From NCBI RefSeq assembly GCF_040958095.1, contig NC_091172.1:6063816-6127815 (forward strand): a stretch of DNA of 64,000 bases. The letters run 5' to 3'. The DNA comes from Procambarus clarkii (taxonomy: Eukaryota > Arthropoda > Malacostraca > Decapoda > Cambaridae). Both the position numbers and the translations under genes were made by a program. Positions within the stretch are counted from its first letter, which is position 1; each line of letters begins with the position of its first letter. The notes under the pieces are model-generated. The model saw only the letters and a list, made by a program, of their open reading frames with translations, was not told the origin of the DNA and did no database searches. Below, piece by piece: positions 1 through 64,000 of this stretch.

Positions 1-1312
1 CCCACAGGATGGGTATGGGGTCCACTACTGCTAACAGGATGGGTATGGGGTCCACTACTGCCCACAGGATGGGTATGGGGTCCACTACCACCCACAGGAT
101 GGGTATGGGGTCCACTACTTGCTACAGGATGGGTATGGGGTCCACTACTGCCCACAGGTTGGGTATGGGGTCCACTACTGCCCACAGGATGGGTATGGGG
201 TTTAGTACCGCCAACAGGATGGGTATGGGGTCCACTAGCGGCACAGGATGAGTATTGGGGTCCACTACCGCCCACAGGATGGGTGCGGAGTCCATTACTG
301 CCCACAGGATGGGTATGGGGTCCACTACTGCCCACAGGGTGGGTATGGGGGTCCACTACCGCCAACAGCATGGGTATGGGGGTCCACTACTGCCAACAGG
401 ATGGGTATGGGGTCCACTACCGCAAACAGGATAGGTATGGGGTCCACTACCGCCTACAGGATGGGTATGGGGTCCACTACTGCCTACAGGATGGGTATGA
501 GGTCCACTACTGCCCACAGGATGGGTATGGGGTCCACTACCACCAACAAGATGGGTATGGGGGTCCACTATCGTCCACACGATGGGTATTAGGGTCCACT
601 ACCGCCCACAGGATGGGTATTAGGGTCCACTACCGCCCACAGGATGGGTATGGGGTCCACTACCGCCCACAGGATGGGTATGGGGTCCACTACCGTCACT
701 GGTTGGGTATGGGGTCCACTACCGCCCACTGGTTGGGTATGGGGTCCACTATCGCCCTCAGGATGGGTGTGGGGTCCACTACTGCCCGCTGGATTGGTAT
801 TGAGGTCCACTTCCGCCCGCTGGATGGGTTTGGGGTCCACTACCGCCCACAGGATGGGTATAGGGGGTTCCACTACCGCCCACAGGATGGGTGTAGGATC
901 CTCTACTGCCATCAGGATGGGTATGGGGTACAGTACCGCCAACAGGATGGGTATGGGGTCCACTACCGGCCACAGGATGGGTATGGGGTCCTCTACCGCC
1001 CACAGGATGGGTATGGGATCCACTACTTCCCACAGGATGGGTATGGGGTCCACTACCGCCAACAGGATGGGTATGGGGTCCACAACCACCCACAGGATGG
1101 GTATGGGGTCCACTACCGCCCACAGGATGGGTATGGGGTCCAGTACCGCCTAAAGGATGGGTATGGGGTCCAGTACCGCCTAAAGGATGGGTATGGGGTC
1201 CAGTACCGCCCACAGGATGGGTATGGGGGTCCACTACCGCCCACAGGATGGGTATGGGGGTCCACTGCCGCCCACAGGATGGGTATGGGGGTCCACTGTC
1301 ACTCACACGAGA
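1..1312. repeat. 30-bp minisatellite array
   Basis: About 43 tandem copies of a 30-bp unit with core ACAGGATGGGTATGGGGTCC. Some units are 31 bp through one extra G, which shifts frame, so the long open frames on both strands here are artefacts of a stop-poor repeat. The array runs off the left edge. A few units are diverged, for example CACTGGTTGGGT near 690-740. One isolated copy of the same unit lies at about 14150-14180. Confidence 0.97.
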
Positions 1313-1334
1313 GGTATGAGTTACATGTGCCGCT

Positions 1335-1480
1335 ATACTTATTTATTCATTTATTTATTTATTTATTTATATACAAGAAGGTACATTGGGCATTACGAGA
1401 GAACATAGAGTTTAACTTGAAAATTACAATCTTGTAAAGCCACTAGCACGCATAGCGTTTCGCGCAAGTCCTTAAACTAA
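1335..1480 (-). mobile_element. LINE-D-type 3' tail fragment
   Basis: On the minus strand this reads as a conserved 3' tail. It has CGAAACGC near a TGCGTGCTAGTGGCTTTACA block, then the complement of ACAAGAAGGTACATTGGG, and ends in an (ATAA)n tract. The same module is at 13060-13195, 34150-34350, 36076-36215 and, attached to a tRNA-like head, 20017-20293. It is a short 5'-truncated retroposon with no coding capacity. Confidence 0.75.
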
Positions 1481-1935
1481 CCTTTAAGCAAATTCTTAAA
1501 CTAATAGAAAGTTTTAAATAAATAAGGTTAAAATTGATAAAAAGTGTTAAACAGGTAATTTACAGCTTTACTTTACAAGTACAGATGATGTTAAGTAGGA
1601 TAATTACAGTAAAATGGTCAAAAAAATATTTACAGTTACTTTGCAAGAATTTTTTACACAAAAGCAGATCAGAACAATACACAATAATGAACAGGGAATC
1701 CTAAGTACAATTAGGGAAACATCTCAGGGTTATACTGGAGCATAATATGAGGAGCATTACGATCCTTCCTGGCTATCAACGGGGATCTTTATTCTACTTC
1801 TAATTGTTTCTATTTTTTGTGTACCTACGTTTATTGCTGTGTTTTGCTATAATTACTTTCTATTTACAGCAGATTTAGTATTTATCTGTTCCTGTAATTG
1901 CTTATCTTATTGTATCGTGGCATTATTGTGTCTTT
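1481..1935 (+). other. Non-coding leader upstream of LINE-A
   Basis: AT-rich sequence with no convincing gene. The part from about 1740 probably belongs to the 5' region of the LINE-A copy that begins coding at 1936, because it runs into that ORF without a visible break. I see no promoter motif or terminal repeat. Confidence 0.4.
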
Positions 1936-3256
1936 ATGCTTACTGATATTGATCCTGATCGAAATCTTCTGTCCCATACCCACACAAATCAGCACATTGA
2001 TCATCATTATTGCAGGTATTACACAACAAATCTTGCAAAAAACAAACTCCTAAATAGCACCTGCTTATCAGTTTACAACCAAAATGTTAGGTCACTTGGT
2101 AAACATTTTGATGATATAAATGCACTACTCACAGCACTAGGTACTAAATTATCATTCATCATTTTAACAGAAACTTGGCTAAGTAAAGACTATACCCAAC
2201 TCTACAATTTAGCTGATTATAAAGCCATTCATAACTGCAGGCCTAATAAAAAAGGTGGTGGCACAGCAATATATTACAAAGATACCTTCACTTGCAATAG
2301 TGTCATTAGTGATAGAGACGACTATTGTGAATATACCTTTGCCAAGTTCTCCAGTAAATCCCTTAAATCCTCTCTGACTATCGGTGCCATCTATAGATTT
2401 CCTAATACCAACATAGCTTCATTCTCAGACAATGTAAGGAATCTTATCATAAATAACAATCTCAACAAAAATCACATCATTCTTGGAGGCAATTTCAATA
2501 TTGACCTGGGTCTTCAAAACAACCCTCAAGTTGACTATTTCCGTAACAGCATGCACTCCTGTATGCTAATCCCCACAATCACCAAGCAAACATCTGCCAC
2601 TACCCTGGATCACTTATCGACTAATATAACAGCTCCACTTACATCTGGGGTAATCTATGACAGAACAACTGACCACTATCCTACCTTCCTCATAGCAAAC
2701 ATGGACACAACACCACCAGAAAGCAAGAAACTCTCATTCAGGCTACACAGTGAATCAGCTTTAGGCAATCTCTCTAATGCACTCCACAATATTAACTGGG
2801 AATCTGAATTTAATAATTCACAGGATATAAACTCATCAACTAACCTCTTTCTCTCCAAAACTCTAAGCCTCTACAACACTCACTGTCCCCTCCTTACCAA
2901 ACAAGTAACTGATAAAAGAAAAAATAACCCGTGGCTCACAAGTGGCATAATTAAATCAATCAACAAAAAACATGAATATGAAAAGAAATTTAGGAGTGGC
3001 CTAGTTACAAAGGAAGTAGTTAAGAGGTACTCTTCAGTGCTTACCAGTATCATAAGAAAAGCTAAACTTTCATATTATGAGACTAGATTCAAAGAAGCAA
3101 AAGGCAACATGAAAAGCCCATGGAATACCATCTCTAATATCCTAGGAACTAAACAACACTCCCACAACCAGATAACACTCTCTAAGGATGGTCATACACC
3201 GTCATCTGATTTAGAAATGGCGAATGAATTTAATAGCTTCTTTTCTGTGGTTGGAA
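1936..3256 (+). pseudogene. LINE-A endonuclease domain and start of RT ORF
   Basis: This is the N-terminal part of a non-LTR retrotransposon ORF2, an apurinic-like (APE) endonuclease that would nick target DNA for target-primed reverse transcription. Motifs in order are YNQNVRSLG, ILTETWLS, GAIYRFPN, LGGNFNID, TTLDHLSTNI and RTTDHYPTFL. Two usually conserved positions look altered: the GDFN aspartate is Asn (GGNFN), and the SDH serine is Thr. The protein continues towards the RT domain and diverges at about 3256. Its continuation reappears at 8431, so the element has been split. The first Met at 1936 is only the first in-frame ATG. Confidence 0.88.
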
Positions 3257-3555
3257 GAAAACGCTCACAGAGTGGGGGACTTATTTTATTTTATAATAAT
3301 ACTAATAATTAATTATTTAAATACAAATAATTAATTAATAATAATAGTCATAATTAATGATTAAATAATTGATAATCCTTAAACGAAGAAGCATAATAGC
3401 TCATTATAACGAATAAATAGATAATTAAAGTGGAATTAATTATGGTGACTAATAATGATTAGTGAATAACCATAACTTATTATACAGAAATAAAATTAAT
3501 GGATAGCCGTTATAATGATAATGTATTAAATCAAATAGAGTGAAGAGACATGTCT
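3257..3555. other. AT-rich filler inside the split LINE-A
   Basis: Very AT-rich sequence with many TAATTAAT-type words and no coding signal. It marks the left part of the roughly 5.2-kb block separating the two halves of LINE-A. Nothing else recognised. Confidence 0.5.
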
Positions 3556-3695
3556 AATCATGCCCGAAACGCTTTGCGTAATAGTGGCTTTAGGCATTGT
3601 ATGTACTAGCTCTACCTATAAGTAAACCAATCTTTGTAAAAATTTATTGTATGTATGTACCTTACCTAAATAAAATATTATTATTATTATTATTA
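3556..3695 (+). mobile_element. Retroposon 3' tail, LINE-D-like subtype
   Basis: Contains CGAAACGCTTTGCGTAATAG then GTGGCTTTAGGCATTGTATG, a CTTACCTAAATAAA end and an (ATT)n tail. It matches 14372-14505 closely over its whole length. It shares only the first block with the LINE-D tails at 13060-13195 and elsewhere, so it is a second subtype. Confidence 0.75.
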
Positions 3696-3744
3696 ATTGA
3701 AAGTTGCATGATTGAATTTCCGGTAATTCCAATTCTTGGTATTC

Positions 3745-4760
3745 TTGGCTTATCACTTTGGGGGTTCCGTCGGAGCACCCCCAATCCCGTGAGGGACAGC
3801 GGCGGGGAACCCCCACCCCCGAAGGGCGAGCGGAAGCTGGCTGCTATAGGTAGGAACATGACTTTTCGCTACCGTGGCCGTAAGTGTGCCCGTATGCCCG
3901 GAGAGGCCATTAAAAAACAATCAGGTTTTCCTGACTGAAAAAGGTACCATTCCGGATCTACTAGGCAGATGCTGCTAACTGACGCAGCTCGCATGGTGGG
4001 CCGACGGAGCGCCATCTTGACGAGCCGTGGAGCAGAGAGGCGGGATGGCCCACCAACTGTGCCCTGGGAGGAGTACCTACTGCCGGGTTTGTACTCCATG
4101 CAGGGAGCGCTTTCCACCATGGCGAATGACTGGTCGATCCCGTGTATATCTTCGTCGTAGTAGCCCGCCCTCACAGGGACCAGTCCTGGAAGGCTGGCCC
4201 CAAGGCGGGTGTGGGAATGTGAACGCTGTCCACTCCGAGGCCGACTCCCCAGGGTCGACCCCGTGTCGGTCATTGTCGCTGTGGTGAGCCCCGCGGGTGT
4301 GGAGTGGAGGTGTCCGCTTAGAAGCGTGTCGGTCACCTCCCAGGATACCTCGCACATTGGGCATGAGAGCCGTGGTCCATCATCACAGGCTTTCTTCGTC
4401 CTCGTTCTATTGTGGATCTGGAAGTATTAAAGCAGTAAGGGTGGGCAGGAGCTGGTGTGCAGAGGTAACGTGAAAAGCAAAGGCACAGGTGCGTGGGATC
4501 CGCATCATAAGTGTACTGCTGGCAACTTAGGCTGCGAGAGTGGGGATAACTGGATGCGACACCTGTTGCGTAAGGCAGGAATGGGTAGAAATGAATGAAG
4601 TCCCAGCATAACTGAGTGGGAGTATCCGAGTAGCCTAGTGATGGTACTTGCCCGAGACAATAAGTGCTAACTCCTGGAACAATCGGACGCCTCCTCAGTG
4701 GGAAGTAGTTAGTGGGAAATAGAAGTAGTTAATGTCAGCGTCAAGTAGTTAGTAGGCACC
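3745..4760. other. GC-rich unidentified repeat-like segment
   Basis: About 1 kb of GC-rich sequence whose composition contrasts sharply with its AT-rich flanks. Short open frames occur on both strands but none looks like a known protein. A hairpin TCAGGTTTTCCTGA lies near 3921-3935. It is likely part of the material inserted in LINE-A, but I cannot assign it to a family. Confidence 0.4.
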
Positions 4761-4980
4761 GGCACGGCAATTATCAATAATAAATTATATATAATAATAT
4801 TTATATAAATATTTTTTATATAAATTATCAAAATAAAATTAATACAATTAATAATAATACATAAAATAAATATAATACAAATAAAACAATAAAATTTATA
4901 ATAAATTATAAATTATTATAATATATATTTTTATAAATATAAATTATATTAAATAATATAAATTATAAGTCAATGTTAAA
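4761..4980. repeat. AT-rich low-complexity tract
   Basis: Almost pure A/T with repeated TATAATAT, AAATTATA and TAATAATA words. No gene. It separates the two GC-rich parts of the block inside LINE-A. Confidence 0.7.
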
Positions 4981-4984
4981 ACAC

Positions 4985-5375
4985 AGTCACAATGACTGAT
5001 TAATTACAAGGGCATGCTCAGCTGTAAGACCGCCAGCTGAGCCTGCAGCTGCTGGCTCATCGGCTGGGACCACATCAGTCGTCAGCAGCTGTGGTTGGCC
5101 CCCAGGGGCGTGCTCAGCTTGGAACACCACCAGCTGGGCCATCAGCTGCTGGATTATCGGCTGGGACCACAACAGCCGGAACATCAGCGGCTGGGCGTGG
5201 CCCCCGGGGGGCACGCTCAGCTGGCACACGCTGGCCCATCAGCTGCTGGGTCATCGGCAGCGTATCCACATCAGCCGGGACATCAGCAGCTGTGCCCGGC
5301 CCGAAGGCAGATGGGCCATTAGCTGCTGAATCATCGGCAGGGATCACATCAGCCGGCACAACAGCGGCAAATCAA
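4985..5375. repeat. Imperfect tandem repeat with inverted halves
   Basis: About five diverged units built on CAGCTGCTGGATCATCGGCT, then GGGACCACATCAGCCGGAAC and ATCAGCAGCTG. The first and last parts of each unit are partly complementary (CAGCTGCTG with CAGCAGCTG), so each unit can fold into a hairpin. Further single units lie at 6363-6420 and 6880-6945. Open frames rich in Ala, Gly and Pro come from composition and are not genes. Confidence 0.75.
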
Positions 5376-5513
5376 ATGAGTAGCGAAATTATAATAACCA
5401 GTAAGGATAATTGAATATGAGGATAATAATAAACAGGGAAAGTGAATAAACATAACCAGAGATAATGACTGAATAATAATTGAGACCTTGTTTGTGTGTA
5501 CCCGTCAACATTG

Positions 5514-6021
5514 TGATCTTTACTGCTAGAATCCACTCAGTAAAACATCTAAACTATTGGGACCGACTAAAGAGCCTAAAACTGTACTCTCTTGAGCGCA
5601 GGCGGGAGAGATACATAATAATTTACACGTGGAAAATATTAGAGGGGCTGGTCCCAAACCTGCACACAGAAATAACACCACATGAGACCAGAAGACATGG
5701 CAGGATGTGCAGAATACCCCCGTTGAAAAGCAGAGGTGCAGCAGGTACTCTGAGAGAGAACTCTATCAACATCAGAGGTCCGAGACTGTTCAACACGCTT
5801 CCGCTACACATAAGGGGCATAACTGGCCGACCCCTCACAGTGTTCAAGAGAGAACTGGATAAGCACCTCCAAAGGATACCTGATCAACCAGGCTGTGACT
5901 CATACGTCAGGCTGCGAGCAGCCACGTCCAACAGCCTGGTTGATCAGTCCGGCAACCAGGAGGCCTGGTCGACGACCGGGCCGCGGGGACGCTAAGCCCC
6001 GGAAGCACCTCAAGGTAAGGT
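5514..6021 (+). mobile_element. LINE-B1 3' end, 5'-truncated copy
   Basis: The translation from FTARIHSVKHLNYWDRLKSL to the stop after STTGPRGR matches the C-terminus of the LINE-B1 ORF2 encoded at 8982-11994. It is followed by the LINE-B1 tail CCGGAAGCACCTCAAGGTAA. This copy keeps a segment of about 22 residues (around ETRRHGRMCRIPPLKSRG) that is missing from the longer LINE-B1 copy. It shows no frameshift over about 155 codons. Confidence 0.9.
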
Positions 6022-6720
6022 TGTGTAACTGGCACTAGGCTCCGACAGCAATGTGCCATGTCACAATCTCCCTAGTTGCATCCATTGCAGCACTGGCGCA
6101 CTGCTCAGTTAGGTTATGCGGCATCGAGTAATGTGGTACATCCATTGTTACTTATCCCACAATTAATAATCACCGGGGGAGAACGAATATAATAAAGAAT
6201 ACTAATAAAGAATAATAAACACTAAGTATAACAATACTAAGAAATAATTGACAGGATTCGGGTGAATCGAATCTTCGGGCCTGAAGTAATTCTTGATCTT
6301 ACTAAAGATAATATAAGCATAAATAAAGCTGAAATTTCTTAAAGTAAAGATTCTTAGTAACTGAAGCCTCAGCTGCTGGATCATCGGCTGGGCCGCACCA
6401 GCCGGAACTTCAGCAGCTGGGTGAATAATTAATTATAAAGAATAAATAATAGAGAATAATAACAATAGTAAGGGCGACGAACCAGCCAGTGATTAACAGT
6501 CGCTTGTGCACTGTTCAGTTATGTTATACGACATCGAGTAATGTGATACAGCAGTTGTTCTCTATCCAATAATTAAGAATAGATTAATGACGATTATAAT
6601 AAAGAATAATAAATAATGATAACTATAAAGGATAACACTAATAAAGAATAATTGGCTGGATTCGACTGACTCGATTCTTCGGAACTGAGGTAATTCTCGA
6701 ATTTATTAAAGTAGTAAATA
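6022..6720. other. Unassigned AT-rich sequence with one hairpin-repeat unit
   Basis: Mostly AT-rich with two related stretches (about 6130-6330 and 6530-6720), both containing GGATTCG, GAATCGA/GATTCG and TCTTCGG motifs, so they look like two diverged copies of one repeat. One unit of the CAGCTGCTGGATCATCGG repeat is at 6363-6420. No gene recognised. Confidence 0.45.
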
Positions 6721-6739
6721 AATAACGAATTAATAAACT

Positions 6740-8010
6740 GGGCCAGGCCACACGGGCAACACCACCAGGTGTGGCGCCGCCCGCCCTCGTGCAGGGAGAC
6801 CCACACGTGAATTGCACGACACGCACTCCCGGGCATGGCACTGACGGCGGGAAGGGCATGCTCAGAGGGAACACCGCCAGCTGAGCCTTCGGCTGCTGGA
6901 TCATCGGCGGGAACCACTTCCGCCGGAACATCAGCAGCCGGGACGGGACATAGGGGGAGCCTGCACGTGCACCCTACGTGGCCCCCCAGGCCGCCTGCAG
7001 GAGGCCCTCAGTGGCGGGCGAGAGCCCAGTACGCCCACACCCCGTGCCCCTCAGCCCGGGAGAGAGGCAAGGCCCCTAATGCAGCCCCCAGAAGCGTGAG
7101 AGCCGTAAGGAGCCCGTCCACGTGGCCCACGCCGTACCCCAGGCACGGGCACTAGGCCACGCCGTGCACACCTCCGGGCCCCAGTGACGCCCCCTAGGCA
7201 AGGAATTTAAACCATTAGGACTGTCCGCATTGGCCACGCCACCAGGCGTGGGGGACTCCGGCCCACGGGCGTAGAGGAGCCCGCACGAGCATGCCTCGTG
7301 GCCCAGGCGCCCGCAGGACAAGGGCGAAGCAGAGCCCCTAGGGACCCCGCATAGGGCAATAAGCCCCTGAGAGCCATGTCCAGATTGGCGTGTAACGGTT
7401 CTATTGTTACGTAAAGTATGGTGACAAATAAACACAGACACTAAGATACTATATATATATTTGGTCGAATATACAGAAGTACACAGGTGATACTTTGGTG
7501 TGAGTTGAGCGCACTGAGCGTCGGTACAGTATCTCGCAAGTGTCTGCTCTAGACCACACTTGAAAGTAGACTAGTTAATGTTTGCTATTCTGCTGCTTAT
7601 ATGCTCGGGCAACACCTCACCGTGTTGCCCGGGCAACGCCTCACCTCATTCATCTCCAAAGGTTGACAGGAATATTAACAATGCATTTGGAGAGAGTATA
7701 TTATTGGGATAATCTACTCGCTACAGGCGACACCACCACAGTGGCGCCGCCCGCCCCCGTGCGTAGAGGAGCCCGCACGCAAGGGGCAAAAGGTGCCCCC
7801 AGGGACCACGCCTAGGGTAAGCACGCCACTGAGCCTGGCCACGTGGGCGACACCACCAGATGCGGCGCTGCCCGCCCTCGTACGGAAGGGGGAGCCACAC
7901 GTGCATGACACGACCCGCACGCCCGGGCACGGGACTGAGGGCGGGGAGGGACCCAGCCGTGCGGGCTGCACGGCTGGGTCCTTAGAGAGGGCAAATAAAC
8001 CTGGGGCAGC
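6740..8010. repeat. GC-rich imperfect dispersed repeat units
   Basis: At least four related GC-rich units near 6748, 7232, 7728 and 7838. They share words such as GACACCACCA, GCGCCGCCCGCC and GAGGAGCCCGCAC. The units at about 6748-6858 and 7838-7949 align along their whole length with substitutions. An AT-rich spacer lies at 7440-7720, and CACCTCACC pairs occur near 7610-7640. The open frames are Pro/Arg-rich and unlike known proteins. Confidence 0.55.
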
Positions 8011-8430
8011 TAGCTACTGCATCAGAACACGCACGACCGGGGACAGGCGCTGGGGACATTCCTAGCTAAAACAGGGCGCCCCACACGCGGGCGTGGAGGG
8101 GAAACACGGGCAGGACTGTACCTTAGGATAATGGAGATGGGCCGGCTGCTCTGGAACGCCTATAGCTAACAATGAAAACTTCACTCAATCAGGAGCCCCG
8201 TGTGGGCCGCCCTTGTAGGCGACAGGGGGGTGGCGTGGAAGGCTATGTCGAAGGCTTGTGGTCGTTTTGTAGTGTATCTAGCGAGGAGGAGGCGAGCAAG
8301 AGGCGCTGAGACTGCGGGCGCGCTTTTAAGTACTCCGCTCGATGCGCGCGCGCACTTAGTCGGTTAGTTTCCAAATCATGGTAATACATTTTCTTCCTCG
8401 CAGAACTTCACCGCTTTTGTTGTGAAAGCA
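8011..8430. other. Unassigned sequence before LINE-A resumes
   Basis: Mixed-composition sequence ending in a GCGCGCGCGC-like run near 8345 and a short pyrimidine-rich stretch, TTTTCTTCCTCGCAG, at 8390. No family recognised. It is the right-hand end of the material separating the two LINE-A halves. Confidence 0.4.
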
Positions 8431-8870
8431 GTGACTATTTCATCGGTTGATGCTAACCTTGCCAGTAAAATCCCACAGACTCAGACACATATCAACACAT
8501 ATCTCTCAGGCAGCTATCTAAACTCTCTTCTCCTTTCACCAGTCAGCCCGACAGATGTTGTGTCCATCATACATTCACTAAAAACCAAAGCTGGGAACAT
8601 CAGTGAAATACCATCCATTGTATACAAGAGCGCCTCCCACGCCCTTGCGCCACCTATAGCTCTGCTGTTCAACAAATCCCTTGAGTGTCATACCTTCCCT
8701 GATATCCTTAAAAAAGCAAGAGTAACGCCAGTTCATAAAGGAGGTAATCCGTCAGACATAAACAATTATAGACCAATATCAAACCTACCCATACTATCAA
8801 AAATATTTGAAAAAATTATCTACAAACAGCTCTACTCCTATCTCGTAAAATTTGACATTTCTGATCAGGG
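8431..8870 (+). pseudogene. LINE-A reverse transcriptase, N-terminal part
   Basis: Continues the protein interrupted at 3256. It reads SSVDANLASKIPQTQ, then LSPVSPTDVVSIIHSLKTKA, ARVTPVHKGGNPSDINNYRP and ISNLPILSKIFEKIIYKQLY. These are the first RT blocks of a CR1/Jockey-type LINE (the VHKGG...NYRPIS motif). It is truncated after KFDISD, before the palm-domain aspartates. After about 8870 the sequence becomes unrelated and the 3' end of LINE-B1 follows. The copy is inactive. Confidence 0.88.
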
Positions 8871-8981
8871 GAAGGAAGACACCAACACATGGGGGGGTAA
8901 ATTTATTACAGGATAAATAATTCTGCAGAAGTAAAACAGGCTTCTAAGTACCTTGAGGTTACCTTGAGGTGCTTCCGGGGC

Positions 8982-11900
8982 TTAGCGTCCCCGCGGCCCG
9001 GTCGTCGACCAGGCCTCCTGGTTGCCGGACTGATCAACCAGGCTGTTGGACGCGGCTGCTCGCAGCCTGACGTACGAGTCACAGCCTGGTTGATCAGGTA
9101 TCCTTTGGAGGTGCTTATCCAGTTCTCTCTTGAACACTGTGAGGGGTCGGCCAGTTATGCCCCTTATGTGTAGTGGAAGCGTGTTGAACAGTCTCGGACC
9201 TCTGATGTTGATAGAGTTCTCTCTCAGAGTACCAGTTGCACACTCAGGTTTGTGCAGGTTTGGGACCAGCCCATCTAATATTTTCCACGTGTAAATTATT
9301 ATGTACCTCTCCCGCCTGCGCTCAAGGGAGTACAGTTTTAGGCTCTTTAGTCGGTCCCAATAGTTTAGATGTTTTACTGAGTGGATTCTAGCAGTAAAGG
9401 ATCTCTGCACGCTCTCCAGGTCAGTAATTTCTCCAGCTTTGAAAGGTGCTGTCATTGTGCAGCAGTACTCCACTCTAGAGAGCACAAGCGTTTTGAAAAG
9501 TATCATCATCGGTATAGCATCTCTAGTGTGAAAAGTTCTTGTTATCCAACCTGTCATTTTTCTTGCAGTTGTGACGGCTACTTTATTGTGTTCTTTAAAG
9601 GTAAGGTCTTCCGACATGAGTACACCCAGATCCTTTACATTGCCTTTTCGTTCTATGTTATGATTTGCCTGAGTTTTGTACGTGGTTTCCGTTTTTAAAT
9701 TTTCATTTTTTCTATAGCACATGAGCTGGAACTTATCTTCGTTAAACACCATATTATTTTCTGTAGCCCATAGAAAGACCTGATCTACATCTGACTGGAG
9801 GTTCGCCGTGTCCTCTATGTTGCCTACTCTCATGAAGATCCTAGTGTCATCTGCAAAGGATGATACAGTGCTATAGGTTGTGTTCTTGTCTATGTCCGAA
9901 ATGAGGATGAGAAAAAGTACTGGAGCAAGCACAGTACCCTGGGGGACTGAGCTCTTCACGGTTGATGGGCTGGATTTTATTTTGTTGACTATTACACATT
10001 GGGTTCTGTTGGTCAGGAAATTGTAGATCCATCTGCCTATTTTTCCGGTAATTCCTTTTGAACGCATTTTATGTGCAATAACACCATGGTCACATTTATC
10101 AAAAGCTTTTGCGAAATCTGTGTAAGTTACATCCGCGTTATGTTTGTCTTCCATAGCATCTAATGCCATATCATAGTGGTCCAGCAACTGCGACAGGCAA
10201 GAGCGCCCTGTTCTGAAACCATGTTGTCCAGGGTTATGGAGTTGCTGTGATTCCATGTATTTTGTGATTTTACTTCTTAGCACTCTCTCAAAATTTTTTA
10301 TGATGTGCGATGTTAGCGCTATCGGTCTGTTATTTTTTGCCTCTGCCTTATTTCCTCCTTTATGAAGTGGTGCTATCTCTGCTGTTTTTAGTATATCAGG
10401 AATAACGCCAGTATCTAGGCTTTGTCTCCACAGAATGTGGAGGGCCTGCGATAGTGGTTTTTTACAGTTCTTTATGAATATGGAGTTCCAAGAATCCGGG
10501 CCTGGTGCAGAGTGCATAGGCATACTGTTTATGGCTTCTTCAAAATCCAGTGGGGATAGGGTGACGTCTGATATATGATTTGATGTTGGTATCGTATCAA
10601 TGAAAAATTCATTTGGGTTATCAATCTTTAGTGTGTTTAATGGCTCGCTGAAAACAGAGTCGTACTGCGTTCTCAGTAGCTCGCGCATTTCTTTGTTGTC
10701 ATCGGTGAAAGTTCCATCTCCCTTTCGCAGGGGCCCGATACTAGATGTGGTTTTTGATCTTGATTTTGCATAGGAGAAAAAATATTTCGGATTTCTTTCT
10801 ATTTCACTGATGGCCTTTTGCTCTCTTTGCCTCTCCTGGGCTTTGTATGATTCTTGTAGCTTCCGTTCAATTGTTTCTATTTCTCTACCTAACCTTCTTC
10901 GCCGTTCTTGAGATAGGATGCGACTCTCAAGTTGTTCCGCGATTCGTTTTCTTCGCCTATATAGGGAACGACGTTCCCGTTCCAATCTGCATCTCTTCCT
11001 CTTTTTTCTTAGAGGTATGCGGTTTGAACATATTTCTAGTGCTACTGAGCTTATTTTTTCCAGGCACTGGTTCAGGTTTGCATTTTCTAGCTGTTCTTCC
11101 CAGTTTATTTCTGTGAAGTCCTGGTTTATTTGCTCCCAGTTTATCTGTTTATTATTGAAGTTGAATTTGCTGAAATCTCCTCCACCGGGAATCTGGACTG
11201 GTTTTGAAGGTCTACTCCCCATGGTTGTCATAACTTCAATTAAGTTGTGATCTGAGTAACAGGTATTTGTAATCATTATGTTCCTGATCAATTCATCATT
11301 ATTAGTGAAAATGAGGTCCAGCGTGTTCTCCTTCCTAGTTGGTTCTACTATTTGCTGGTTTAAGGCAAACCTGTCGCACATCCGTAGCAGGTCATTTGCA
11401 TGTGCCTGTTCATTTAGGCTACTTCCTGGTATTCTTTCTGATATTACTATATTAGCCAGGTGCTTCCATTTCAGGTGCCGTAGGTTGAAGTCCCCAAGCA
11501 GGATGATGTTCGGAGCTGGATTTGTGAGGTTTTCCAAGCAGTGCTCTATTTTCATTAGTTGTTCTTTAACCTGCTGAGGGTTTGCCTCCGGTGACTTATA
11601 TACAAGGACAATAACTACATTTAAAATCTCTATTTTGATTATCATCACTTCCACCATATCATTTGAGGTGTTTAGCAGCTCAGTACAGATGAGTGTGTCT
11701 TTGATGTAGAGGCTGACCCCACCCTGAAGCCGGTGTTTCCTATCACATCTGAAAAGATTGTACTCTGAGATCCATATTTCACCATCATGATAGTCGATCC
11801 TTTGTGTGGGTTTCTGTTAGGGCTGCAAACACTGCATTTGCCTCATGAAGGAGACCATCTATAAAGTGAACTTTGTTGGTTTTGCGTGTTTTTATACCCT

Positions 11901-11994
11901 GGATGTTGGCAAATATAAATGATGTTATCGTGTTAGTGGAAGTGCTGGAAGCCTTACTTGGTGTTAATATCTGAGGCTCTGGTAAGGAGGCCAC
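8982..11994 (-). pseudogene. LINE-B1 ORF2: APE endonuclease and reverse transcriptase, one frameshift
   Basis: The endonuclease shows SFIFANIQGIKTRKTNKVHF, ALTETHT, ILLGDFNLRHLKW, TLDLIFTNNDELI and YSDHNLIEV. The RT shows APLHKGGNKAEAKNNRPIAL, GQHGFRTGRSCLSQLLDHYD, YTDFAKAFDKCDHGVIAHKM, SSVPQGTVLAPVLFLILISD and the catalytic FADDTRIF. All visible catalytic residues are present. One extra base near 11790 separates TETHTKDR from YHDGEIW; downstream, 891 codons are uninterrupted. Near the C-terminus LVPNLHKPECATGTL lacks about 22 residues found in the copy at 5514. It would reverse-transcribe its own RNA by target-primed reverse transcription. Confidence 0.92.
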
Positions 11995-12310
11995 TGTGTT
12001 TGCGTCCAGGGTGTGTTGTTTTGGAAGTGATTCGTCCAGTTTTGGTAGTAGGACGGGTGTTGTCTGGTGTAGTACCTGTGTGCTTGTTGATAATTTGAAT
12101 TCCAGTCTTGTGGGTATCTCCGTTCCCCTCTGTAATCCTGTAGTGGTTCCATCTGACTGTTCCTCTCTCTTATATTTACTACTCTGTTTCTGCCTTCCTC
12201 TAAAAAATTTCCAGTAGTGTCATATTGATCTTCCCGTCTATAACGCTCTGTACCTCTCACATGGAATTCCGGACACTGAAGATTGTAGCATTTTTTGTCC
12301 CTAATTGAAA
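11964..12310 (-). pseudogene. LINE-B1 ORF1 C-terminal fragment with a CCCH-type zinc finger
   Basis: Starts within KKCYNLQCPEFHVRGTERYR, which aligns with KCYDLSCPYFHVKGTERY of the LINE-B2 ORF1 at 27725-27267. C..C..H spacing suits a CCCH-type zinc finger, a likely nucleic-acid-binding ORF1 protein. The rest is Tyr/Gln/Asn-rich low-complexity sequence. ORF1 runs past the point where ORF2 begins and overlaps it, because the TAATG seen in LINE-B2 is CAGTGG here. Confidence 0.72.
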
Positions 12311-12330
12311 ATTGACATAATTTAGGTCAT

Positions 12331-12829
12331 AAGTAAGTCTTAACAAATGTATAACATAGCCGTGGCTAACTCAAAGTACACGAAACATCTTAAATTGTAC
12401 ACCCGTAGTAAAATAACGTAATCTTATAGCCTAGTAACAAACTCTGCAGAAACCTAATGTCCTATTGTCTAGAATTAGCAGTGAGGCGAATGTAACAAAT
12501 CTAATTCTAAGTATAACAGGACACCAAAGTGAACAACATAACATAAGGGAAACCCTAGCTGGAGAATAATCAGGCGGCGGAAAAATACATAGTGACTGGG
12601 AAAGCCTGATATGTATTTGGAGAAGAAAATAACCCCAGGCCAGAGGCCGAGCCGCCAAGGAAGAAGGAATTACCTGACATAAGGTAAGGCTTACTAGTAG
12701 AATGGCTGTAAAGTCAAAATAGTATGTCGATAGTATAAAATAATAATAATAAAATAATAATAATAATAATAAAATAATGTCGATATAAAAACGAAGCACT
12801 ACCTAATAAATTCCCTGTAACCTACCTTA
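12331..12829. other. Unassigned sequence with an (AAT)n microsatellite
   Basis: No gene found. An (AATAAT)n tract lies at about 12738-12776. The open frame on the minus strand is hydrophobic only because of the repeat. Confidence 0.5.
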
Positions 12830-13195
12830 CCCAAATTGCCGACCTGAGAGCGTGCAGAGATCTTGTTCTCTGAGCGTGCAGATTAATCTTGTTTAAATTA
12901 CTAATCAAGCTGTCAATGTAATCAATCAGAGCTTTAATATAACAATGTGCTTTAATATACTTACTAAGCTCTCTCATCTCATTTTTCTCTTGCAATGTAT
13001 CTTTATCATTTATCAATTCTGATAGAAATTACCTACTTAAATTTATCTGCTAGATTAAGGACCTGCCCGAAACGCTGCGCGTACTAGTGGCTTTACAAGA
13101 ATGTAAATACTGTACTATCCAATGTATTCTCACAAACCCAATGTACCTTCTTGTATATATATATAAATAAATAAAAAATAAATAAATAAATAAAT
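12830..13195 (+). mobile_element. LINE-D 3' untranslated region and tail
   Basis: The longest copy of the tail module in the window. About 220 bp of AT-rich 3' UTR is followed by CCTGCCCGAAACGCTGCGCG, TACTAGTGGCTTTACAAGAA and CCCAATGTACCTTCTTGTAT, then an (AAATA)n tail. No ORF is attached, so the copy is 5'-truncated within the UTR. It defines the tail seen at 1335, 20017, 34150 and 36076. Confidence 0.75.
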
Positions 13196-13596
13196 AGTTC
13201 CCCGAGGTCGAACTAATGACCTTACCCAAGATGCGACTCAAAATAATTGCATGGCTAACTTCCGGGTACTTATTTACTGCTAGGTAAATAGGGGGTAAAT
13301 AGGTGTATCAGGTGAAGGGAAGCCTTCTAGATGTTACCACTGCTAGGCTTAGGCTCGGCTACAAGTACCTCTGGGAATTTGTAACATCTTCTGATGTAGA
13401 TTTGACTAAATGTAAACCTCTGTCAGCAGAGCTATTCGCATACTATACGTCATTATATAATGGAATGTGAAAAAATCGCGGAATTTAGAGATAACACCAT
13501 CAATAGTGTCTAAGAAATGTGTAAGTACTTCATTCATAATGATGTGCTGCCCGAAATCTTAGCGAAGTATCCAAAATTTGCTTACTGTAGGTAATG
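13196..13596. other. Unassigned sequence between LINE-D tail and minisatellite
   Basis: Contains a short TACTTATTTACTGCTAGGTA word resembling the SINE core found at 15740, 18690, 33870 and 38600. This suggests a decayed SINE at about 13200-13380. No other signal. Confidence 0.4.
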
Positions 13597-13846
13597 CATG
13601 CACATGACTATAGCCGCCGCCCAGTTGGGTGGGTGTGGAGCACATGACTGTAGCCGCCGCCCAGTTGGGTGGGTGTGGAGCACATGACTGTAAAGCTGCC
13701 GCCCAGTTGGGTGGGTGTGGAGCACATGACTATAGCCGCCGCCCAGTTGGGTGGGTGTGGAGCACATGACTATAGCCGCCGCCCAGTTGGGTGGGTGTGG
13801 AGCACATGACTGTAAAGCTGCCGCCCAGTTGGGTGGGTGTGCAGCA
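13597..13846. repeat. 40-bp minisatellite, six copies
   Basis: Six tandem units of CACATGACTATAGCCGCCGC followed by CCAGTTGGGTGGGTGTGGAG. Units 3 and 6 carry a 3-bp insertion (TGTAAAGCTGCCGCC), giving a higher-order pattern of two short units and one long unit, repeated twice. The open frame on the minus strand is a repeat artefact. Confidence 0.95.
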
Positions 13847-14371
13847 AGACTAGTAACTGTGTGACTCACTATAGATGTAAAGTGCCTTGTATAGTGACTG
13901 TTGTGAGCCTCTGTTGAATCACTTGTGACACAAAAGATTATTGATGTGTGTATTTGTGTGGGTGATTAAATATGTATGTGTATGTATATATGTATACGTA
14001 TATATATATGTACATGTATGTATGATAATGTGTACATGTATATATAACATTAATAATTTTGTAACTTGCCTCAAAAATTGTTATTTGCTTAGCTAAACGA
14101 ACTAGAGGGCTCAGTTCCTGAACCGATTATGTGCCTCTGTAATCCTTTACACTACCGCCCACGGGATGGGTATGGGGTGCATAATAAAGAAATTAAATTG
14201 GGAAGCGTGCTCGGATCCCCGATTGTGAATGGAGAACGTAGACTACATGAATAACATACATGTCACATAGTAGAGGGTTTGCGGCAATGTACCATTTACA
14301 CATAAATTTGTTTCTCAAAACACATTGCACTTATAAATATATAAATACATAAGCAATGAAATAAATAGGAA
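13847..14371. other. Unassigned flank with TATG-rich tract and a stray minisatellite monomer
   Basis: A TGTATG/TATATG-rich tract lies at 13960-14045. At 14150-14180 is CTACCGCCCACGGGATGGGT then ATGGGGTGC, one isolated unit of the array at 1-1312, set in a sequence with AACTAGAGGGCTCAGTTCC before it. It is probably part of a dispersed retroposon. Confidence 0.5.
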
Positions 14372-14505
14372 TCCCCGAAACGCTTTGCGTAATAGTGGCT
14401 TTAGGCATTGTATGTACTAGCTCTATCTATTAATCCAACAAACTTTGTAAAATCTCTTGTATGTATGTACCTTACCTAAATAAACATTTATTTATTTATT
14501 TAATC
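14372..14505 (+). mobile_element. Retroposon 3' tail, LINE-D-like subtype, just upstream of cactin
   Basis: Matches 3556-3695 almost base for base: CGAAACGCTTTGCGTAATAG, GTGGCTTTAGGCATTGTATG, and a TACCTTACCTAAATAAA end with an (ATTT)n tail. It ends about 175 bp before the cactin start codon, so the promoter or 5' UTR of the gene must lie in or very near it. Confidence 0.75.
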
Positions 14506-14679
14506 AAATTGCCCGATAACCTATAAAGACGTTTGCTAAGGATGCATTCTCTTCAAGAACAGTTTTTCCTGAAAGAATGTTCTGTCGTCACGAACAGCTG
14601 TTTTGTTTACTTCTGATTTTGGGAACGTTGTTGGCTGGTTGGTGGCGGCGAGCGCCCTGTAAACTGCGTAAAGAACAAG
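14506..14679 (+). promoter_or_regulatory. Putative cactin proximal promoter and 5' UTR
   Basis: The only non-repetitive sequence between the retroposon tail and the cactin ATG. There is no TATA box. It becomes GC-richer towards the start (GGTGGCGGCGAGCGCCC). The ATG context is AAGATGG, with A at -3 and G at +4, which is favourable for initiation. The transcription start site cannot be placed from sequence alone. Confidence 0.4.
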
Positions 14680-14762
14680 ATGGCCAGTGATCACAAGAAG
14701 AAGAAGAAGTCCCGAGATCGGTCACGGTCCCGTAGTAAAGACGTCAAGAAGAAGAAGACAAG
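14680..14762 (+). CDS. cactin: Cactin, coding exon 1
   Basis: Starts at an ATG in good context and encodes 27 codons (MASDHKKKKKSRDRSRSRSK and DVKKKKT) plus two bases, AG. The donor is ACAAG|GTTGGT at 14763. The two bases are completed by the first base of exon 2 at 34888 to make Ser, keeping the frame. The Lys- and Arg/Ser-rich start suits the basic, RS-like N-terminus of Cactin, a nuclear protein linked to pre-mRNA splicing and to Cactus/NF-kappaB signalling. Identification rests on exons 2 and 3; this exon is assigned by frame, composition and splice signals. An untranslated exon further upstream cannot be excluded. Confidence 0.82.
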
Positions 14763-14922
14763 GTTGGTACTTAGAGCATATGAGATGCCTGAAATAAAAG
14801 CAGGTTGGTTGCAGTACACCAACCCAACACTCATGGTCACAGCTATCACATTTGTTATGTAATAGTTAGACTTGTGTTCTTTAGTGAAGAAAAGGACGAA
14901 TGTTATAATTTGGAGATGGCTC

Positions 14923-15310
14923 GTGTAATTACCTAAGTGTAATTGCCTAAGTGTAGTTATAGGCTGAGAGCTACGCTCATATGGTGTCCCGTCTTCCCAG
15001 TACTCTTTGTCGTATTTGAAACTATTGACGGTTTTGGCCTCCAACACCTTCTCACTTTGCTTGTTCCAACCGTCTACCACTCTGCAAAAGAAAACTTTCT
15101 AATATTTTTTTGGCACCTTTGTATCCTTAGTTAGAATTTGTGGCCTCATGTTTGTGAAGTTGCTAGTTTCAGGAATTTGTCAATTTGGTCAATTCCTGTT
15201 AGTATTTTGTAAGTGGTGATCACATCTCCTCTTTTTCTTCAATCTTTTTGTTTTGGCATGTTTAATGCCTCCTGTCTTTCCTTGTAACCTTTGTTTTTCA
15301 GTTACTGTGC
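14923..15310 (-). mobile_element. LINE-C 3' fragment in cactin intron 1
   Basis: The minus strand encodes VDGWNKQSEKVLEAKTVNSF and KEYWEDGTPYE, matching VVGGWNKLSEKVVEAKTVSS and KECWEDGTPRA of the LINE-C copy at 28590-30965. At the left it ends in a repeated TTAGGTAATTACA-like tail. Similarity extends to about 15310, around the MPKQKR region. It is 5'-truncated, with frameshifts. Confidence 0.85.
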
Positions 15311-15586
15311 GTATCTATCAGTGCTTACGTGTCAGTGACTACATGGAAATAAGGTCTAGTTCTTTATACCCTGCCTACTAGCCTTGTATTCTTAAATCTC
15401 AATGTGCTACTATTAAAATATCATGCACCTATACACAAAAAATGTAAAAAGTTCCCCGAGATATTTTTCCTATAGAATTATCAGTTTGCATAAAAATATA
15501 AGAAAATTTGGAAAAATATAAATATTTATCTTTTTACTTGGTGTACTAGCTGTGAATGTTTGCGTGATGGTCTAGGTCAGTGTGTG
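15311..15586. other. Intron 1 sequence, nothing recognised
   Basis: AT-rich, with no repeat family or open frame I can support. Confidence 0.5.
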
Positions 15587-15871
15587 TTTACTAGTTGTGT
15601 TTTTACGGGGGTTGAGCTTTGCTCTTTCGGCCCGCCTCTCAACTGTCAATCAACTGTTTACTAACTATTTTTTTTTCCACACCACACACACACACACCCC
15701 AGGAAGCAGCCCGTGACAGCTGACTAACTCCCAGGTACCTATTTACTGCTAGGTAACAGGGGCATTCAGGGTGAAAGAAACTTTGCCCATTTGTTTCTGC
15801 CTCGTGCGGGAATCGAACCCGCGCCACAGAATTACGAGTCCTGCGCGCTATCCACCAGGCTACGAGGCCCC
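15587..15871 (-). mobile_element. SINE with tRNA-Thr-like head and LINE-C-like tail
   Basis: Read on the minus strand, it starts with a tRNA-like head: GCCTCGTAGCCTGGTGGATA, an anticodon stem CAGGA/TTCTG closing the loop CTCGTAA (anticodon CGT, threonine), a B box GGTTCGATTCC, and a closing GCACGAGGC acceptor strand. A core follows (the complement of GTACCTATTTACTGCTAGGT), then a (GT)n stretch. The 3' end reads AAAGCTCAACCCCCGTAAAA plus CACAACTAGT, close to the LINE-C tail at 30905-30960. A second copy is at 25329-25642. The tRNA-like part is a RNA polymerase III promoter relic, not a functional tRNA gene. Confidence 0.88.
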
Positions 15872-15964
15872 TACGAGTGTATGTCAACACTGATGCTGAC
15901 TTTGCTGGCATTGCTGTGAGAGACAACACTCCAGAGTTTGCCTTTGATATTTTATACAGTTTTT

Positions 15965-16018
15965 TTTATATATGTATACATATATATGTATATGTATGCA
16001 TATATATATATATATATA
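15965..16018. repeat. TATATG/(TA)n microsatellite
   Basis: Short alternating TATATG and TA tract. It is followed by two related flanks (16019-16110 and 16140-16230) that both read AAGTGTTGAATTTTGAT...TTGAGTGCATTGTTAATAAGG. This is a local tandem duplication of about 120 bp. Confidence 0.7.
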
Positions 16019-16235
16019 TGTAAGTGTTGAATTTTGATATGTGAGCATATAATTAACTAAATCTAGGCTTGAGTGCATTGTTAATAAGGATAATATTTCT
16101 AGGATAATAATAATAATATATATGTATGCATTTATATGTAAGTGTTGAATTTTGATTTGTAAGCACATAAATCACTAAAGTGAATTGGCTTGAGTGCATT
16201 GTTAATAAGGATAATATTTCTAGGCCTACAGTGTG

Positions 16236-16248
16236 TGTAAATAAATAA

Positions 16249-16344
<96 letters not shown>

Positions 16345-16350
16345 TATACA

Positions 16351-16430
<80 letters not shown>

Positions 16431-16440
16431 CATACATACA
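16236..16440. repeat. (TA)n microsatellite
   Basis: About 200 bp of nearly pure (TA)n with single-base breaks, followed by (CATA)n and (CA)n up to the left end of the outer Tigger. The Ile/Tyr-only open frames on the minus strand are artefacts. Confidence 0.95.
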
Positions 16441-16823
16441 TACATACACACACACTGGGGAGTACCTCAGTTTAAAAGTTTAATCCATTCCTGGAGACAG
16501 CTCGTAACCCAAAAACTCGTAAACCGAAGCTAATTTCACCATAAGTAATAATATACAGTGGTACCTCGGTTTAAGAGTTTAATCCGTTCCTGGAGACAGC
16601 TCGTATTCCGAAAACTCGTATTCTGAAGCTAATTTCCCCATAAGAAATAATGGGAAATAAATTAATCCGTTCCTGACTACCACAAAAACCCCACATCAAA
16701 CTAAATTTTTATATCTAATTCATCTAAATAAACCTACAAAACTATGTTCAAGTTATTACTTACCCTTGTTGATGAATGTTGTAGGCCTATGGAAGATGGT
16801 GAGGAGGGGGAGGAGGAGAGGAG

Positions 16824-18873
16824 TTACTGTTTGGAAGGGGAGTCCCCTTCCATTATCACATCAAGCAGTGAGGACCTTTCTGGTGTGCACTCCCTGGCAC
16901 GTTTTGTCTGAGTACCACTAGGTCCTGGTTGTGGCTCACTGCTCGATTTTTTCACCACAAATCTGTCCATGGAAGCTTGCTTTTCCTTTCTTCGCAAGCT
17001 GTCTCTGTAGTAAGGCATCACATTGTCATTGAAAAGATTATGGCAATGGCCTACTACAGCTTTCTCTGGGTGAGTGTTTTCAATAAAAGTTTGAATCTCT
17101 TCCCACATCTGACACACCTTCTTAATTTCTCCAGAAGGGACATTCACTACTGCTTCATCCTCCTCCACTGGAGAATCATCAGCTGCGTTGTCTTGCTGTT
17201 CCTGTTGAAGGGCTTGGAGTTCGTTGGTGGTCAGTTCTTCATTGTGTTCTTCCACCAACTCCTCCACATCATCACCATCCAATTCCAAGCCCATTTGCCG
17301 GCCCAGAGTAACAATTTCCTCAACAATAGGCGCATCATTTACAGGCTCAAACCCCTCAAAGTCTAGTTCTGTCACACATTCAGGCCACAATTTTCTCCAG
17401 CCAGAGATCAGAGTTCTTTGAGTCACTTCTTGCCAGGCTTTGTCAACAAGTTTTAAAGCACTACAAATGTTAAAATGGTGTTTCTAGAACTCTTTGTGGG
17501 TGAGGTTTGTGGCTTCAGTCACTTCAAAACATTTCTGGAAAAGTGCCCTTTCATAAATTTTCTTAAAATTTGCTATGATTTTCTGGTCCATAGGCTGAAT
17601 TAGAGGAGTGGTGTTAGGAGGAAGGAATTTAACTGTGAGGAATTTATTATATCTGGGCAACAAATCATCTTCCAAGCCTGGGGGATGAGCAGGAGCATTG
17701 TCAAGGAGAAGCAGGGCCTTGAGTGGCAAATGTTTCTCCTGCAGATATTTTTCTATGGCAGGGCACAGCACTTCATTCACCCACTCCGAAAAAATAAGCC
17801 TAGTCTCCCATGCTTTTTTATTAGACTTCCACATCACACACATTTGAGTTTTCTGCACTTTATACTGTTTGAAAACCCTTGGATTTTCAGAATGATACAC
17901 AAGCAAGGGTTTAATTTTCAAATCGCCACTTGCGTTTGAACACAGCACAAGCATAAACCTATCTTTCATAGGCTTGTGTCTGGGCAAGGATTTTTTCTCC
18001 TTGGTAATGTATGTCCTCTTAGGCATTCTTTTCTAAAACAGTCCTGTTTCGTCACAATTAAACACTTGTTGCGGTAGGTATCCCTCAGCCTCTGCAAACT
18101 CTTTATATTCGTCAATAAATCGTTCAGCGGCTGGTTTGTCTGAGCTGGCTGCCTCCCCATGCCTCGCAACACTATGGATACCACTTCTTTTTCTAAATTT
18201 TTCAAACCAGCCCCTGCTTGCCTTAAACTCTTTCGTATCTACATCACTCGTTGCAGGGGTTTTCTTTACAAGGTCTTCATGCAATACCCTGGCTTTCTCA
18301 CAAATGATGGCCTCCGAAACACTATCACTCCTTAATTCCTTGTCGTGTATCCAAATTAATAACAACTTTTCCACTTCTTCAAGCATTTGTGGTCTTTGTT
18401 TCGTCATTGTTCTTACTCCTTTTGCCACTTTAGCACTCATAATCTCATTTTTCTTCTTAAGTATAGTGCATATTGTTGATGTGGCTTTGTTGTACTGCCT
18501 ACAAAGTTCAACAACACGTGTACCATTCTCAGCTTCCGAATGATCTCTTGTTTCTCCTCTATTGTCATCCTGGGAGCCGGTCGGCCGAGCGGACAGCACA
18601 CTGGGCTTGTGATCCTGTGGTCCTGGGTTCGATCCCAGGCGCTGGCGAGAAACAATGGGCAGAGTTTCTTTCACCCTATGCCCCTGTTACCTAGCAGTAA
18701 AATAGGTACCTGGGTGTTAGTCAGCTGTCATGGGCTGCTTCCTGGGGGTGGAGGCCTGGTCGAGGACCGGGCCTCGGGGACACTAAAGCCCCAAAATCAT
18801 CTCAAGATAACCTCAAGATCCTCACATGAGCTTTCTTGCCTTGATCCTTACCACTGGCTTTCTTGGGACCCAT
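16824..18873 (-). pseudogene. Inner Tigger transposase (CENP-B-like HTH, DDE)
   Basis: Starts MGPKKASGKDQGKKAHVR at 18873, is cut by a SINE at 18571-18817 and resumes with the DNA-binding HTH domain (MTIEEKQEIIRK, then VVELCRQYNKATSTICTILK). A CENP-B-type second HTH follows (SVSEAIICEKARVLHEDL). The catalytic DDE domain shows FNCDETGLF, LLLLDNAPAH and TPLIQPMDQKIIANFKK. Two in-frame amber stops replace tryptophan, after CDETGLF (18027 region) and after THKEF (17484 region). A one-base shift lies near the RK start. Without the SINE and stops it would be a typical transposase of about 590 residues. Stop TAA is at 16824. Confidence 0.9.
18571..18817 (+). mobile_element. SINE with tRNA-like head and LINE-B1-like tail, inside transposase ORF
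   Basis: Head GAGCCGGTCGGCCGAGCGGA (A box) and GGTTCGATCCC (B box); core ACCTAGCAGTAAAATAGGTA; 3' tail CCTGGTCGAGGACCGGGCCT, then CTCAAGATAACCTCAAG. It is flanked by ATCC on both sides (18567-18570 and 18818-18821). The tail matches the 3' end of LINE-B1. Other copies are at 33741-33997 and 38485-38733, both on the minus strand. The anticodon arm is degenerate, so the parent tRNA is unclear. Confidence 0.9.
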
Positions 18874-20016
18874 GGTGAGATATATAATAACAAATTTTAT
18901 AGTCAAAGGACCAAAAATCCAACAAAACACTGAAAATCCGGGTGAAGAATTGATGTGGGGTAGTCACTGCGCGCGAGACACTGGTAAACTGAGGGGCGGA
19001 GGGGTGACGATCGCCGTACCATGACGCGCTAGGTCGGCCTGAACGCGTATCAACAAACTCGCGTTCCGAGGTAACCCTCGCCTTCCGAGACACATTTTCC
19101 GAGGAAATCCTGCTCGTATTCCGAAAAACTCGTATACAGGGACACTCGTATTCCAATGTAACACTGTAATGGGAAATGAATTAATCCTTTCCTGACTACC
19201 CAAAAACCTCACTTCAAACTAAATTTTATACCTAATTCATCAAAATCTACACAACAAAAGTATGTTAAAGTTATTACTTACCCTTGCTGATGACAGCTGT
19301 TCGTGTATGGAAGACAGTGAGAAGGAAGGGTGGGAGGAGAGGTGTTACTGTTTGGAAGGGGAGTCCCTTTCCATTATCACATCAGTCAGTGAGGACCCCT
19401 CTGGGGTGCATTCTCTTGCACGTTTTGCCTGCATACCACTAGGTCCTGGTTGTGGCTCACTGCTCGAGTTTCTCACAACGAAGCGGTCCATTGAAGATTG
19501 TTTTTCCCTTCTTCACAAGATTTCTCTGTACTGAAGCATCACATTGTCATTGAAAAGATTTATGCAAAGGCCTACTACAGCTTTCTCTGGGTAAGTCATT
19601 TCAATAAAAGTTTGTATTTCTTCCCACACATGACACCACTTCTTAATGGTTGTAGATGGGACATTCTGTACTGCCTCATCCTCCTCCACTGGATAAACAT
19701 CCTCAGCTGTGTCTTCTTGCTGTTCCTTTCGAAGGGCTTGGAGTTCTTCGGTGGTCAGTTTTTCGAGTTCTTCCACCAACTCCTCCATATCAGCACCATC
19801 TAATTCCAAGCCCATTTGCCGGCCCAGAGTAACACTTTCCTCAACAATAGGCACATCATTTATAGGCTCAAACCCCACAAAGTCTAGTTCTGGCATATAT
19901 TCAGGCCACAATTTTCTCCAGCTAGAGTTCAGGGTTCTTTGAGTCACTTCTTGCCAGGCTTTGTCAACGTACTACGCAACTTAAAGCACTACAAATGTTA
20001 AAATGGTGCTTCCAGA

Positions 20017-20293
20017 TTTTTTTTTTTTATTTTTCTTTTGGAGATATATACAAGAGTTGTTATATTCTTGTACAGCCACTACTACGCATAGCGTTTTGGG
20101 CAGGTCCCTGGAATACAATCCCTGCCGCGAAGAATCGTTGTTACAACCAAGTACACATTTTACTGTTGCGTTAAACAGAGGCTACAGTTTAGGATTTGCG
20201 CCCAGTAAATCCTCCCCGGCCAGGAAACGAACCCATGACAAAGCGCTCGCGGAATGCCAGGCGAGTGTCTTACCACTACACCACGGAGACTGT
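20017..20293 (-). mobile_element. SINE with tRNA-like head and LINE-D-like tail
   Basis: On the minus strand the head reads GTCTCCGTGGTGTAGTGGTA (A box) with B box GGTTCGTTTCC. A spacer of about 100 bp follows, then a tail with CCCAAAACGCTATGCGTAGT, AGTGGCTGTACAAGAATAT and an (A)-rich end. The tail is that of LINE-D at 13060-13195. It sits inside the outer Tigger transposase, between TTCCAGA and AACTCTTTG. Confidence 0.8.
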
Positions 20294-20417
20294 AAACTCT
20301 TTGAGGGTGAGGTTTGTGGCTTCAGTTACTTCAAAACATTTCCAGAAAAGTGCCCTTTCATAAAGTTTCTTAAAATTCGTTATGATTTTCTAGTCCATAG
20401 GCTGAATTAGAGGAGTG

Positions 20418-20865
20418 TTTTTTTTTTTTTTTTTTTTTTTTATTATTGTCTACAACAGACGTGGCCACACAGTTACAATGCTAACCAGCATATATACATT
20501 TTCTTCTGTCCTCCATGGACAGTGTTAGAGATGTGTTAAACATATAGTGTAAATCACTGAAGGTGGTTAAGGTGCTTTTACAAGCTCAGGTTATATAGTT
20601 ACATCACATACATACATTGTATAATTGATACATTACATGGTTAATCTTGGGTACAAGTCCAATATATCATCAAGTGTTCCAGTACTCATATAGTAATTAC
20701 ACAGTTCAGCATACCTTAGCCCAGGAGGGTGAAAGTCAGTCAATATGGGACATTCTACAATATAATGTTCAAGAGAGTGCATGTTTTCTCTTTCACAAAG
20801 TTGACACACTGTGTACTTGACATTTGGGTTTTGAGAAAGCTGCCAGATACGTCTATATCCCAGGC
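20418..20865 (-). mobile_element. 5'-truncated LINE 3' end with C-terminal zinc knuckle
   Basis: The minus strand encodes LGYRRIWQLSQNPNVKYTVC, then QLCEREN, HSLEHYIVECP and PGLRYAELC, followed by a stop. It has about 230 bp of 3' UTR and a poly-A tail (the poly-T at 20418). C..C...H....C is the zinc-knuckle seen at the C-terminus of I/Jockey-type RT proteins. GTG flanks both sides (20415-20417 and 20866-20868), a possible short target duplication. This family is not otherwise present in the window. Confidence 0.82.
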
Positions 20866-22180
20866 GTGGTGTTAGGAGGAAGGAACTTTACTGTGAGAAA
20901 ATTACTGTATCTGTGCAACAATTCATCTTCCAAGTCTAGAGGATAAGCAGGAGCATTGTCGAGGAGAAGCAGGGCCTTGAATGGCAAATGTTTCTCCTGC
21001 AGATATTTTTCTATGGCAGGCCACACCACTTCATTCACCCACTCCGAAAAAAAAAATCCTAGTCACCCATGCCTTATTATTAGCCCTCCACATCACACAC
21101 ATTTGTTTTTTCTGCACTTTATACTGTTTGAAAACCCTTGGATTTTCAGAATGATACACAAGCAAGGATTTAATTTTCAAATCGCCACTCGCACTTGAAC
21201 ACAGCACAAGAGTAAACCTAGCTTTCATAGACTTGTGTCCGGGCAATGATTTTTCCTCCTTGGTAATGTATGTCCTCTTAGGCAATCTTTTCCAGAACAG
21301 TCCTGTCTCGTCACAATTAAACACTTGTTGCGGTAGGTATCCCTCAGCCTCTACAAACTCTTTAAATTCTTCAATAAATCTTTCAGCCGCTGGTTTGTCT
21401 GAGCTGGCAGCCTCCCCATGCCTCACAACACTATTTTCATACCATGAATACCACTGTGAATTCTTTTTCTGAATTTTTCAAACCATCCCTGCTTGCCTTA
21501 AAGTCTATCGTATCTGCACTCGTTCCAGTTTTTTTTTTTACAAGGTTTACATGAAATACCCCTGGCTTTCTCACAAATGATGGCCTCTGAAACACTATCA
21601 CCCTTTAACTCCTTGTCGTTTATCCAAATTAATAACAACTTTTCCACATCCTCAAGTATTTGTGGTCTTTGTTTCGTGATTGTTCTTAAGCCTTTTGCCA
21701 CTTTAGCACTCATAATATCCTTTTTCTTGGCAAGTATAGTGCATATCATTGACGTGGATTTGTTGTACTGCCTACAAATTTCAACAACATGTGCACCATT
21801 TTCATGCTTCCGAATGATCTCTTGTTTTTCCTCTATTGTCATCCTCACATGTGATTTCTTGCCTTGAACCTGACCACTGGCTTTCTTGGGACCCATGATG
21901 AGATATATAATAACAATTTTTATGGTCAAATGGCCAAAAATCCAACAAAACACTGTAAATCCTGGTGAAGAATTCAGGCGGGATAGTCACTGGGCATGAG
22001 GCATTGGTAAACTGAGGGGCGATCGCCGTGCCACCACACGCTAGGTCGGCCCGTTCGTGTATCAACACCATCGTATTCCGAGGCAATGCTCGTATCCCGA
22101 TGTAAATTTTCCGAGCAAATTCTGCTCGTAACCCGAAAAACTTGTAACCAGGAATGCTCGTAATCCGAGGTACCACTGTA

Positions 22181-22495
22181 TATATATACTACTTACAATG
22201 TTTCAGTACTATTGTATGTTTCAGTACTTGATGACCAAACCACACATCAGAAGATGGAGAAATGACAATGTTTCAGTCCATCCTGGACCATTATCAAGTC
22301 GTGTGTGTGGATTTCAGTACTTTTTCAACATGCGGTATACTGCAATGCAGTCATATACTGTATGTACAATTTCAGCATGTGGTGGTCAATGACCCCTGCC
22401 TCATCTGTCATTGCAAGAGATCTGTCAGTGAAACACACTGCCTAGAGCCACACATTCTTGAGATTGACCTTGGATATCTAGATGATTGATTGTAT
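22181..22495. other. Sequence with a Penelope-like or LINE-associated repeat
   Basis: Contains GACAATGTTTCAGTCCATCC then TGGACCATTATCAAGTCG, a word I associate from memory with dispersed repeats in decapods. That association is unverified and no coding capacity is visible. TTTCAGTACT occurs three times. Family not established. Confidence 0.4.
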
Positions 22496-22499
22496 AATA

Positions 22500-22740
22500 G
22501 CAATATAAATAAATATAAATAGGCCCATTTGAACCAGCACCTGTTTATATTGATAAATGTAGCAGCTGCCTCGCATAGGCCTGTTGGACCATATGAAGCA
22601 GCTTCTATTTATATCAGTATGAATAGGAACTGCCTTGTATGGGCCCATATGTTACAGCTTGTATTTACACTACAGTATATGAATACAAATTGGAGCTGCC
22701 TCTAGGCCCATATGTGACAGCTGCTGTTTATATCATATAC
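22500..22740. repeat. Diverged ~60-bp tandem repeat
   Basis: Four imperfect units containing variants of TGTTTATAT, GCAGCTGCCT and AGGCCCATATG. The period is about 60-65 bp. Non-coding. Confidence 0.7.
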
Positions 22741-23582
22741 CTGCTTGATACCTACCTGCTTGATGGGGTTCTGGGAGTTCTTCTACTCCCCAAGCCTGGC
22801 CCGAGGCCAGGCTTGACTTGTGAGAGTTTGGTCCACTAGGCTGTTGCTTAGAGCGGCCCGCAGGCCCACATACCCACCACAGCCCGGTTGGTCCGGCACT
22901 CCTTGGAGGAATAAATCTAGTTTCCTCTTGAAAATGTCCACGGTTGTTCCGGCAATATTTCTTATGCTTGCTGGGAGGGTGTTGAACAACCGTGGACCTC
23001 TGATGTTTATACAGTGTTCTCTGATTGTGCCTATGGCACCCCTGCTCTTCACTGGTTCTATTCTACATTTTCTTCCATATCGTTCACTCCAGTTCGTTGT
23101 TATTTAACTGTGTAGATTTGGTACTTGGCCCTCCAGTATCTTCCAGGTGTATATTATTTGATATCTCTCTCGTCTTCTTTCTAGTGAGTACATTTAGAGG
23201 GCTTTGAGACGATCCCAATAATTTAGGTGCTTTATCGCGTCTATGCGTGCTGTATATGTTCTCTGTATTACCTCTATTTCAGCAATCTCTCCTGCTCTGA
23301 AGGGGGAAGCGAGTACTGAGCAGTACTCAAGACGGGACAACAGAAGTGACTTGAAGAGTACAACCATTGTGATGGGATCCCTGGATTTGAAAGTTCTCGT
23401 AATCCATCCTATCATTTTTCTGGCTGTCGCAATATTTGCTTGGTTATGCTCCCTAAACGTTAGGTCGTCAGACATTATTATTCCTAAATCCTTTACATGC
23501 TGTTTTCCTACTATGGGTACATTTGATTGCGTTTTATACCCTGTATTATGTTTAAGGTCCTCATTTTTACCATACCTGAGTA

Positions 23583-24667
23583 CAGTGGTACCTCGGAATG
23601 CGATTGTCCCTGTATGCGAGGTTTTCGGAAGGCGAGCAGTATTTACTCCAAAAATTTGTCTCAGAAGGCGAGGGTTACTTCGGGACGCGAGTTTGTTGAT
23701 ACGCGTACAGGCCGACCTAGCGCGTGGTGGTTCGGCGATCGTCGCCCCTCCGCCCCTCAGTTTACCATTGTCTCGCGCTCAGTGACTACCCCCACATCAA
23801 TTCTTCTCGCGGATTTTCAGTGTTTTGTTGGATTTTTGGTGATTTGTCTATACAATTTGTTATTATATATCTCACCATGGGTCCCAAGAAAGTCAGTGGT
23901 AAGGATAAAGGCCAGAAAGCTCATGTGAGGATGACAATAGAGGAGAAACAAGAGATCATTCGGAAGCATGAGAACGGTACACATGTTGTTGAACTTTGTA
24001 GGCAGTACAACAAAGCCACATCAACAATATGCACTATACTTAAGAAGAAAAATAAGATTATGGGTGCTAAAGTGGCAAAAGGAGTAAAAACATTAACGGC
24101 ACAAAGACCACAAATACTTGAAGAAGTGGAAAAGTTGTTATTAATTTGGATACACGACAAGGAGTTCAGGGGTGATAGTGTTTCGGAGGCCATTATTTGT
24201 GAGAAAGCCAGGGTGTTGCACGAAGACCTTCTAAAGAATACTCCTGCAACGAGTGATGCAGATAAGAAAGAGTTTAAGGCAAGCAGGGGCTGGTTTGAAA
24301 AATTTAGAAAGAGAAGTGGTATCCATAGTGTTACAAGGCATGGGGTTATGTGATGTGATTATGGAAGGGGACTCCCCTTCCAAACAGTAACTCCTCTCCT
24401 CTTCCCCCCTCCTCACCATCTTCCATACGCCTACAGCACTCGACAGCAAGGTAAGTAATAACGGGAACACAGTTTTGTAGGTTTATTTAGATGAATTAGG
24501 TAAATTAGGTATAAAAATTTAGTTTGATGTGGGGTTTTTGGGGTAGTCAGGAACGGATTAATTCATTTCCCTTTATTTCTTATGGGGAAATTAACTTCGG
24601 AATGCGAGTTTTCGGAAGGCGAGGCGTCTCCAGGAACGGATTAAACTCTTATTCTGAGGTATGCCTG
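23583..24667 (+). mobile_element. Internally deleted Tigger, TA-flanked, inside LINE-B2
   Basis: Begins CAGTGGTACCTCGGAATGCG and ends TCTGAGGTATGCCTG, with TA at 23581-23582 and 24668-24669. It is 1085 bp. It encodes the transposase N-terminus only, then jumps to the last codons (GATTATGGAAGGGGACTCCC), so the catalytic domain is deleted. Its removal rejoins the LINE-B2 RT sequence. It belongs to the same Tigger family as 16556-19166. Confidence 0.93.
23877..24353 (+). pseudogene. Tigger transposase N-terminus without catalytic domain
   Basis: Starts MGPKKVSGKDKGQKAHVRMT at 23877 and keeps both HTH domains: VVELCRQYNKATSTICTILK and SVSEAIICEKARVLHEDLLK. It stops after HSVTRHGVM at the deletion junction. 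A DNA-binding-only product of about 158 residues is open here. In other transposon families such truncated proteins can bind ends and act as repressors, but nothing shows expression. Confidence 0.85.
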
Positions 24668-25328
24668 TACCTGGAATTTATCACTGTTAAACATCATGTT
24701 ATTTTCTGATGCCCAGTCGAAAACTTTATTAATATCAGCTTGAAGTTTTTCAATGTCTTCAGCCGAGATAATTTTCATACTGATTTTTGTGTCATCTGCA
24801 AAGGATGATACGAAGCTGTGACTTGTATTTTTGTCTATATCTGATATGAGAATAAGGAAAAGCAGAGGTGCAAGGACTGTACCCTGAGGTACAGAGCTTT
24901 TAACTGCACTTGGACTAGATTAGATTTTATATTGTTGAACGTTACTCGCTGAGTCCTGTTTGACAGAAAACTGAGTATCCAGCGTCCTACTTTACCGGGT
25001 ATTCCCATTGACTTCATTTTGTGTGCTATCACGCCATGGTCACATTTATCGAAAGCCTTTGCGAAGTCCATGTATATCACATCAGCATTCTGTTTTTCTT
25101 CTAATGCCTCGGTGACTTTGTCGTAGTGCTCAAGTAGCTGTGAGAGGCACGATATTCCCGCTCGAAATCCATGTTGGCCTGGGTTGTGAAGGTCATTGGT
25201 CTCCATGAAATTGGTGACCTGACTCCTAATCACTCTCTCAAATACTTTTATTATGTGCGATGTTAGTGCAAGTGGTCTATAATTCTTTGCCAATGCTTTG
25301 CTCCCTCCCTTGTGTAGAGGGGCTATAT

Positions 25329-25642
25329 GTTTACTAGTTGTGTTTACTAGTCGTGTTTTTGCGGGGGTTGAGCTTTGCTCTTTCGGCCCGCCTCTCAACT
25401 GTCAATCAACTGTTTACTAACTACTATTTTTTTTTTTTTTTTTTTTTTTCCCCACACCACACACACACCCCAGGAAGCAGCCCGTGACAGCTGACTAACT
25501 CCCAGGTACCTATTTACTGTTAGGTAACAGGGGCACTTAGGGTGAAAGAAACTTTGCCCATTTGTTTCTGCCTCGTGCGGGAATCGAACCCGCGCCACAG
25601 AATTACGAGTCCTGCGCGCTATCCACCAGGCTACGAGGCCCC
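25329..25642 (-). mobile_element. SINE with tRNA-Thr-like head inside LINE-B2 RT
   Basis: Second copy of the SINE at 15587-15871, collinear with it from the tRNA-like head (right side) to the GTTTACTAGTCGTG tail (left side). It has a longer poly-T run at 25428-25449. It separates KVADML from IAPLHKGG in the LINE-B2 RT. Confidence 0.9.
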
Positions 25643-27266
25643 CCTTGTAGCATGTCTGCTACCTTAAGTGCATCTGGTATCTCCCCCGTGTCCAAGCTCT
25701 TCCTCCACACTATACTGAGTGCCTGTGCTACCGGCACTTTGCATTTCTTTATAAATATTGAATTCCATGAGTCTGGACCTGGGGCCGAGTGCATGGGCAT
25801 GTTTTCAATTTCTCTTTCAAAATTTAGTGCGCTCGTGTTGATATCAGTTATATTTACAGGGGTTTGAATATCCCGCATAAAGAAATTGTCTGGATCTTCC
25901 ACTTTCATGTTGTTTATTGGAGTACTAAACATGTCCTCATACTGCATTTTTAGGATTTCACTAATTTCTTTGTCATCCTCCGTGTATGAACCTTCACTTG
26001 TACGAATAGGTCCAATACTGGCAGTGGTTTTTGCTTTTGATTTTGCATATGTGAAGAAGCATTTTGGATTTTCCTTTATTTCCTGAATTGCTTTCTGTTC
26101 TAACTGCCTTTCTTCAGTTTCATATGAGTGTTTCAATTTCCGCTCAATTTCTTCAATCTCCCTATTTAAATTATTCCTTCTTTGACGGGAAATTCGTGTC
26201 TGCATAAGCAGTTCTGTTATTTTTTCCTGCGTTTATAGTGTCGTCTGCGTTCTCTTTCTACGTTAGATCTCTTTCTGGCTTTCCTCAAAGGAACTTGTTT
26301 CAGACAGAGTTGATACGCTTCCGAAGTCAGTTTTTCTATTACTTCTGTAGGACTTGTATTACTTAAAACAGTTTCCCATGGAATGTTTTTTTTCCCTGTT
26401 TATTATCTCCCAGTCTATCCTTTTATTATTAAAATTGAATTTACTGAATAGCCCCTCTCGCTTTATCAACGTTTTAGGTCTATTCTGAGTATTGATGGTC
26501 GTTTGCACTTCAATGAGCTTGTGATCTGAATATGTGGTATCTGATATCGTAATGTCTCTGATAATGTCTTCATTGTTCGTAAAGACCAGATCTAGAATAT
26601 TTTCATTTCTCGTTGGCTCCGATATCTGCTGATTGAGTGAAAATTTGTCACAGAATCTAAGTAGTTCTCTAATCTGTGGTTGGTAGAATCTAAGTAGTTC
26701 TCTAATCTGTGGTTGGTTAGGTCCTGATAGATTTCCTGGTATAATATTATTGTTTGCTATTCTCCACCTGAGACTAGGCAAGTTGAAGTCACCTAGGAAG
26801 ATAATATCAGGTATCGGGTTCTCCAAATTAACAAGGCTATTCTCTATTTTGTTTATCTGTTCCGTGAATTCCTCAGCCGTTGCATCTGGCGGTTTGTATA
26901 TTAGAATAATCACTAAATTTATTTTCTCTATTTTTAATCCCAGTACCTCTACCACCTCATTTGTAACGTTTAGGAGCTCCGAGCATACAAGGTCTTCCCT
27001 AATATACAGACCCACTCCTCCATGTGACCTAATTTTCCTCTCACACTTGTATAGGTTATATCCTGGAATCCAGATCTCACTGTCTAAGAATTCCCCTGCA
27101 TGGGTTTCTGTGAAAGCTCCAAATATTGCATTTGACTCCGTGAGGAGGCCATTTATGAATTGTACTTTGTTGTTTCTTCTTGTTTTCAGTCCTTGTATGT
27201 TGGCAAAGATGAATGAGGTTACTCTATTAGTGATAGTTTGACTGGGAGACTTTTTCGGCAAGCCCA

Positions 27267-28215
27267 TTATGCGTGGACATATTGAGTTTGTTCTGACCAC
27301 TGCTGATTGTTGTAGGGCAGTTGCCTGTCGTGGTTGTAGTTCCCTTTCGGTGTGTAATTGTATCTGTAATTCTGGAATGCAAGTAGATCTGGCATCCAGT
27401 TCCATACATTCTCCATGCTCCTCCTTTTGAATTCTCTTTCGGTCTGGTATAAAAAATTTATAGAGTTTCCTCCAAATTCATTATCCTGCTTGCCACTCTT
27501 TATGTAGCGTTCCGTGCCTTTCACGTGAAAGTATGGGCAGCTGAGGTCATAGCATTTTCTGTCCTCTAGTGAGGTTTGGCACATGTCAGGATGGAAAAAC
27601 CTACATATTGATCCAAATCGACACTCACCTTTCCTAAGCATATTTAAACATTTTTTGGGATGTTGGTAACTGCATTCTAATCCTTTCTTATTACCAGCAT
27701 ATCTGTCTGCATATGCCCTTTGCATAAAATTTGCATAAGTCTGTCCTTCTGTTCTGACTTGCTCTATCGGGAACCGTTGAAGTGTCTGTACCTATCGAGC
27801 TGTCAGTGCTGTCTGTTACACTTTCTAGTTTACTGTCATCTACATCTGGGCCTACTGAGTCAGAGTTTACAACTTCCTGAGTTTCAGCCTCAGTTTCATC
27901 CCTGACTATAGCCTCCGCCCCTGGTATATTAGAATTGTTGTTGTTCCTTTCCCACTCCTTCTAGATGGCTGGTAGGCTTCCAATGAACGAGGTTTTCCGT
28001 TCATGCGTCATGTTATCTAGAAGGTTTTTTAGGATATTCCAAGCTGGCAGGTCATTTTTACACACCCCGAGCAAGTAGCCAGCTCTCAGTGCCGTGGTGT
28101 TACTCACTCCTGTACAAGCCGAATGAAATCTATTCTTACAGATATAACATTCAATTCCCGTTGCCTTCGACTTTAAGAAGTTACAGTGGCCACAAATTTG
28201 TTTATTTACTCCCAT
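27267..28215 (-). pseudogene. LINE-B2 ORF1: PHD-like finger and CCCH zinc fingers
   Basis: The N-terminus at 28215 reads MGVNKQICGHCNFLKSKATG, then IECYICKNRFHSACTG. This C..C...C..C...H..C pattern is PHD-like, as in ORF1 of some CR1-group LINEs. A stop at 27961 (I*KEW), an acidic linker and a frameshift near 27725 follow. Then come clustered CCCH-type fingers: CSYQHPKKCLN, GECRFGSICRFFHPDMC and RKCYDLSCPYFHVKG. The C-terminal part is Asn/Gln/Tyr-rich. It is presumably the RNA-binding protein of the element. The stop codon TAA overlaps the ATG of ORF2. Confidence 0.82.
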
Positions 28216-28240
28216 TTTGCCTTGTTTTGTTGTATATATT

Positions 28241-28566
28241 TAAATATTGATAATATTATATGTATACCGTATATTTGTAATAATATATATGTTTATTTGT
28301 TCTACTGTATGGTCAGTACTTATCGCATGGTCGAGGGTGAGGGTCCCAGAGGCTGTACAGTTGACACGTTGTTGTCCCAGGCCGAGGCTGGAGGCCGTCA
28401 GTTGCCAGATACTTGGGTTATAACACTGATATATTAATTCGCCTGTATTACAATAAGGGATTTTTTACTTTATTTCTGACTTGCAATAGTATTCACTTTC
28501 TCTATTACTAATTTCTCGATCCACATTCCCCTATTACACTTGTTGGAAACCAATTTGCTAGTAAGC
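28241..28566. other. Possible LINE-B2 5' UTR
   Basis: AT-rich, then GC-richer (about 28320-28410), with no open frame of note. Its position directly upstream of ORF1 makes it a candidate 5' UTR and internal promoter of LINE-B2, but I have no second copy to confirm this. Confidence 0.35.
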
Positions 28567-28588
28567 ACACACACACACACACACACAA
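28567..28588. repeat. (CA)n microsatellite
   Basis: Eleven to twelve CA dinucleotides that abut the 5'-truncated end of LINE-C. Confidence 0.9.
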
Positions 28589-28589
28589 G

Positions 28590-30965
28590 GGGACGTTCCC
28601 TCCATGCTAGATTTGATATTTACAAGGAAGGAGGAAGAGATATTTGACATTCAGTACCTTCCTCCCTTGGGTAAAAGTGACCATGTCTTTTTGGGAATAA
28701 AGTATGCAATGCGTTATAAGCTGGAAGAAAATAAGGAGGGTGAAGCAGTTGAAAAACCAGACTTCAGGAGAGGACATTATGGTGACCTTAGAAATTTTTT
28801 TAGTGAGTATAATTGGACAGACTTGATGCTAGGCAAGGAAGTGAATGAGATGTATGTCAAGTTTTGTGAAATATATGATAAAGGCACAAAAAAATTTATA
28901 CCAAAACAGAGATGCAGGGCCAGAAAACAGGATTGGTTCGACAGAAATTGTGAGAGGGCAAGAGACCAAAAGACACAAAAATGGAATCAGTATAGGAAGA
29001 GGCCAAACCCCCAAACATACCAGTGATACAAAGATGCGAGAAACAACTATACAGCAGTAAGGAGAGAGGCAGAAAGAAATTTTGAAAAAGGGATAGCGGA
29101 TAAATGTAAAATAGAACCGGGCCTATTCTACAAATTCATAAACAACAAATTGCAGGTAAAGGATAATATCCAGAGGTTGAAAATGGGAAACAGATTCACG
29201 GAAAATGAAAAGGAAATGTGTGAAACATTAAATGAAAAGTTCCAAAGTGTGTTTGTACAAAATGAAATCTTCAGAGAACCAGACACAATAAGAATTCCAG
29301 AGAACAATATAGAGCGGATATAGGTGTCTAGAGATGAAGTGGAAAATATGCTAAAGGAGCTCGGTAAGAACAAAGCAGCTGGCCCAGATGGAGTTTCACC
29401 ATGGGTTCTGAGAGAATGTGCATCTGAGCTCAGCATTCCACTTCACCTGATCTTTCAGGCATCCCTGTGTACAGGAATCGTAGCAGACGTGTGGAAAGAG
29501 GCTAACATAGTTCCAATCTACAAAAGTGGCAGCAGGGAAGACCCCCTCAATTATAGACCTGTATCATTGACAAGTGTAATAGTGAAAGTATTGGAAAAGC
29601 TAATCAAAACTAAATGGGTAGAACACCTGGAGAGAAATGATATAATATCAGACAGACAGTATGGTTTTCGATCTGGAAGATCCTGTGTATCGAATTTACT
29701 CAGTTTCTATGATCGAGCCACAGAGATATTACAGGAAAGAGATGGTTGGGTTGACTGCATCTATCTGGACCTAAAAAGGCGTTCGACAGAGTTCCACATA
29801 AGAGGTTGTTCTGGAAACTGGAAAATATTGGAGGGGTGACAGGTAAGCTTCTATCATGGATGAAAAATTTTCTGACTGATAGAAAAATGAGGGCAGTAAT
29901 CAGAGGCAATGTATTGGAATGGAGAAATGTCACAAGTGGAGTACCATAGGGTTCAGTTCTTGCACCAGTGATGTTTATTGTGTACATAAATGATCTACCA
30001 GTTGGTATACAGAATTATATGAACATGTTTGCTGATGATGCTAAGATAATAGGAAGGATAAGAAATTTAGATGATTGTCATGCCCTTCAAGAAGACCTGG
30101 ACAAAATAAGTACTGTATATGGAGCACCACTTAGCAAATGGAATTTAATGTTAATAAATGTCATGTTATGGAATATGGAATAGGAGAACATAGACCCCAC
30201 ACAACCTATATATTATGTGAGAAATCTTTAAAGAATTCTGATAAAGAAAGAGATCTAGGGGTGGTTCTAGATAGAAAACTATCACCTGAGGACCACATAA
30301 AGAATATTGTGCAAGGAGCCTATGCTATGCTTTCTAACTTCAGAATTGCATTTAATTACATGGATGGCGATATACTAAAGAAATTGTTCATGACTTTTGT
30401 TAGGCCAAAGCTAGAATATGCAGCTGTTGTGTGGTGCCCATATCTTAAGAAGCACATCAACAAACTGGAAAAGGTGCAAAGACATGCTACTAAGTGGCTC
30501 CCAGAACTGAAGGGTAAGAACTACGAGGAGAGGTTAGAAGCATTAAACATGCCAAAACAAAGAAGACAGAAGAAAAAGGTGATATGATCACTACATACAA
30601 AATAGTAACAGGAATTGATAAAATCGACAGGGAAGATTTCCTGAGACCTGGCACTTCAAGAACAAGAGGTCATAGATTCAAACTAGCTAAACACAGATGC
30701 CGAAGAAATATAAGAAAATTCACCTTCGCAAATAGAGTGGTAGGCGGTTGGAACAAGTTAAGTGAGAAGGTGGTGGAGGCCAAGACCGTCAGTAGTTTCA
30801 AAGCGTTATATGACAAAGAGTGCTGGGAAGACGGGACACCACGAGCTTAGCTCTCATCCTGTAACAACACTTAGGTAATTACACTTAGGTAATTACACAC
30901 ACAAAGAGCCAGAGCTCAACCCCCGCAAACACAACTAGGTGAGTACAACTAGGTGAGTACACACA
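28590..30965 (+). mobile_element. LINE-C, 5'-truncated non-LTR retrotransposon
   Basis: Starts inside the endonuclease domain and runs through RT to a tail with the repeated word TAGGTAATTACACT, then GAGCTCAACCCCCGCAAACA and two copies of ACTAGGTGAGTAC. The tail also occurs in the fragment at 58270-58508 and in the SINEs at 15587 and 25329. Coding is broken by several single-base indels and a nonsense codon. Confidence 0.9.
28604..30850 (+). pseudogene. LINE-C ORF2: endonuclease C-terminus and reverse transcriptase
   Basis: Reads MLDLIFTRKEEEIFDIQYLP, LGKSDHVFLGI (SDH motif), AAGPDGVSPWVL, VPIYKSGSREDPLNYRPVSL, ISDRQYGFRSGRSCVSNLLS, YLDLK (A-run), GSVLAPVMF, NMFADDAKI (catalytic) and KERDLGVVLDRKLSPEDHI. 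Damage: a stop at 29026; loss of one A in the run after YLDLK near 29775, which destroys the KAFDRVPH motif; an amber codon in GVP*GSV near 29948; and shifts near 30150 and 30587. The C-terminus ends KECWEDGTPRA at 30850. Confidence 0.9.
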
Positions 30966-31394
30966 CACACGGTGGGCACACGGGAAGTGGGTCTATGGGG
31001 TGGGTTCTGGCACCACGAGGTGGACTCTACACGAAATTCACTTGTTATTTCCTTAAAGCATAAAAGTCGGATGTCAATCACTATGGTATATTGTTTAATA
31101 AGTTGAGACGCACTTTGAGATATCTGACTGTTTAGTTCCTGTATCACTGAAATATCCCGAGATATATATTGTTTTTTACAGAGCTCGTGCTCACGTGTGC
31201 TTCCCCTCCCTACACGCTACAGACGATATAAATAGAAGCAGCTTCAAATGGGCCAATAAACCTTCTGTAGTTCCTTTATTATTATTATTATGTTCAAGTG
31301 ATGATTGGTTGACATGGTATACTATCTTTATAACCATATATAATTGCAAAAACAAACATAATTGGTATGCATATTGTTTAACCACTGTATTGCA
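30966..31394. other. Intron sequence with an (ATT)n tract
   Basis: No gene. A short (ATT)n at 31281-31297 follows AAATGGGCCAATAAACCTTC, which resembles a short retroposon 3' end. Nothing else recognised. Confidence 0.4.
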
Positions 31395-31930
31395 CAACTG
31401 GTCTTGAGGCACTAGACAGGTGGTGCACAACGCGCCTCGGGGATCTCTTTGGTATAGCGTACTATTCAAAACTGATGCGCGGTGACGTGGGTACGAAATC
31501 GATGCCTGAGGGCTCTGGTGATCATCCGCCATTTTGAAAAAAAATCTCATCATGCCCCAGGGCCGTGGGGAGCCCTGGGTTTCATGATGGGATTTCATGA
31601 TTAGTTTCAAGGAAACAACCATATCTGATTCATCGACTAATCTCGTAGACGTCTCGCTCGTCTACGAGCTCCCGGTCCACGGTTAGCAACGGTCCAGGAA
31701 AATGACTCTCTGAGGATGAAATATGCGACATATTATATGATGATGGAGCAATGGATGATGATTTAGCCTACAATCCAGAGAAAGACCTAACACAGAGATC
31801 TGACACAAGTGACGGGGGGGGGGAAGAGACTGAGGTGGAGGAGGTTGTGAGTGTGTACAGTAAAAGCGCCTCACTCGGCCTGCCTTGCTGCCCTGGGTCA
31901 AAAATAATGTTTTCTTCCTAACCTGTTAAT
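31395..31930 (+). mobile_element. piggyBac-like transposase N-terminal fragment
   Basis: The frame at about 31704-31918 reads LSEDEICDILYDDGAMDDDL and then AYNPEKDLTQRSDTSD. The acidic N-terminus and the block KDLTQRSD are shared with the piggyBac derivative at 38879-40322 (NKDLTQRSDANDTAP). The 5' flank (TATTCAAAACTGATGCGC) resembles the left part of the element at 36828-38413. No TTAA boundaries could be fixed. The catalytic domain is absent. Confidence 0.65.
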
Positions 31931-32264
31931 TTGTGTTCACTGATCACGGGAAAAATAATAAAATAATCGTAAGTGGCATATATTGCCTGCTATTGGGCAG
32001 GGAAGTCTGGCAAAAAATAGGCGCTGACTCAGTGTGCGTCCCAGGCGGTCTGTTGATCGCCAGCTGTCAGGCCGGAGTTGCCACAAAGAGATAATTACCT
32101 AATTATTTCAATGTGTCTGATTGATTTTTCATAGTTTTTTTGCTGTAATATTATTCAATAGTGTGTAGTTTGATATATTTATATAATATAATGAGTGAAT
32201 CATCGCTGTACTCAAAAATATGGTGTGCATATTGTTGATTCAATTATGTTCATCAAACATTGAA
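31931..32264. other. Sequence between piggyBac fragment and tandem repeat
   Basis: AT-rich, with no gene recognised. It may be internal sequence of the same piggyBac-type element. Confidence 0.4.
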
Positions 32265-32760
32265 CAAATACTTTGTCGGTTATTACACTATATACACAGA
32301 TTATATATAAGTATCTGCATGTTTTGTTCACCATAACGAACCACTAAGTAGCTATTATGAGTCAAAAAGTAACGAGGAGTGACCGCCATGTACCAGCTAG
32401 CCACTCTCGCCCTCCCTCAAGTCACTTGACTCACCCACATTCTCCTCCCACAATACTGTTTTTGCTTTTATTCACTATATACAGACGTTATATATGAGTA
32501 TCTACATTCGTGTTCACCATAACGAACCACTAAATTGGCATGCTGAGTGGCAGTGCCAGTGGCAGCCCGCCACTGGTTGCTACTTCCTCCCTCCCTCAAG
32601 TCACCTGACTCACCCACATTCTCCTCCCACAATACTGTTTTTGCTTTTATTCACTATATATAGATGCTATATATAAGTATCTACATTCGTGTTTACCATA
32701 ACGAGCCACTAAGTTGGTATGCTGAGTGGCAGTGGCAGTGGCAGTGGCAGTGACAGGCAG
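32265..32760. repeat. ~180-bp tandem repeat, three copies
   Basis: Three diverged units, each with CACTATATA, AGTATCTRCAT, TTCACCATAACGARCCACTA and CTCACCCACATTCTCCTCCC. The period is about 180-188 bp. Related units in inverse orientation occur at 37490-37900 inside the TTAA-bounded piggyBac derivative, suggesting these are internal repeats of one transposon family. Confidence 0.75.
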
Positions 32761-33160
32761 TGGCGGGTAGGCAGTGGCAGCCTGCCACTGCCTGCCCATC
32801 ACTCCATCCATCCTTCTATCCATCAATCCATCCTTCCATCCCTCCCTCCATCCTTCCATCAATCCATCCATCAATCCATCTCCATCCTCTCCTTCCCTGG
32901 CTCCCTCCCAGCCTCTGCCTTAACGTCATAAACACGTTAAGCCAAGATGTAGCAACTTTATTACAAGTTGTAACAAGCGGAAAATAGAGACAGTTTCGGT
33001 TTGTGTTTCCAGGGTCCCTCCCTCCCTCCCTCCCAGCCTCCCTCCCTGCCTGCCTCCCTGCCTGCCTCTCTCCCTCCCTCCCTGCCTCTTCCTGCCTGCC
33101 TGCCTACATTTCAGCCTTTCCATCCCTGCCTGCCTGCCCATCCACCCACCAGTCAGCCAT
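32727..33160. repeat. Simple repeats: (GGCAGT)n, (CCAT)n and (CCCT/GCCT)n
   Basis: (GGCAGT)n at 32727-32790, (CCATCCAT)n at 32805-32890, and a polypyrimidine (CCTCCCTGCCTG)n at 33010-33150. Non-coding. Confidence 0.9.
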
Positions 33161-33740
33161 CACTGACACAATGAGTGCAATTGGAGCCAACATGGTGCAC
33201 GGATGTTTTTTGATTGTGCAGATATGTCCAACAAAGTCACGGAATGAACACTCCAGCCTCTTGACAAATCAAAACATAGTGTTAAAATTAAAGTTGCAGT
33301 AATTTTAGTGTACAATAGTTTTCATAAACTGTATTGTAGTACTCAACATACAGCAGAACTACTTAACACAGTGTTAACGGCATAATACACTACAGTATGT
33401 ATTTACTGTACAGCATTCACAACTCCACGAGACTTCAAGATGGACATAACTCCAACAATAAGATAAATAACCAATATAATACAGTATTTGTTAGAAGAGT
33501 AATAATATATAGTACAGTATATAATATGATAATGCATTTTTACTGTCTACAAGAAAAAAAAAGACACTGACACAAACGCCTCCTGAAGGTCACCTCTTGC
33601 AACGAATCCAACGCTCCAACAAACTGGGGTCGGTCCCATATAGTACATTGAATCGAGGTTGTACTTTATACCACTATACAGTTTGAACACGTCTTACACC
33701 AGCCACAGTATGATCATACTGGTGTATGTGGGGTCATAAC
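33161..33740. other. Intron 1 sequence, nothing recognised
   Basis: AT-rich with scattered TACAGTA words. A short AAAAAAAA run is at 33550. No family or gene recognised. Confidence 0.4.
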
Positions 33741-33997
33741 ATCTTGAGGTTATCTTGAGGTTATCTTGAGATGATTTCAGGGCTTTTAGTGTCCCCGCGG
33801 CCCGGTCCTCGACCAGGCCTCCACCCCCAGGAAGCAGCCCGTGACAGCTGACTAACACCCAGGTACCTATTTACTGCTAGGTAACAGGGGCATAGGGTGA
33901 AAGAAACTCTGCCCAATGTTTCTCGCCGGCACCTGGGATCGAACCCAGGACCACAGGATCACAAGTCCAGCGTGCTGTCCGCTCGGCCGACCGGCTC
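33741..33997 (-). mobile_element. SINE with tRNA-like head and LINE-B1-like tail
   Basis: Minus-strand copy of the SINE at 18571. The left end has repeated TTATCTTGAGG (the complement of CCTCAAGATAA), then GTCCCCGCGGCCCGGTCCTC. The right end is the tRNA-like GACCGGCTC. The tail word is present three times. Confidence 0.9.
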
Positions 33998-34149
33998 ATC
34001 TGTTTTGTGCTGCCCTGGGTCTGATTTTCTATTCCCAGCATCTTGTCCTCATGAGTGTCGTTTTCCTCTCCTCCTTGATAAGTCTCACGTTTTTCCATTT
34101 TTGTTGTTAGTTAGCTTTAGGGAACCACCATTCGGCGCCTCCAAAAATT

Positions 34150-34350
34150 CAGCATTTATATATTTTTATTTATTTATTTATATATATACAAGAAGGTCCT
34201 GGCCTGGTCGACGACCGGGCCGCGGGGACACTAAGCCCCGGAAGCACCTCAAGGTAACCTCAAGGTAAGGTACATTGGGATTGTGAGGATACATAGCATA
34301 GTAATTACATTCTTGTAAAGCCACTAGTACGCGCAGCATTTCGGCTAGAA
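34150..34350 (-). mobile_element. LINE-D tail split by a ~70-bp LINE-B1 tail
   Basis: ATATATACAAGAAGGT at the left and AAGGTACATTGGGATTGTGA at the right form a LINE-D tail interrupted by 34197-34268. That insert reads CCTGGTCGACGACCGGGCCG then CCTCAAGGTAACCTC, the last bases of LINE-B1 on the plus strand. AAGGT lies on both sides and fits a target-site duplication. It is an extremely 5'-truncated LINE insertion. Confidence 0.85.
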
Positions 34351-34351
34351 A

Positions 34352-34734
34352 CACATTGACTGCAATGTTATGCATCTTCTGGTAGAGCCTCAGTAGCTCC
34401 TTTAATCCCCCCCCCCTATCTACCAGGTGCATCAGTTCATGATCTTTCAGCTCTAAATATTGGCTAAGATGATGTAGAAGCTGAGGGCTTCCTGATGGTG
34501 CTGCCACCACCTGCAGTGGCCAACCGTAACTGAGGAGGAGGGTTGATATAATTTCTGAGTGAATCATTTGCAGTCTTTGCTCTTTTTGTGCTTTGCTTTC
34601 TTTAAATCTTGTACTGTAGTTGTGTGTATTGCTATGCTTAATTTCTGGAAGTTTTCTTGGTGAGAGTGATTGTAAAAGTCCCCCTACTCCCAGTGCTTCT
34701 GTGAGGTTGCAGTTTTTGGATCTGGTCCCCAGTA
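34352..34734 (-). other. Unidentified open segment
   Basis: A minus-strand frame from 34567 encodes about 75 residues including LSYGWPLQVVAAPSGSPQLL and HELMHLVDRGGGLKELLRLY. I do not recognise it; it could be a remnant of a transposon gene. The region also has a poly-C run at 34407. Confidence 0.35.
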
Positions 34735-34858
34735 GGCCATAAAGGTCTCTTGTACTGGATGTAACTCAATAGGGAGGAGCCATCTGAGAGCCATCTTCAG
34801 TGAGCCTCTGAGGCCCCTCCCACAAACAGATGTTTCATTACATTCATTGCTGGTTCTT
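34735..34858. mobile_element. DIRS terminal-repeat remnant next to cactin exon 2
   Basis: Contains AGATGTTTCATTACATTCAT then TGCTGGTT, a variant of the boundary motif seen at each DIRS end in this window. GTAGGCCATAAAGG and GAGCCTCTGAGGC words also resemble DIRS ends. It stops about 30 bp before the exon 2 acceptor. Confidence 0.6.
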
Positions 34859-34887
34859 TATCTAACACTGCCTATTTTTCTTTTCAG

Positions 34888-35935
34888 TAGAATTTCAAGA
34901 TCCAGTTCTGAAGATAACAGATGTGTTAGGCGCTCGTGCTCAAGATCCTCCTCGAGACATGTGACAAGAAACCGCAGGTCAAGATCACGAGACAGAGAGA
35001 AACAGAGAGCAACATCAAGAGATAGACAGAGATCGCGATCAAGAGATAGACAGAGATCGCGATCAAGAGATAGACAGAGATCGCGATCAAGAGATAGACA
35101 GAAATCGCGATCAAGAGATAGACAGAGATCGCGATCAAGAGATAGACAGAGATCACGATCAAGAGAGAGACAGAGATCGCGATCAAGAGATGGACGGAGA
35201 TCACGATCAAGAGATGGACGGAGATCGCGATCAAGGGATGGGCGGAGATCGCGATCAAGGGATGGGCGGAGATCGCGATCAAGGGATGGGCGGAGATCAC
35301 GATCAAGGGATGGACAGAGATCACGATCAAGAGATAGACAGAAATCGCGATCAAGGGATGGACGGAGATCACGATCAAGGGATGGACAGAGATCACGATC
35401 AAGAGATAGACAGAGATCACGATCAAGGGATAGACAGAGATCACGATCAAGGGATGGACAGAGATCACGATCAAGGGATAGACAGAAATCACGATCAAGG
35501 GATGGACAGAGATCACAGTCAAGAGATAAAGATCAACAGAGGACACGTTTACATAACAGGGAGAGAAAAAGGTCCCAGTCTTCAGATAGAGGAAAGCCTA
35601 AACATTGTTCTAGTTTGCAAGAGATTCCCAGTTACAACAATCACAATCAAAGATCTAGGTCAGGTTCTGAGGAGTTAACATCTAAGAAAATGCCTAAATC
35701 ATCATTTTCAACAAGTAAATATAATAAAATTATTAAAAAAGATAAGAAAATATCGGGGAACTTATCAGTGTCGTCTGCGAGCATGGATGAGGTCAGCTCT
35801 GATGATGACACAAAACTACTGCAGCGTCTTCAGGATGAAAGGAAGAGGGCAAATGAGGATAGACTAAAAAACAAGAAAGCCAAGAAACTTATGGAAACTC
35901 CAGCAGAAAAAAGATTACGTAGACTTCAGAAGAAG
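34888..35935 (+). CDS. cactin: Cactin, coding exon 2 (RS-rich)
   Basis: The acceptor is TTTTCTTTTCAG|TAGAATT; the first base completes Ser from exon 1 and 349 codons follow to AAGAAG|GTATGC. The first part is RISRSSSEDNRCVRR and similar RS-rich sequence. From 35030 to about 35533 are 21 tandem 8-residue units, RSRSRDRQ or RSRSRDGR, encoded by a 24-bp repeat. A Ser/Lys-rich linker follows, then an acidic patch (MDEVSSDDD), then ETPAEKRLRRLQKK, which leads into the conserved Cactin middle region. RS domains usually mediate splicing-factor contacts and nuclear speckle targeting and are phosphorylated. The repeat is probably lineage-specific. Confidence 0.92.
35030..35533 (+). repeat. 24-bp coding repeat (RS octapeptide), 21 units
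   Basis: In-frame units of AGATCGCGATCAAGAGATAG plus ACAG. They differ mainly at GCG/ACG, AGA/GGG and GATAGACAG/GATGGGCGG. A run of five DGR units forms a homogeneous block at about 35190-35310, consistent with local duplication. The complementary strand is also open but encodes a hydrophobic artefact. Confidence 0.95.
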
Positions 35936-36294
35936 GTATGCCTGTGTCTTCTTGTTTTTGTTATTACTGTACTAATAACAGTATGTTGCTATTGCACAGT
36001 ACTGTATATATATTGCAGTAGTTTACTCATGCTTTGAATATACTGTTTCATTTCGTCTCATTTCTGTTCTTCAAAATAATATTTATTTATTTATTTATTT
36101 ATTTATACATATACGAGGAGGTACATTGGGTTTATGAGAGTACATAGCATTGATATTTTTACATTCTTGCAAAGCCACTAACACGCATAGCATTTTAGGC
36201 AGGTCTTCAACACTTTTGCGTTGTGGGGGGACCTAGTGTCACGCCACCCCAAAGTGGTGCGGGCATTCCCTGTAAGCGCCTGGTAATACTGTAC
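35936..36294 (-). mobile_element. Start of intron 2 with a LINE-D tail
   Basis: A LINE-D tail lies at 36076-36215: an (ATTT)n run, ATACGAGGAGGTACATTGGG and AAAGCCACTAACACGCATAG (minus-strand element). The rest of this interval holds no gene. Read-through from exon 2 into the intron would add a short hydrophobic tail ending at 36037. Confidence 0.7.
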
Positions 36295-36590
36295 TGAAAT
36301 GTGTTTACTCTTTCCACAGTGGTCACCTCAATTTTCGTCTTAGGTGTTTGATTTTGGTATCAATGTGTTTGTAATAGAATTCCCTACAGGAGCATATGCA
36401 TATAAAGTCCAAAAGCCCGGCGTACCACCCACAACAAACCGAGTAATAGGCCACATGTTACCCATTAGCACACAAAAGCAATAAAATGTGTTTACTCTTT
36501 TCACTATGTTTACCTCAATTCTCGTTATAGGTGTTTGATTTTGGTATCAATGTATTCACAATAGAATTCCCTACAGGAATATTTTACATA
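36295..36590. repeat. ~188-bp direct repeat, two copies
   Basis: Copy 1 at about 36298-36395 and copy 2 at about 36486-36582. They share AATGTGTTTACTCTTT, ACCTCAATTYTCGT, TTAGGTGTTTGATTTTGGTA and AGAATTCCCTACAGGA. Non-coding. They lie just left of the piggyBac derivative. Confidence 0.8.
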
Positions 36591-36827
36591 TGTCCCAAGC
36601 TGTGTTTCACACCACCCGCAGTCAAGTTGAATGCATCCCATGCGGTACCCATGAGCGAGGGGAGACAGGAGCGGTCAGAAGCATGGGACAAAAACAATGG
36701 GCCTACCTTGTGGGTTGCGCTGAGTCGGTGCCACATGGCCCCATCTTGGAAAATGGGAAGACGTTGGCGCTAATTTTTAAACCAGTCCCCCAAAAATCAA
36801 ATGAAAACCAGATTTTTAGCAAATATT
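36591..36827. other. Flank of piggyBac derivative
   Basis: Unique-looking sequence with no supported gene. It ends at the TTAA of the next element. Confidence 0.4.
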
Positions 36828-38413
36828 TTAACCCCTCAACTGTACAACGTGCCTGCAGGCCCTCGACGGGAGTGCAAAATGTGCCTCCGAGTCTTTATAA
36901 TTTTAGCGTTCCATTCAAAACTCCCTCGGCTACATGAGATTCACATCAACTTCCTCAGGGCTCTTGTAAACAGACGCCATCTTTAAAAAAATCGTGGGCC
37001 ACTTTCCCAGGTGTGAGATCCTCAGTACAGAGTAAGCAACCAAGGCTGGCAGAAGCAGCATGAGCTCACAGCACTGCTGTTCAGTTTGTGACCACAGCAT
37101 AGCCTAATAATGTCAAAATATATATATATATAACTTGTATTATTTAGCCATGATAGTATTACAGAAGAGCCTGAGTGTGATAATGACTGTATACAATGTT
37201 CAAGTATCAGTGATTCAATGCGGTTCACGATGTTCATAACACTAGGCTCAGCACCACAGCATTATTTCGTCCATCTAGGATCCTTCATACGACTTCCTAG
37301 GTTCCTTTACAAAATAAACTTGTGGTCAATTATTCAATTACAGGATTTAGTGACCAATATTGTGATAACAGCAGGATTGTGGTGATAATTAGCACTGTGT
37401 GTAGTATTGTGAGAGGAGGAATTGTGGTGAGGGAACGAGGGAGAGAATCGAGGTAGTCTCACTGTGTGTGTCAGCCACTCTTGTTTTGCTCATCATACTA
37501 GCTTTGTGGTTCATTATGGTGAACACATATGTACATGGGTATATACAATGTGTGTATATAGTGTAATAACAGCAACATGAGTATGTTGGGAGGAGTTATT
37601 TTGGTGAGGAGGTGATGTAATCGTAGCGATGTCTGCTGGCTGCTGTGTGACTTCTCGTGCAGTGTATGGTGGCCACTGTAAAGTTTGGACACAATACTGG
37701 CTTACTTGCATAGTTCTGGTGAATAAAACATGTAGATAGGTATACATAACATCTATAAATAGTGTAATAAAAACAATAACAGTATGGTGGGAGGAGCAAT
37801 GTTGGCAAGTAAGATGTTGGAGGAGTGAGGGAGACTGGCTGGGTGTGGCAGCTGACACTCACGGAGTTCTGAGTGTGTTGATGGTGAATGTATATAGTGT
37901 GTGATAGTGTATAGTGTTTAAATAGATTGTATATATATATAAATTAGAATGATGCATGGGTAATATGTGCAACATATGTGTACACATGTGTCATGCATGT
38001 AACACAGTGTCTTCGGACAGTACGGATGTTCTACTGCCATAATATAGTGTACGTGTTCATTATACATAGGATTGACATGAAAAAACAAAATGTACTTGGA
38101 ACTGTGCACATAAAATGAACAAAAATATATTCGTGGCAATGGGCGCATCTTGAGCCGGGCACGCTAGTGTCCCCGGGGGCATACGCCACAGGTGACCAGG
38201 GATTGATGACGTCACGCGCGAACTTATGGACCCCATACCAGCCAAAGTAAGTACAATTTTGATTTTTTTGTTAACATATCCATACTCAAGGAAGGGTTTT
38301 TTGACACTTTGAAAAAAGCAAAGAATTTTTTTCCAGAGAATTTATTTCCTGTGCACTGGGGGGGGGGGAATGGAGGAGGGTCATATTTGGAAGCCGATCA
38401 GTTGAGGGGTTAA
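36828..38413 (+). mobile_element. piggyBac-like non-autonomous element with TTAA target duplication
   Basis: TTAA at 36828-36831 and 38410-38413 bounds a perfect 11-bp inverted repeat: CCCCTCAACTG at the left and its complement CAGTTGAGGGG at the right. Length with one TTAA is about 1.58 kb. Inside is an acidic stretch reminiscent of a piggyBac N-terminus (EEPECDNDC near 37165), then diverged tandem repeats at 37490-37900. The right side resembles the right side of 38879-40322, including TGATGACGTCAC. No catalytic domain is visible. Confidence 0.85.
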
Positions 38414-38484
38414 ATGTGGACGCCGAAATGCGTCTTGCGCGTAAATTTGTATAATAAATTGTGGATGCCTCAAGGCGTCTCACG

Positions 38485-38733
38485 ATATCTTGTGGTTATC
38501 TTGAGATGATTTTGGGGCTTTTAGTGTCCCCGCGGCCCGGTCCTCGACCAGGCCTCCACCCCCAGGAAGCAGCCTGTGACAGCTGACTAACACCCAGGTA
38601 CCTATTTTACTGCTAGGTTACAGGGGCATAGGGTGAAAGAAACTCTGCCCATTGTTTCTTGCCGGCGCCTGGGATCGAACCCAGGACCACAGGATCACAA
38701 ATCCAGCATGCTGTCTGCTCGGTTGACCCGCTC
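38485..38733 (-). mobile_element. SINE with tRNA-like head and LINE-B1-like tail
   Basis: Third copy of the SINE at 18571: TTATCTTGAGATGATTTTGG, GTCCCCGCGGCCCGGTCCTC, core AGGTACCTATTTTACTGCTA, and tRNA-like GTTGACCCGCTC at the right. It is slightly more diverged in the head (TCGGTTGACC for TCGGCCGACC). Confidence 0.88.
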
Positions 38734-38878
38734 CTGGTCGGCCGGCGATGGCAAAAGTGTTATTCTAAAAGATAATTTTAAGTAGTAATTTGTAGCAAAA
38801 TTTGAAGAATATTAATAGGTACATTGTAGTAAAATTTTAGGATTATCAACGATACGTTGTAGCATAATTTGAGAACTA

Positions 38879-40322
38879 TTAACCACTTAACTACGCCAAC
38901 CGAGTATTCTTGGTCAGTGGGGAACTGCGCCGAGAAAACTCCTTTTGATTTTTCGGTACCAATTCTAAATGTGTACGAGGTTGGTTGTGTACGAAATGTA
39001 CTCTTAGGACCTACAGTTAGAGGCAGCCATCTTGGAAAAAATTCCCAGAATGCCTTAGGGCTGCTGTTGGGTTAGTACTGAGTGAGCAACCATGTGTGGT
39101 GCACGCGCCTCTGGCTCCCAAACACCTGTCCGACATGGTGTTGAAAAATAACGCTATGTCGGTAAAATTCAAGCCTTATTGTTTGAAGAACATAAGGATC
39201 ATAATATTGGTGAAGCTAGGCGCAATAAGGACCTAACACAAAGGTCGGATGCAAATGATACAGCACCTATGAAGATGATACAGTGAGCATATCCAGTTGT
39301 AGCTCTGAGCGTCACCCTTGCAATCCTATGCTATCTCCAATTTATTTAGATGATACATGGATGAATCGTTTTCTGCGTTCAGTGATGATGCATCTGATAC
39401 AAGTAGCATAGATGAACAGTGATAGCGGCTTCCATGGTAGTGTTTTCCATAAATATTTTCAAGAATACCCGAATCTCTTTCTGAGTGACGGACACTCTTT
39501 GAGGCAGGCTGAATCTCTTCCTGTGTGGGACCTTACAAAGCGATCTTTTCAAGACTACCTTATGAATTGATCTTTTCCTATAATCTTTTCAATACTACCT
39601 TATTCTTTTCAAGCTTGGCTGCATACAACCTACAAGTACTAAAGCCATGGGTGTTCGTGAGTGTGTTATTTGCAAGCTCACAGAATGAAGAAACAGGAAG
39701 CAAAAATTTATCTGTACCTGGTGCACTGAGAGCGAAGTCACGTTGTGTGCCATGGACTACTTCGTTGATTATTACTCACTTCCGAAGTACTGAGTGTGTA
39801 ATACAGTGTGTTACTGTGTAAATAGTGTCTGAAACTGTACATATTGTAATTTTAGTGAATTTTTAACAGGTAATATTGTGACAATAAACATTTATTGTGG
39901 ACACAGTACTGACACACATATCACAGTTCCATGGAACATTATGAACGTTATACTGTATACATATTGTAAAGGACACAAATATGCATCATATACGATAAAA
40001 AACAAGCAAATAAAACCGCATTAGAAATCCATAAAACAAATAATTGAAAATATATTTGTGGCGACACCCAGTGCTTGAATGGCCCGCGCGACTGTGTCTG
40101 GGTGATTTACACACGGGTGACCAGGCCCTGATGACGTCACAGCACACCTTGTCCAAGTCCCCACATCCAAAGTAAGTGGAATTTGGTATTTATTTTTACA
40201 TAGACATGTTCAGGGAAGGGAATTTATCATTTTACGAAGAAAAAAAAGAATTTTTGGGGAACACTTTATTTCATGCGCACCAGGGAAATTTCACAATAAA
40301 CTCGGCGCAGCATGGTGGTTAA
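38879..40322 (+). mobile_element. piggyBac-like element, internally deleted, TTAA-flanked
   Basis: TTAA at 38879-38882 and 40319-40322, with CCAC/GGTGG at the inner edges and ACTGCGCCGAG / CTCGGCGCAG near the ends. It has N-terminal coding (NKDLTQRSDANDTAP near 39220, acidic SDDASDTSSID near 39400) and the C-terminal end, but lacks the DDD catalytic core. The flanking repeats (AATAGGTACATTGTAG on both sides) are LINE-A 3' sequence. A related copy is at 62605-64000 in opposite orientation. Confidence 0.88.
39625..39795 (+). pseudogene. piggyBac transposase C-terminal cysteine-rich domain
   Basis: The frame reads PTSTKAMGVRECVICKLTE, a stop, then NRKQKFICTWCTESEVTLCA and MDYFVDYY, ending in a stop. 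The C..C, C..C and LC spacing matches the zinc-binding C-terminal domain of piggyBac transposases, which contacts the transposon ends. One in-frame stop lies between the two cysteine pairs. The copy at 63130-63300 (minus strand) has the same arrangement. Confidence 0.75.
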
Positions 40323-40838
40323 TAGGTACATTGTAGCAAAATTGGCATTCAACATAACTAACTATTTAGTTAATATAAGATATAAGTTGATAGCAGTGAT
40401 TACAATGGTGAAGTTGCATGTCTTAGGCACATATATTGGGGAGTGGGTAGCAACAAGATACAGTGCGGGTTTAAGGTACTAGGTAGGTAACTATGAGGAT
40501 GAAATTAAGTACTTTTTTGGTTTTACTTTTGAATAAGGCATAGGTTGGGCAGGTTTTTAATTCATTAGGGAGTGAGTTCCATAGACTAGGTTCCTTTATT
40601 TGCATAGGGTGTTTGCACAGATTTAGTTTGACTCTGGGGATATCAAAGATCTATTAATTTCTGGAGTGGTGATTATGGGTTCTATTACATCTGTCAAGGA
40701 AAAGTTTCAGATCAGGATTTGCATTTAGGAACAAGGCTTTAATATTAGTATATTTTGGTAGCAGTCTTTCCTGTAGACATATATTATTAAATATGACCGA
40801 AAAAGTAAGATTAATAATTCTAGGAGGAGGAGCTGAAG

Positions 40839-41773
40839 GAGGCATTTGAGCAGAGTTCCGTGCTGCGTTTCACTTACGAGATGGAAAAGGATGGGAAGCT
40901 GCCCTTTCTAGACGTAACAGTCATGGAAAAGAGCGGAGGTTTCCACACTGCAGTCTACACTAAGGAAACGAACATAGGAATGTGCCTAAATGCCAACAGC
41001 GACTGCCCAGACAGGTACAAGAGGAGTGTTGTTAACGCTTATGTCGACCGTGCTCTCAGCCACAGCTCAGAATGGAAGCAAGTCGACGAAGAACTCTGTA
41101 GGGTAAGGCAGGTCCTAGTCAACAACGGCTTCTCCAATGGTTTCGTCGAAGACATCATAAGAAGGAAAGTGAAACGCCATGCAACCTCTGAAGAGACAAC
41201 CAACACAACACCTATACCCCCTATTAGACTATTTTACAGGAACTTCTTTTCAACAGCTCATAAAACGGAGGAAAGGGTCCTGAAAGATATTGTTAATAGA
41301 AACGTTATCCCTACAGACAAAAATCAGAGGATACAACTGACGATTTACTATAAAACCAGAAAAACGGCCAGCCTACTCATGAGAAACTCTCCAGACACAA
41401 AGCAGAACGCTTTAAAAGAGACCAACGTTGTCTATGCCTTTAAATGCCCACTTGGGGACTGTAAGCTCCAAAAACCCAGTATATAGGCAAGACAACAACA
41501 TCTCTTTCTAGGCGTTTAACGATGCATAAGCAACAGGGCTCCATTAAGGAACATATAATCTCTTCCCACAACCAAACCATCGCCAGAGAAATCCTAGTAA
41601 ACAACACAGAAATCATCGATAGTTACAGCGATAGCAGGCGGCTTGACGTCTGCGAGGCTCTACACATCAAGAAGTCAACACCAGCAATCAACAGCCAATT
41701 AATGCACAACTATATTCTACCCACTTCAAAACTCCGCTCCAATATAGAAGCATCAAGAAATATGGACCAATAG
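40839..41773 (+). pseudogene. Penelope-like RT C-terminus and GIY-YIG endonuclease
   Basis: The RT-thumb region reads RFTYEMEKDGKLPFLDVTVM, then GGFHTAVYTKETNIGMCLNA and CPDRYKRSVVNAYVDRALSH. The GIY-YIG nuclease reads NVVYAFKCPLGDCKLQ (the first Y in the usual N-terminal position), then YIGKTTTSLSRRLTMH after a one-base shift at about 41475. A conserved H (EHIISSHNQ) and the C-terminal EALHIKKSTPAINSQ follow. Penelope-like elements use this nuclease for integration. The catalytic RT core is absent, so the copy is 5'-truncated and inactive. Confidence 0.9.
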
Positions 41774-41831
41774 GCTTTCTACAAATCACTTCCATTCAAT
41801 ACCCATTGTTTCGTGTTCTGTCTTGTGTTTA

Positions 41832-41964
41832 GGACTCATACGTCAGGCTGCGAGCAGCCGCGTCTAACAGCCTGGTTGATCAGTCCAGCAACCAGGAGGC
41901 CTGGTCGACGACCGGGCCGCGGGGACACTGAGCCCCGGAAGCACCTCAAGGTAGCCTCAAGGTA
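41832..41964 (+). mobile_element. LINE-B1 3' end, ~130-bp copy
   Basis: Starts GGACTCATACGTCAGGCTGC and ends GGAAGCACCTCAAGGTAGCC plus TCAAGGTAA. It matches the last about 130 bp of LINE-B1 and is nested in the Penelope-like element. Confidence 0.92.
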
Positions 41965-42554
41965 AGAATTTAATACCCTATTAATACCACCTCACCCCAT
42001 CCACCTCACTCAAATGTAGATATAAACAAATCGAAGATGTGTAAGTTCTATTCAGTTGTGTATGTGTAAGCTAAAGTCTTTGAAAATGTAATAAGTTTTA
42101 CGAAACGCGCTCAAGTGTCGCGTCAGACTAGAAATAAAAATGAATTTTGGAGAATTGATTTTTGAATTACCACCAACAGTGAAAAGAAACGTACGAAAGA
42201 TTGAGAAAATTTGTGTTAGAATTATTAATCTTACTTTTTCGGTCATATTTAATAATGTATGAACAAGGCTTTGTACATGTAAATGGCACAAGTGAATGTG
42301 TGGATGAGTATGTTTAGCATGTTCAGGGATTTAAACTGAAGGGCTGTGTGTTGCCTGTAAATTAGAGCTAGTTTTTGTTCTGATGGCAGATTTTTGCTGG
42401 GTGATGATGGGCTTAAGATAATTTGCAGTAGTTGAACCCCATGCACAGATATTGTATGTAAGATAGGGATAAATTAGCAAGTAGTATAATGAGAGGAGAA
42501 CAGAGTGGGGAACATAATATCTGATTTTTGAGACAGTTTCTGATACTTTTCTGG

Positions 42555-42985
42555 GGGGGAGCCTCGTTAGCTCCCCAGAGCTTTCCCAGGCTGATATGCT
42601 AATATCAGACTTTGGCATCAGTCATGTGTATGGAGTTCTTAGGCCTACCGGAGACCACGGCCAGAACCGGGCCCCCTCAGAGAGGCAAGGGGAGCAATGG
42701 CCTATAGAAGCCCCCGTGTGGTTGGAAGCATTCTGTGTCTGCCATCGACCGGAACAGGCACCCAGAAAGGTAAGCGCCTCAAAACAAACCCCTATTCTGG
42801 TTAAAATTGCTACCAAAAGCCGAACTAGTGGATAGAACTCCCCAACAGAAAACAAGCAAACTAGTGTGACGTCACACGTCGCTGCGCCGCTGTCTTCGCA
42901 GCTTCCCCCCTTCCCGGGAGGGGGAAGGGGGAGCCCCAGACCCTCCATGCCGGCTACCCACACCTCAGTTCTTGAGGCTGATGCT
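42555..42985. repeat. DIRS-1 left inverted terminal repeat
   Basis: Pairs with 48360-48800 on the opposite strand. Landmarks are GCATCAGTCATGTGTATGGA, CACCCAGAAAGGTA, GTGTGACGTCACACG (palindromic) and CCTCAGTTCTTGAGGC. Confidence 0.9.
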
Positions 42986-43599
42986 ATAGGCGAAAGTTGT
43001 GTGCTCTGGATCCGGTGTCGCTACAGCACTGTGCTTCGCGTGTGGTGTTTGTTTTTGTGGGTGCGAGAGCCAGGAGTTATCTTCAGTACTCGGGCTGCAT
43101 GCGCCTAGGGCTGCCTTCCCTAGGTACCCTGTAAGTACTGCCCTTGGGACTTGGGGCCACCTTCCACAGGCTCCTCGGGGTCTGCCTCTGCTGGTCCGTT
43201 TTACCTTTTCGGTTTTTCGGCCACCTGTTGGGCTCTTGGGTGTTCTGTTCTCTCTTGTTACCGGCGGGTAAGAGGCAGTTTGCACTGGTAGGGGCACAGG
43301 GTGCTGCACAGCTTGTATTCCCGACATAGCGGCCGGCTCTGTTCCTTGGGGTTCGCTGTCCTCTTGCGGGGTTTTGTTTTTCTTTTTCTTTTTGCCTGGT
43401 GGGAGGTTCTGCCCTATTATTCCACTGGTGTTTGCCCTTCCACAGTTCTCCTCGGTGGCGCCCCCTGCGCTAGGTACCCGTGAGTGTACACGTCCCTGGG
43501 GTACAGCTATAGAAGTTCGCTTGGTAGTTTTGGGCGCCTGTTAGCAGCGCCCTGCCTAGGACTACCTGAGCGTGAGTCCTCTTAAAGTAAATGCTCAGG

Positions 43600-45215
43600 A
43601 CCCTGGGAATCCCCTAGGGGGCGTGTTGGTCCGATTGATGTGACCTCGGAGTCCCCCGCTCGCTGTGTGCGAGTTTGAGGGTTGCTTGGTCCCCTTGTCT
43701 CAGGGTGACCCTCATTGTTTTTGCCTCTGCCACGCTGCCTGTTGGGTCGGTGATACTTTCGACCCTGAGTCCTGTGAGTGTTGCTGCTTGCTTGTGACTC
43801 AATTTACCCAATCCTCTGATGATTCTATTCGGGTACAGGCGGCGCGTGCGTTGCAAGCTAGGTTTCGTCTGTTGCAACGCGCTCGGTTGGTTGCTCACCC
43901 GGATGTCCCGGGGCTGCCTCGCTTTGCTTTTTGAGATCCGGACTTGGGGGTGGGGGTCGTTTCGATCCTGGTTCAGTCCGCACCTCCTCGTCCTTCCCCT
44001 TCTGTTCGTTCTGTTTCCCCTCCCCTTCCAGCCCCGAAGTGTCTGAGGGTTTCGGAGTCGGAGCTGGGGTTACTTGATCTCGAGACTCGGGCAGCTTCGG
44101 GGGGCGCCCCTTCCGGGGGTTGGCAGAGGCATTAGAGTCTTGTCTCCCAGCCGAAGCTTCTGGGTCTGACCAGTGGGCCCTCTTTCTTCCAGCTTCTACG
44201 GCTGCTCCGTTCTTGTCTTGTGGGGTCGGGGCTTGGGGAGAGGACTCGGCCCCGGGTCCTGCGGTGAAGGACCTCGAGGCTGGGGAGGGGCTGACTTGGG
44301 GGCCTTGGGCCCTGCTGGACCCCGCCTGGGTTTTTCTTCCCTCTGAGCGGGGCTTATTGTTACAAGGTGTGGAGTTTTCTTTTTCCTCCGCTGCGTATGA
44401 GTTGGATTTGGTGTCGGCCCCTCGCCTTTGCAGCTTACCTGCTGTGTGACCCGGATTATGCCTCGGAGATGGATCCGTCCGAGTTCAGGTTTGGGACTTC
44501 GTTCCCTCTCTGGCTCCGTTGCGAGGTTCCGGAGTCTTCCTGGCTAGCGGACTACCCCTTGTTTGTTCTGGATTCCTGGCATTCCTTCCCGTACGTTGGA
44601 GTGGCGGGAAGCTTCCACGATGCTTCCACGATGCTTCAGGTTTTCCTGGGGGGCGATCTTGAGTACCTGAATGAGTGCTTGTTTGCCCCTGCCCTTCCCC
44701 GCAATGTGGGCGTTATTCAGCTCCATGTGCAGGTTCCCACCCTTTCGGCGGCGCTCATAGCGGAGGACTTGTGCGCCTGGGGCCTTTTGGCTTCGGCCTT
44801 GCGGTTCTTTTCCCTCCTGGAGCTGTCCTCAGATTGGCTCGTGGAGGATGTGAGGACGCTTGGGTCTGTCCCGGGATCTGGCGCCTTGTCCTCGGCTGCG
44901 CGTTTGTCGGCTGCCTTGTTGAAGCTGTTCACACTGATTTTGCGGGATGCAGTTTCCCTGTTTTATGCTTCCCGTCTCGCGTGTCGACAGACGGTGCTGG
45001 GTTCTTCCGTGGAATCTGCTTGGGCTCTGGCTCTTAGGCGTTCTTCACCTTTTTGTCCTCTTCTGTTTGAGGAGTCGGCCGTGGTGCAGTTTATTCAGGC
45101 TGCGTCGTCGACGTGTCGTCCGATGTCGGACTTGTTGGTTTTTCGGGGGTTCCCGGGGTGGGTCTTCCCGGAAGGGTCGTGCCAGGGCTCAGGGTTCCTC
45201 TCGTCGTGGTAGGCC
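43600..45215 (+). pseudogene. DIRS-1 Gag-like ORF
   Basis: The N-terminal part at 43665-43934 ends near DDSIRVQAARALQARFRLLQ. A Pro/Ser-rich linker with PKCLRVSESELGLLDLETRA follows, then a long open frame at 44367-45212. That frame contains LLCDPDYASEMDPSEFRFGT, VFLGGDLEYLNECLFAPALP and RPMSDLLVFRG. The same blocks are on the minus strand in DIRS-2 (YASIMDPSSFEFGSSF, LGGEFEHLNACLFAPVLPCD). By position and shared conservation it is the structural protein of the element. It contains stops and frameshifts. Confidence 0.75.
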
Positions 45216-46905
45216 ACTGGTGTCAGGTTCGGGTTCGGCTCCTACTTCGCACCCTCCCTCGTCTGGTCAGCGCGGTGTTCGCTCTGTGCGGGGTTCTGGG
45301 TCTCGTAAGGGGCGCCGGCCCATGCCTGGTCCCACGATTCGTGGGCGTTTCGGGTCGTGTCTGTCGACCTACGGTGGCTTTGGGCCCCCCCCCTTAGGGA
45401 GGGTCGGGGATGGCAGGGCAGGTTTCTTCCCCCTGCACTGTCGGGTCATCTTGGAGTGGGTTCGCTTGGGCGTCTTCGAAACGACGTCGTCCCTCAGATG
45501 GGTTTCCCGTCTGTTTCCGGTCCCGAAACGTGACTGCGCGGACCTGCGGTTCATTCTGGACTTGTTCCGTCTGAACCCCTGGGTTCATTGCCCCTCCTTT
45601 TGGATGACTATGCTGTCTCAGGTTTGGCTCCTCTTGTTGCCGGGAGCTTGAATGGTGTCCCTGGACCTCCGGGACGCTTATTGGCATGTCCGATTCATCC
45701 GTGGTTCAGGGACTGGCTTGGTTTTGTTGTGGGGCGTCTGAGTTACTGCTTTTGTTGTCTCCCGTTCGGGTTGAACCTGGCACCTCGCATGTTCAAGCGC
45801 CTTACGCGGGTTGTGGTAGCCCGTTTGCATCTCCTTGGTGTTCGGGTGTTGGCCTACCTAGACAACTGGCTGGTTTAGGCTCCCAGCCGGTCAGCTTGCT
45901 TGCTAGCTGGGGATTTGGTTCTTTCCCAGCTCGCCGGGGATTTGGTTCTTTCCCAGCTCGCCGGGTTCGGGTTCTTGGTGAACTGGAGGAAGTCCCATCT
46001 GGTTCCCTCTCAAGTTCGGACTTGGCTGGGTCTTGTTTGGGACTCTCGGACCACTTCCTTGTCTCTCCCTCCAGAGTCTATTTTGCGGCTGCAGTCCCAC
46101 CTTCGTCTGTTTCTGGTGGGCCCTCGGGTCACCCGGCGGTTGCTCGAGGGGCTGTGCGGGAGCCTGAACTTCGAGATCGTGGTCTACCCGCCGGGTCGGG
46201 TTTGGCTTCGTCGGCTGTTCTGGTTCCTTCGGGGTCACCCCTTCCGCCTCTCTCGCGATTGCAGGGTTCGACCCTCGGGGGCCTTGTGTTGGCTGCCGCG
46301 TCACCAGCTTCCTCTTCGGATTTTTCGGGGTTCAGTGCCTTAGCGCCTATCCGAGCCCTCGCTCGATGTGTATACGTATGCGTCGTCTCTCGACTGGTGC
46401 TTTGTGACCAGTGCTCACCAGGCCGGCCAGGGGCGTTGAGATCCGTCCTTCTGTCGAGCTCACAGCATGACGCGGGAGTTCGCGGCAGTGTGGTTTGCTC
46501 TTTGGAAGATTCGGGTGGCCCGCGGATTGACGATTCGGCTCCATTCGGACTGCTCTCTGGTGTTTCATTGCCTGAATCGCGGGGGTTTGATGCGGTCCTT
46601 GTTTCTTTGGGGTTGGTCGCTTCAGGTGACTCGTCTGCTGAGTTCTCGGGGTTTGGCTCTCTTGGCGATTCACGTACAGGGAGTGTCTAACGTCTTGGCC
46701 AATGCCCTGTCTCACTTCGTTGCCCTCTCCACGGAGTGGACGGTCAACGACGAGTCCTTCCATTGGCTTTGCCAGATGTACAGGTGCCCCGAGGGGGACC
46801 TCTTCGCGTCGGCGTGGTCGCAGCGTCTTACCGTGTATGTGGCGCCCTTCCCCGATCGCGGGGCCGTCAGGGTCGATGCCTTTCGGCTAGACTGGTTGAG
46901 GTGAG
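45216..46905 (+). pseudogene. DIRS-1 reverse transcriptase and RNase H
   Basis: RT motifs: SRLFPVPKRDCADLRFILDL, VSLDLRDAYWHV (first catalytic Asp), LPFGLNLAPRMFKRL and VLAYLDNWLV (the YLDD-type box, as YLDN). A W-to-stop (TGA) precedes MVSLDLRD at 45650. A 27-bp direct duplication at about 45909-45962 repeats GFGSFPARR in frame. RNase H motifs: TREFAAVWFALWKIR, IRLHSDCSLVFHCLNRGG, LLAIHVQGVSNVLANALS. The second YLDD Asp is Asn. Confidence 0.85.
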
Positions 46906-46929
46906 GGGTTCCTGTACCTCTTTCCCCTG

Positions 46930-48143
46930 GTTCAGCGGTTGCTCCAGGTCCTGACTCACTTGGAGACTTACCAGGGGAGAGTTGTCCTCTTGGCCCCTTG
47001 GTGGCCGGCCCAGCCGTGGTTTCAGGCGCTGCTTGCTCAGTGTCCGAACCCAGAGGTTTTCCCGCGGCTCTGCCTCTTTCAGCAGATCGGGCCTGTACGT
47101 CACGTGGCTGGTTCGATCTCCGAGTCTTCGTGTATGGGTTTTTTGACTCGAGTTTATCATCATCTCTATGGTGATCAGGTGGCCTCCTTGTTGGTGTCCC
47201 ACCTGCGGGCTTCTTCTCGGCGGCAGTTTCAAGTTTCCTGGCGGTCCTTCTGTTTCTTTTTGCGACTTCGTCGTGTTAGTTCTTTGTTAGGGTGGTCTTG
47301 TCCTTTCTCTCTTGGTTGCTTCAAGACCGTCATCTTATGCCTAACACTGTCGCCTCGTATTGTGCGGCGCTGGCGGAGCCGCTTCAGCTTGCCTTCGGTA
47401 TCGATGTTATGTCTGCGCCGTTTCGCAACCTGTCTCGTGCCTTGTTTAACCTCCAGCCTGCCCATTCGCTGCCTGAGCCGTCCTGGTCTTTGGACTGAGT
47501 GCTCGCTTACCTTTTGTTTCCTCGTTTCGTTGTGGCCCCTTCGGTCCTGGGTTGTTTTTCCAAGGCTCTTTTCTCGTTGGCATTAGCCTCTGGGGGTCGG
47601 GTAGGGGAGCTTCATGCTTTCCTCCGGCGCAGGGGTTTCTGCTCTTATGCTCGTAGAGATTGTTTTGTTCGCTTTCAGCCGTCTCCTTCTTTTCTGGCGA
47701 AGAATGAGACTGCTGCGTTCCGGAGGGGTCCGTGGGTGGTTGATGCTTGGTTGGTCAGGCCGGGGATGCATCATGTTTTGTGTCCGGTTGCGGCGCTACG
47801 CTGTTACTTGGGCGCCACGGCTTCTGTGTCCGGGGACGCGCTTTGGGTTGATCTGGTTTCCCTTCTTCCCTGTTTGCGGGTTCGGGTCTCCCAGGTCGTC
47901 CGCAGGGTTATTAATATTAAGTCCAGCCAGCCTGCGGTCTATCCCCGTGCCCATGACGTCTGTAAGTTCGCGGCTTTTGCTGCCGTCTTTGGAAATATGT
48001 CTTGGTCTGATATTCGGGTGCGGGGTATTTGGCGGTCGAACAGGGTCCTGGCTGCTCGTTACCTTGTGAATGTCCCTGGGCCCCGTCGGGCCTGTGTTGC
48101 TTTGGGTCGGTGGTTGCAGCCAGTTGTCTCGGCTTCGAGTTGA
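46930..48143 (+). pseudogene. DIRS-1 tyrosine recombinase
   Basis: Starts downstream of RNase H with VVLLAPWWPAQPWFQALLAQ and FLTRVYHHLYGDQVASLLVS. The core-binding region follows (LSFLSWLLQDRHLMPNTVAS), then the catalytic domain: LALASGGRVGELHAF with the first Arg, YPRAHDVCKFAAFAAVFG, and SNRVLAARYLVNV with the Tyr. In DIRS-2 the second block is AHDVRKFAALA, so the usual H..R arginine is Cys here (CGC to TGT). A W-to-TGA stop at 47496 and a frameshift near 47290 also disable it. It would integrate circular cDNA without target duplication. Confidence 0.87.
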
Positions 48144-48359
48144 GGAGTGAGCGATGAGCGCCTCCTGGGTAAGTCCCTCTTTTTTTCCGTCTGTGGGTAG
48201 TTAGCTCCGGGGAGCCGACGGGACTCCCCCCAGAAAACCTGCATTAAATGTAATGAAACGCCATTTTCTGGGTGAGTCCCAGAGGCTCCCCGGCATCCCT
48301 CCCTCCCTCCGGTCGGCGTTTTTTTTTTTTTTTTTTTGGCATTTTTGACATCCAGCCTC

Positions 48360-48800
48360 AAGAACTGAGGTGTGGGTAGCTCAAGATAACTCAAGATAAC
48401 CGGCGTGGAGGGTCTGGGGCTTCCCCTTCCCCCTCCCGGGGAGGGGGGAAGCTGCGCAGACGTGTGACGTCACACTAGTTTGCTTGTTTTCTGTTGGGGA
48501 GTTCTATCCACTAGTTCGGGTTTTGGTAGCAATTTTAACCAGAATAGGGGTTTGTTTTGAGGAGCTTACCTTTCTGGGTGCCTGTTCCGGTCGATGGCAG
48601 ACATAGAATGCTTCCAACCACAGGGGGGTTTCCATAGGCCATTGCTCCCCTTGCCTCTCTGAGGGGGCCCGGTTCTGGCCGTGGTCTCCGGTAGGCCTAA
48701 TAACTCCATACACATGACTGATGCCAAAGTCTGACATTAGCATATCAGCCTGGGAAAGCTCCGGGGAGCCTCCGGGAATCGCCCAGAAAATGGCGTTTCA
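48360..48800. repeat. DIRS-1 right inverted terminal repeat
   Basis: Inverse of 42555-42985. It starts CAGCCTCAAGAACTGAGG, contains GACGTGTGACGTCACAC and ends GCATATCAGCCTGGG. A small insertion, AGCTCAAGATAACTCAAGATAA (two copies of a SINE/LINE tail word), sits at about 48381-48402. Confidence 0.9.
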
Positions 48801-48945
48801 TTACATTCAACGCTGTTTTTTTGGCTGTGTTTTATGTGGATGCTGAAGTTGTCTCTTCTATGTATAGGCCAAGGAACTTTGCATCATTTTTATTGCTGAT
48901 GTTAACATTGTCTATCTGAAGTTTAATAAACTAAATATTTTTCAG

Positions 48946-49100
48946 GAAGCAAAGGAGAGAAAGCGAAAGGAGAAGATGGGTTGGGATAGTGAATATCTTC
49001 ACTTTACAAATGCTGATAATCCATATGGTGATAATAATCTGCTTGATACCTTTGTGTGGAAAAGGAAACTTGAAAAAGAAGGTGTGACAAATATCTCCAG
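48946..49100 (+). CDS. cactin: Cactin, coding exon 3
   Basis: The acceptor is AAATATTTTTCAG|GAAGCA and the donor TCTCCAG|GTATGA. Frame 0 gives EAKERKRKEKMGWDSEYLHF, TNADNPYGDNNLLDTFVWKR and KLEKEGVTNIS, plus two bases. The block MGW..EY..(Y/F)TN.DNP(F/Y)GDNNLL.TF(I/V)W is the signature of the Cactin middle region and matches what I recall of human and fly Cactin with few changes. The exon starts about 25 bp after a LINE-A remnant and sits between oppositely oriented DIRS elements. Exon 4 is beyond the window. Confidence 0.95.
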
Positions 49101-49269
49101 GTATGACCTGAATGTTGTAACAAAATTTCTTGCTAGTAGTACAATAGTAAAATAATTAGACTGAAAAAGTATTCCAGTCTTGCAAAATAAAGAGTATAAT
49201 GTACTCCTGATAAAATAATAATATGGTACTGTATTTTTAAATAAATCTATTCAACATTATTTGGCTATC
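49101..49269. other. Start of intron 3
   Basis: AT-rich intronic sequence directly after the donor. Nothing recognised. Confidence 0.6.
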
Positions 49270-49740
49270 CAAACAGGTTTCCTGGGGGGAGCCCCTTGAG
49301 GCATCCTGAAGCTATTACACTGATTCAATGCCATACTACTAAGTGCCATCAGCTGCGGAGTTCTGTTGGCCTACCAGTCAATACCAGAGTGTAATAGCAG
49401 CAAAATGTAATGAAATATAATAACATTTCATTACATTCAGGTTGAATGTAATGAAATGCCATTTTCTGGGTGAGCCCTGCATTAGCCCTGGAGCTATCAG
49501 GCTAATGTATGATATATTAGACCGGGAGCATTAGTCAATGGAGTTCAGCCTACCGAGGACCACGAGCCAGACCTTGGGCCCCCTTATAGAGGTTTTAGGG
49601 AGTATTGCCCCTAGAAAACCCCCCCCCTCTGTGGTTAGGGTTTTCCTTATCTGCCATCAACTGGGGTTAGGCACCCAGAAAGGTAGGTATAACAAAACAA
49701 ACCCCACATAGTAAGAAAATTACAACTAGAAACTAAAAAA
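49270..49740. mobile_element. Solo DIRS terminal repeat
   Basis: Resembles the DIRS terminal region without internal genes: TTTCCTGGGGGGAGCCCCTT, a palindromic cluster of AATGTAATGAAA-type words at 49409-49470, TTCTGGGTGAGCCC and GGCACCCAGAAAGGTA. It could have arisen by recombination between terminal repeats or be a non-autonomous derivative. Confidence 0.7.
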
Positions 49741-50547
49741 CCAGCGTTGAATGTAACGAAACTCCATTTTCTGGGTGAGACCCGGAGGCTCCCTGGAGCT
49801 ATATCGGGCTGATGTGTATATATTAGACCGTGGCAATAGTCAATCGAAGAAGTTCTAGGCCTACCAGGGACCATAGCCAGAACCTAGCCCCTTCAAGAGA
49901 GGCACGAGGAGCAATGGCCTAAAGACACTCCCATGTAATTGGAAGCAGTCTTTGTCTGCCATCTACCAGGTCAGGCACCCAGAAAGGTAGGAATTTCAAA
50001 GCAAACTGCTGCTGATAAAAAAAAATTGCAAACCGAAAGCCGAACAAGCAACAGAACTCCCCAATTAAAACCAAGAAAGCAAGTATGATGTCACCTCAAA
50101 CGCAGCGCATCCGTCTGCACAACCCCCTCCCCAGGAGAGGGACGGGGGGATGGGGTGGGTCCCAAACCTCCACACCGGCAACTCTCCTCAGTTCAGAGGC
50201 TGAGTATCAAAAACGCGAAAAAAACACCGACTGGAGAGAGGGAGGGATGCTGGGGCGCCTCCGGGCCTCACCCAGAAAATGGCGTTTCGTTACATTCAAT
50301 GCTGGTTTTCTGTGGAGAGCCCCTTCGGCTCCCCGGAGCTACCTAACCAAAGATAAAGAAAAAGAGGGACTTAACCGGAAGGCGGTCGTCACTCGCTCCT
50401 CAACTCGAAGTCGAGACAACTGACTGCAACCTGTGACCTAAGGCTACATACGCCCGAGAATGGCCAGGAACATTAATGAGATACTGTGCGGCCAGGACTC
50501 TGTTCGACCTCCAAAAGCCCCGTGTCCGAATGTCAGCCCAAGACATA

Positions 50548-51716
50548 CTGTCTCCACTCGATTATCCGGACTATATGGGAAGGACCCCCAGCCGGATATT
50601 CACGTGTTCCCGATAATGGTACTTTTTCACCTCCGAGTCCAAAAGTGACCATTTCCAACTATTTTTATACTACAAACAACATAATTTGAATTGCCTTGCC
50701 ACATATAATTATTAAATATTCAACTAGAAACCTCAACTTACCTTGTTGGTGTTCGTCTTCTTTATTGATGCCACACATCTTGAAGTTAAGAATTCTTAAC
50801 AATTTACGTAACCTATACTAACACAACACTAAAATTAACACTTAAAATTACTGTACAGTTCATTAAGCAAAGTTAGTTTTGACTGCCAGCTGCTGAAGCT
50901 TCACTAATTGAAGGCATTTGGGTTGCCTGTGAGGACTCACTGGTTGAGGTGTATAACAGTAACTTGTCTTTAATTATTAGGACAACCTTATTCCTCTTAA
51001 CACTTCCAGAACGATTGATGCTGCTATCAGACATAGTCTTGGCCAAAAATATTCAAAGTTACTATGAAAATAAAAAACTTATTTAAAAAATTATTTCACT
51101 AATGGCGCGACACTTTGGTATAACACGAGGGACAGGAGCACATGGGTTGACCAGTATTGGACGGGTCCACTTGGGGCAGCTATAGCACGTTATGTAAGCC
51201 ACCAGGAAGAAAAAACTCACAATGTTTTTGAAGGAAACTTCAGCCTGTGCATATTGTTTTCAGGAAACTTATATATTTGTTATTACATAATTACTGTACT
51301 AGTATTTCATTTGCTTTTGGCCATGATGAATTGTTCTAAAATTAATGGTAACGCCTGTACCCAGGTGGTCCCTCCCAACGCTCCCCTCCCACCCTCTCGA
51401 CACCACCCACCCACCCCACCCCCTCCTCCACCATGCGCCTCGAGCCAGCCAGCCAGCCATAGCCAGATGGGATTAATATGGTACAGCCCACTCCATGGCT
51501 TTCATATCCGGACAATTCAATGATTATCCGGCTGACTGTCCGGATAGTGTAACATCGGCAGCAAGTTAATCGGCTCTGATTTTGTATCCGGCTAAACCAG
51601 CTTTTATCCGGCTCCCATGGCCATTTTGGCCGGATATTGAGAACTTTACCTGGTCAAGATTTTGGCCATATAAGGGTGTTTTCCAGATGTTCGAATCCCG
51701 GATAATCGAGCTGCCA
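50548..51716 (-). mobile_element. Second Tigger/pogo family, internally deleted, TA-flanked
   Basis: Left end CTGTCTCCACTCGATTATCC and right end CGGATAATCGAGCTGCCA, with TA at 50546-50547 and 51717-51718. CTCGATTATCCGG is shared by both ends and further TATCCGG words are subterminal. A minus-strand frame from about 51032 starts MSDSSINRSGSVKRNKVVLI, like the N-terminal HTH of jerky/pogo transposases, and is soon broken. It interrupts the DIRS-2 recombinase between CAAGACATA and TAAACAGCAGCC. This is not the family at 16556. Confidence 0.85.
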
Positions 51717-51718
51717 TA

Positions 51719-52600
51719 AACAGCAGCCAAAGCCGCGAACTTACGAACGTCGTGGGCACGGGGATGGACTGCAGGCTGGCTGGACCGAATAATCCTGCGG
51801 ACAACCTGGGAGACCCACGACATGGTACAGGGAAGAAGGGAAACCGGGTCCACCCAAAGCGCGTCTCCTGCCACGGAGACCATGGCGCGCAGATAACGGC
51901 GAAGAGCCACAACTGGACACAAAACATGATGCCGCCGAACCAACCAAGCATCAACAACCCAAGGATCTCTTCAGAAAGCAGCAGACTCATTCTTCGCCAG
52001 AAAAGGAGGAGAAGGCTGCAAACGAATGAAACAACCACCAGGACCTAAAGAGCAGAAACTCCTGTGCCGGAGGAGAGCATGAAGCTCCTCGAGTCGACCC
52101 CCAGAGGTCAATGCCAACAAGAAAAGAGCCTTAGAAAACAGTCCTGAACCGAGAGGGCCACCACAAACCGAGGAAAAGAGCGAAAAGAGAGCACCCAGTC
52201 CAACGACCAGGACGACTCAGGCGGCGCATGAGCAGGCCGGAGGTTAAACAACGCCCGAGAAAGCTTGCGGAATGGAGAAGAAATGACATCCACCCCGAAT
52301 GCAAGCTGCAGCGGCTCCGCCAGTACCGCATGATACGAGGCGACAGTATTTGGCATAAGATGACGGTCTTGAAGCAACCAAGAGAGAAAGGACAAAACAA
52401 CCCAATCAGAAATCGAAGACAACCTACGAAGAGACAAAAAATTCCAAAAGGACTGCCAGGAAATTTAATACTGCCGTCTAGACGAAACTCACAGGTGGGA
52501 CACCATCAATGAAGCCACCTGATCACCATACAAGTGGTGATACACCTGCATCAGAAAGACCAGATGCGAAGAATGGAGGAGAAGATCGAACCAGCCACAT
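51719..52600 (-). pseudogene. DIRS-2 tyrosine recombinase
   Basis: The minus strand encodes MQVYHHLYGDQVASLMVSHL, LSFLSWLLQDRHLMPNTVAS, FGVDVISSPFRKLSRALFN, the region up to GDALWVDPVSLLPC and the catalytic block VHPRAHDVRKFAALAAVYG with the expected H..R pair. The Tyr-containing end is separated or lost at the Tigger insertion. Frameshifts are present. Confidence 0.82.
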
Positions 52601-53695
52601 ACCGGACCGGACTGATCAGCTGAAAGAGGCGGAGCCGCGGGAAGACCCTTGGGTTTAGACATTGAGCAAGAAGCGCCTGAAACCAGGGCTGGGCCGGCCA
52701 CCAAGGAGCCAACAGGACTACTCTCCCCTGGTAAGTCTCCAACTGAGCCAGGATCCGGAGCGACAACCAGACCGGTGGGAAGAGGTACAGGTAACTCAAC
52801 CTCGACCAGTCCAGCCGAAAGGCATCGATCCTGATGACCTCGCAGTCTGGGAAGGGCGCCACATACACTGGAAGACGCCTTGACCACGCTGATGCGAAGA
52901 GGTCCACCTCTGGGTGTCCATACGTCCGGCAGAGCCAACAGAAAGAGTCGGGGTTGACTATCCATTCCGTGAAAAAAAGGGAATTACGTCCACCAGAACG
53001 TTTGACACCCCCTGAACATGAACCGCCAGGAGAGCCAAATCCCGAGAACTCAGCAGATGAGTCACCCGAAGCGACCAGCCCCACAAAGAATCAAGGACCG
53101 CATCGAACCTCCTCGGTCCAGGCAAAGAATCACCGGGGAGCAGTCCGATTGGAGCCGGATCATTGCTCCTCGAGCGACAGGATTCCTCTGAAGCGAATGC
53201 CACACCACCACAAACTCCCGCGCCGTGCTGTGAGCTTGACAAGGATGGACCCCACTGACCCTGGCCGGCCTTGTGAGCATTTGTCACAAAGCCCCAGCAG
53301 AGAGACTAGGCATCTGTGAACACATTGAGCGAGGGCTCGGGGAGGCGCCACGGCACAGAACCCTGAAAAACCCGCAGTGGAAGCTGGCGACACAGCAGCC
53401 GACGCAAGGCTCCCGGGATCCGAACCCATCGATCGCGAGAGCGGCGGAAGGGACGACCCCAATACGCGTCCCGGAGGTCCAGAGACACTATCTAGGCACC
53501 TGGTGCCAAAAGCAGCCAGATCTGAGACAGAGTGGTCATCCGAACGGAGACGGCAAAAGACCCAGAAATTCAGACAAGATAAAGTCCAGTATGAACCGCA
53601 GATCCACACAAACCCATTTCAGAACTGAAAACAGGCGGGAAACCCACCTGAGGGACGTTGTCGTTTCGACCATACCCAAGTGAACCCCATTCCCG
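52601..53695 (-). pseudogene. DIRS-2 reverse transcriptase (partial) and RNase H
   Basis: Contains SLDLRDAYWGRPFRRSRDRW (LDLRDAYW retained), IRLQSDCSPVILCLDRGGSM, LALLAVHVQGVSNVLVDV and CRTYGHPEVDLFASAWSRR. The middle of RT between the LDLRDAYW block and the RNase H is deleted relative to DIRS-1, so the YLDD box is missing. RT N-terminal residues (VSRLFSVLKWVCVDLRFILD) are at 53620-53690. Confidence 0.8.
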
Positions 53696-53714
53696 GATGT
53701 CCTGACAGAGCACA

Positions 53715-54125
53715 GGAGAAGAGGCCTCCTTGAAGGCCAAGTACCAAATCTACACAGTAAAATAACAACGTACTGGAGTGAACGATATGGAAGAAAATGC
53801 AGAATAGAACAAGTGAAGAGCAGGGGTGCCATAGGCACAATCAAAGAACACTGCATAAACATCAGAGGTCCACGGTTGTTCAACACCTTCCCAGCAAGCA
53901 TAAGAAATATTGCCGAACAACCATGGACATCTTCAAGAGGAAACTAGATTTATTCCTCCAAGTAGTGCCAGACCAACCGGGCTGTGGTGGGTATGTGGTC
54001 CTGTGGGCCGCTCCAAGCAACAGCCTAGTGGACCAAACTCTCACAAGTCAAGCCTGGCCTCGGGCCGGGTTTGGGGAGTAGAAGAACTCCCAGAACCCCA
54101 TCAACCAGGTATCAACCAGGCCTGC
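53715..54125 (+). mobile_element. LINE-B2 3' end inside DIRS-2
   Basis: Encodes NRTSEEQGCHRHNQRTLHKH-type C-terminal sequence, with INIRGPRLFN decayed, and DIFKRKLDLFLQVVPDQPGC. The tail TCAACCAGGTATCAACCAGG follows. It is 5'-truncated and of opposite orientation to DIRS-2, splitting gag-like from RT. Confidence 0.88.
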
Positions 54126-55830
54126 CCTGCCAGCCCCGATCCCCTCGAAGGAGGAGGAGCGACCCAATGCTACCGCAGGCCGGAGGAAACAACCCGAAAT
54201 GCCCATGAATTGTGGGGCCAGGTGAGAGCAAACAGCGCGAGCCTTCCCCCAATCGCCCGGTCAACGGGGCGACCCGCGAAAGGGCCGACGTCCCCTACGA
54301 GAGCCTGACCGATGCTTAGAGCGATCACCGCGCCGACCAGATGCCGACGCCTCAAGAGTTGCCAGCCCCGAATCTGGCACTACTGGCTTACGACGACTGA
54401 AGGAACCCTGAGACCTGGCATGACCCTTTCGGGCAGTACCACCATGGCATCCCCAGAGAACCAACAAGTCCGACATAGGCCGGCAACTAGACGAAGCTGC
54501 TTGCAGAAAATGCAACACCGCAGACACTGCAAACTGCAATGGACAAAAAGTGGACGAAAATCTAAGAGCCAGGGCCCAAGCCGATTCCAAAGAGTGGACG
54601 AGCACCGCCTGTCGGCATGCGAGACAAGAAGCAAAGAACAGGGACACAATCTCCCTCGGAATCGGCGCAAACAACTTTAACAAAGCAGCCGACGCCCGAG
54701 CTGCTGAAGCAAACACACTGGACATCGGCCCAGATCCCAGTTCCTGCACATCCTCGCCAAGCCAGTCCGAAGACAGCTCCAGCAGAGAAAAGAAACGCAA
54801 GACCGAAGTCAAATGCCCACGGGCGCGCAATTCTTTGGCCACCAGGGACGCCGAAAGGGAGGGGAACTGCACGTGAAGCTGAATCTGACCGACATCACAT
54901 GGAAGCACGGGGGCGAACAAGCACGCATTGAGGTGCTCAAATTCGCCCCCTAGGTAAACCTGAACAACCGTAGTCACTTTCCGCCATTCAAGCGCACGGG
55001 TCCGACAGAACGAATGCCACGCCCCCATGAAAAGAAAGTGCAGTCTGCCAACTAGAAGACTCTGGCACCTTGTAACGCATCCAGAAAGAAAACGAGGAGC
55101 CAAACTCGAAAGAAGAAGGATCCATTATCGAGGCGTAATCCGGGTCTCGCAAGAGGTAAGCTGCAAGGGCTTCCCATGCCACCTTTGATGTGATGCGGGA
55201 AGCCGTAAACCTCTGGAAGGAGGGAACCGAGGAACCGAAGGGAACCCGGAACCGAACCCGGGGAGGAGTCGCACCCATATCAAACTCGTACAGGGAGGGG
55301 TTGTTGTTGTTGTTTAAGATTCGCTACCTGGAACAAAAAATCCCAAGTAGCACGGGCTATGGTGAGCCCGTAGACAGGGAGGGGGGATAGGAAAACCCCT
55401 TTCCCTGTAACAACAAGCCCTGCGCCGAGGGTACCAACACCCAAGCGGGGTCAAACGAGGCCCAAGCACCCCAAGTTAACTCCTCCTCAGCCCTGGAAAT
55501 CTCCACGTCAGAACTCGGGGCCGAGCAGTCCTCCAAACCCTCTTACTCTGGAGAAAAGGCAGAGTCAGCTGGAAAAGCCGGGATGAAGGGGGGCCCCGCT
55601 GGCACGGCCCAAGGGCTCCAGCAGGAAGAACAGGCTCGAATGTCTCCGCCGCCGATCCGGAAGGGACATTCCCCGAATCCGCCCCAGACTCACCACCAGG
55701 CAAACCCTGCCCTGACTCTGAAACCCTCAGACATTTGGAAGCCGGGAGCAGGGAGCAGGGGGGAGGAAGGGGAGCAGGATGAACCACAGCAGGGGAAGGA
55801 CTAGGGGGCTGCAGATGAAACAAAAGTCAA
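54126..55830 (-). pseudogene. DIRS-2 Gag-like ORF
   Basis: Minus-strand blocks match DIRS-1: PASKCLRVSESGQGLPGGES, YLLRDPDYASIMDPSSFEFG, VQVYLGGEFEHLNACLFAPV, LRFFSLLELSSDWLGEDVQE and CRPMSDLLVLWG. A 280-codon segment (55103-54261) is open. A short insertion with GTTGTTGTTGTTGTTTAAGA at 55295-55390 breaks the N-terminal part. Confidence 0.75.
55295..55390. mobile_element. Short retroposon-like insertion in DIRS-2 gag
   Basis: About 95 bp with (TTG)n at the left, then ATTCGCTACCTGGAACAAAA and GTAGCACGGGCTATGGTGAG. It is absent from DIRS-1 at the same place. The simple-repeat end suggests a truncated retroposon tail. Confidence 0.6.
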
Positions 55831-57021
55831 GGCGACTAACACCCTCAAGTCCGGGTCCCTATAACCAAAGCGGGGCAGCTACGGGGCATCCAGAAAGGCA
55901 ACCAATATTGCGTGTTGCAGCAACCTAAACCTTGCATGCAACGTTGAAGCTGCTTGCATCCGAATATCAATCTTTGGACTGGGTGAATTGGAGTACAAAC
56001 ATGGAACACCACTCGCAGGACTCCGGGTGAAAGGTGTCATTGACCCAACAAGCAGCATGGCAGAGGCAAAGATGGTGAGTGTCACCCTGAGGAGAGGAGT
56101 CAAGGGGACAGAGCAACCTTCAGATAACCCTGAAGCCGCAAGGGCAGTACTTGCAGGACACCTAGGGAAGGTGGCCCTAGGTGTATGCACCCCCCCAGTA
56201 CTCTTGTGTTACTCCTGGCTCGCACAATACCAAAACTGAACAACAACACTGCACTGCAGTGCTGTTTAAAGGTTGGAGCCAGAGTCGATCAACCATTCGC
56301 GCTCACAACAGCCTGTCACAACAGAGTTGCTGGCGTGGAGGTCTTGGAACCCCCACCCTCCCCCCTTCCCCTCCCCTGGAGAGGAGGATTGCACAAACGG
56401 ATGCGCGGCGTTTGTGGTGATGTCATACTTGTTTTCTTAGTTTTGATTGGGGAGTTCTGTTGCTTGTTTGGCTTTTGGTTTGCAATTATTTTTTGATCAG
56501 CAGTAGTTTGTTTTAGAATTCCTACCTTTCTGGGTGCCTGACCTGGTAGATGGCAGACAAAGACTGCCTCCAATTACACTGTGGTGTCTTTAGGCCATTG
56601 CTTCTCGTGCCTCTCTTGAGGGGGCCAGGTTCTGGCTCTGGTCCCTGGTAGGCCTAGAACTCCTTCGATTGACTGTTGCCACTGTCTAATATTTACACAT
56701 CAGCCCAGTATAGCTCCGGGGAGCCGAAGGGGTTTCTCCAAAGAAAGGCAGAACTCCCTCCAAACATATAGAAACACGCAAACAAGCAAACGTCACACTC
56801 CTCCGCCTCGCCGCTCATTCGTATAGCCCTCCCCACGCCGGCTACCTAGCATTCCACTTGGGAAGCTAATCATCAAACAACATAAAAAACTACTGATCAG
56901 AGGGTGGGAGTGAGGGAGGGTTGCCCAGGAGCCTCCGGTGCTCACCCAGAAATTGGCGTTTCATTACATTTAACGCTGGTTTTCTGTGGGGAACCCCTAT
57001 GACTTCCTGGAGTTACATACC

Positions 57022-57722
57022 CAAAGAACCAAGCAAATTTTGTGACAGCCATAAAAATGATCAGATGAATTATGGGAACATTCAAATCCAGGGATCCCAT
57101 CACAATGGTTGTACTCTTCAAGTCACTTGTGTTGTCCCGTCTTGAGTACTGCTCAGTACTCACTTCCCCCTTCAGAGCAGGAGAGATTGCTGAAATAGAG
57201 GGAATACAGAGAACATTTTCGGCACGCATACAGGCGATAAAGTACCTAAATTATTGGGATTGTCTCAAAGCCCTCCAAATGTACTCAATAAAAAGAAGAT
57301 GAGAGAGATATCAATTAATATAGACATGGAAGATACTGGAGGGCTAAGTACCAAATCTAGACAGTAAAATAACAATGTACTGGAGTGGATGATGTGGAAG
57401 AAAATGCAGAATAGAACCAGTGAAGAGCAGAGGTGCCATAGGCACAATCGAACATTGTATAAACATCATTGGTCTGTGGTTCAACACCCTCCAGCGAGCA
57501 TAAGAAATATTGCCGGAACAACCGTGGACATCTTCAAGGGGAAACTAAATTCTTTCCTCCAAGGAGTGCCGGACCAACCGGGCTGTGGTGGATATGTGGG
57601 CCTGCGGGGCGCTCCAAGCAACAGCCTTGTGGACCAAACTCTCACAAGTCAAGCCTGGCCTTGGGCCGGGTTTGGGGAGTAGAAGAACTCCCAGAAACCT
57701 CATCAACCAGGTATCAACCAGA
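57022..57722 (+). mobile_element. LINE-B2 3' end inside DIRS-3
   Basis: Encodes GTFKSRDPITMVVLFKSLVL, SRLEYCSVLTSPFRAGEIAE, ARIQAIKYLNYWDCLKALQM and DIFKGKLNSFLQGVPDQPGC. It has the tail CATCAACCAGGTATCAACCA. About 700 bp, with frameshifts near 57300 and 57450. DIRS terminal sequence continues on both sides. Confidence 0.9.
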
Positions 57723-58270
57723 TATGAGGAAAAGGGGGACTTACCTGGGAGGCGGCCTACCACGTAATCCTCTGTGCGACGTCGAGATAACTGGCCAACC
57801 TTCAACCCAAATGAACACAGGAACGCCCAGGAGCAGGAACGTTAACCAAATAACAGGCGGCCAGGACCCTGTTTGACCTCCAAAGTCTCTGCACCTGAAT
57901 ATCAGCCCAAGACATGTTGCCAAACACGGCAGCCAGTACAGCAAACTTCCTAACATCATGGGTCACGAGGATAGACCGCAGGCTGGCTAGACTTAATAAC
58001 CCTGCAAATGACCTGGGAGACCCGAGCCCTGGAACAGGGAACGAGGGAAACTGGATCAACCCAAAGTGCATCCCCAGCCACCGAAGCACGCAGATAACGG
58101 TGAAGAGCTGCAACTGGACACGACACATGATGCAACCCCGGCCTGACCAACCAAGCATCAATGACGCAAGGACCCCTCCGGAATCCAGCCGTCTCGCTTT
58201 TCGCCGAAAAAGAAGGCTACAACCAAACCGACCAACCAACCCGACCAACCAAACCGACCGACTGGAAACT

Positions 58271-58508
58271 TAGTACACAGATGAGCCACAGAGACGTTAG
58301 AATTTTTTCAGTGTCAGAGTCGTTAATAAATGGAATGCACTAGGTAGTGATGTGGTGGAGGCTGACTCCATACACAGTTTCAAATGTAGATATGATAGAG
58401 CCTAGTAGGCTCAGGAATCTGTACACCAGTTGATTGACAGTTGACAGGCGGGACCAAAGAGACAAAGCCCAACCCCCACAAGGACAATTAGGTGAGCAAT
58501 TAGGTGAG
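58271..58508 (+). mobile_element. LINE-C-like 3' end inside DIRS-3
   Basis: Reads DVRIFSVSESLINGMH-type C-terminal residues, then VVEADSIHSFK in shifted frames. The tail is AGCCCAACCCCCACAAGGAC then AATTAGGTGAGCAATTAGGT, a variant of the LINE-C tail (CTCAACCCCCGCAAACACAA). It retains TTGATTGACAGTTGACAGGC, which the SINEs at 15587 and 25329 also carry next to their tails. Confidence 0.82.
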
Positions 58509-59098
58509 TACCACCAGGACCAAAAGAGCAGAAATCCCTGCACTGGAGGAGAGCATGAAATTCACCGACCCAACCCCCAGAGGTCAATGCCAACAGAAAC
58601 AGAGCCTTGGAAATACCAATCTTGAACTGAAGGGGCCACCACAAACCAAGGAGAGGAAAGGTAAGAGAGCACCCTGACCAAGGACCGGAATGGCTCAGGC
58701 GGCGCATGAGCAGGCCAGAGGTGAAACAAAGCACGAGAAAGCTTATGGAATGGGGTAGGAGTGACATCCACCCCGAATGCAAGCTGGAGCGGCTCTGCCA
58801 GCACCGCACGATACGAGGCGACAGTATTAGGCATCAAATGATGGTCCTGAAAAAGCTAAGACAGAAAGGACAAGATAACTCGATCAGAAATAGAAGACAA
58901 CCTACGAAAAGAGAGAAAATGGCAGAAAGAACGCCAGGAAACTTCATACTGTCGCCGAGACAAAGCTCTCAAGTGGAACACCATCAACAAAGCCACCTGA
59001 TCACCATACAAACGATGATAAACCCGCATCAATAAGACCAGATGCGAAGAGCAAAGGAGAAGGCCGAACCAGCCGTGTACCGGACATTCAGACCTGTG

Positions 59099-60625
59099 GA
59101 TTGATGATCCGGCTCCGTTCGGACTGCTCCCAGGTGGTTCATTGCCTGAACCGAGGGGGGTTTCGATGCGGTCTTTGGCTCTTTGGCGCTGGTCGCTTCG
59201 GGTGACTTGTCTGCTTAGTTCTCAGGGTTTGGCTCTCTTGGCTGTTCATGTGCGGGGAGTGTCCAACGTCTTGGCCAACGACCTGCCTCGTTTCGTTCCC
59301 CTATCCACGGAATGGACGGTCGACGCCGACTCCTTCTGTTTGCTTTGCCAGACGTTCGGGCGCCCCGAGGTGGACCTCTTCATGCCGGCGTGGTTGAGGC
59401 ACCTTCTCCTGTATGTGGCCCCTTCCCAGACTTCGAGGCTGTCGGGTCGATGCCTTTCGGCAGGACTGGTTGAGGTGGGGGTTCCTGTACCTCTTTTCCC
59501 TGGTTCAGCTGTTGCTCCAGGTCCTGACTGGTTTGGAGGGGAGAGTAGTCCTCTTGGCCCCGTCGTGGCTGGCCCAGCCATGGTTTCAGGCGCTGCTTGC
59601 TCGGTGTCCAAACCCGGAGTTTTTTTTGCGGCTCTGCCTTTTCCAGCAGATCGGACTGGAGTGTCATATGGCTGGTTCAATCTTCTCCTCGAGTCTTCGC
59701 GTATGGTGTTTTTGACTCGAGTTTATTATCATCTCTATGGTGATTAGGTGGCTTCCTTGTTAGTGTCTCATCTGCGAGCTTCTTCTTGGCGGCAGTATGA
59801 AGTTTCCTGGCGGTCCTTCCGGTTCTTTTTCGTCTTCGTCGTTATGAATCGCTATCTGTTAGGGTAGTATTGTCCTTTCTCTCTCGGTGGTTCCAGGACT
59901 GTCATCTTATGCCTAACACTGTTGTCTCATATCGTGCTGTGCTGGCGAAGCCGCTTCAGCTTGCTTTCGGTATTGTTACGTCTGCGCCGTTTTGTAAGTT
60001 TTCTCGGGCGTTGTTTCACCTCCGGCCTGCTCATGCACCGCCTGAGCCGTCCTGGCCATTGGATAGATTGCTTTCTTTACTCTCTTCTCCTCGGTTTGTT
60101 GTGGCCCCTTCGGTTAAGGATTGTTTCTTGAAGGCTCTTTTTCTATTGGCATTGGCCTCTGGAGGTCAGGTCAGTGAGCTTCGTGCTCTCCTCTGGCGCA
60201 GGGGTTTCTGTTCCTTCGATCGAGGTGATAGGTTTGTTTGTCTGCAGCTGTCTCCGTCTTTTCTGAGGAAGAATGAGACTGCTGCTTTCCGGAAGGGTCC
60301 TTGGGTTGTTGATGCTTGGTTGGTTAGGCCAGGGGTGCATCATGTTTTGTGTCCGATTGCGGCCCTCCGCCGCTATTTGTACGCCACGTCTTCTGTATCC
60401 AGGGACGCGCTTTGGGTTGATCCAGGTTTCCCTTCTTCCCTGTTCGCGGGTGCAGGTTTCCCTAAGTTCGATGCTATTGCTGCCGTCTTTGGCAACATGT
60501 CCTGGGCTGATATTCGGGTGTGGGGATTTTGGTGGTCGAACAGGGTCCTGGCTGCTTGATGTCTTGTGAACGTTCCTGGGCCTAGTTGGGCCTGCGTCGC
60601 TTTGGGCCAGCAGTTGCAGCCAGTT
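59099..60625 (+). pseudogene. DIRS-4 RNase H and tyrosine recombinase
   Basis: RNase H part: IRLRSDCSQVVHCLN, LALLAVHVRGVSNVLANDLP, LCQTFGRPEVDLFMPAWLR. Recombinase part: LTRVYYHLYGD, LSRWFQDCHLMPNTVVSYRA, LLALASGGQVSELRAL (the conserved Arg position is Gln) and FDAIAAVFGNMSWADIRVWG. The segment between SLFAGAGFP and KFDAIAAVFG lacks the HD.RKFA block through a deletion, so catalytic residues are missing. Confidence 0.85.
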
Positions 60626-61295
60626 GTTTTAACCTCAAGTTGAGGAGTGAGCAGCGACCGCCTCCCGGGTAAGGCTCTCTATTTTCGTCTGTGGGTAGTT
60701 AGCTCTGGGGAGCTGTAGGGGCTACCCCAGAAAACCAGCGTTGAGTGTAATGAAACGCCATTTTCTGGGTGAGACGCGGAGGCTCCCCTTCATCCCTCCC
60801 TCCCCCTGGTCTACGGTTTTTCACGTGTTTTGATGTCCAGCCTCAAAACTGAAGGGTGGATTGCCGACGCGAGGGTCTGGGGCTCCTCCTTTCCCCTCCC
60901 GGGGAGGAGGGAGCTGCGCAGACAGTGGCAAGGCAACGTGTGATGTTATGCTCGTTTGCTAGTTTCTTTTAGGGGAGTTCTATCCACTTGTTCAGCTTTT
61001 GGTAGCATTTTTCACCAGGATAGGGGTTTGTTTTGGGATGCTTACCTTTCTGGGTGCCTGACCTGGTCGATGACAGACATAGAATGCTTCTAACCACACG
61101 GGGGTTTCTGTAGGCCATTGCTCCCCATGCCTTTCTGAAGGGGCTAGGTTCTGGCTCGTGGTCCCCGGTAGGCCCATAGAACTCCATACACATGACTGAT
61201 GCCAAAGTCTGACATAAGCATATCAGCCTGGATAAGCTCTGGGGAGCCTTTGGGTCTCACCCAGAAAATGGTGTTTTATTATATTCAACACTGTT
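59099..61295 (+). mobile_element. DIRS-4: plus-strand DIRS 3' half and right inverted repeat
   Basis: Begins in RNase H, continues through tyrosine recombinase (to about 60625) and ends with a right terminal repeat (60830-61250). The minus strand of that repeat encodes TSQNLAPSERHGEQWPTETP, as in DIRS-1. Boundary motifs lie at 60746 (plus) and 61257 (inverse). It joins DIRS-3 head to head at 59098/59099, so two recombinase genes point away from each other from that point. Confidence 0.85.
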
Positions 61296-61785
61296 TTTTT
61301 TTTGGGCGAGCCCTGGAAATGCCCTGACACCCTCCCTCCCTCCCTCTGGTCGGCATTTTTTTTTCATCGTTCTACAAATTAGGGGTGAAGTGGCCGGCTC
61401 GCCTGAGCGGTCTCCCACTTTTCCCTGTCGGGGGAGTTGGGTCACTAACGAGTGCACTCGCTAGTTGGATTACGATTTGCTTGTTTCATTGTTTTCTTTT
61501 GGTGGGAGTTTTTTGGCTCTGTTCAGACATAGGTTGCAATTCTAACCTGTTGGTGGTGTGTAATGTCTCGCCTACCTTTCTGTGTTATCCTCGGTCGATG
61601 ACAGACATGACTATACTCTAAATGTAGAGAGCTCATTGCCATTGCTCACTGTGCCTCTCTGAGGAGGCCAGGTTCTGGCATGTGGCTCCCAGTAGGCACT
61701 AGAACTCCAAGGTATTGATGGCAGCAAACTAATATGGCACATGTCAGTTTTATAGCTACTGGGAGCTTCCAGGGCTTGCCTAGAA
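61296..61785. mobile_element. DIRS terminal-repeat derivative
   Basis: Diverged copy of DIRS terminal sequence: GAGCCCTGGAAATGCCCTGA, TCCCTCCCTCCCTCTGGTCG, TATCCTCGGTCGATGACAGA, TCTGAGGAGGCCAGGTTCTG. It ends with the boundary motif AAATGGCGTTTCATTACATC at 61785. No genes. Confidence 0.7.
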
Positions 61786-62104
61786 AATGGCGTTTCATTA
61801 CATCCAATGCTGGGTTTTTGCTCAGCTCGAATCCTATCTAGGGAGAGTGGTTCTCCTGGCCCAATGGTGGCCGGCCCAGCCTTGGTTTTCAGGCACTGCT
61901 TGCTCGGTGTCCGAACCTGAGAGTTTTTCTGTGGCTCTGCTTCTTTTAGAAGGTTGGGCCGGTAAAGTACCTCGCTGGTTTGCCCAACTCTTCCGGTCTT
62001 CGTGTCAGGTTTTTTTTATGCGGGTGTATCGCCATTTGTATGGTGATCAGGTGACTTCTTTGGTGGTGTCCGACCTGTTTTCTTCCTCTCAGCGATAGTA
62101 TGAA
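61786..62104 (+). pseudogene. DIRS-5 fragment (pre-recombinase region)
   Basis: Encodes LESYLGRVVLLAQWWPAQPW, then FFMRVYRHLYGDQVTSLVVS, matching the start of the recombinase region of DIRS-1 (TYQGRVVLLAPWWPAQPWFQ and RVYHHLYGDQVASLLVS). It directly follows a boundary motif, so gag and RT are missing. It ends where a gypsy-like gag piece begins on the other strand. Confidence 0.82.
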
Positions 62105-62385
62105 GTCGTCTGGCGTTCGTTCTACCATTTTCTTCACAAACAGTTCTGTTTTGGATTTCTCGGCTGCATCATACATAGTACAGTCAGCATTGTAGTTGAG
62201 CATATGGAGCAACGTAATTTATCAGGAGATCCAGCTTGTCCTCATTGGGAGTAGTTTGTTGTACTGCTAGAGAGAAGTTTTTGAATGTCTTGAGCCAATG
62301 ATGCCATTCTTGAGTGGCGTTGGTGGAGTTTGGGTCAGTAGCAATCCGCTTGGGCCGTAGGAACCACTCCATGTTCACTAGATGA
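62105..62385 (-). pseudogene. Gypsy-like LTR retrotransposon Gag N-terminus
   Basis: Starts MEWFLRPKRIATDPNSTNAT, then EWHHWLKTFKNF and DKLDLLINYVAPY, with a frameshift into DCTMYDAAEKSKTELFVKK. This arrangement is that of Gag in some invertebrate Ty3/gypsy elements. Only about 90 residues remain and no LTR is identified. Confidence 0.65.
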
Positions 62386-62522
62386 ATTATTTGATCAATT
62401 AATTTAGGTAAACAAATGCATTGCCAGACTTGTGGCTTTATTGATTAAATAATTACAGTACAGTTACATACTGCGATAATACCAAGCCATATAATATACA
62501 ATATATATATAAATTATATATA
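62386..62522. other. AT-rich sequence upstream of gypsy-like gag
   Basis: No gene. It may be the gypsy-like leader. It ends in a (TATA)n run at 62500-62522 next to the Tigger-like end. Confidence 0.4.
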
Positions 62523-62604
62523 CAGTGGTACCTCGCATAACGAATTTAATCCGTTCCATGTTCGTCATGTGAAACGGACGTCATACAAAACGAGTGTCCC
62601 CCCA
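62523..62604. mobile_element. Tigger-like terminal sequence
   Basis: CAGTGGTACCTCGCATAACG then AATTTAATCCGTTCC, after TATA. The same terminal style occurs at 16556 and 23583, but the ACGAACATGGAACG-like subterminal words differ, so it is a related family or MITE. It is interrupted by the piggyBac at about 62605. Confidence 0.7.
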
Positions 62605-64000
62605 TGTAACCAGTGTGATGCACTGTGTTTATTGTGAAATTTCCCCAGAGTGCATGACATCAAATGTTCCCCAAAATAAAAATTTTCTTTGTAAAATGAT
62701 AAATTACCGTCCCTGAACATGTCTATGTAAAAATAATTACCAAATTCCACTTACTTTGGCTGTGAGGGCGTGGACAAGGTGCGCTGTGACGTCATCAGGG
62801 CCTGGTCGCCCGTGTGTGAAGCTCCCAGACACGGTCGCGCAGGCCATTCAAGCACCGCGTGTTGCCACAAATATATTTTCAAATATTTTTTCTATGCGTT
62901 TCCAATGCGGTTTTATTTGTTTCTTTTATCGTATATGATGCATATTTGTGACCTTTACAATATGTATACAGTAGAATGTTCATAATTTTCCATGAAACTG
63001 TGATACATGTGTCAGTAATGTGTCCACAATAAATGTTTATTGTCACAATATTACGTGGTAAAAATTCACTAATATTACAATATGTACAGTTTCACATACT
63101 ATTAACACAGTAACACACTGTATTACACACTCAGTACTTTGGAGGTGCATAATAGTCAACGAAGTAGTCCATGGTACACAGCGCGACTTTGCTCTCCTTG
63201 CACCAGCTACAGATAGATTTTTGCTTCCTGTTTCATCGTTATGTGTGCTTGCAAATAACGCACTTGCGTGCACCCTTGGCTTTAGTACTTGTAGGTGGTA
63301 TGTAGCCAAGCTTGTAAAGCATAAAGTAGTATTGAAACGATTATAGGAAAAGCTCAATTTGTAAGGTAGTCTTGAAAAGATCGCTTTGTAAGGTCCCACA
63401 CAGGAAGAGATTCAGCTAGCCTCAAAGAGTGTCCATCAGTCAGGAAGAGATTCAGCTAGCCTCAAAGAGTGTCCATCAGTCAGGAAGAGATTCAGCTAGC
63501 CTCAAAGAGTGTCCATCAGTCGGGAAAAGATTCAGGTATTCTTGAAAATATCAATGAACACCACCACCATGGAAGCCGCTAACACTGTTAATCTATGCTA
63601 CTTGTATCAGATGCATCATCACTGAACGCAGAAAACGATTCATCTATGTATCATCTATATACATTAGAGATGGCAAGGGTGGGGCTCAGAGCTACACCTG
63701 GATACGCTTGCTGTATCATCCTCATAGGTGCTGTATCACTGGCATCCGACTGTTGTGTTAAGCCCTTATTGCGCCTAGCTTCACCAATGTTATGACCCTT
63801 ATGTTCTTCAAACAAAAGGGTCTGAATTGCACCGACTGAGCACAGTCTTTCAACACCGTGTGGGACAGGTGTTTGAGAGCCAGAGGCACGTGTGCCACAA
63901 ATGGTTGCTCACGCAGTACTAACCCAGCCAGCAGCCCTTGTCTTTCATATTCGTTATGGCAAAAGGTTCGTTCAGTTTTTGTTGGGTAGGCTGCTCCATT
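62605..64000 (-). mobile_element. piggyBac-like element, minus strand, running off the right edge
   Basis: Collinear with 38879-40322 in inverse orientation: GTTTATTGTGAAATTTCC near the left end, TGTGACGTCATCAGG, CAATAAATGTTTATTGTCAC, and a C-terminal domain reading CVICKHT, CSWCKESK and YFVDYY. The acidic SDDASDTSSID block (about 63600-63640) follows. The terminal TTAA has decayed to GTAA at about 62603-62606. It contains a 40-bp triplication at 63401-63520. Catalytic core absent. Confidence 0.83.
63401..63535. repeat. 40-bp tandem repeat, three and a half copies
   Basis: Three identical units, CAGGAAGAGATTCAGCTAGC plus CTCAAAGAGTGTCCATCAGT, at 63401, 63441 and 63481. A diverged fourth start is at 63521. 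It lies in what was piggyBac coding sequence. A 40-bp period is not a multiple of three, so it breaks the frame. The relative at 38879 has one copy. Confidence 0.95.

Follow-up and report, generated by a model that had tools for sequence, protein, structure and literature searches.

Related SINEs in a stretch of crayfish DNA end in the 3' tails of three LINE lineages

A stretch of 64,000 nucleotides of Procambarus clarkii DNA (the window, which is part of one contig of a 4.03 Gb assembly) contains six SINEs together with several LINEs, and raises the question of whether these SINEs share their 3' ends with three different LINEs and which LINE could have moved each of them. Tail sharing between a SINE and a LINE is an established sign of stringent pairs, with 58 such SINEs counted in the portions of PMC3747384 consulted, and the first-pass annotation treated it as the known signature of LINE-mobilised SINEs. 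The explanation favoured here with high confidence, from the comparison of sequences, is that LINEs of three lineages would act in trans to move these tRNA-derived SINEs, one body having been joined to different tails.

Four of the six SINEs were used as BLAST queries against the window, and tail and body pieces were compared by BLAST with the window plus 68 genome loci. The positions given earlier for the six SINEs and the LINE tails were right within 7 bases by BLAST, with the exception of the A tail of SINE-D. The SINEs are as follows:

18572-18819, plus strand: SINE-B copy 1, with tRNA-like head, core and LINE-B tail, inside a Tigger-like DNA transposon copy (BLAST, empty sites)
33748-33997, minus strand: SINE-B copy 2 (BLAST; body 96% and tail 96% identical to the query pieces)
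38486-38734, minus strand: SINE-B copy 3 (BLAST; body 93% and tail 97% identical to the query pieces)
15583-15871, minus strand: SINE-C copy 1, with tRNA head at 15798-15868, core, GT/A-rich junction and LINE-C tail (BLAST, Rfam tRNA 44.7 bits)
25334-25642, minus strand: SINE-C copy 2, within the LINE-B2 ORF, with tRNA head at 25569-25639 (BLAST, tRNA calls)
20043-20290, minus strand (to 20294 at its widest, with the A tail down to about 20017): SINE-D, with tRNA-like head, diverged core, shortened LINE-D tail and poly(A), hosted by a second Tigger-like copy (BLAST)

The SINE-C head was called as tRNA-Thr by ARAGORN over the whole window and as tRNA by Rfam (44.7 bits; 13000-39000, E up to 0.5). 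The heads of SINE-B and SINE-D received no tRNA call from ARAGORN in the whole window or from Rfam in 13000-39000, and both contain a GGTTCG-type box B by eye.

The LINE features of the window are listed below:

8949-11816, minus strand: LINE-B1 copy, with an endonuclease and RT ORF at 8985-11816 and a tail at 8949-9020 that begins within the last codons
5480-6018, plus strand: LINE-B1 3' end, tail at 5957-6018 (BLAST)
34201-34268, plus strand: LINE-B tail with almost nothing upstream, inside the LINE-D tail at 34154-34344 (BLAST)
41833-41965, plus strand: 5'-truncated LINE-B copy, tail at 41893-41965 (BLAST)
22753-27477, minus strand: LINE-B2, a lineage related to B1, broken up by SINE-C and a transposon
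28565-30953, plus strand: LINE-C1 copy, a single element by eye, with an RT piece at 29324-29836 and tail at 30890-30953
58318-58511, plus strand: LINE-C2 3' end, tail at 58425-58503 (BLAST)
13059-13159 (plus strand), 1368-1471, 34267-34344 and 36109-36205 (minus strand): LINE-D tails (BLAST)
3560 and 14371, plus strand: D3 tail, related to the LINE-D tail (BLAST)
About 1879-3312, plus strand: LINE-D-family ORF fragment (endonuclease; Exo_endo_phos 2e-05), followed by the D3 tail at 3560

A reverse transcriptase was found in each of the lineages B, C and D, for D in a relative and 900 nt above its D tail. The LINE-B1 ORF matched Pfam RVT_1 (1.8e-24) and Exo_endo_phos_2 (2.6e-13), and LINE-B2 has an RT piece 72% identical to that of B1 over 138 aa and a two-hairpin tail as in B1. 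RVT_1 was also matched by the LINE-C1 piece (5.4e-08) and by L040, a relative of LINE-C2 (2e-33); the RT regions of B1 and C2 are 33% identical over 346 columns. Two LINE-D loci (L089 and L090) have in common ~1 kb leading up to the tail, 97% identical in two overlapping pieces, and the ORF end within it gave a weak match to LINE-B1 (E = 7.6e-4) and no Pfam match. The LINE-D relative L206 carries RVT_1 (4.5e-26), which stops 900 nt above its D tail with the intervening stretch unread; its endonuclease-side ORF had no Pfam match, and by eye no RT-like ORF was present in the other five of the six stretches fetched above LINE-D tails. The window ORFs 1879-3312 and 8368-8916, the latter without a Pfam match, contain by eye the same peptides as L206. 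From their domain order and short 3' repeats, the three LINEs may belong to a CR1/L2-like clade.

The likeness of the tails was assayed against 2000 dinucleotide shuffles per pairing. The SINE-B and LINE-B1 tails scored 100 (63/71 columns; best shuffle 30), those of SINE-C and LINE-C2 scored 97 (69/81 columns, counted from the alignment; best shuffle 30), SINE-C against a LINE-C1-type copy (L065) scored 93 (best shuffle 24), and SINE-D against LINE-D scored 76 (best shuffle 29), with 41/43 columns in the hairpin block; in none of these pairs was the score reached by any of the 2000 shuffles, which rules out chance likeness. The six crossed pairings scored 12 to 14 and are noise, since 606 to 1806 of the 2000 shuffles did as well or better. 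Therefore, the statement that three SINE families end in the 3' tails of three LINEs was borne out. For the two pairs covered, the SINE bodies resembled the LINE 3' ends no better than noise (B/B1 score 16, 1221/2000 shuffles; C/C2 score 15, 923/2000), so that likeness reaching into the bodies is ruled out for them, and the identity is limited to the tail for B and C, as expected of such pairs in the first-pass annotation.

The two SINE-C copies were rightly said to end in the LINE-C tail, and the LINE-C2 tail at 58425 was a better match to them (E 3e-13 and 9e-14) than the LINE-C1 tail at 30890 (2e-5 and 2e-6). The terminal repeat units also correspond by eye, CCTCAAGGTAA with AACCTCAAGAT for tail B and AACTAGGTGAGTAC with AACTAGTAAACAC for tail C; one set underlying this reading left out L001, L009, the LINE-C2 centre copies and tails adjoining a body.

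Partner assignment from a single locus stood at the level of the LINE lineage and failed at that of the subfamily. The three SINE-B copies carry a LINE-B tail as annotated, but a closer LINE-B tail than that of LINE-B1 was found. Over 71 columns, 7 mismatches and 1 gap separate LINE-B1 from the SINE-B tail. The LINE-B copy L095, which belongs to a set of 20 places retrieved out of the 4,645 that matched a LINE-B junction pattern, agrees with the SINE-B tail in 58/63 columns, a shorter alignment. A variant, SINE-B', agreed with L095 in 59/62 columns, again a shorter alignment, and with LINE-B1 in 64/70. The other 19 LINE-B places ranged from no better than LINE-B1 to short matches of high identity (e.g. 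L091, 45/46). That the SINE-B tails are not exact copies of the LINE-B1 tail counts against the main explanation.

When matches to the SINE bodies were collected, in counts that include L001 and L009, which overlap the window, the B tail adjoined the body in 20 of the 25 B-type matches and the D tail in all 36 D-type matches, a biased sample because most of the latter came from a query with the entire SINE. None of the three tails adjoined 5 of the 25 B-type and 9 of the 19 C-type matches, and another 5 of the C-type carried a B tail. These tailless or B-tailed C-type bodies and tailless B-type bodies are taken as fragments or other SINE subfamilies, and they too count against the main explanation.

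The three pairs had been described as independent, a claim that did not hold. The cores of SINE-B and SINE-C are identical in 96/103 aligned columns (0/2000 shuffles) and their heads are also related (0/2000). The core of SINE-D gave a weaker match (1/2000 shuffles vs. B, 4/2000 vs. C) and its head no clear kinship (25/2000 vs. B, 283/2000 vs. C), and a bridging, more diverged D copy (L027:792-844) matched core B over 53 nt at 80% identity. Because B and C share a body and D has a diverged core, one SINE body appears to have been coupled to different tails. Among 40 core copies of the sampled DNA read by eye, with L001 and L009 left out beforehand, 23 had the B tail, 5 the C tail and 1 the D tail, the other 11 being fragments or other forms. 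Four of the 23 B-tailed copies are SINE-B' (L006:1946, L016:392, L020 and L027:1161), with an ACAAAAA/ATAAAAA-type junction before the tail, and two copies (L038:2439 and L051:1320) have the same core and other 3' regions without a B, C or D match. The core of SINE-C is separated from its tail by a stretch rich in GT and A, possibly what is left of the end of an earlier poly(A)-type SINE that later gained the tail.

Such composites could also be chimeras, produced by nested or adjacent insertions in which a LINE fragment landed by a SINE. In favour of this, some LINE-B tails stand with hardly any LINE sequence upstream, both at 34201 in the window and as solo tails elsewhere. Against this, the junctions of body and tail are fixed, the tail starting 2-4 nt past the matched body in the 20 B-tailed B-body matches and 2 nt past it in the D centre copies, and they recur in surroundings that differ by eye. 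In addition, empty sites enclose the whole composite in two copies. The SINE at 18572 is flanked by a repeated ATCCT, two sibling transposon copies are empty, and its joined flanks minus the repeated ATCCT are identical to them in 70/75 and 74/77 positions. For the SINE at 20017, whose target duplication is by eye at most 1-2 nt, the sibling site is empty and the joined flanks matched copy 1 in 72/77 columns, with one gap column. A clean insertion with an empty site was thus seen in two of the six window SINEs, and the flanks of SINE-C copy 2 match adjoining LINE-B1 parts with a 15-nt overlap (translated alignment). On the empty sites and fixed junctions, nested insertion was rejected, and we regard chimeras as extremely improbable compared to composite elements moved as units.

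The solo tails were examined in three samples of LINE-B copies that have members in common. In the first (n = 40), the LINE sequence breaks off 2-7 nt above the hairpin in 8 copies, read with a pattern unable to show cuts inside the tail; the flanks of these eight had no similarity to each other. With a stricter 3' anchor (n = 40), 2 copies were cut at 0-9 nt, 4 inside the tail, 5 at 10-60 nt and 29 further away or not at all (P = 0.31). By eye, some of the short ones in this second sample are indels. The third, all plus-strand copies among 100 places listed on contig 1 (n = 62), had 6 cuts at 0-9 nt, 3 inside, 8 at 10-60 nt and 45 further or uncut (P = 0.006, computed with all 6, of which 4 are clean by eye). 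LINE-B solo tails exist, and a pile-up of cuts at the tail boundary is suggested rather than established.

Composite elements leave the direction of transfer to be considered, as it is unreadable from a pairwise match and the LINEs could have taken their tails from SINEs. In LINE-B1, however, some 11 codons at the end of the ORF, together with the stop, lie within the B tail, and LINE-B2 has a tail built in the same way; for both reasons the B tail looks old in the LINE. Moreover, related SINE bodies bear several unrelated tails, which also argues against transfer from SINE to LINE; we hold that direction to be very improbable. We infer that the SINEs acquired their tails from LINEs, perhaps by template switching.

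The main hairpin of tail B has 9 pairs, standard in 45/45 cells across LINE-B1, SINE-B and three LINE-B2 copies, a count made over five sequences without shuffle control and with a stem derived from folds of these same sequences. In two pairs both partners differ between B1/SINE-B and B2, with pairing kept, and two further pairs vary in one partner; a second hairpin follows the main one. For tail C, the 61 stretches used were at least 50 nt long and free of N; by eye, the outer stem has as its third pair G-C in C1 and C2, G-U in C3 and A-U in L024. The tail C of L011 has the same A-U pair by eye, but another pair in it is broken.

The end of SINE-D differs from that of its LINE. The SINE at 20017 contains the LINE-D tail block as annotated, but instead of ending at GTAGTGG it continues for about 33 nt and then into poly(A). 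By eye, it is without ~40 nt of the LINE-D tail, and it has no (AAAT)n end; the loss of both and the poly(A) end make the present driver of SINE-D less certain. By eye, the window type also resembles a second form, SINE-D2, minus 15 nt between two GGACC repeats. When a LINE-D with the exact SINE-D tail was sought by pattern, all ten places fetched were SINE-D2 copies, three of them 5'-truncated. The tail could be a relic, with SINE-D now depending on its poly(A) end and on a LINE that recognises poly(A) instead of on LINE-D. In favour of this, besides the missing ~40 nt, an A-rich run after TCT(C) closes most of the 30 SINE-D copies read, LINE-D ends in (AAAT)n, and a more diverged D copy in L027 still ends in a AATAAATAAA-like repeat. 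The hairpin block has nevertheless kept its near identity to LINE-D, and it is also retained in two D copies, L026:3125 and L036:348, that turned up by chance in DNA flanking other loci; we consider the relic reading unlikely.

Further copies of these SINEs and LINEs are present elsewhere in the genome, those of SINE-C only in sampled flanks, as SINE-C used as a whole-genome query gave 0 candidates. The LINE-B1 tail (54 nt, up to 1 mismatch) was found at 17,082 genome places and the SINE-D2 tail pattern at 9,597, against 0 for the reversed-pattern control of the former and 0 for the control of the latter. Ages and abundances were drawn from the flanks of fetched loci. Mean divergence from the consensus was 2.9% for SINE-B (10 copies, 0.8-7.9%; L058, identical to L057, and partial copies left out), 1.1% for SINE-C bodies (4 copies), 2.5% for LINE-B1 (36 copies chosen by exact anchor) and 0.4% for SINE-D2 (7 copies), values that are low for the small sets because each consensus was built from the same copies, and biased young for SINE-D2 because its copies were chosen by exact tail. 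Two members of the SINE-B set, L011 and L024, have common flanks and could represent a single insertion present in duplicate. For LINE-D, the 40 matches scored, best matches only, were 98-100% identical to the window copy. Within these sampling biases, the SINE/LINE pairs look young and overlapping in age.

In the mechanism proposed for these pairs, a SINE body with a conserved core would be joined to different LINE tails, and transcription by Pol III from the tRNA-like head would yield an RNA with the copied tail at its 3' end. The LINE reverse transcriptase would recognise the tail hairpin or hairpins, nick the target and prime on the terminal short repeats. For tail B, we infer that the hairpin may be what the enzyme reads; the LINE with the matching tail would use SINE RNA as its template. 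A known pair with a stem-loop is UnaSINE/UnaL2 of the eel. Stringent pairs of this kind (PMC3747384) resemble the crayfish ones in 3'-tail recognition, stem-loop and short terminal repeats, but the crayfish tail-B hairpin also encodes the last residues of the LINE ORF. Several tRNA SINEs of one genome, each with another LINE tail, are likewise known from Nematostella, where Nve-Nin-DC-SINE-1, -2 and -3 carry the tails of L2-22_NV, CR1-5_NV and CR1-15_NV (Ohshima, 2013, PMC3747384, Table 1); that case, with one conserved domain (Nin-DC) and CR1/L2 LINE tails, is in a different animal. In Helicoverpa armigera, HaSE1, HaSE2 and HaSE3 mix SINE modules and template switching was proposed (PMC3272025). 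As here, head plus core or body plus tail are common to SINE families of one genome, but the HaSE SINEs involve one RTE LINE tail and one mariner-derived 3' region instead of three LINE lineages. No report of these SINE/LINE pairs was found in PMC open-licence texts, nor of SINE/LINE partners in decapods in the PMC open-licence literature on crustaceans and crayfish; a decapod repeat survey (PMC10454600) describes a recent SINE peak in two Procambarus species, with partners unmentioned in the portions consulted. The phenomenon is thus unusually clear here, yet not new in kind, tail sharing being textbook.

Evenly balanced, in our judgement, is a broader proposal: that one core-bearing SINE body swapped tails repeatedly, and that at least three LINE lineages of one genome, probably more, amplified it during overlapping periods, the solo LINE tails being left behind by this same tail-bounded reverse transcription. 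The three LINE lineages and related SINE bodies form a matched set for testing how reverse transcriptases read their templates, with the tail as the main variable, and the doubling of the B tail as coding sequence of the LINE ORF is a constraint worth testing. If the reading of swapped tails is true, this genome would be a natural experiment on LINE RNA recognition in which the SINE body is held nearly constant.

The insertions of SINE-B and SINE-D, SINEs with tRNA-like heads and with 3' tails matching those of LINE-B and LINE-D respectively, were compared with empty-site controls provided by copies of a Tigger/pogo-like transposon.

Window positions 16480-22170 and 23581-24670: Tigger/pogo-like DNA transposon, three copies

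Copy 1 of this transposon matched the Pfam domains DDE_1 and HTH_Tnp_Tc5.

Other repeats were also present in the window. An array of 30-nt tandem units, with several frames open, occupied positions 1-1355, and 24-nt tandem repeats were detected within an ORF at 34736-36037, the product of which was RS-like, with abundant Arg-Ser/Arg-Asp dipeptides, and gave no match in a Pfam scan. Several related long repeats carrying ORFs were found in both orientations at 44000-62000; none of the three ORFs scanned had a Pfam match, and these repeats are perhaps DIRS-like, this being a guess.

The search of the whole assembly for LINE-D scored 40 matches, 37 of them on the plus strand, an excess probably due to the scoring order of the candidates. 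Inspection by eye revealed the 3' end of LINE-C2 and a SINE body arranged tail-to-tail in at least two of the 30 LINE-C2 loci (L053 and L054, near 1300-1500). The LINE-D tail at window positions 34154-34344 was interrupted by an inserted LINE-B tail, which measured about 68 nt and had hardly any LINE sequence above it.

When SINE-D2, a relative of SINE-D fetched genome-wide by its tail pattern (loci L111-L120), was compared with the window copy of SINE-D (20043-20290), SINE-D appeared to have derived from SINE-D2 by loss of 15 nt between two GGACC repeats.
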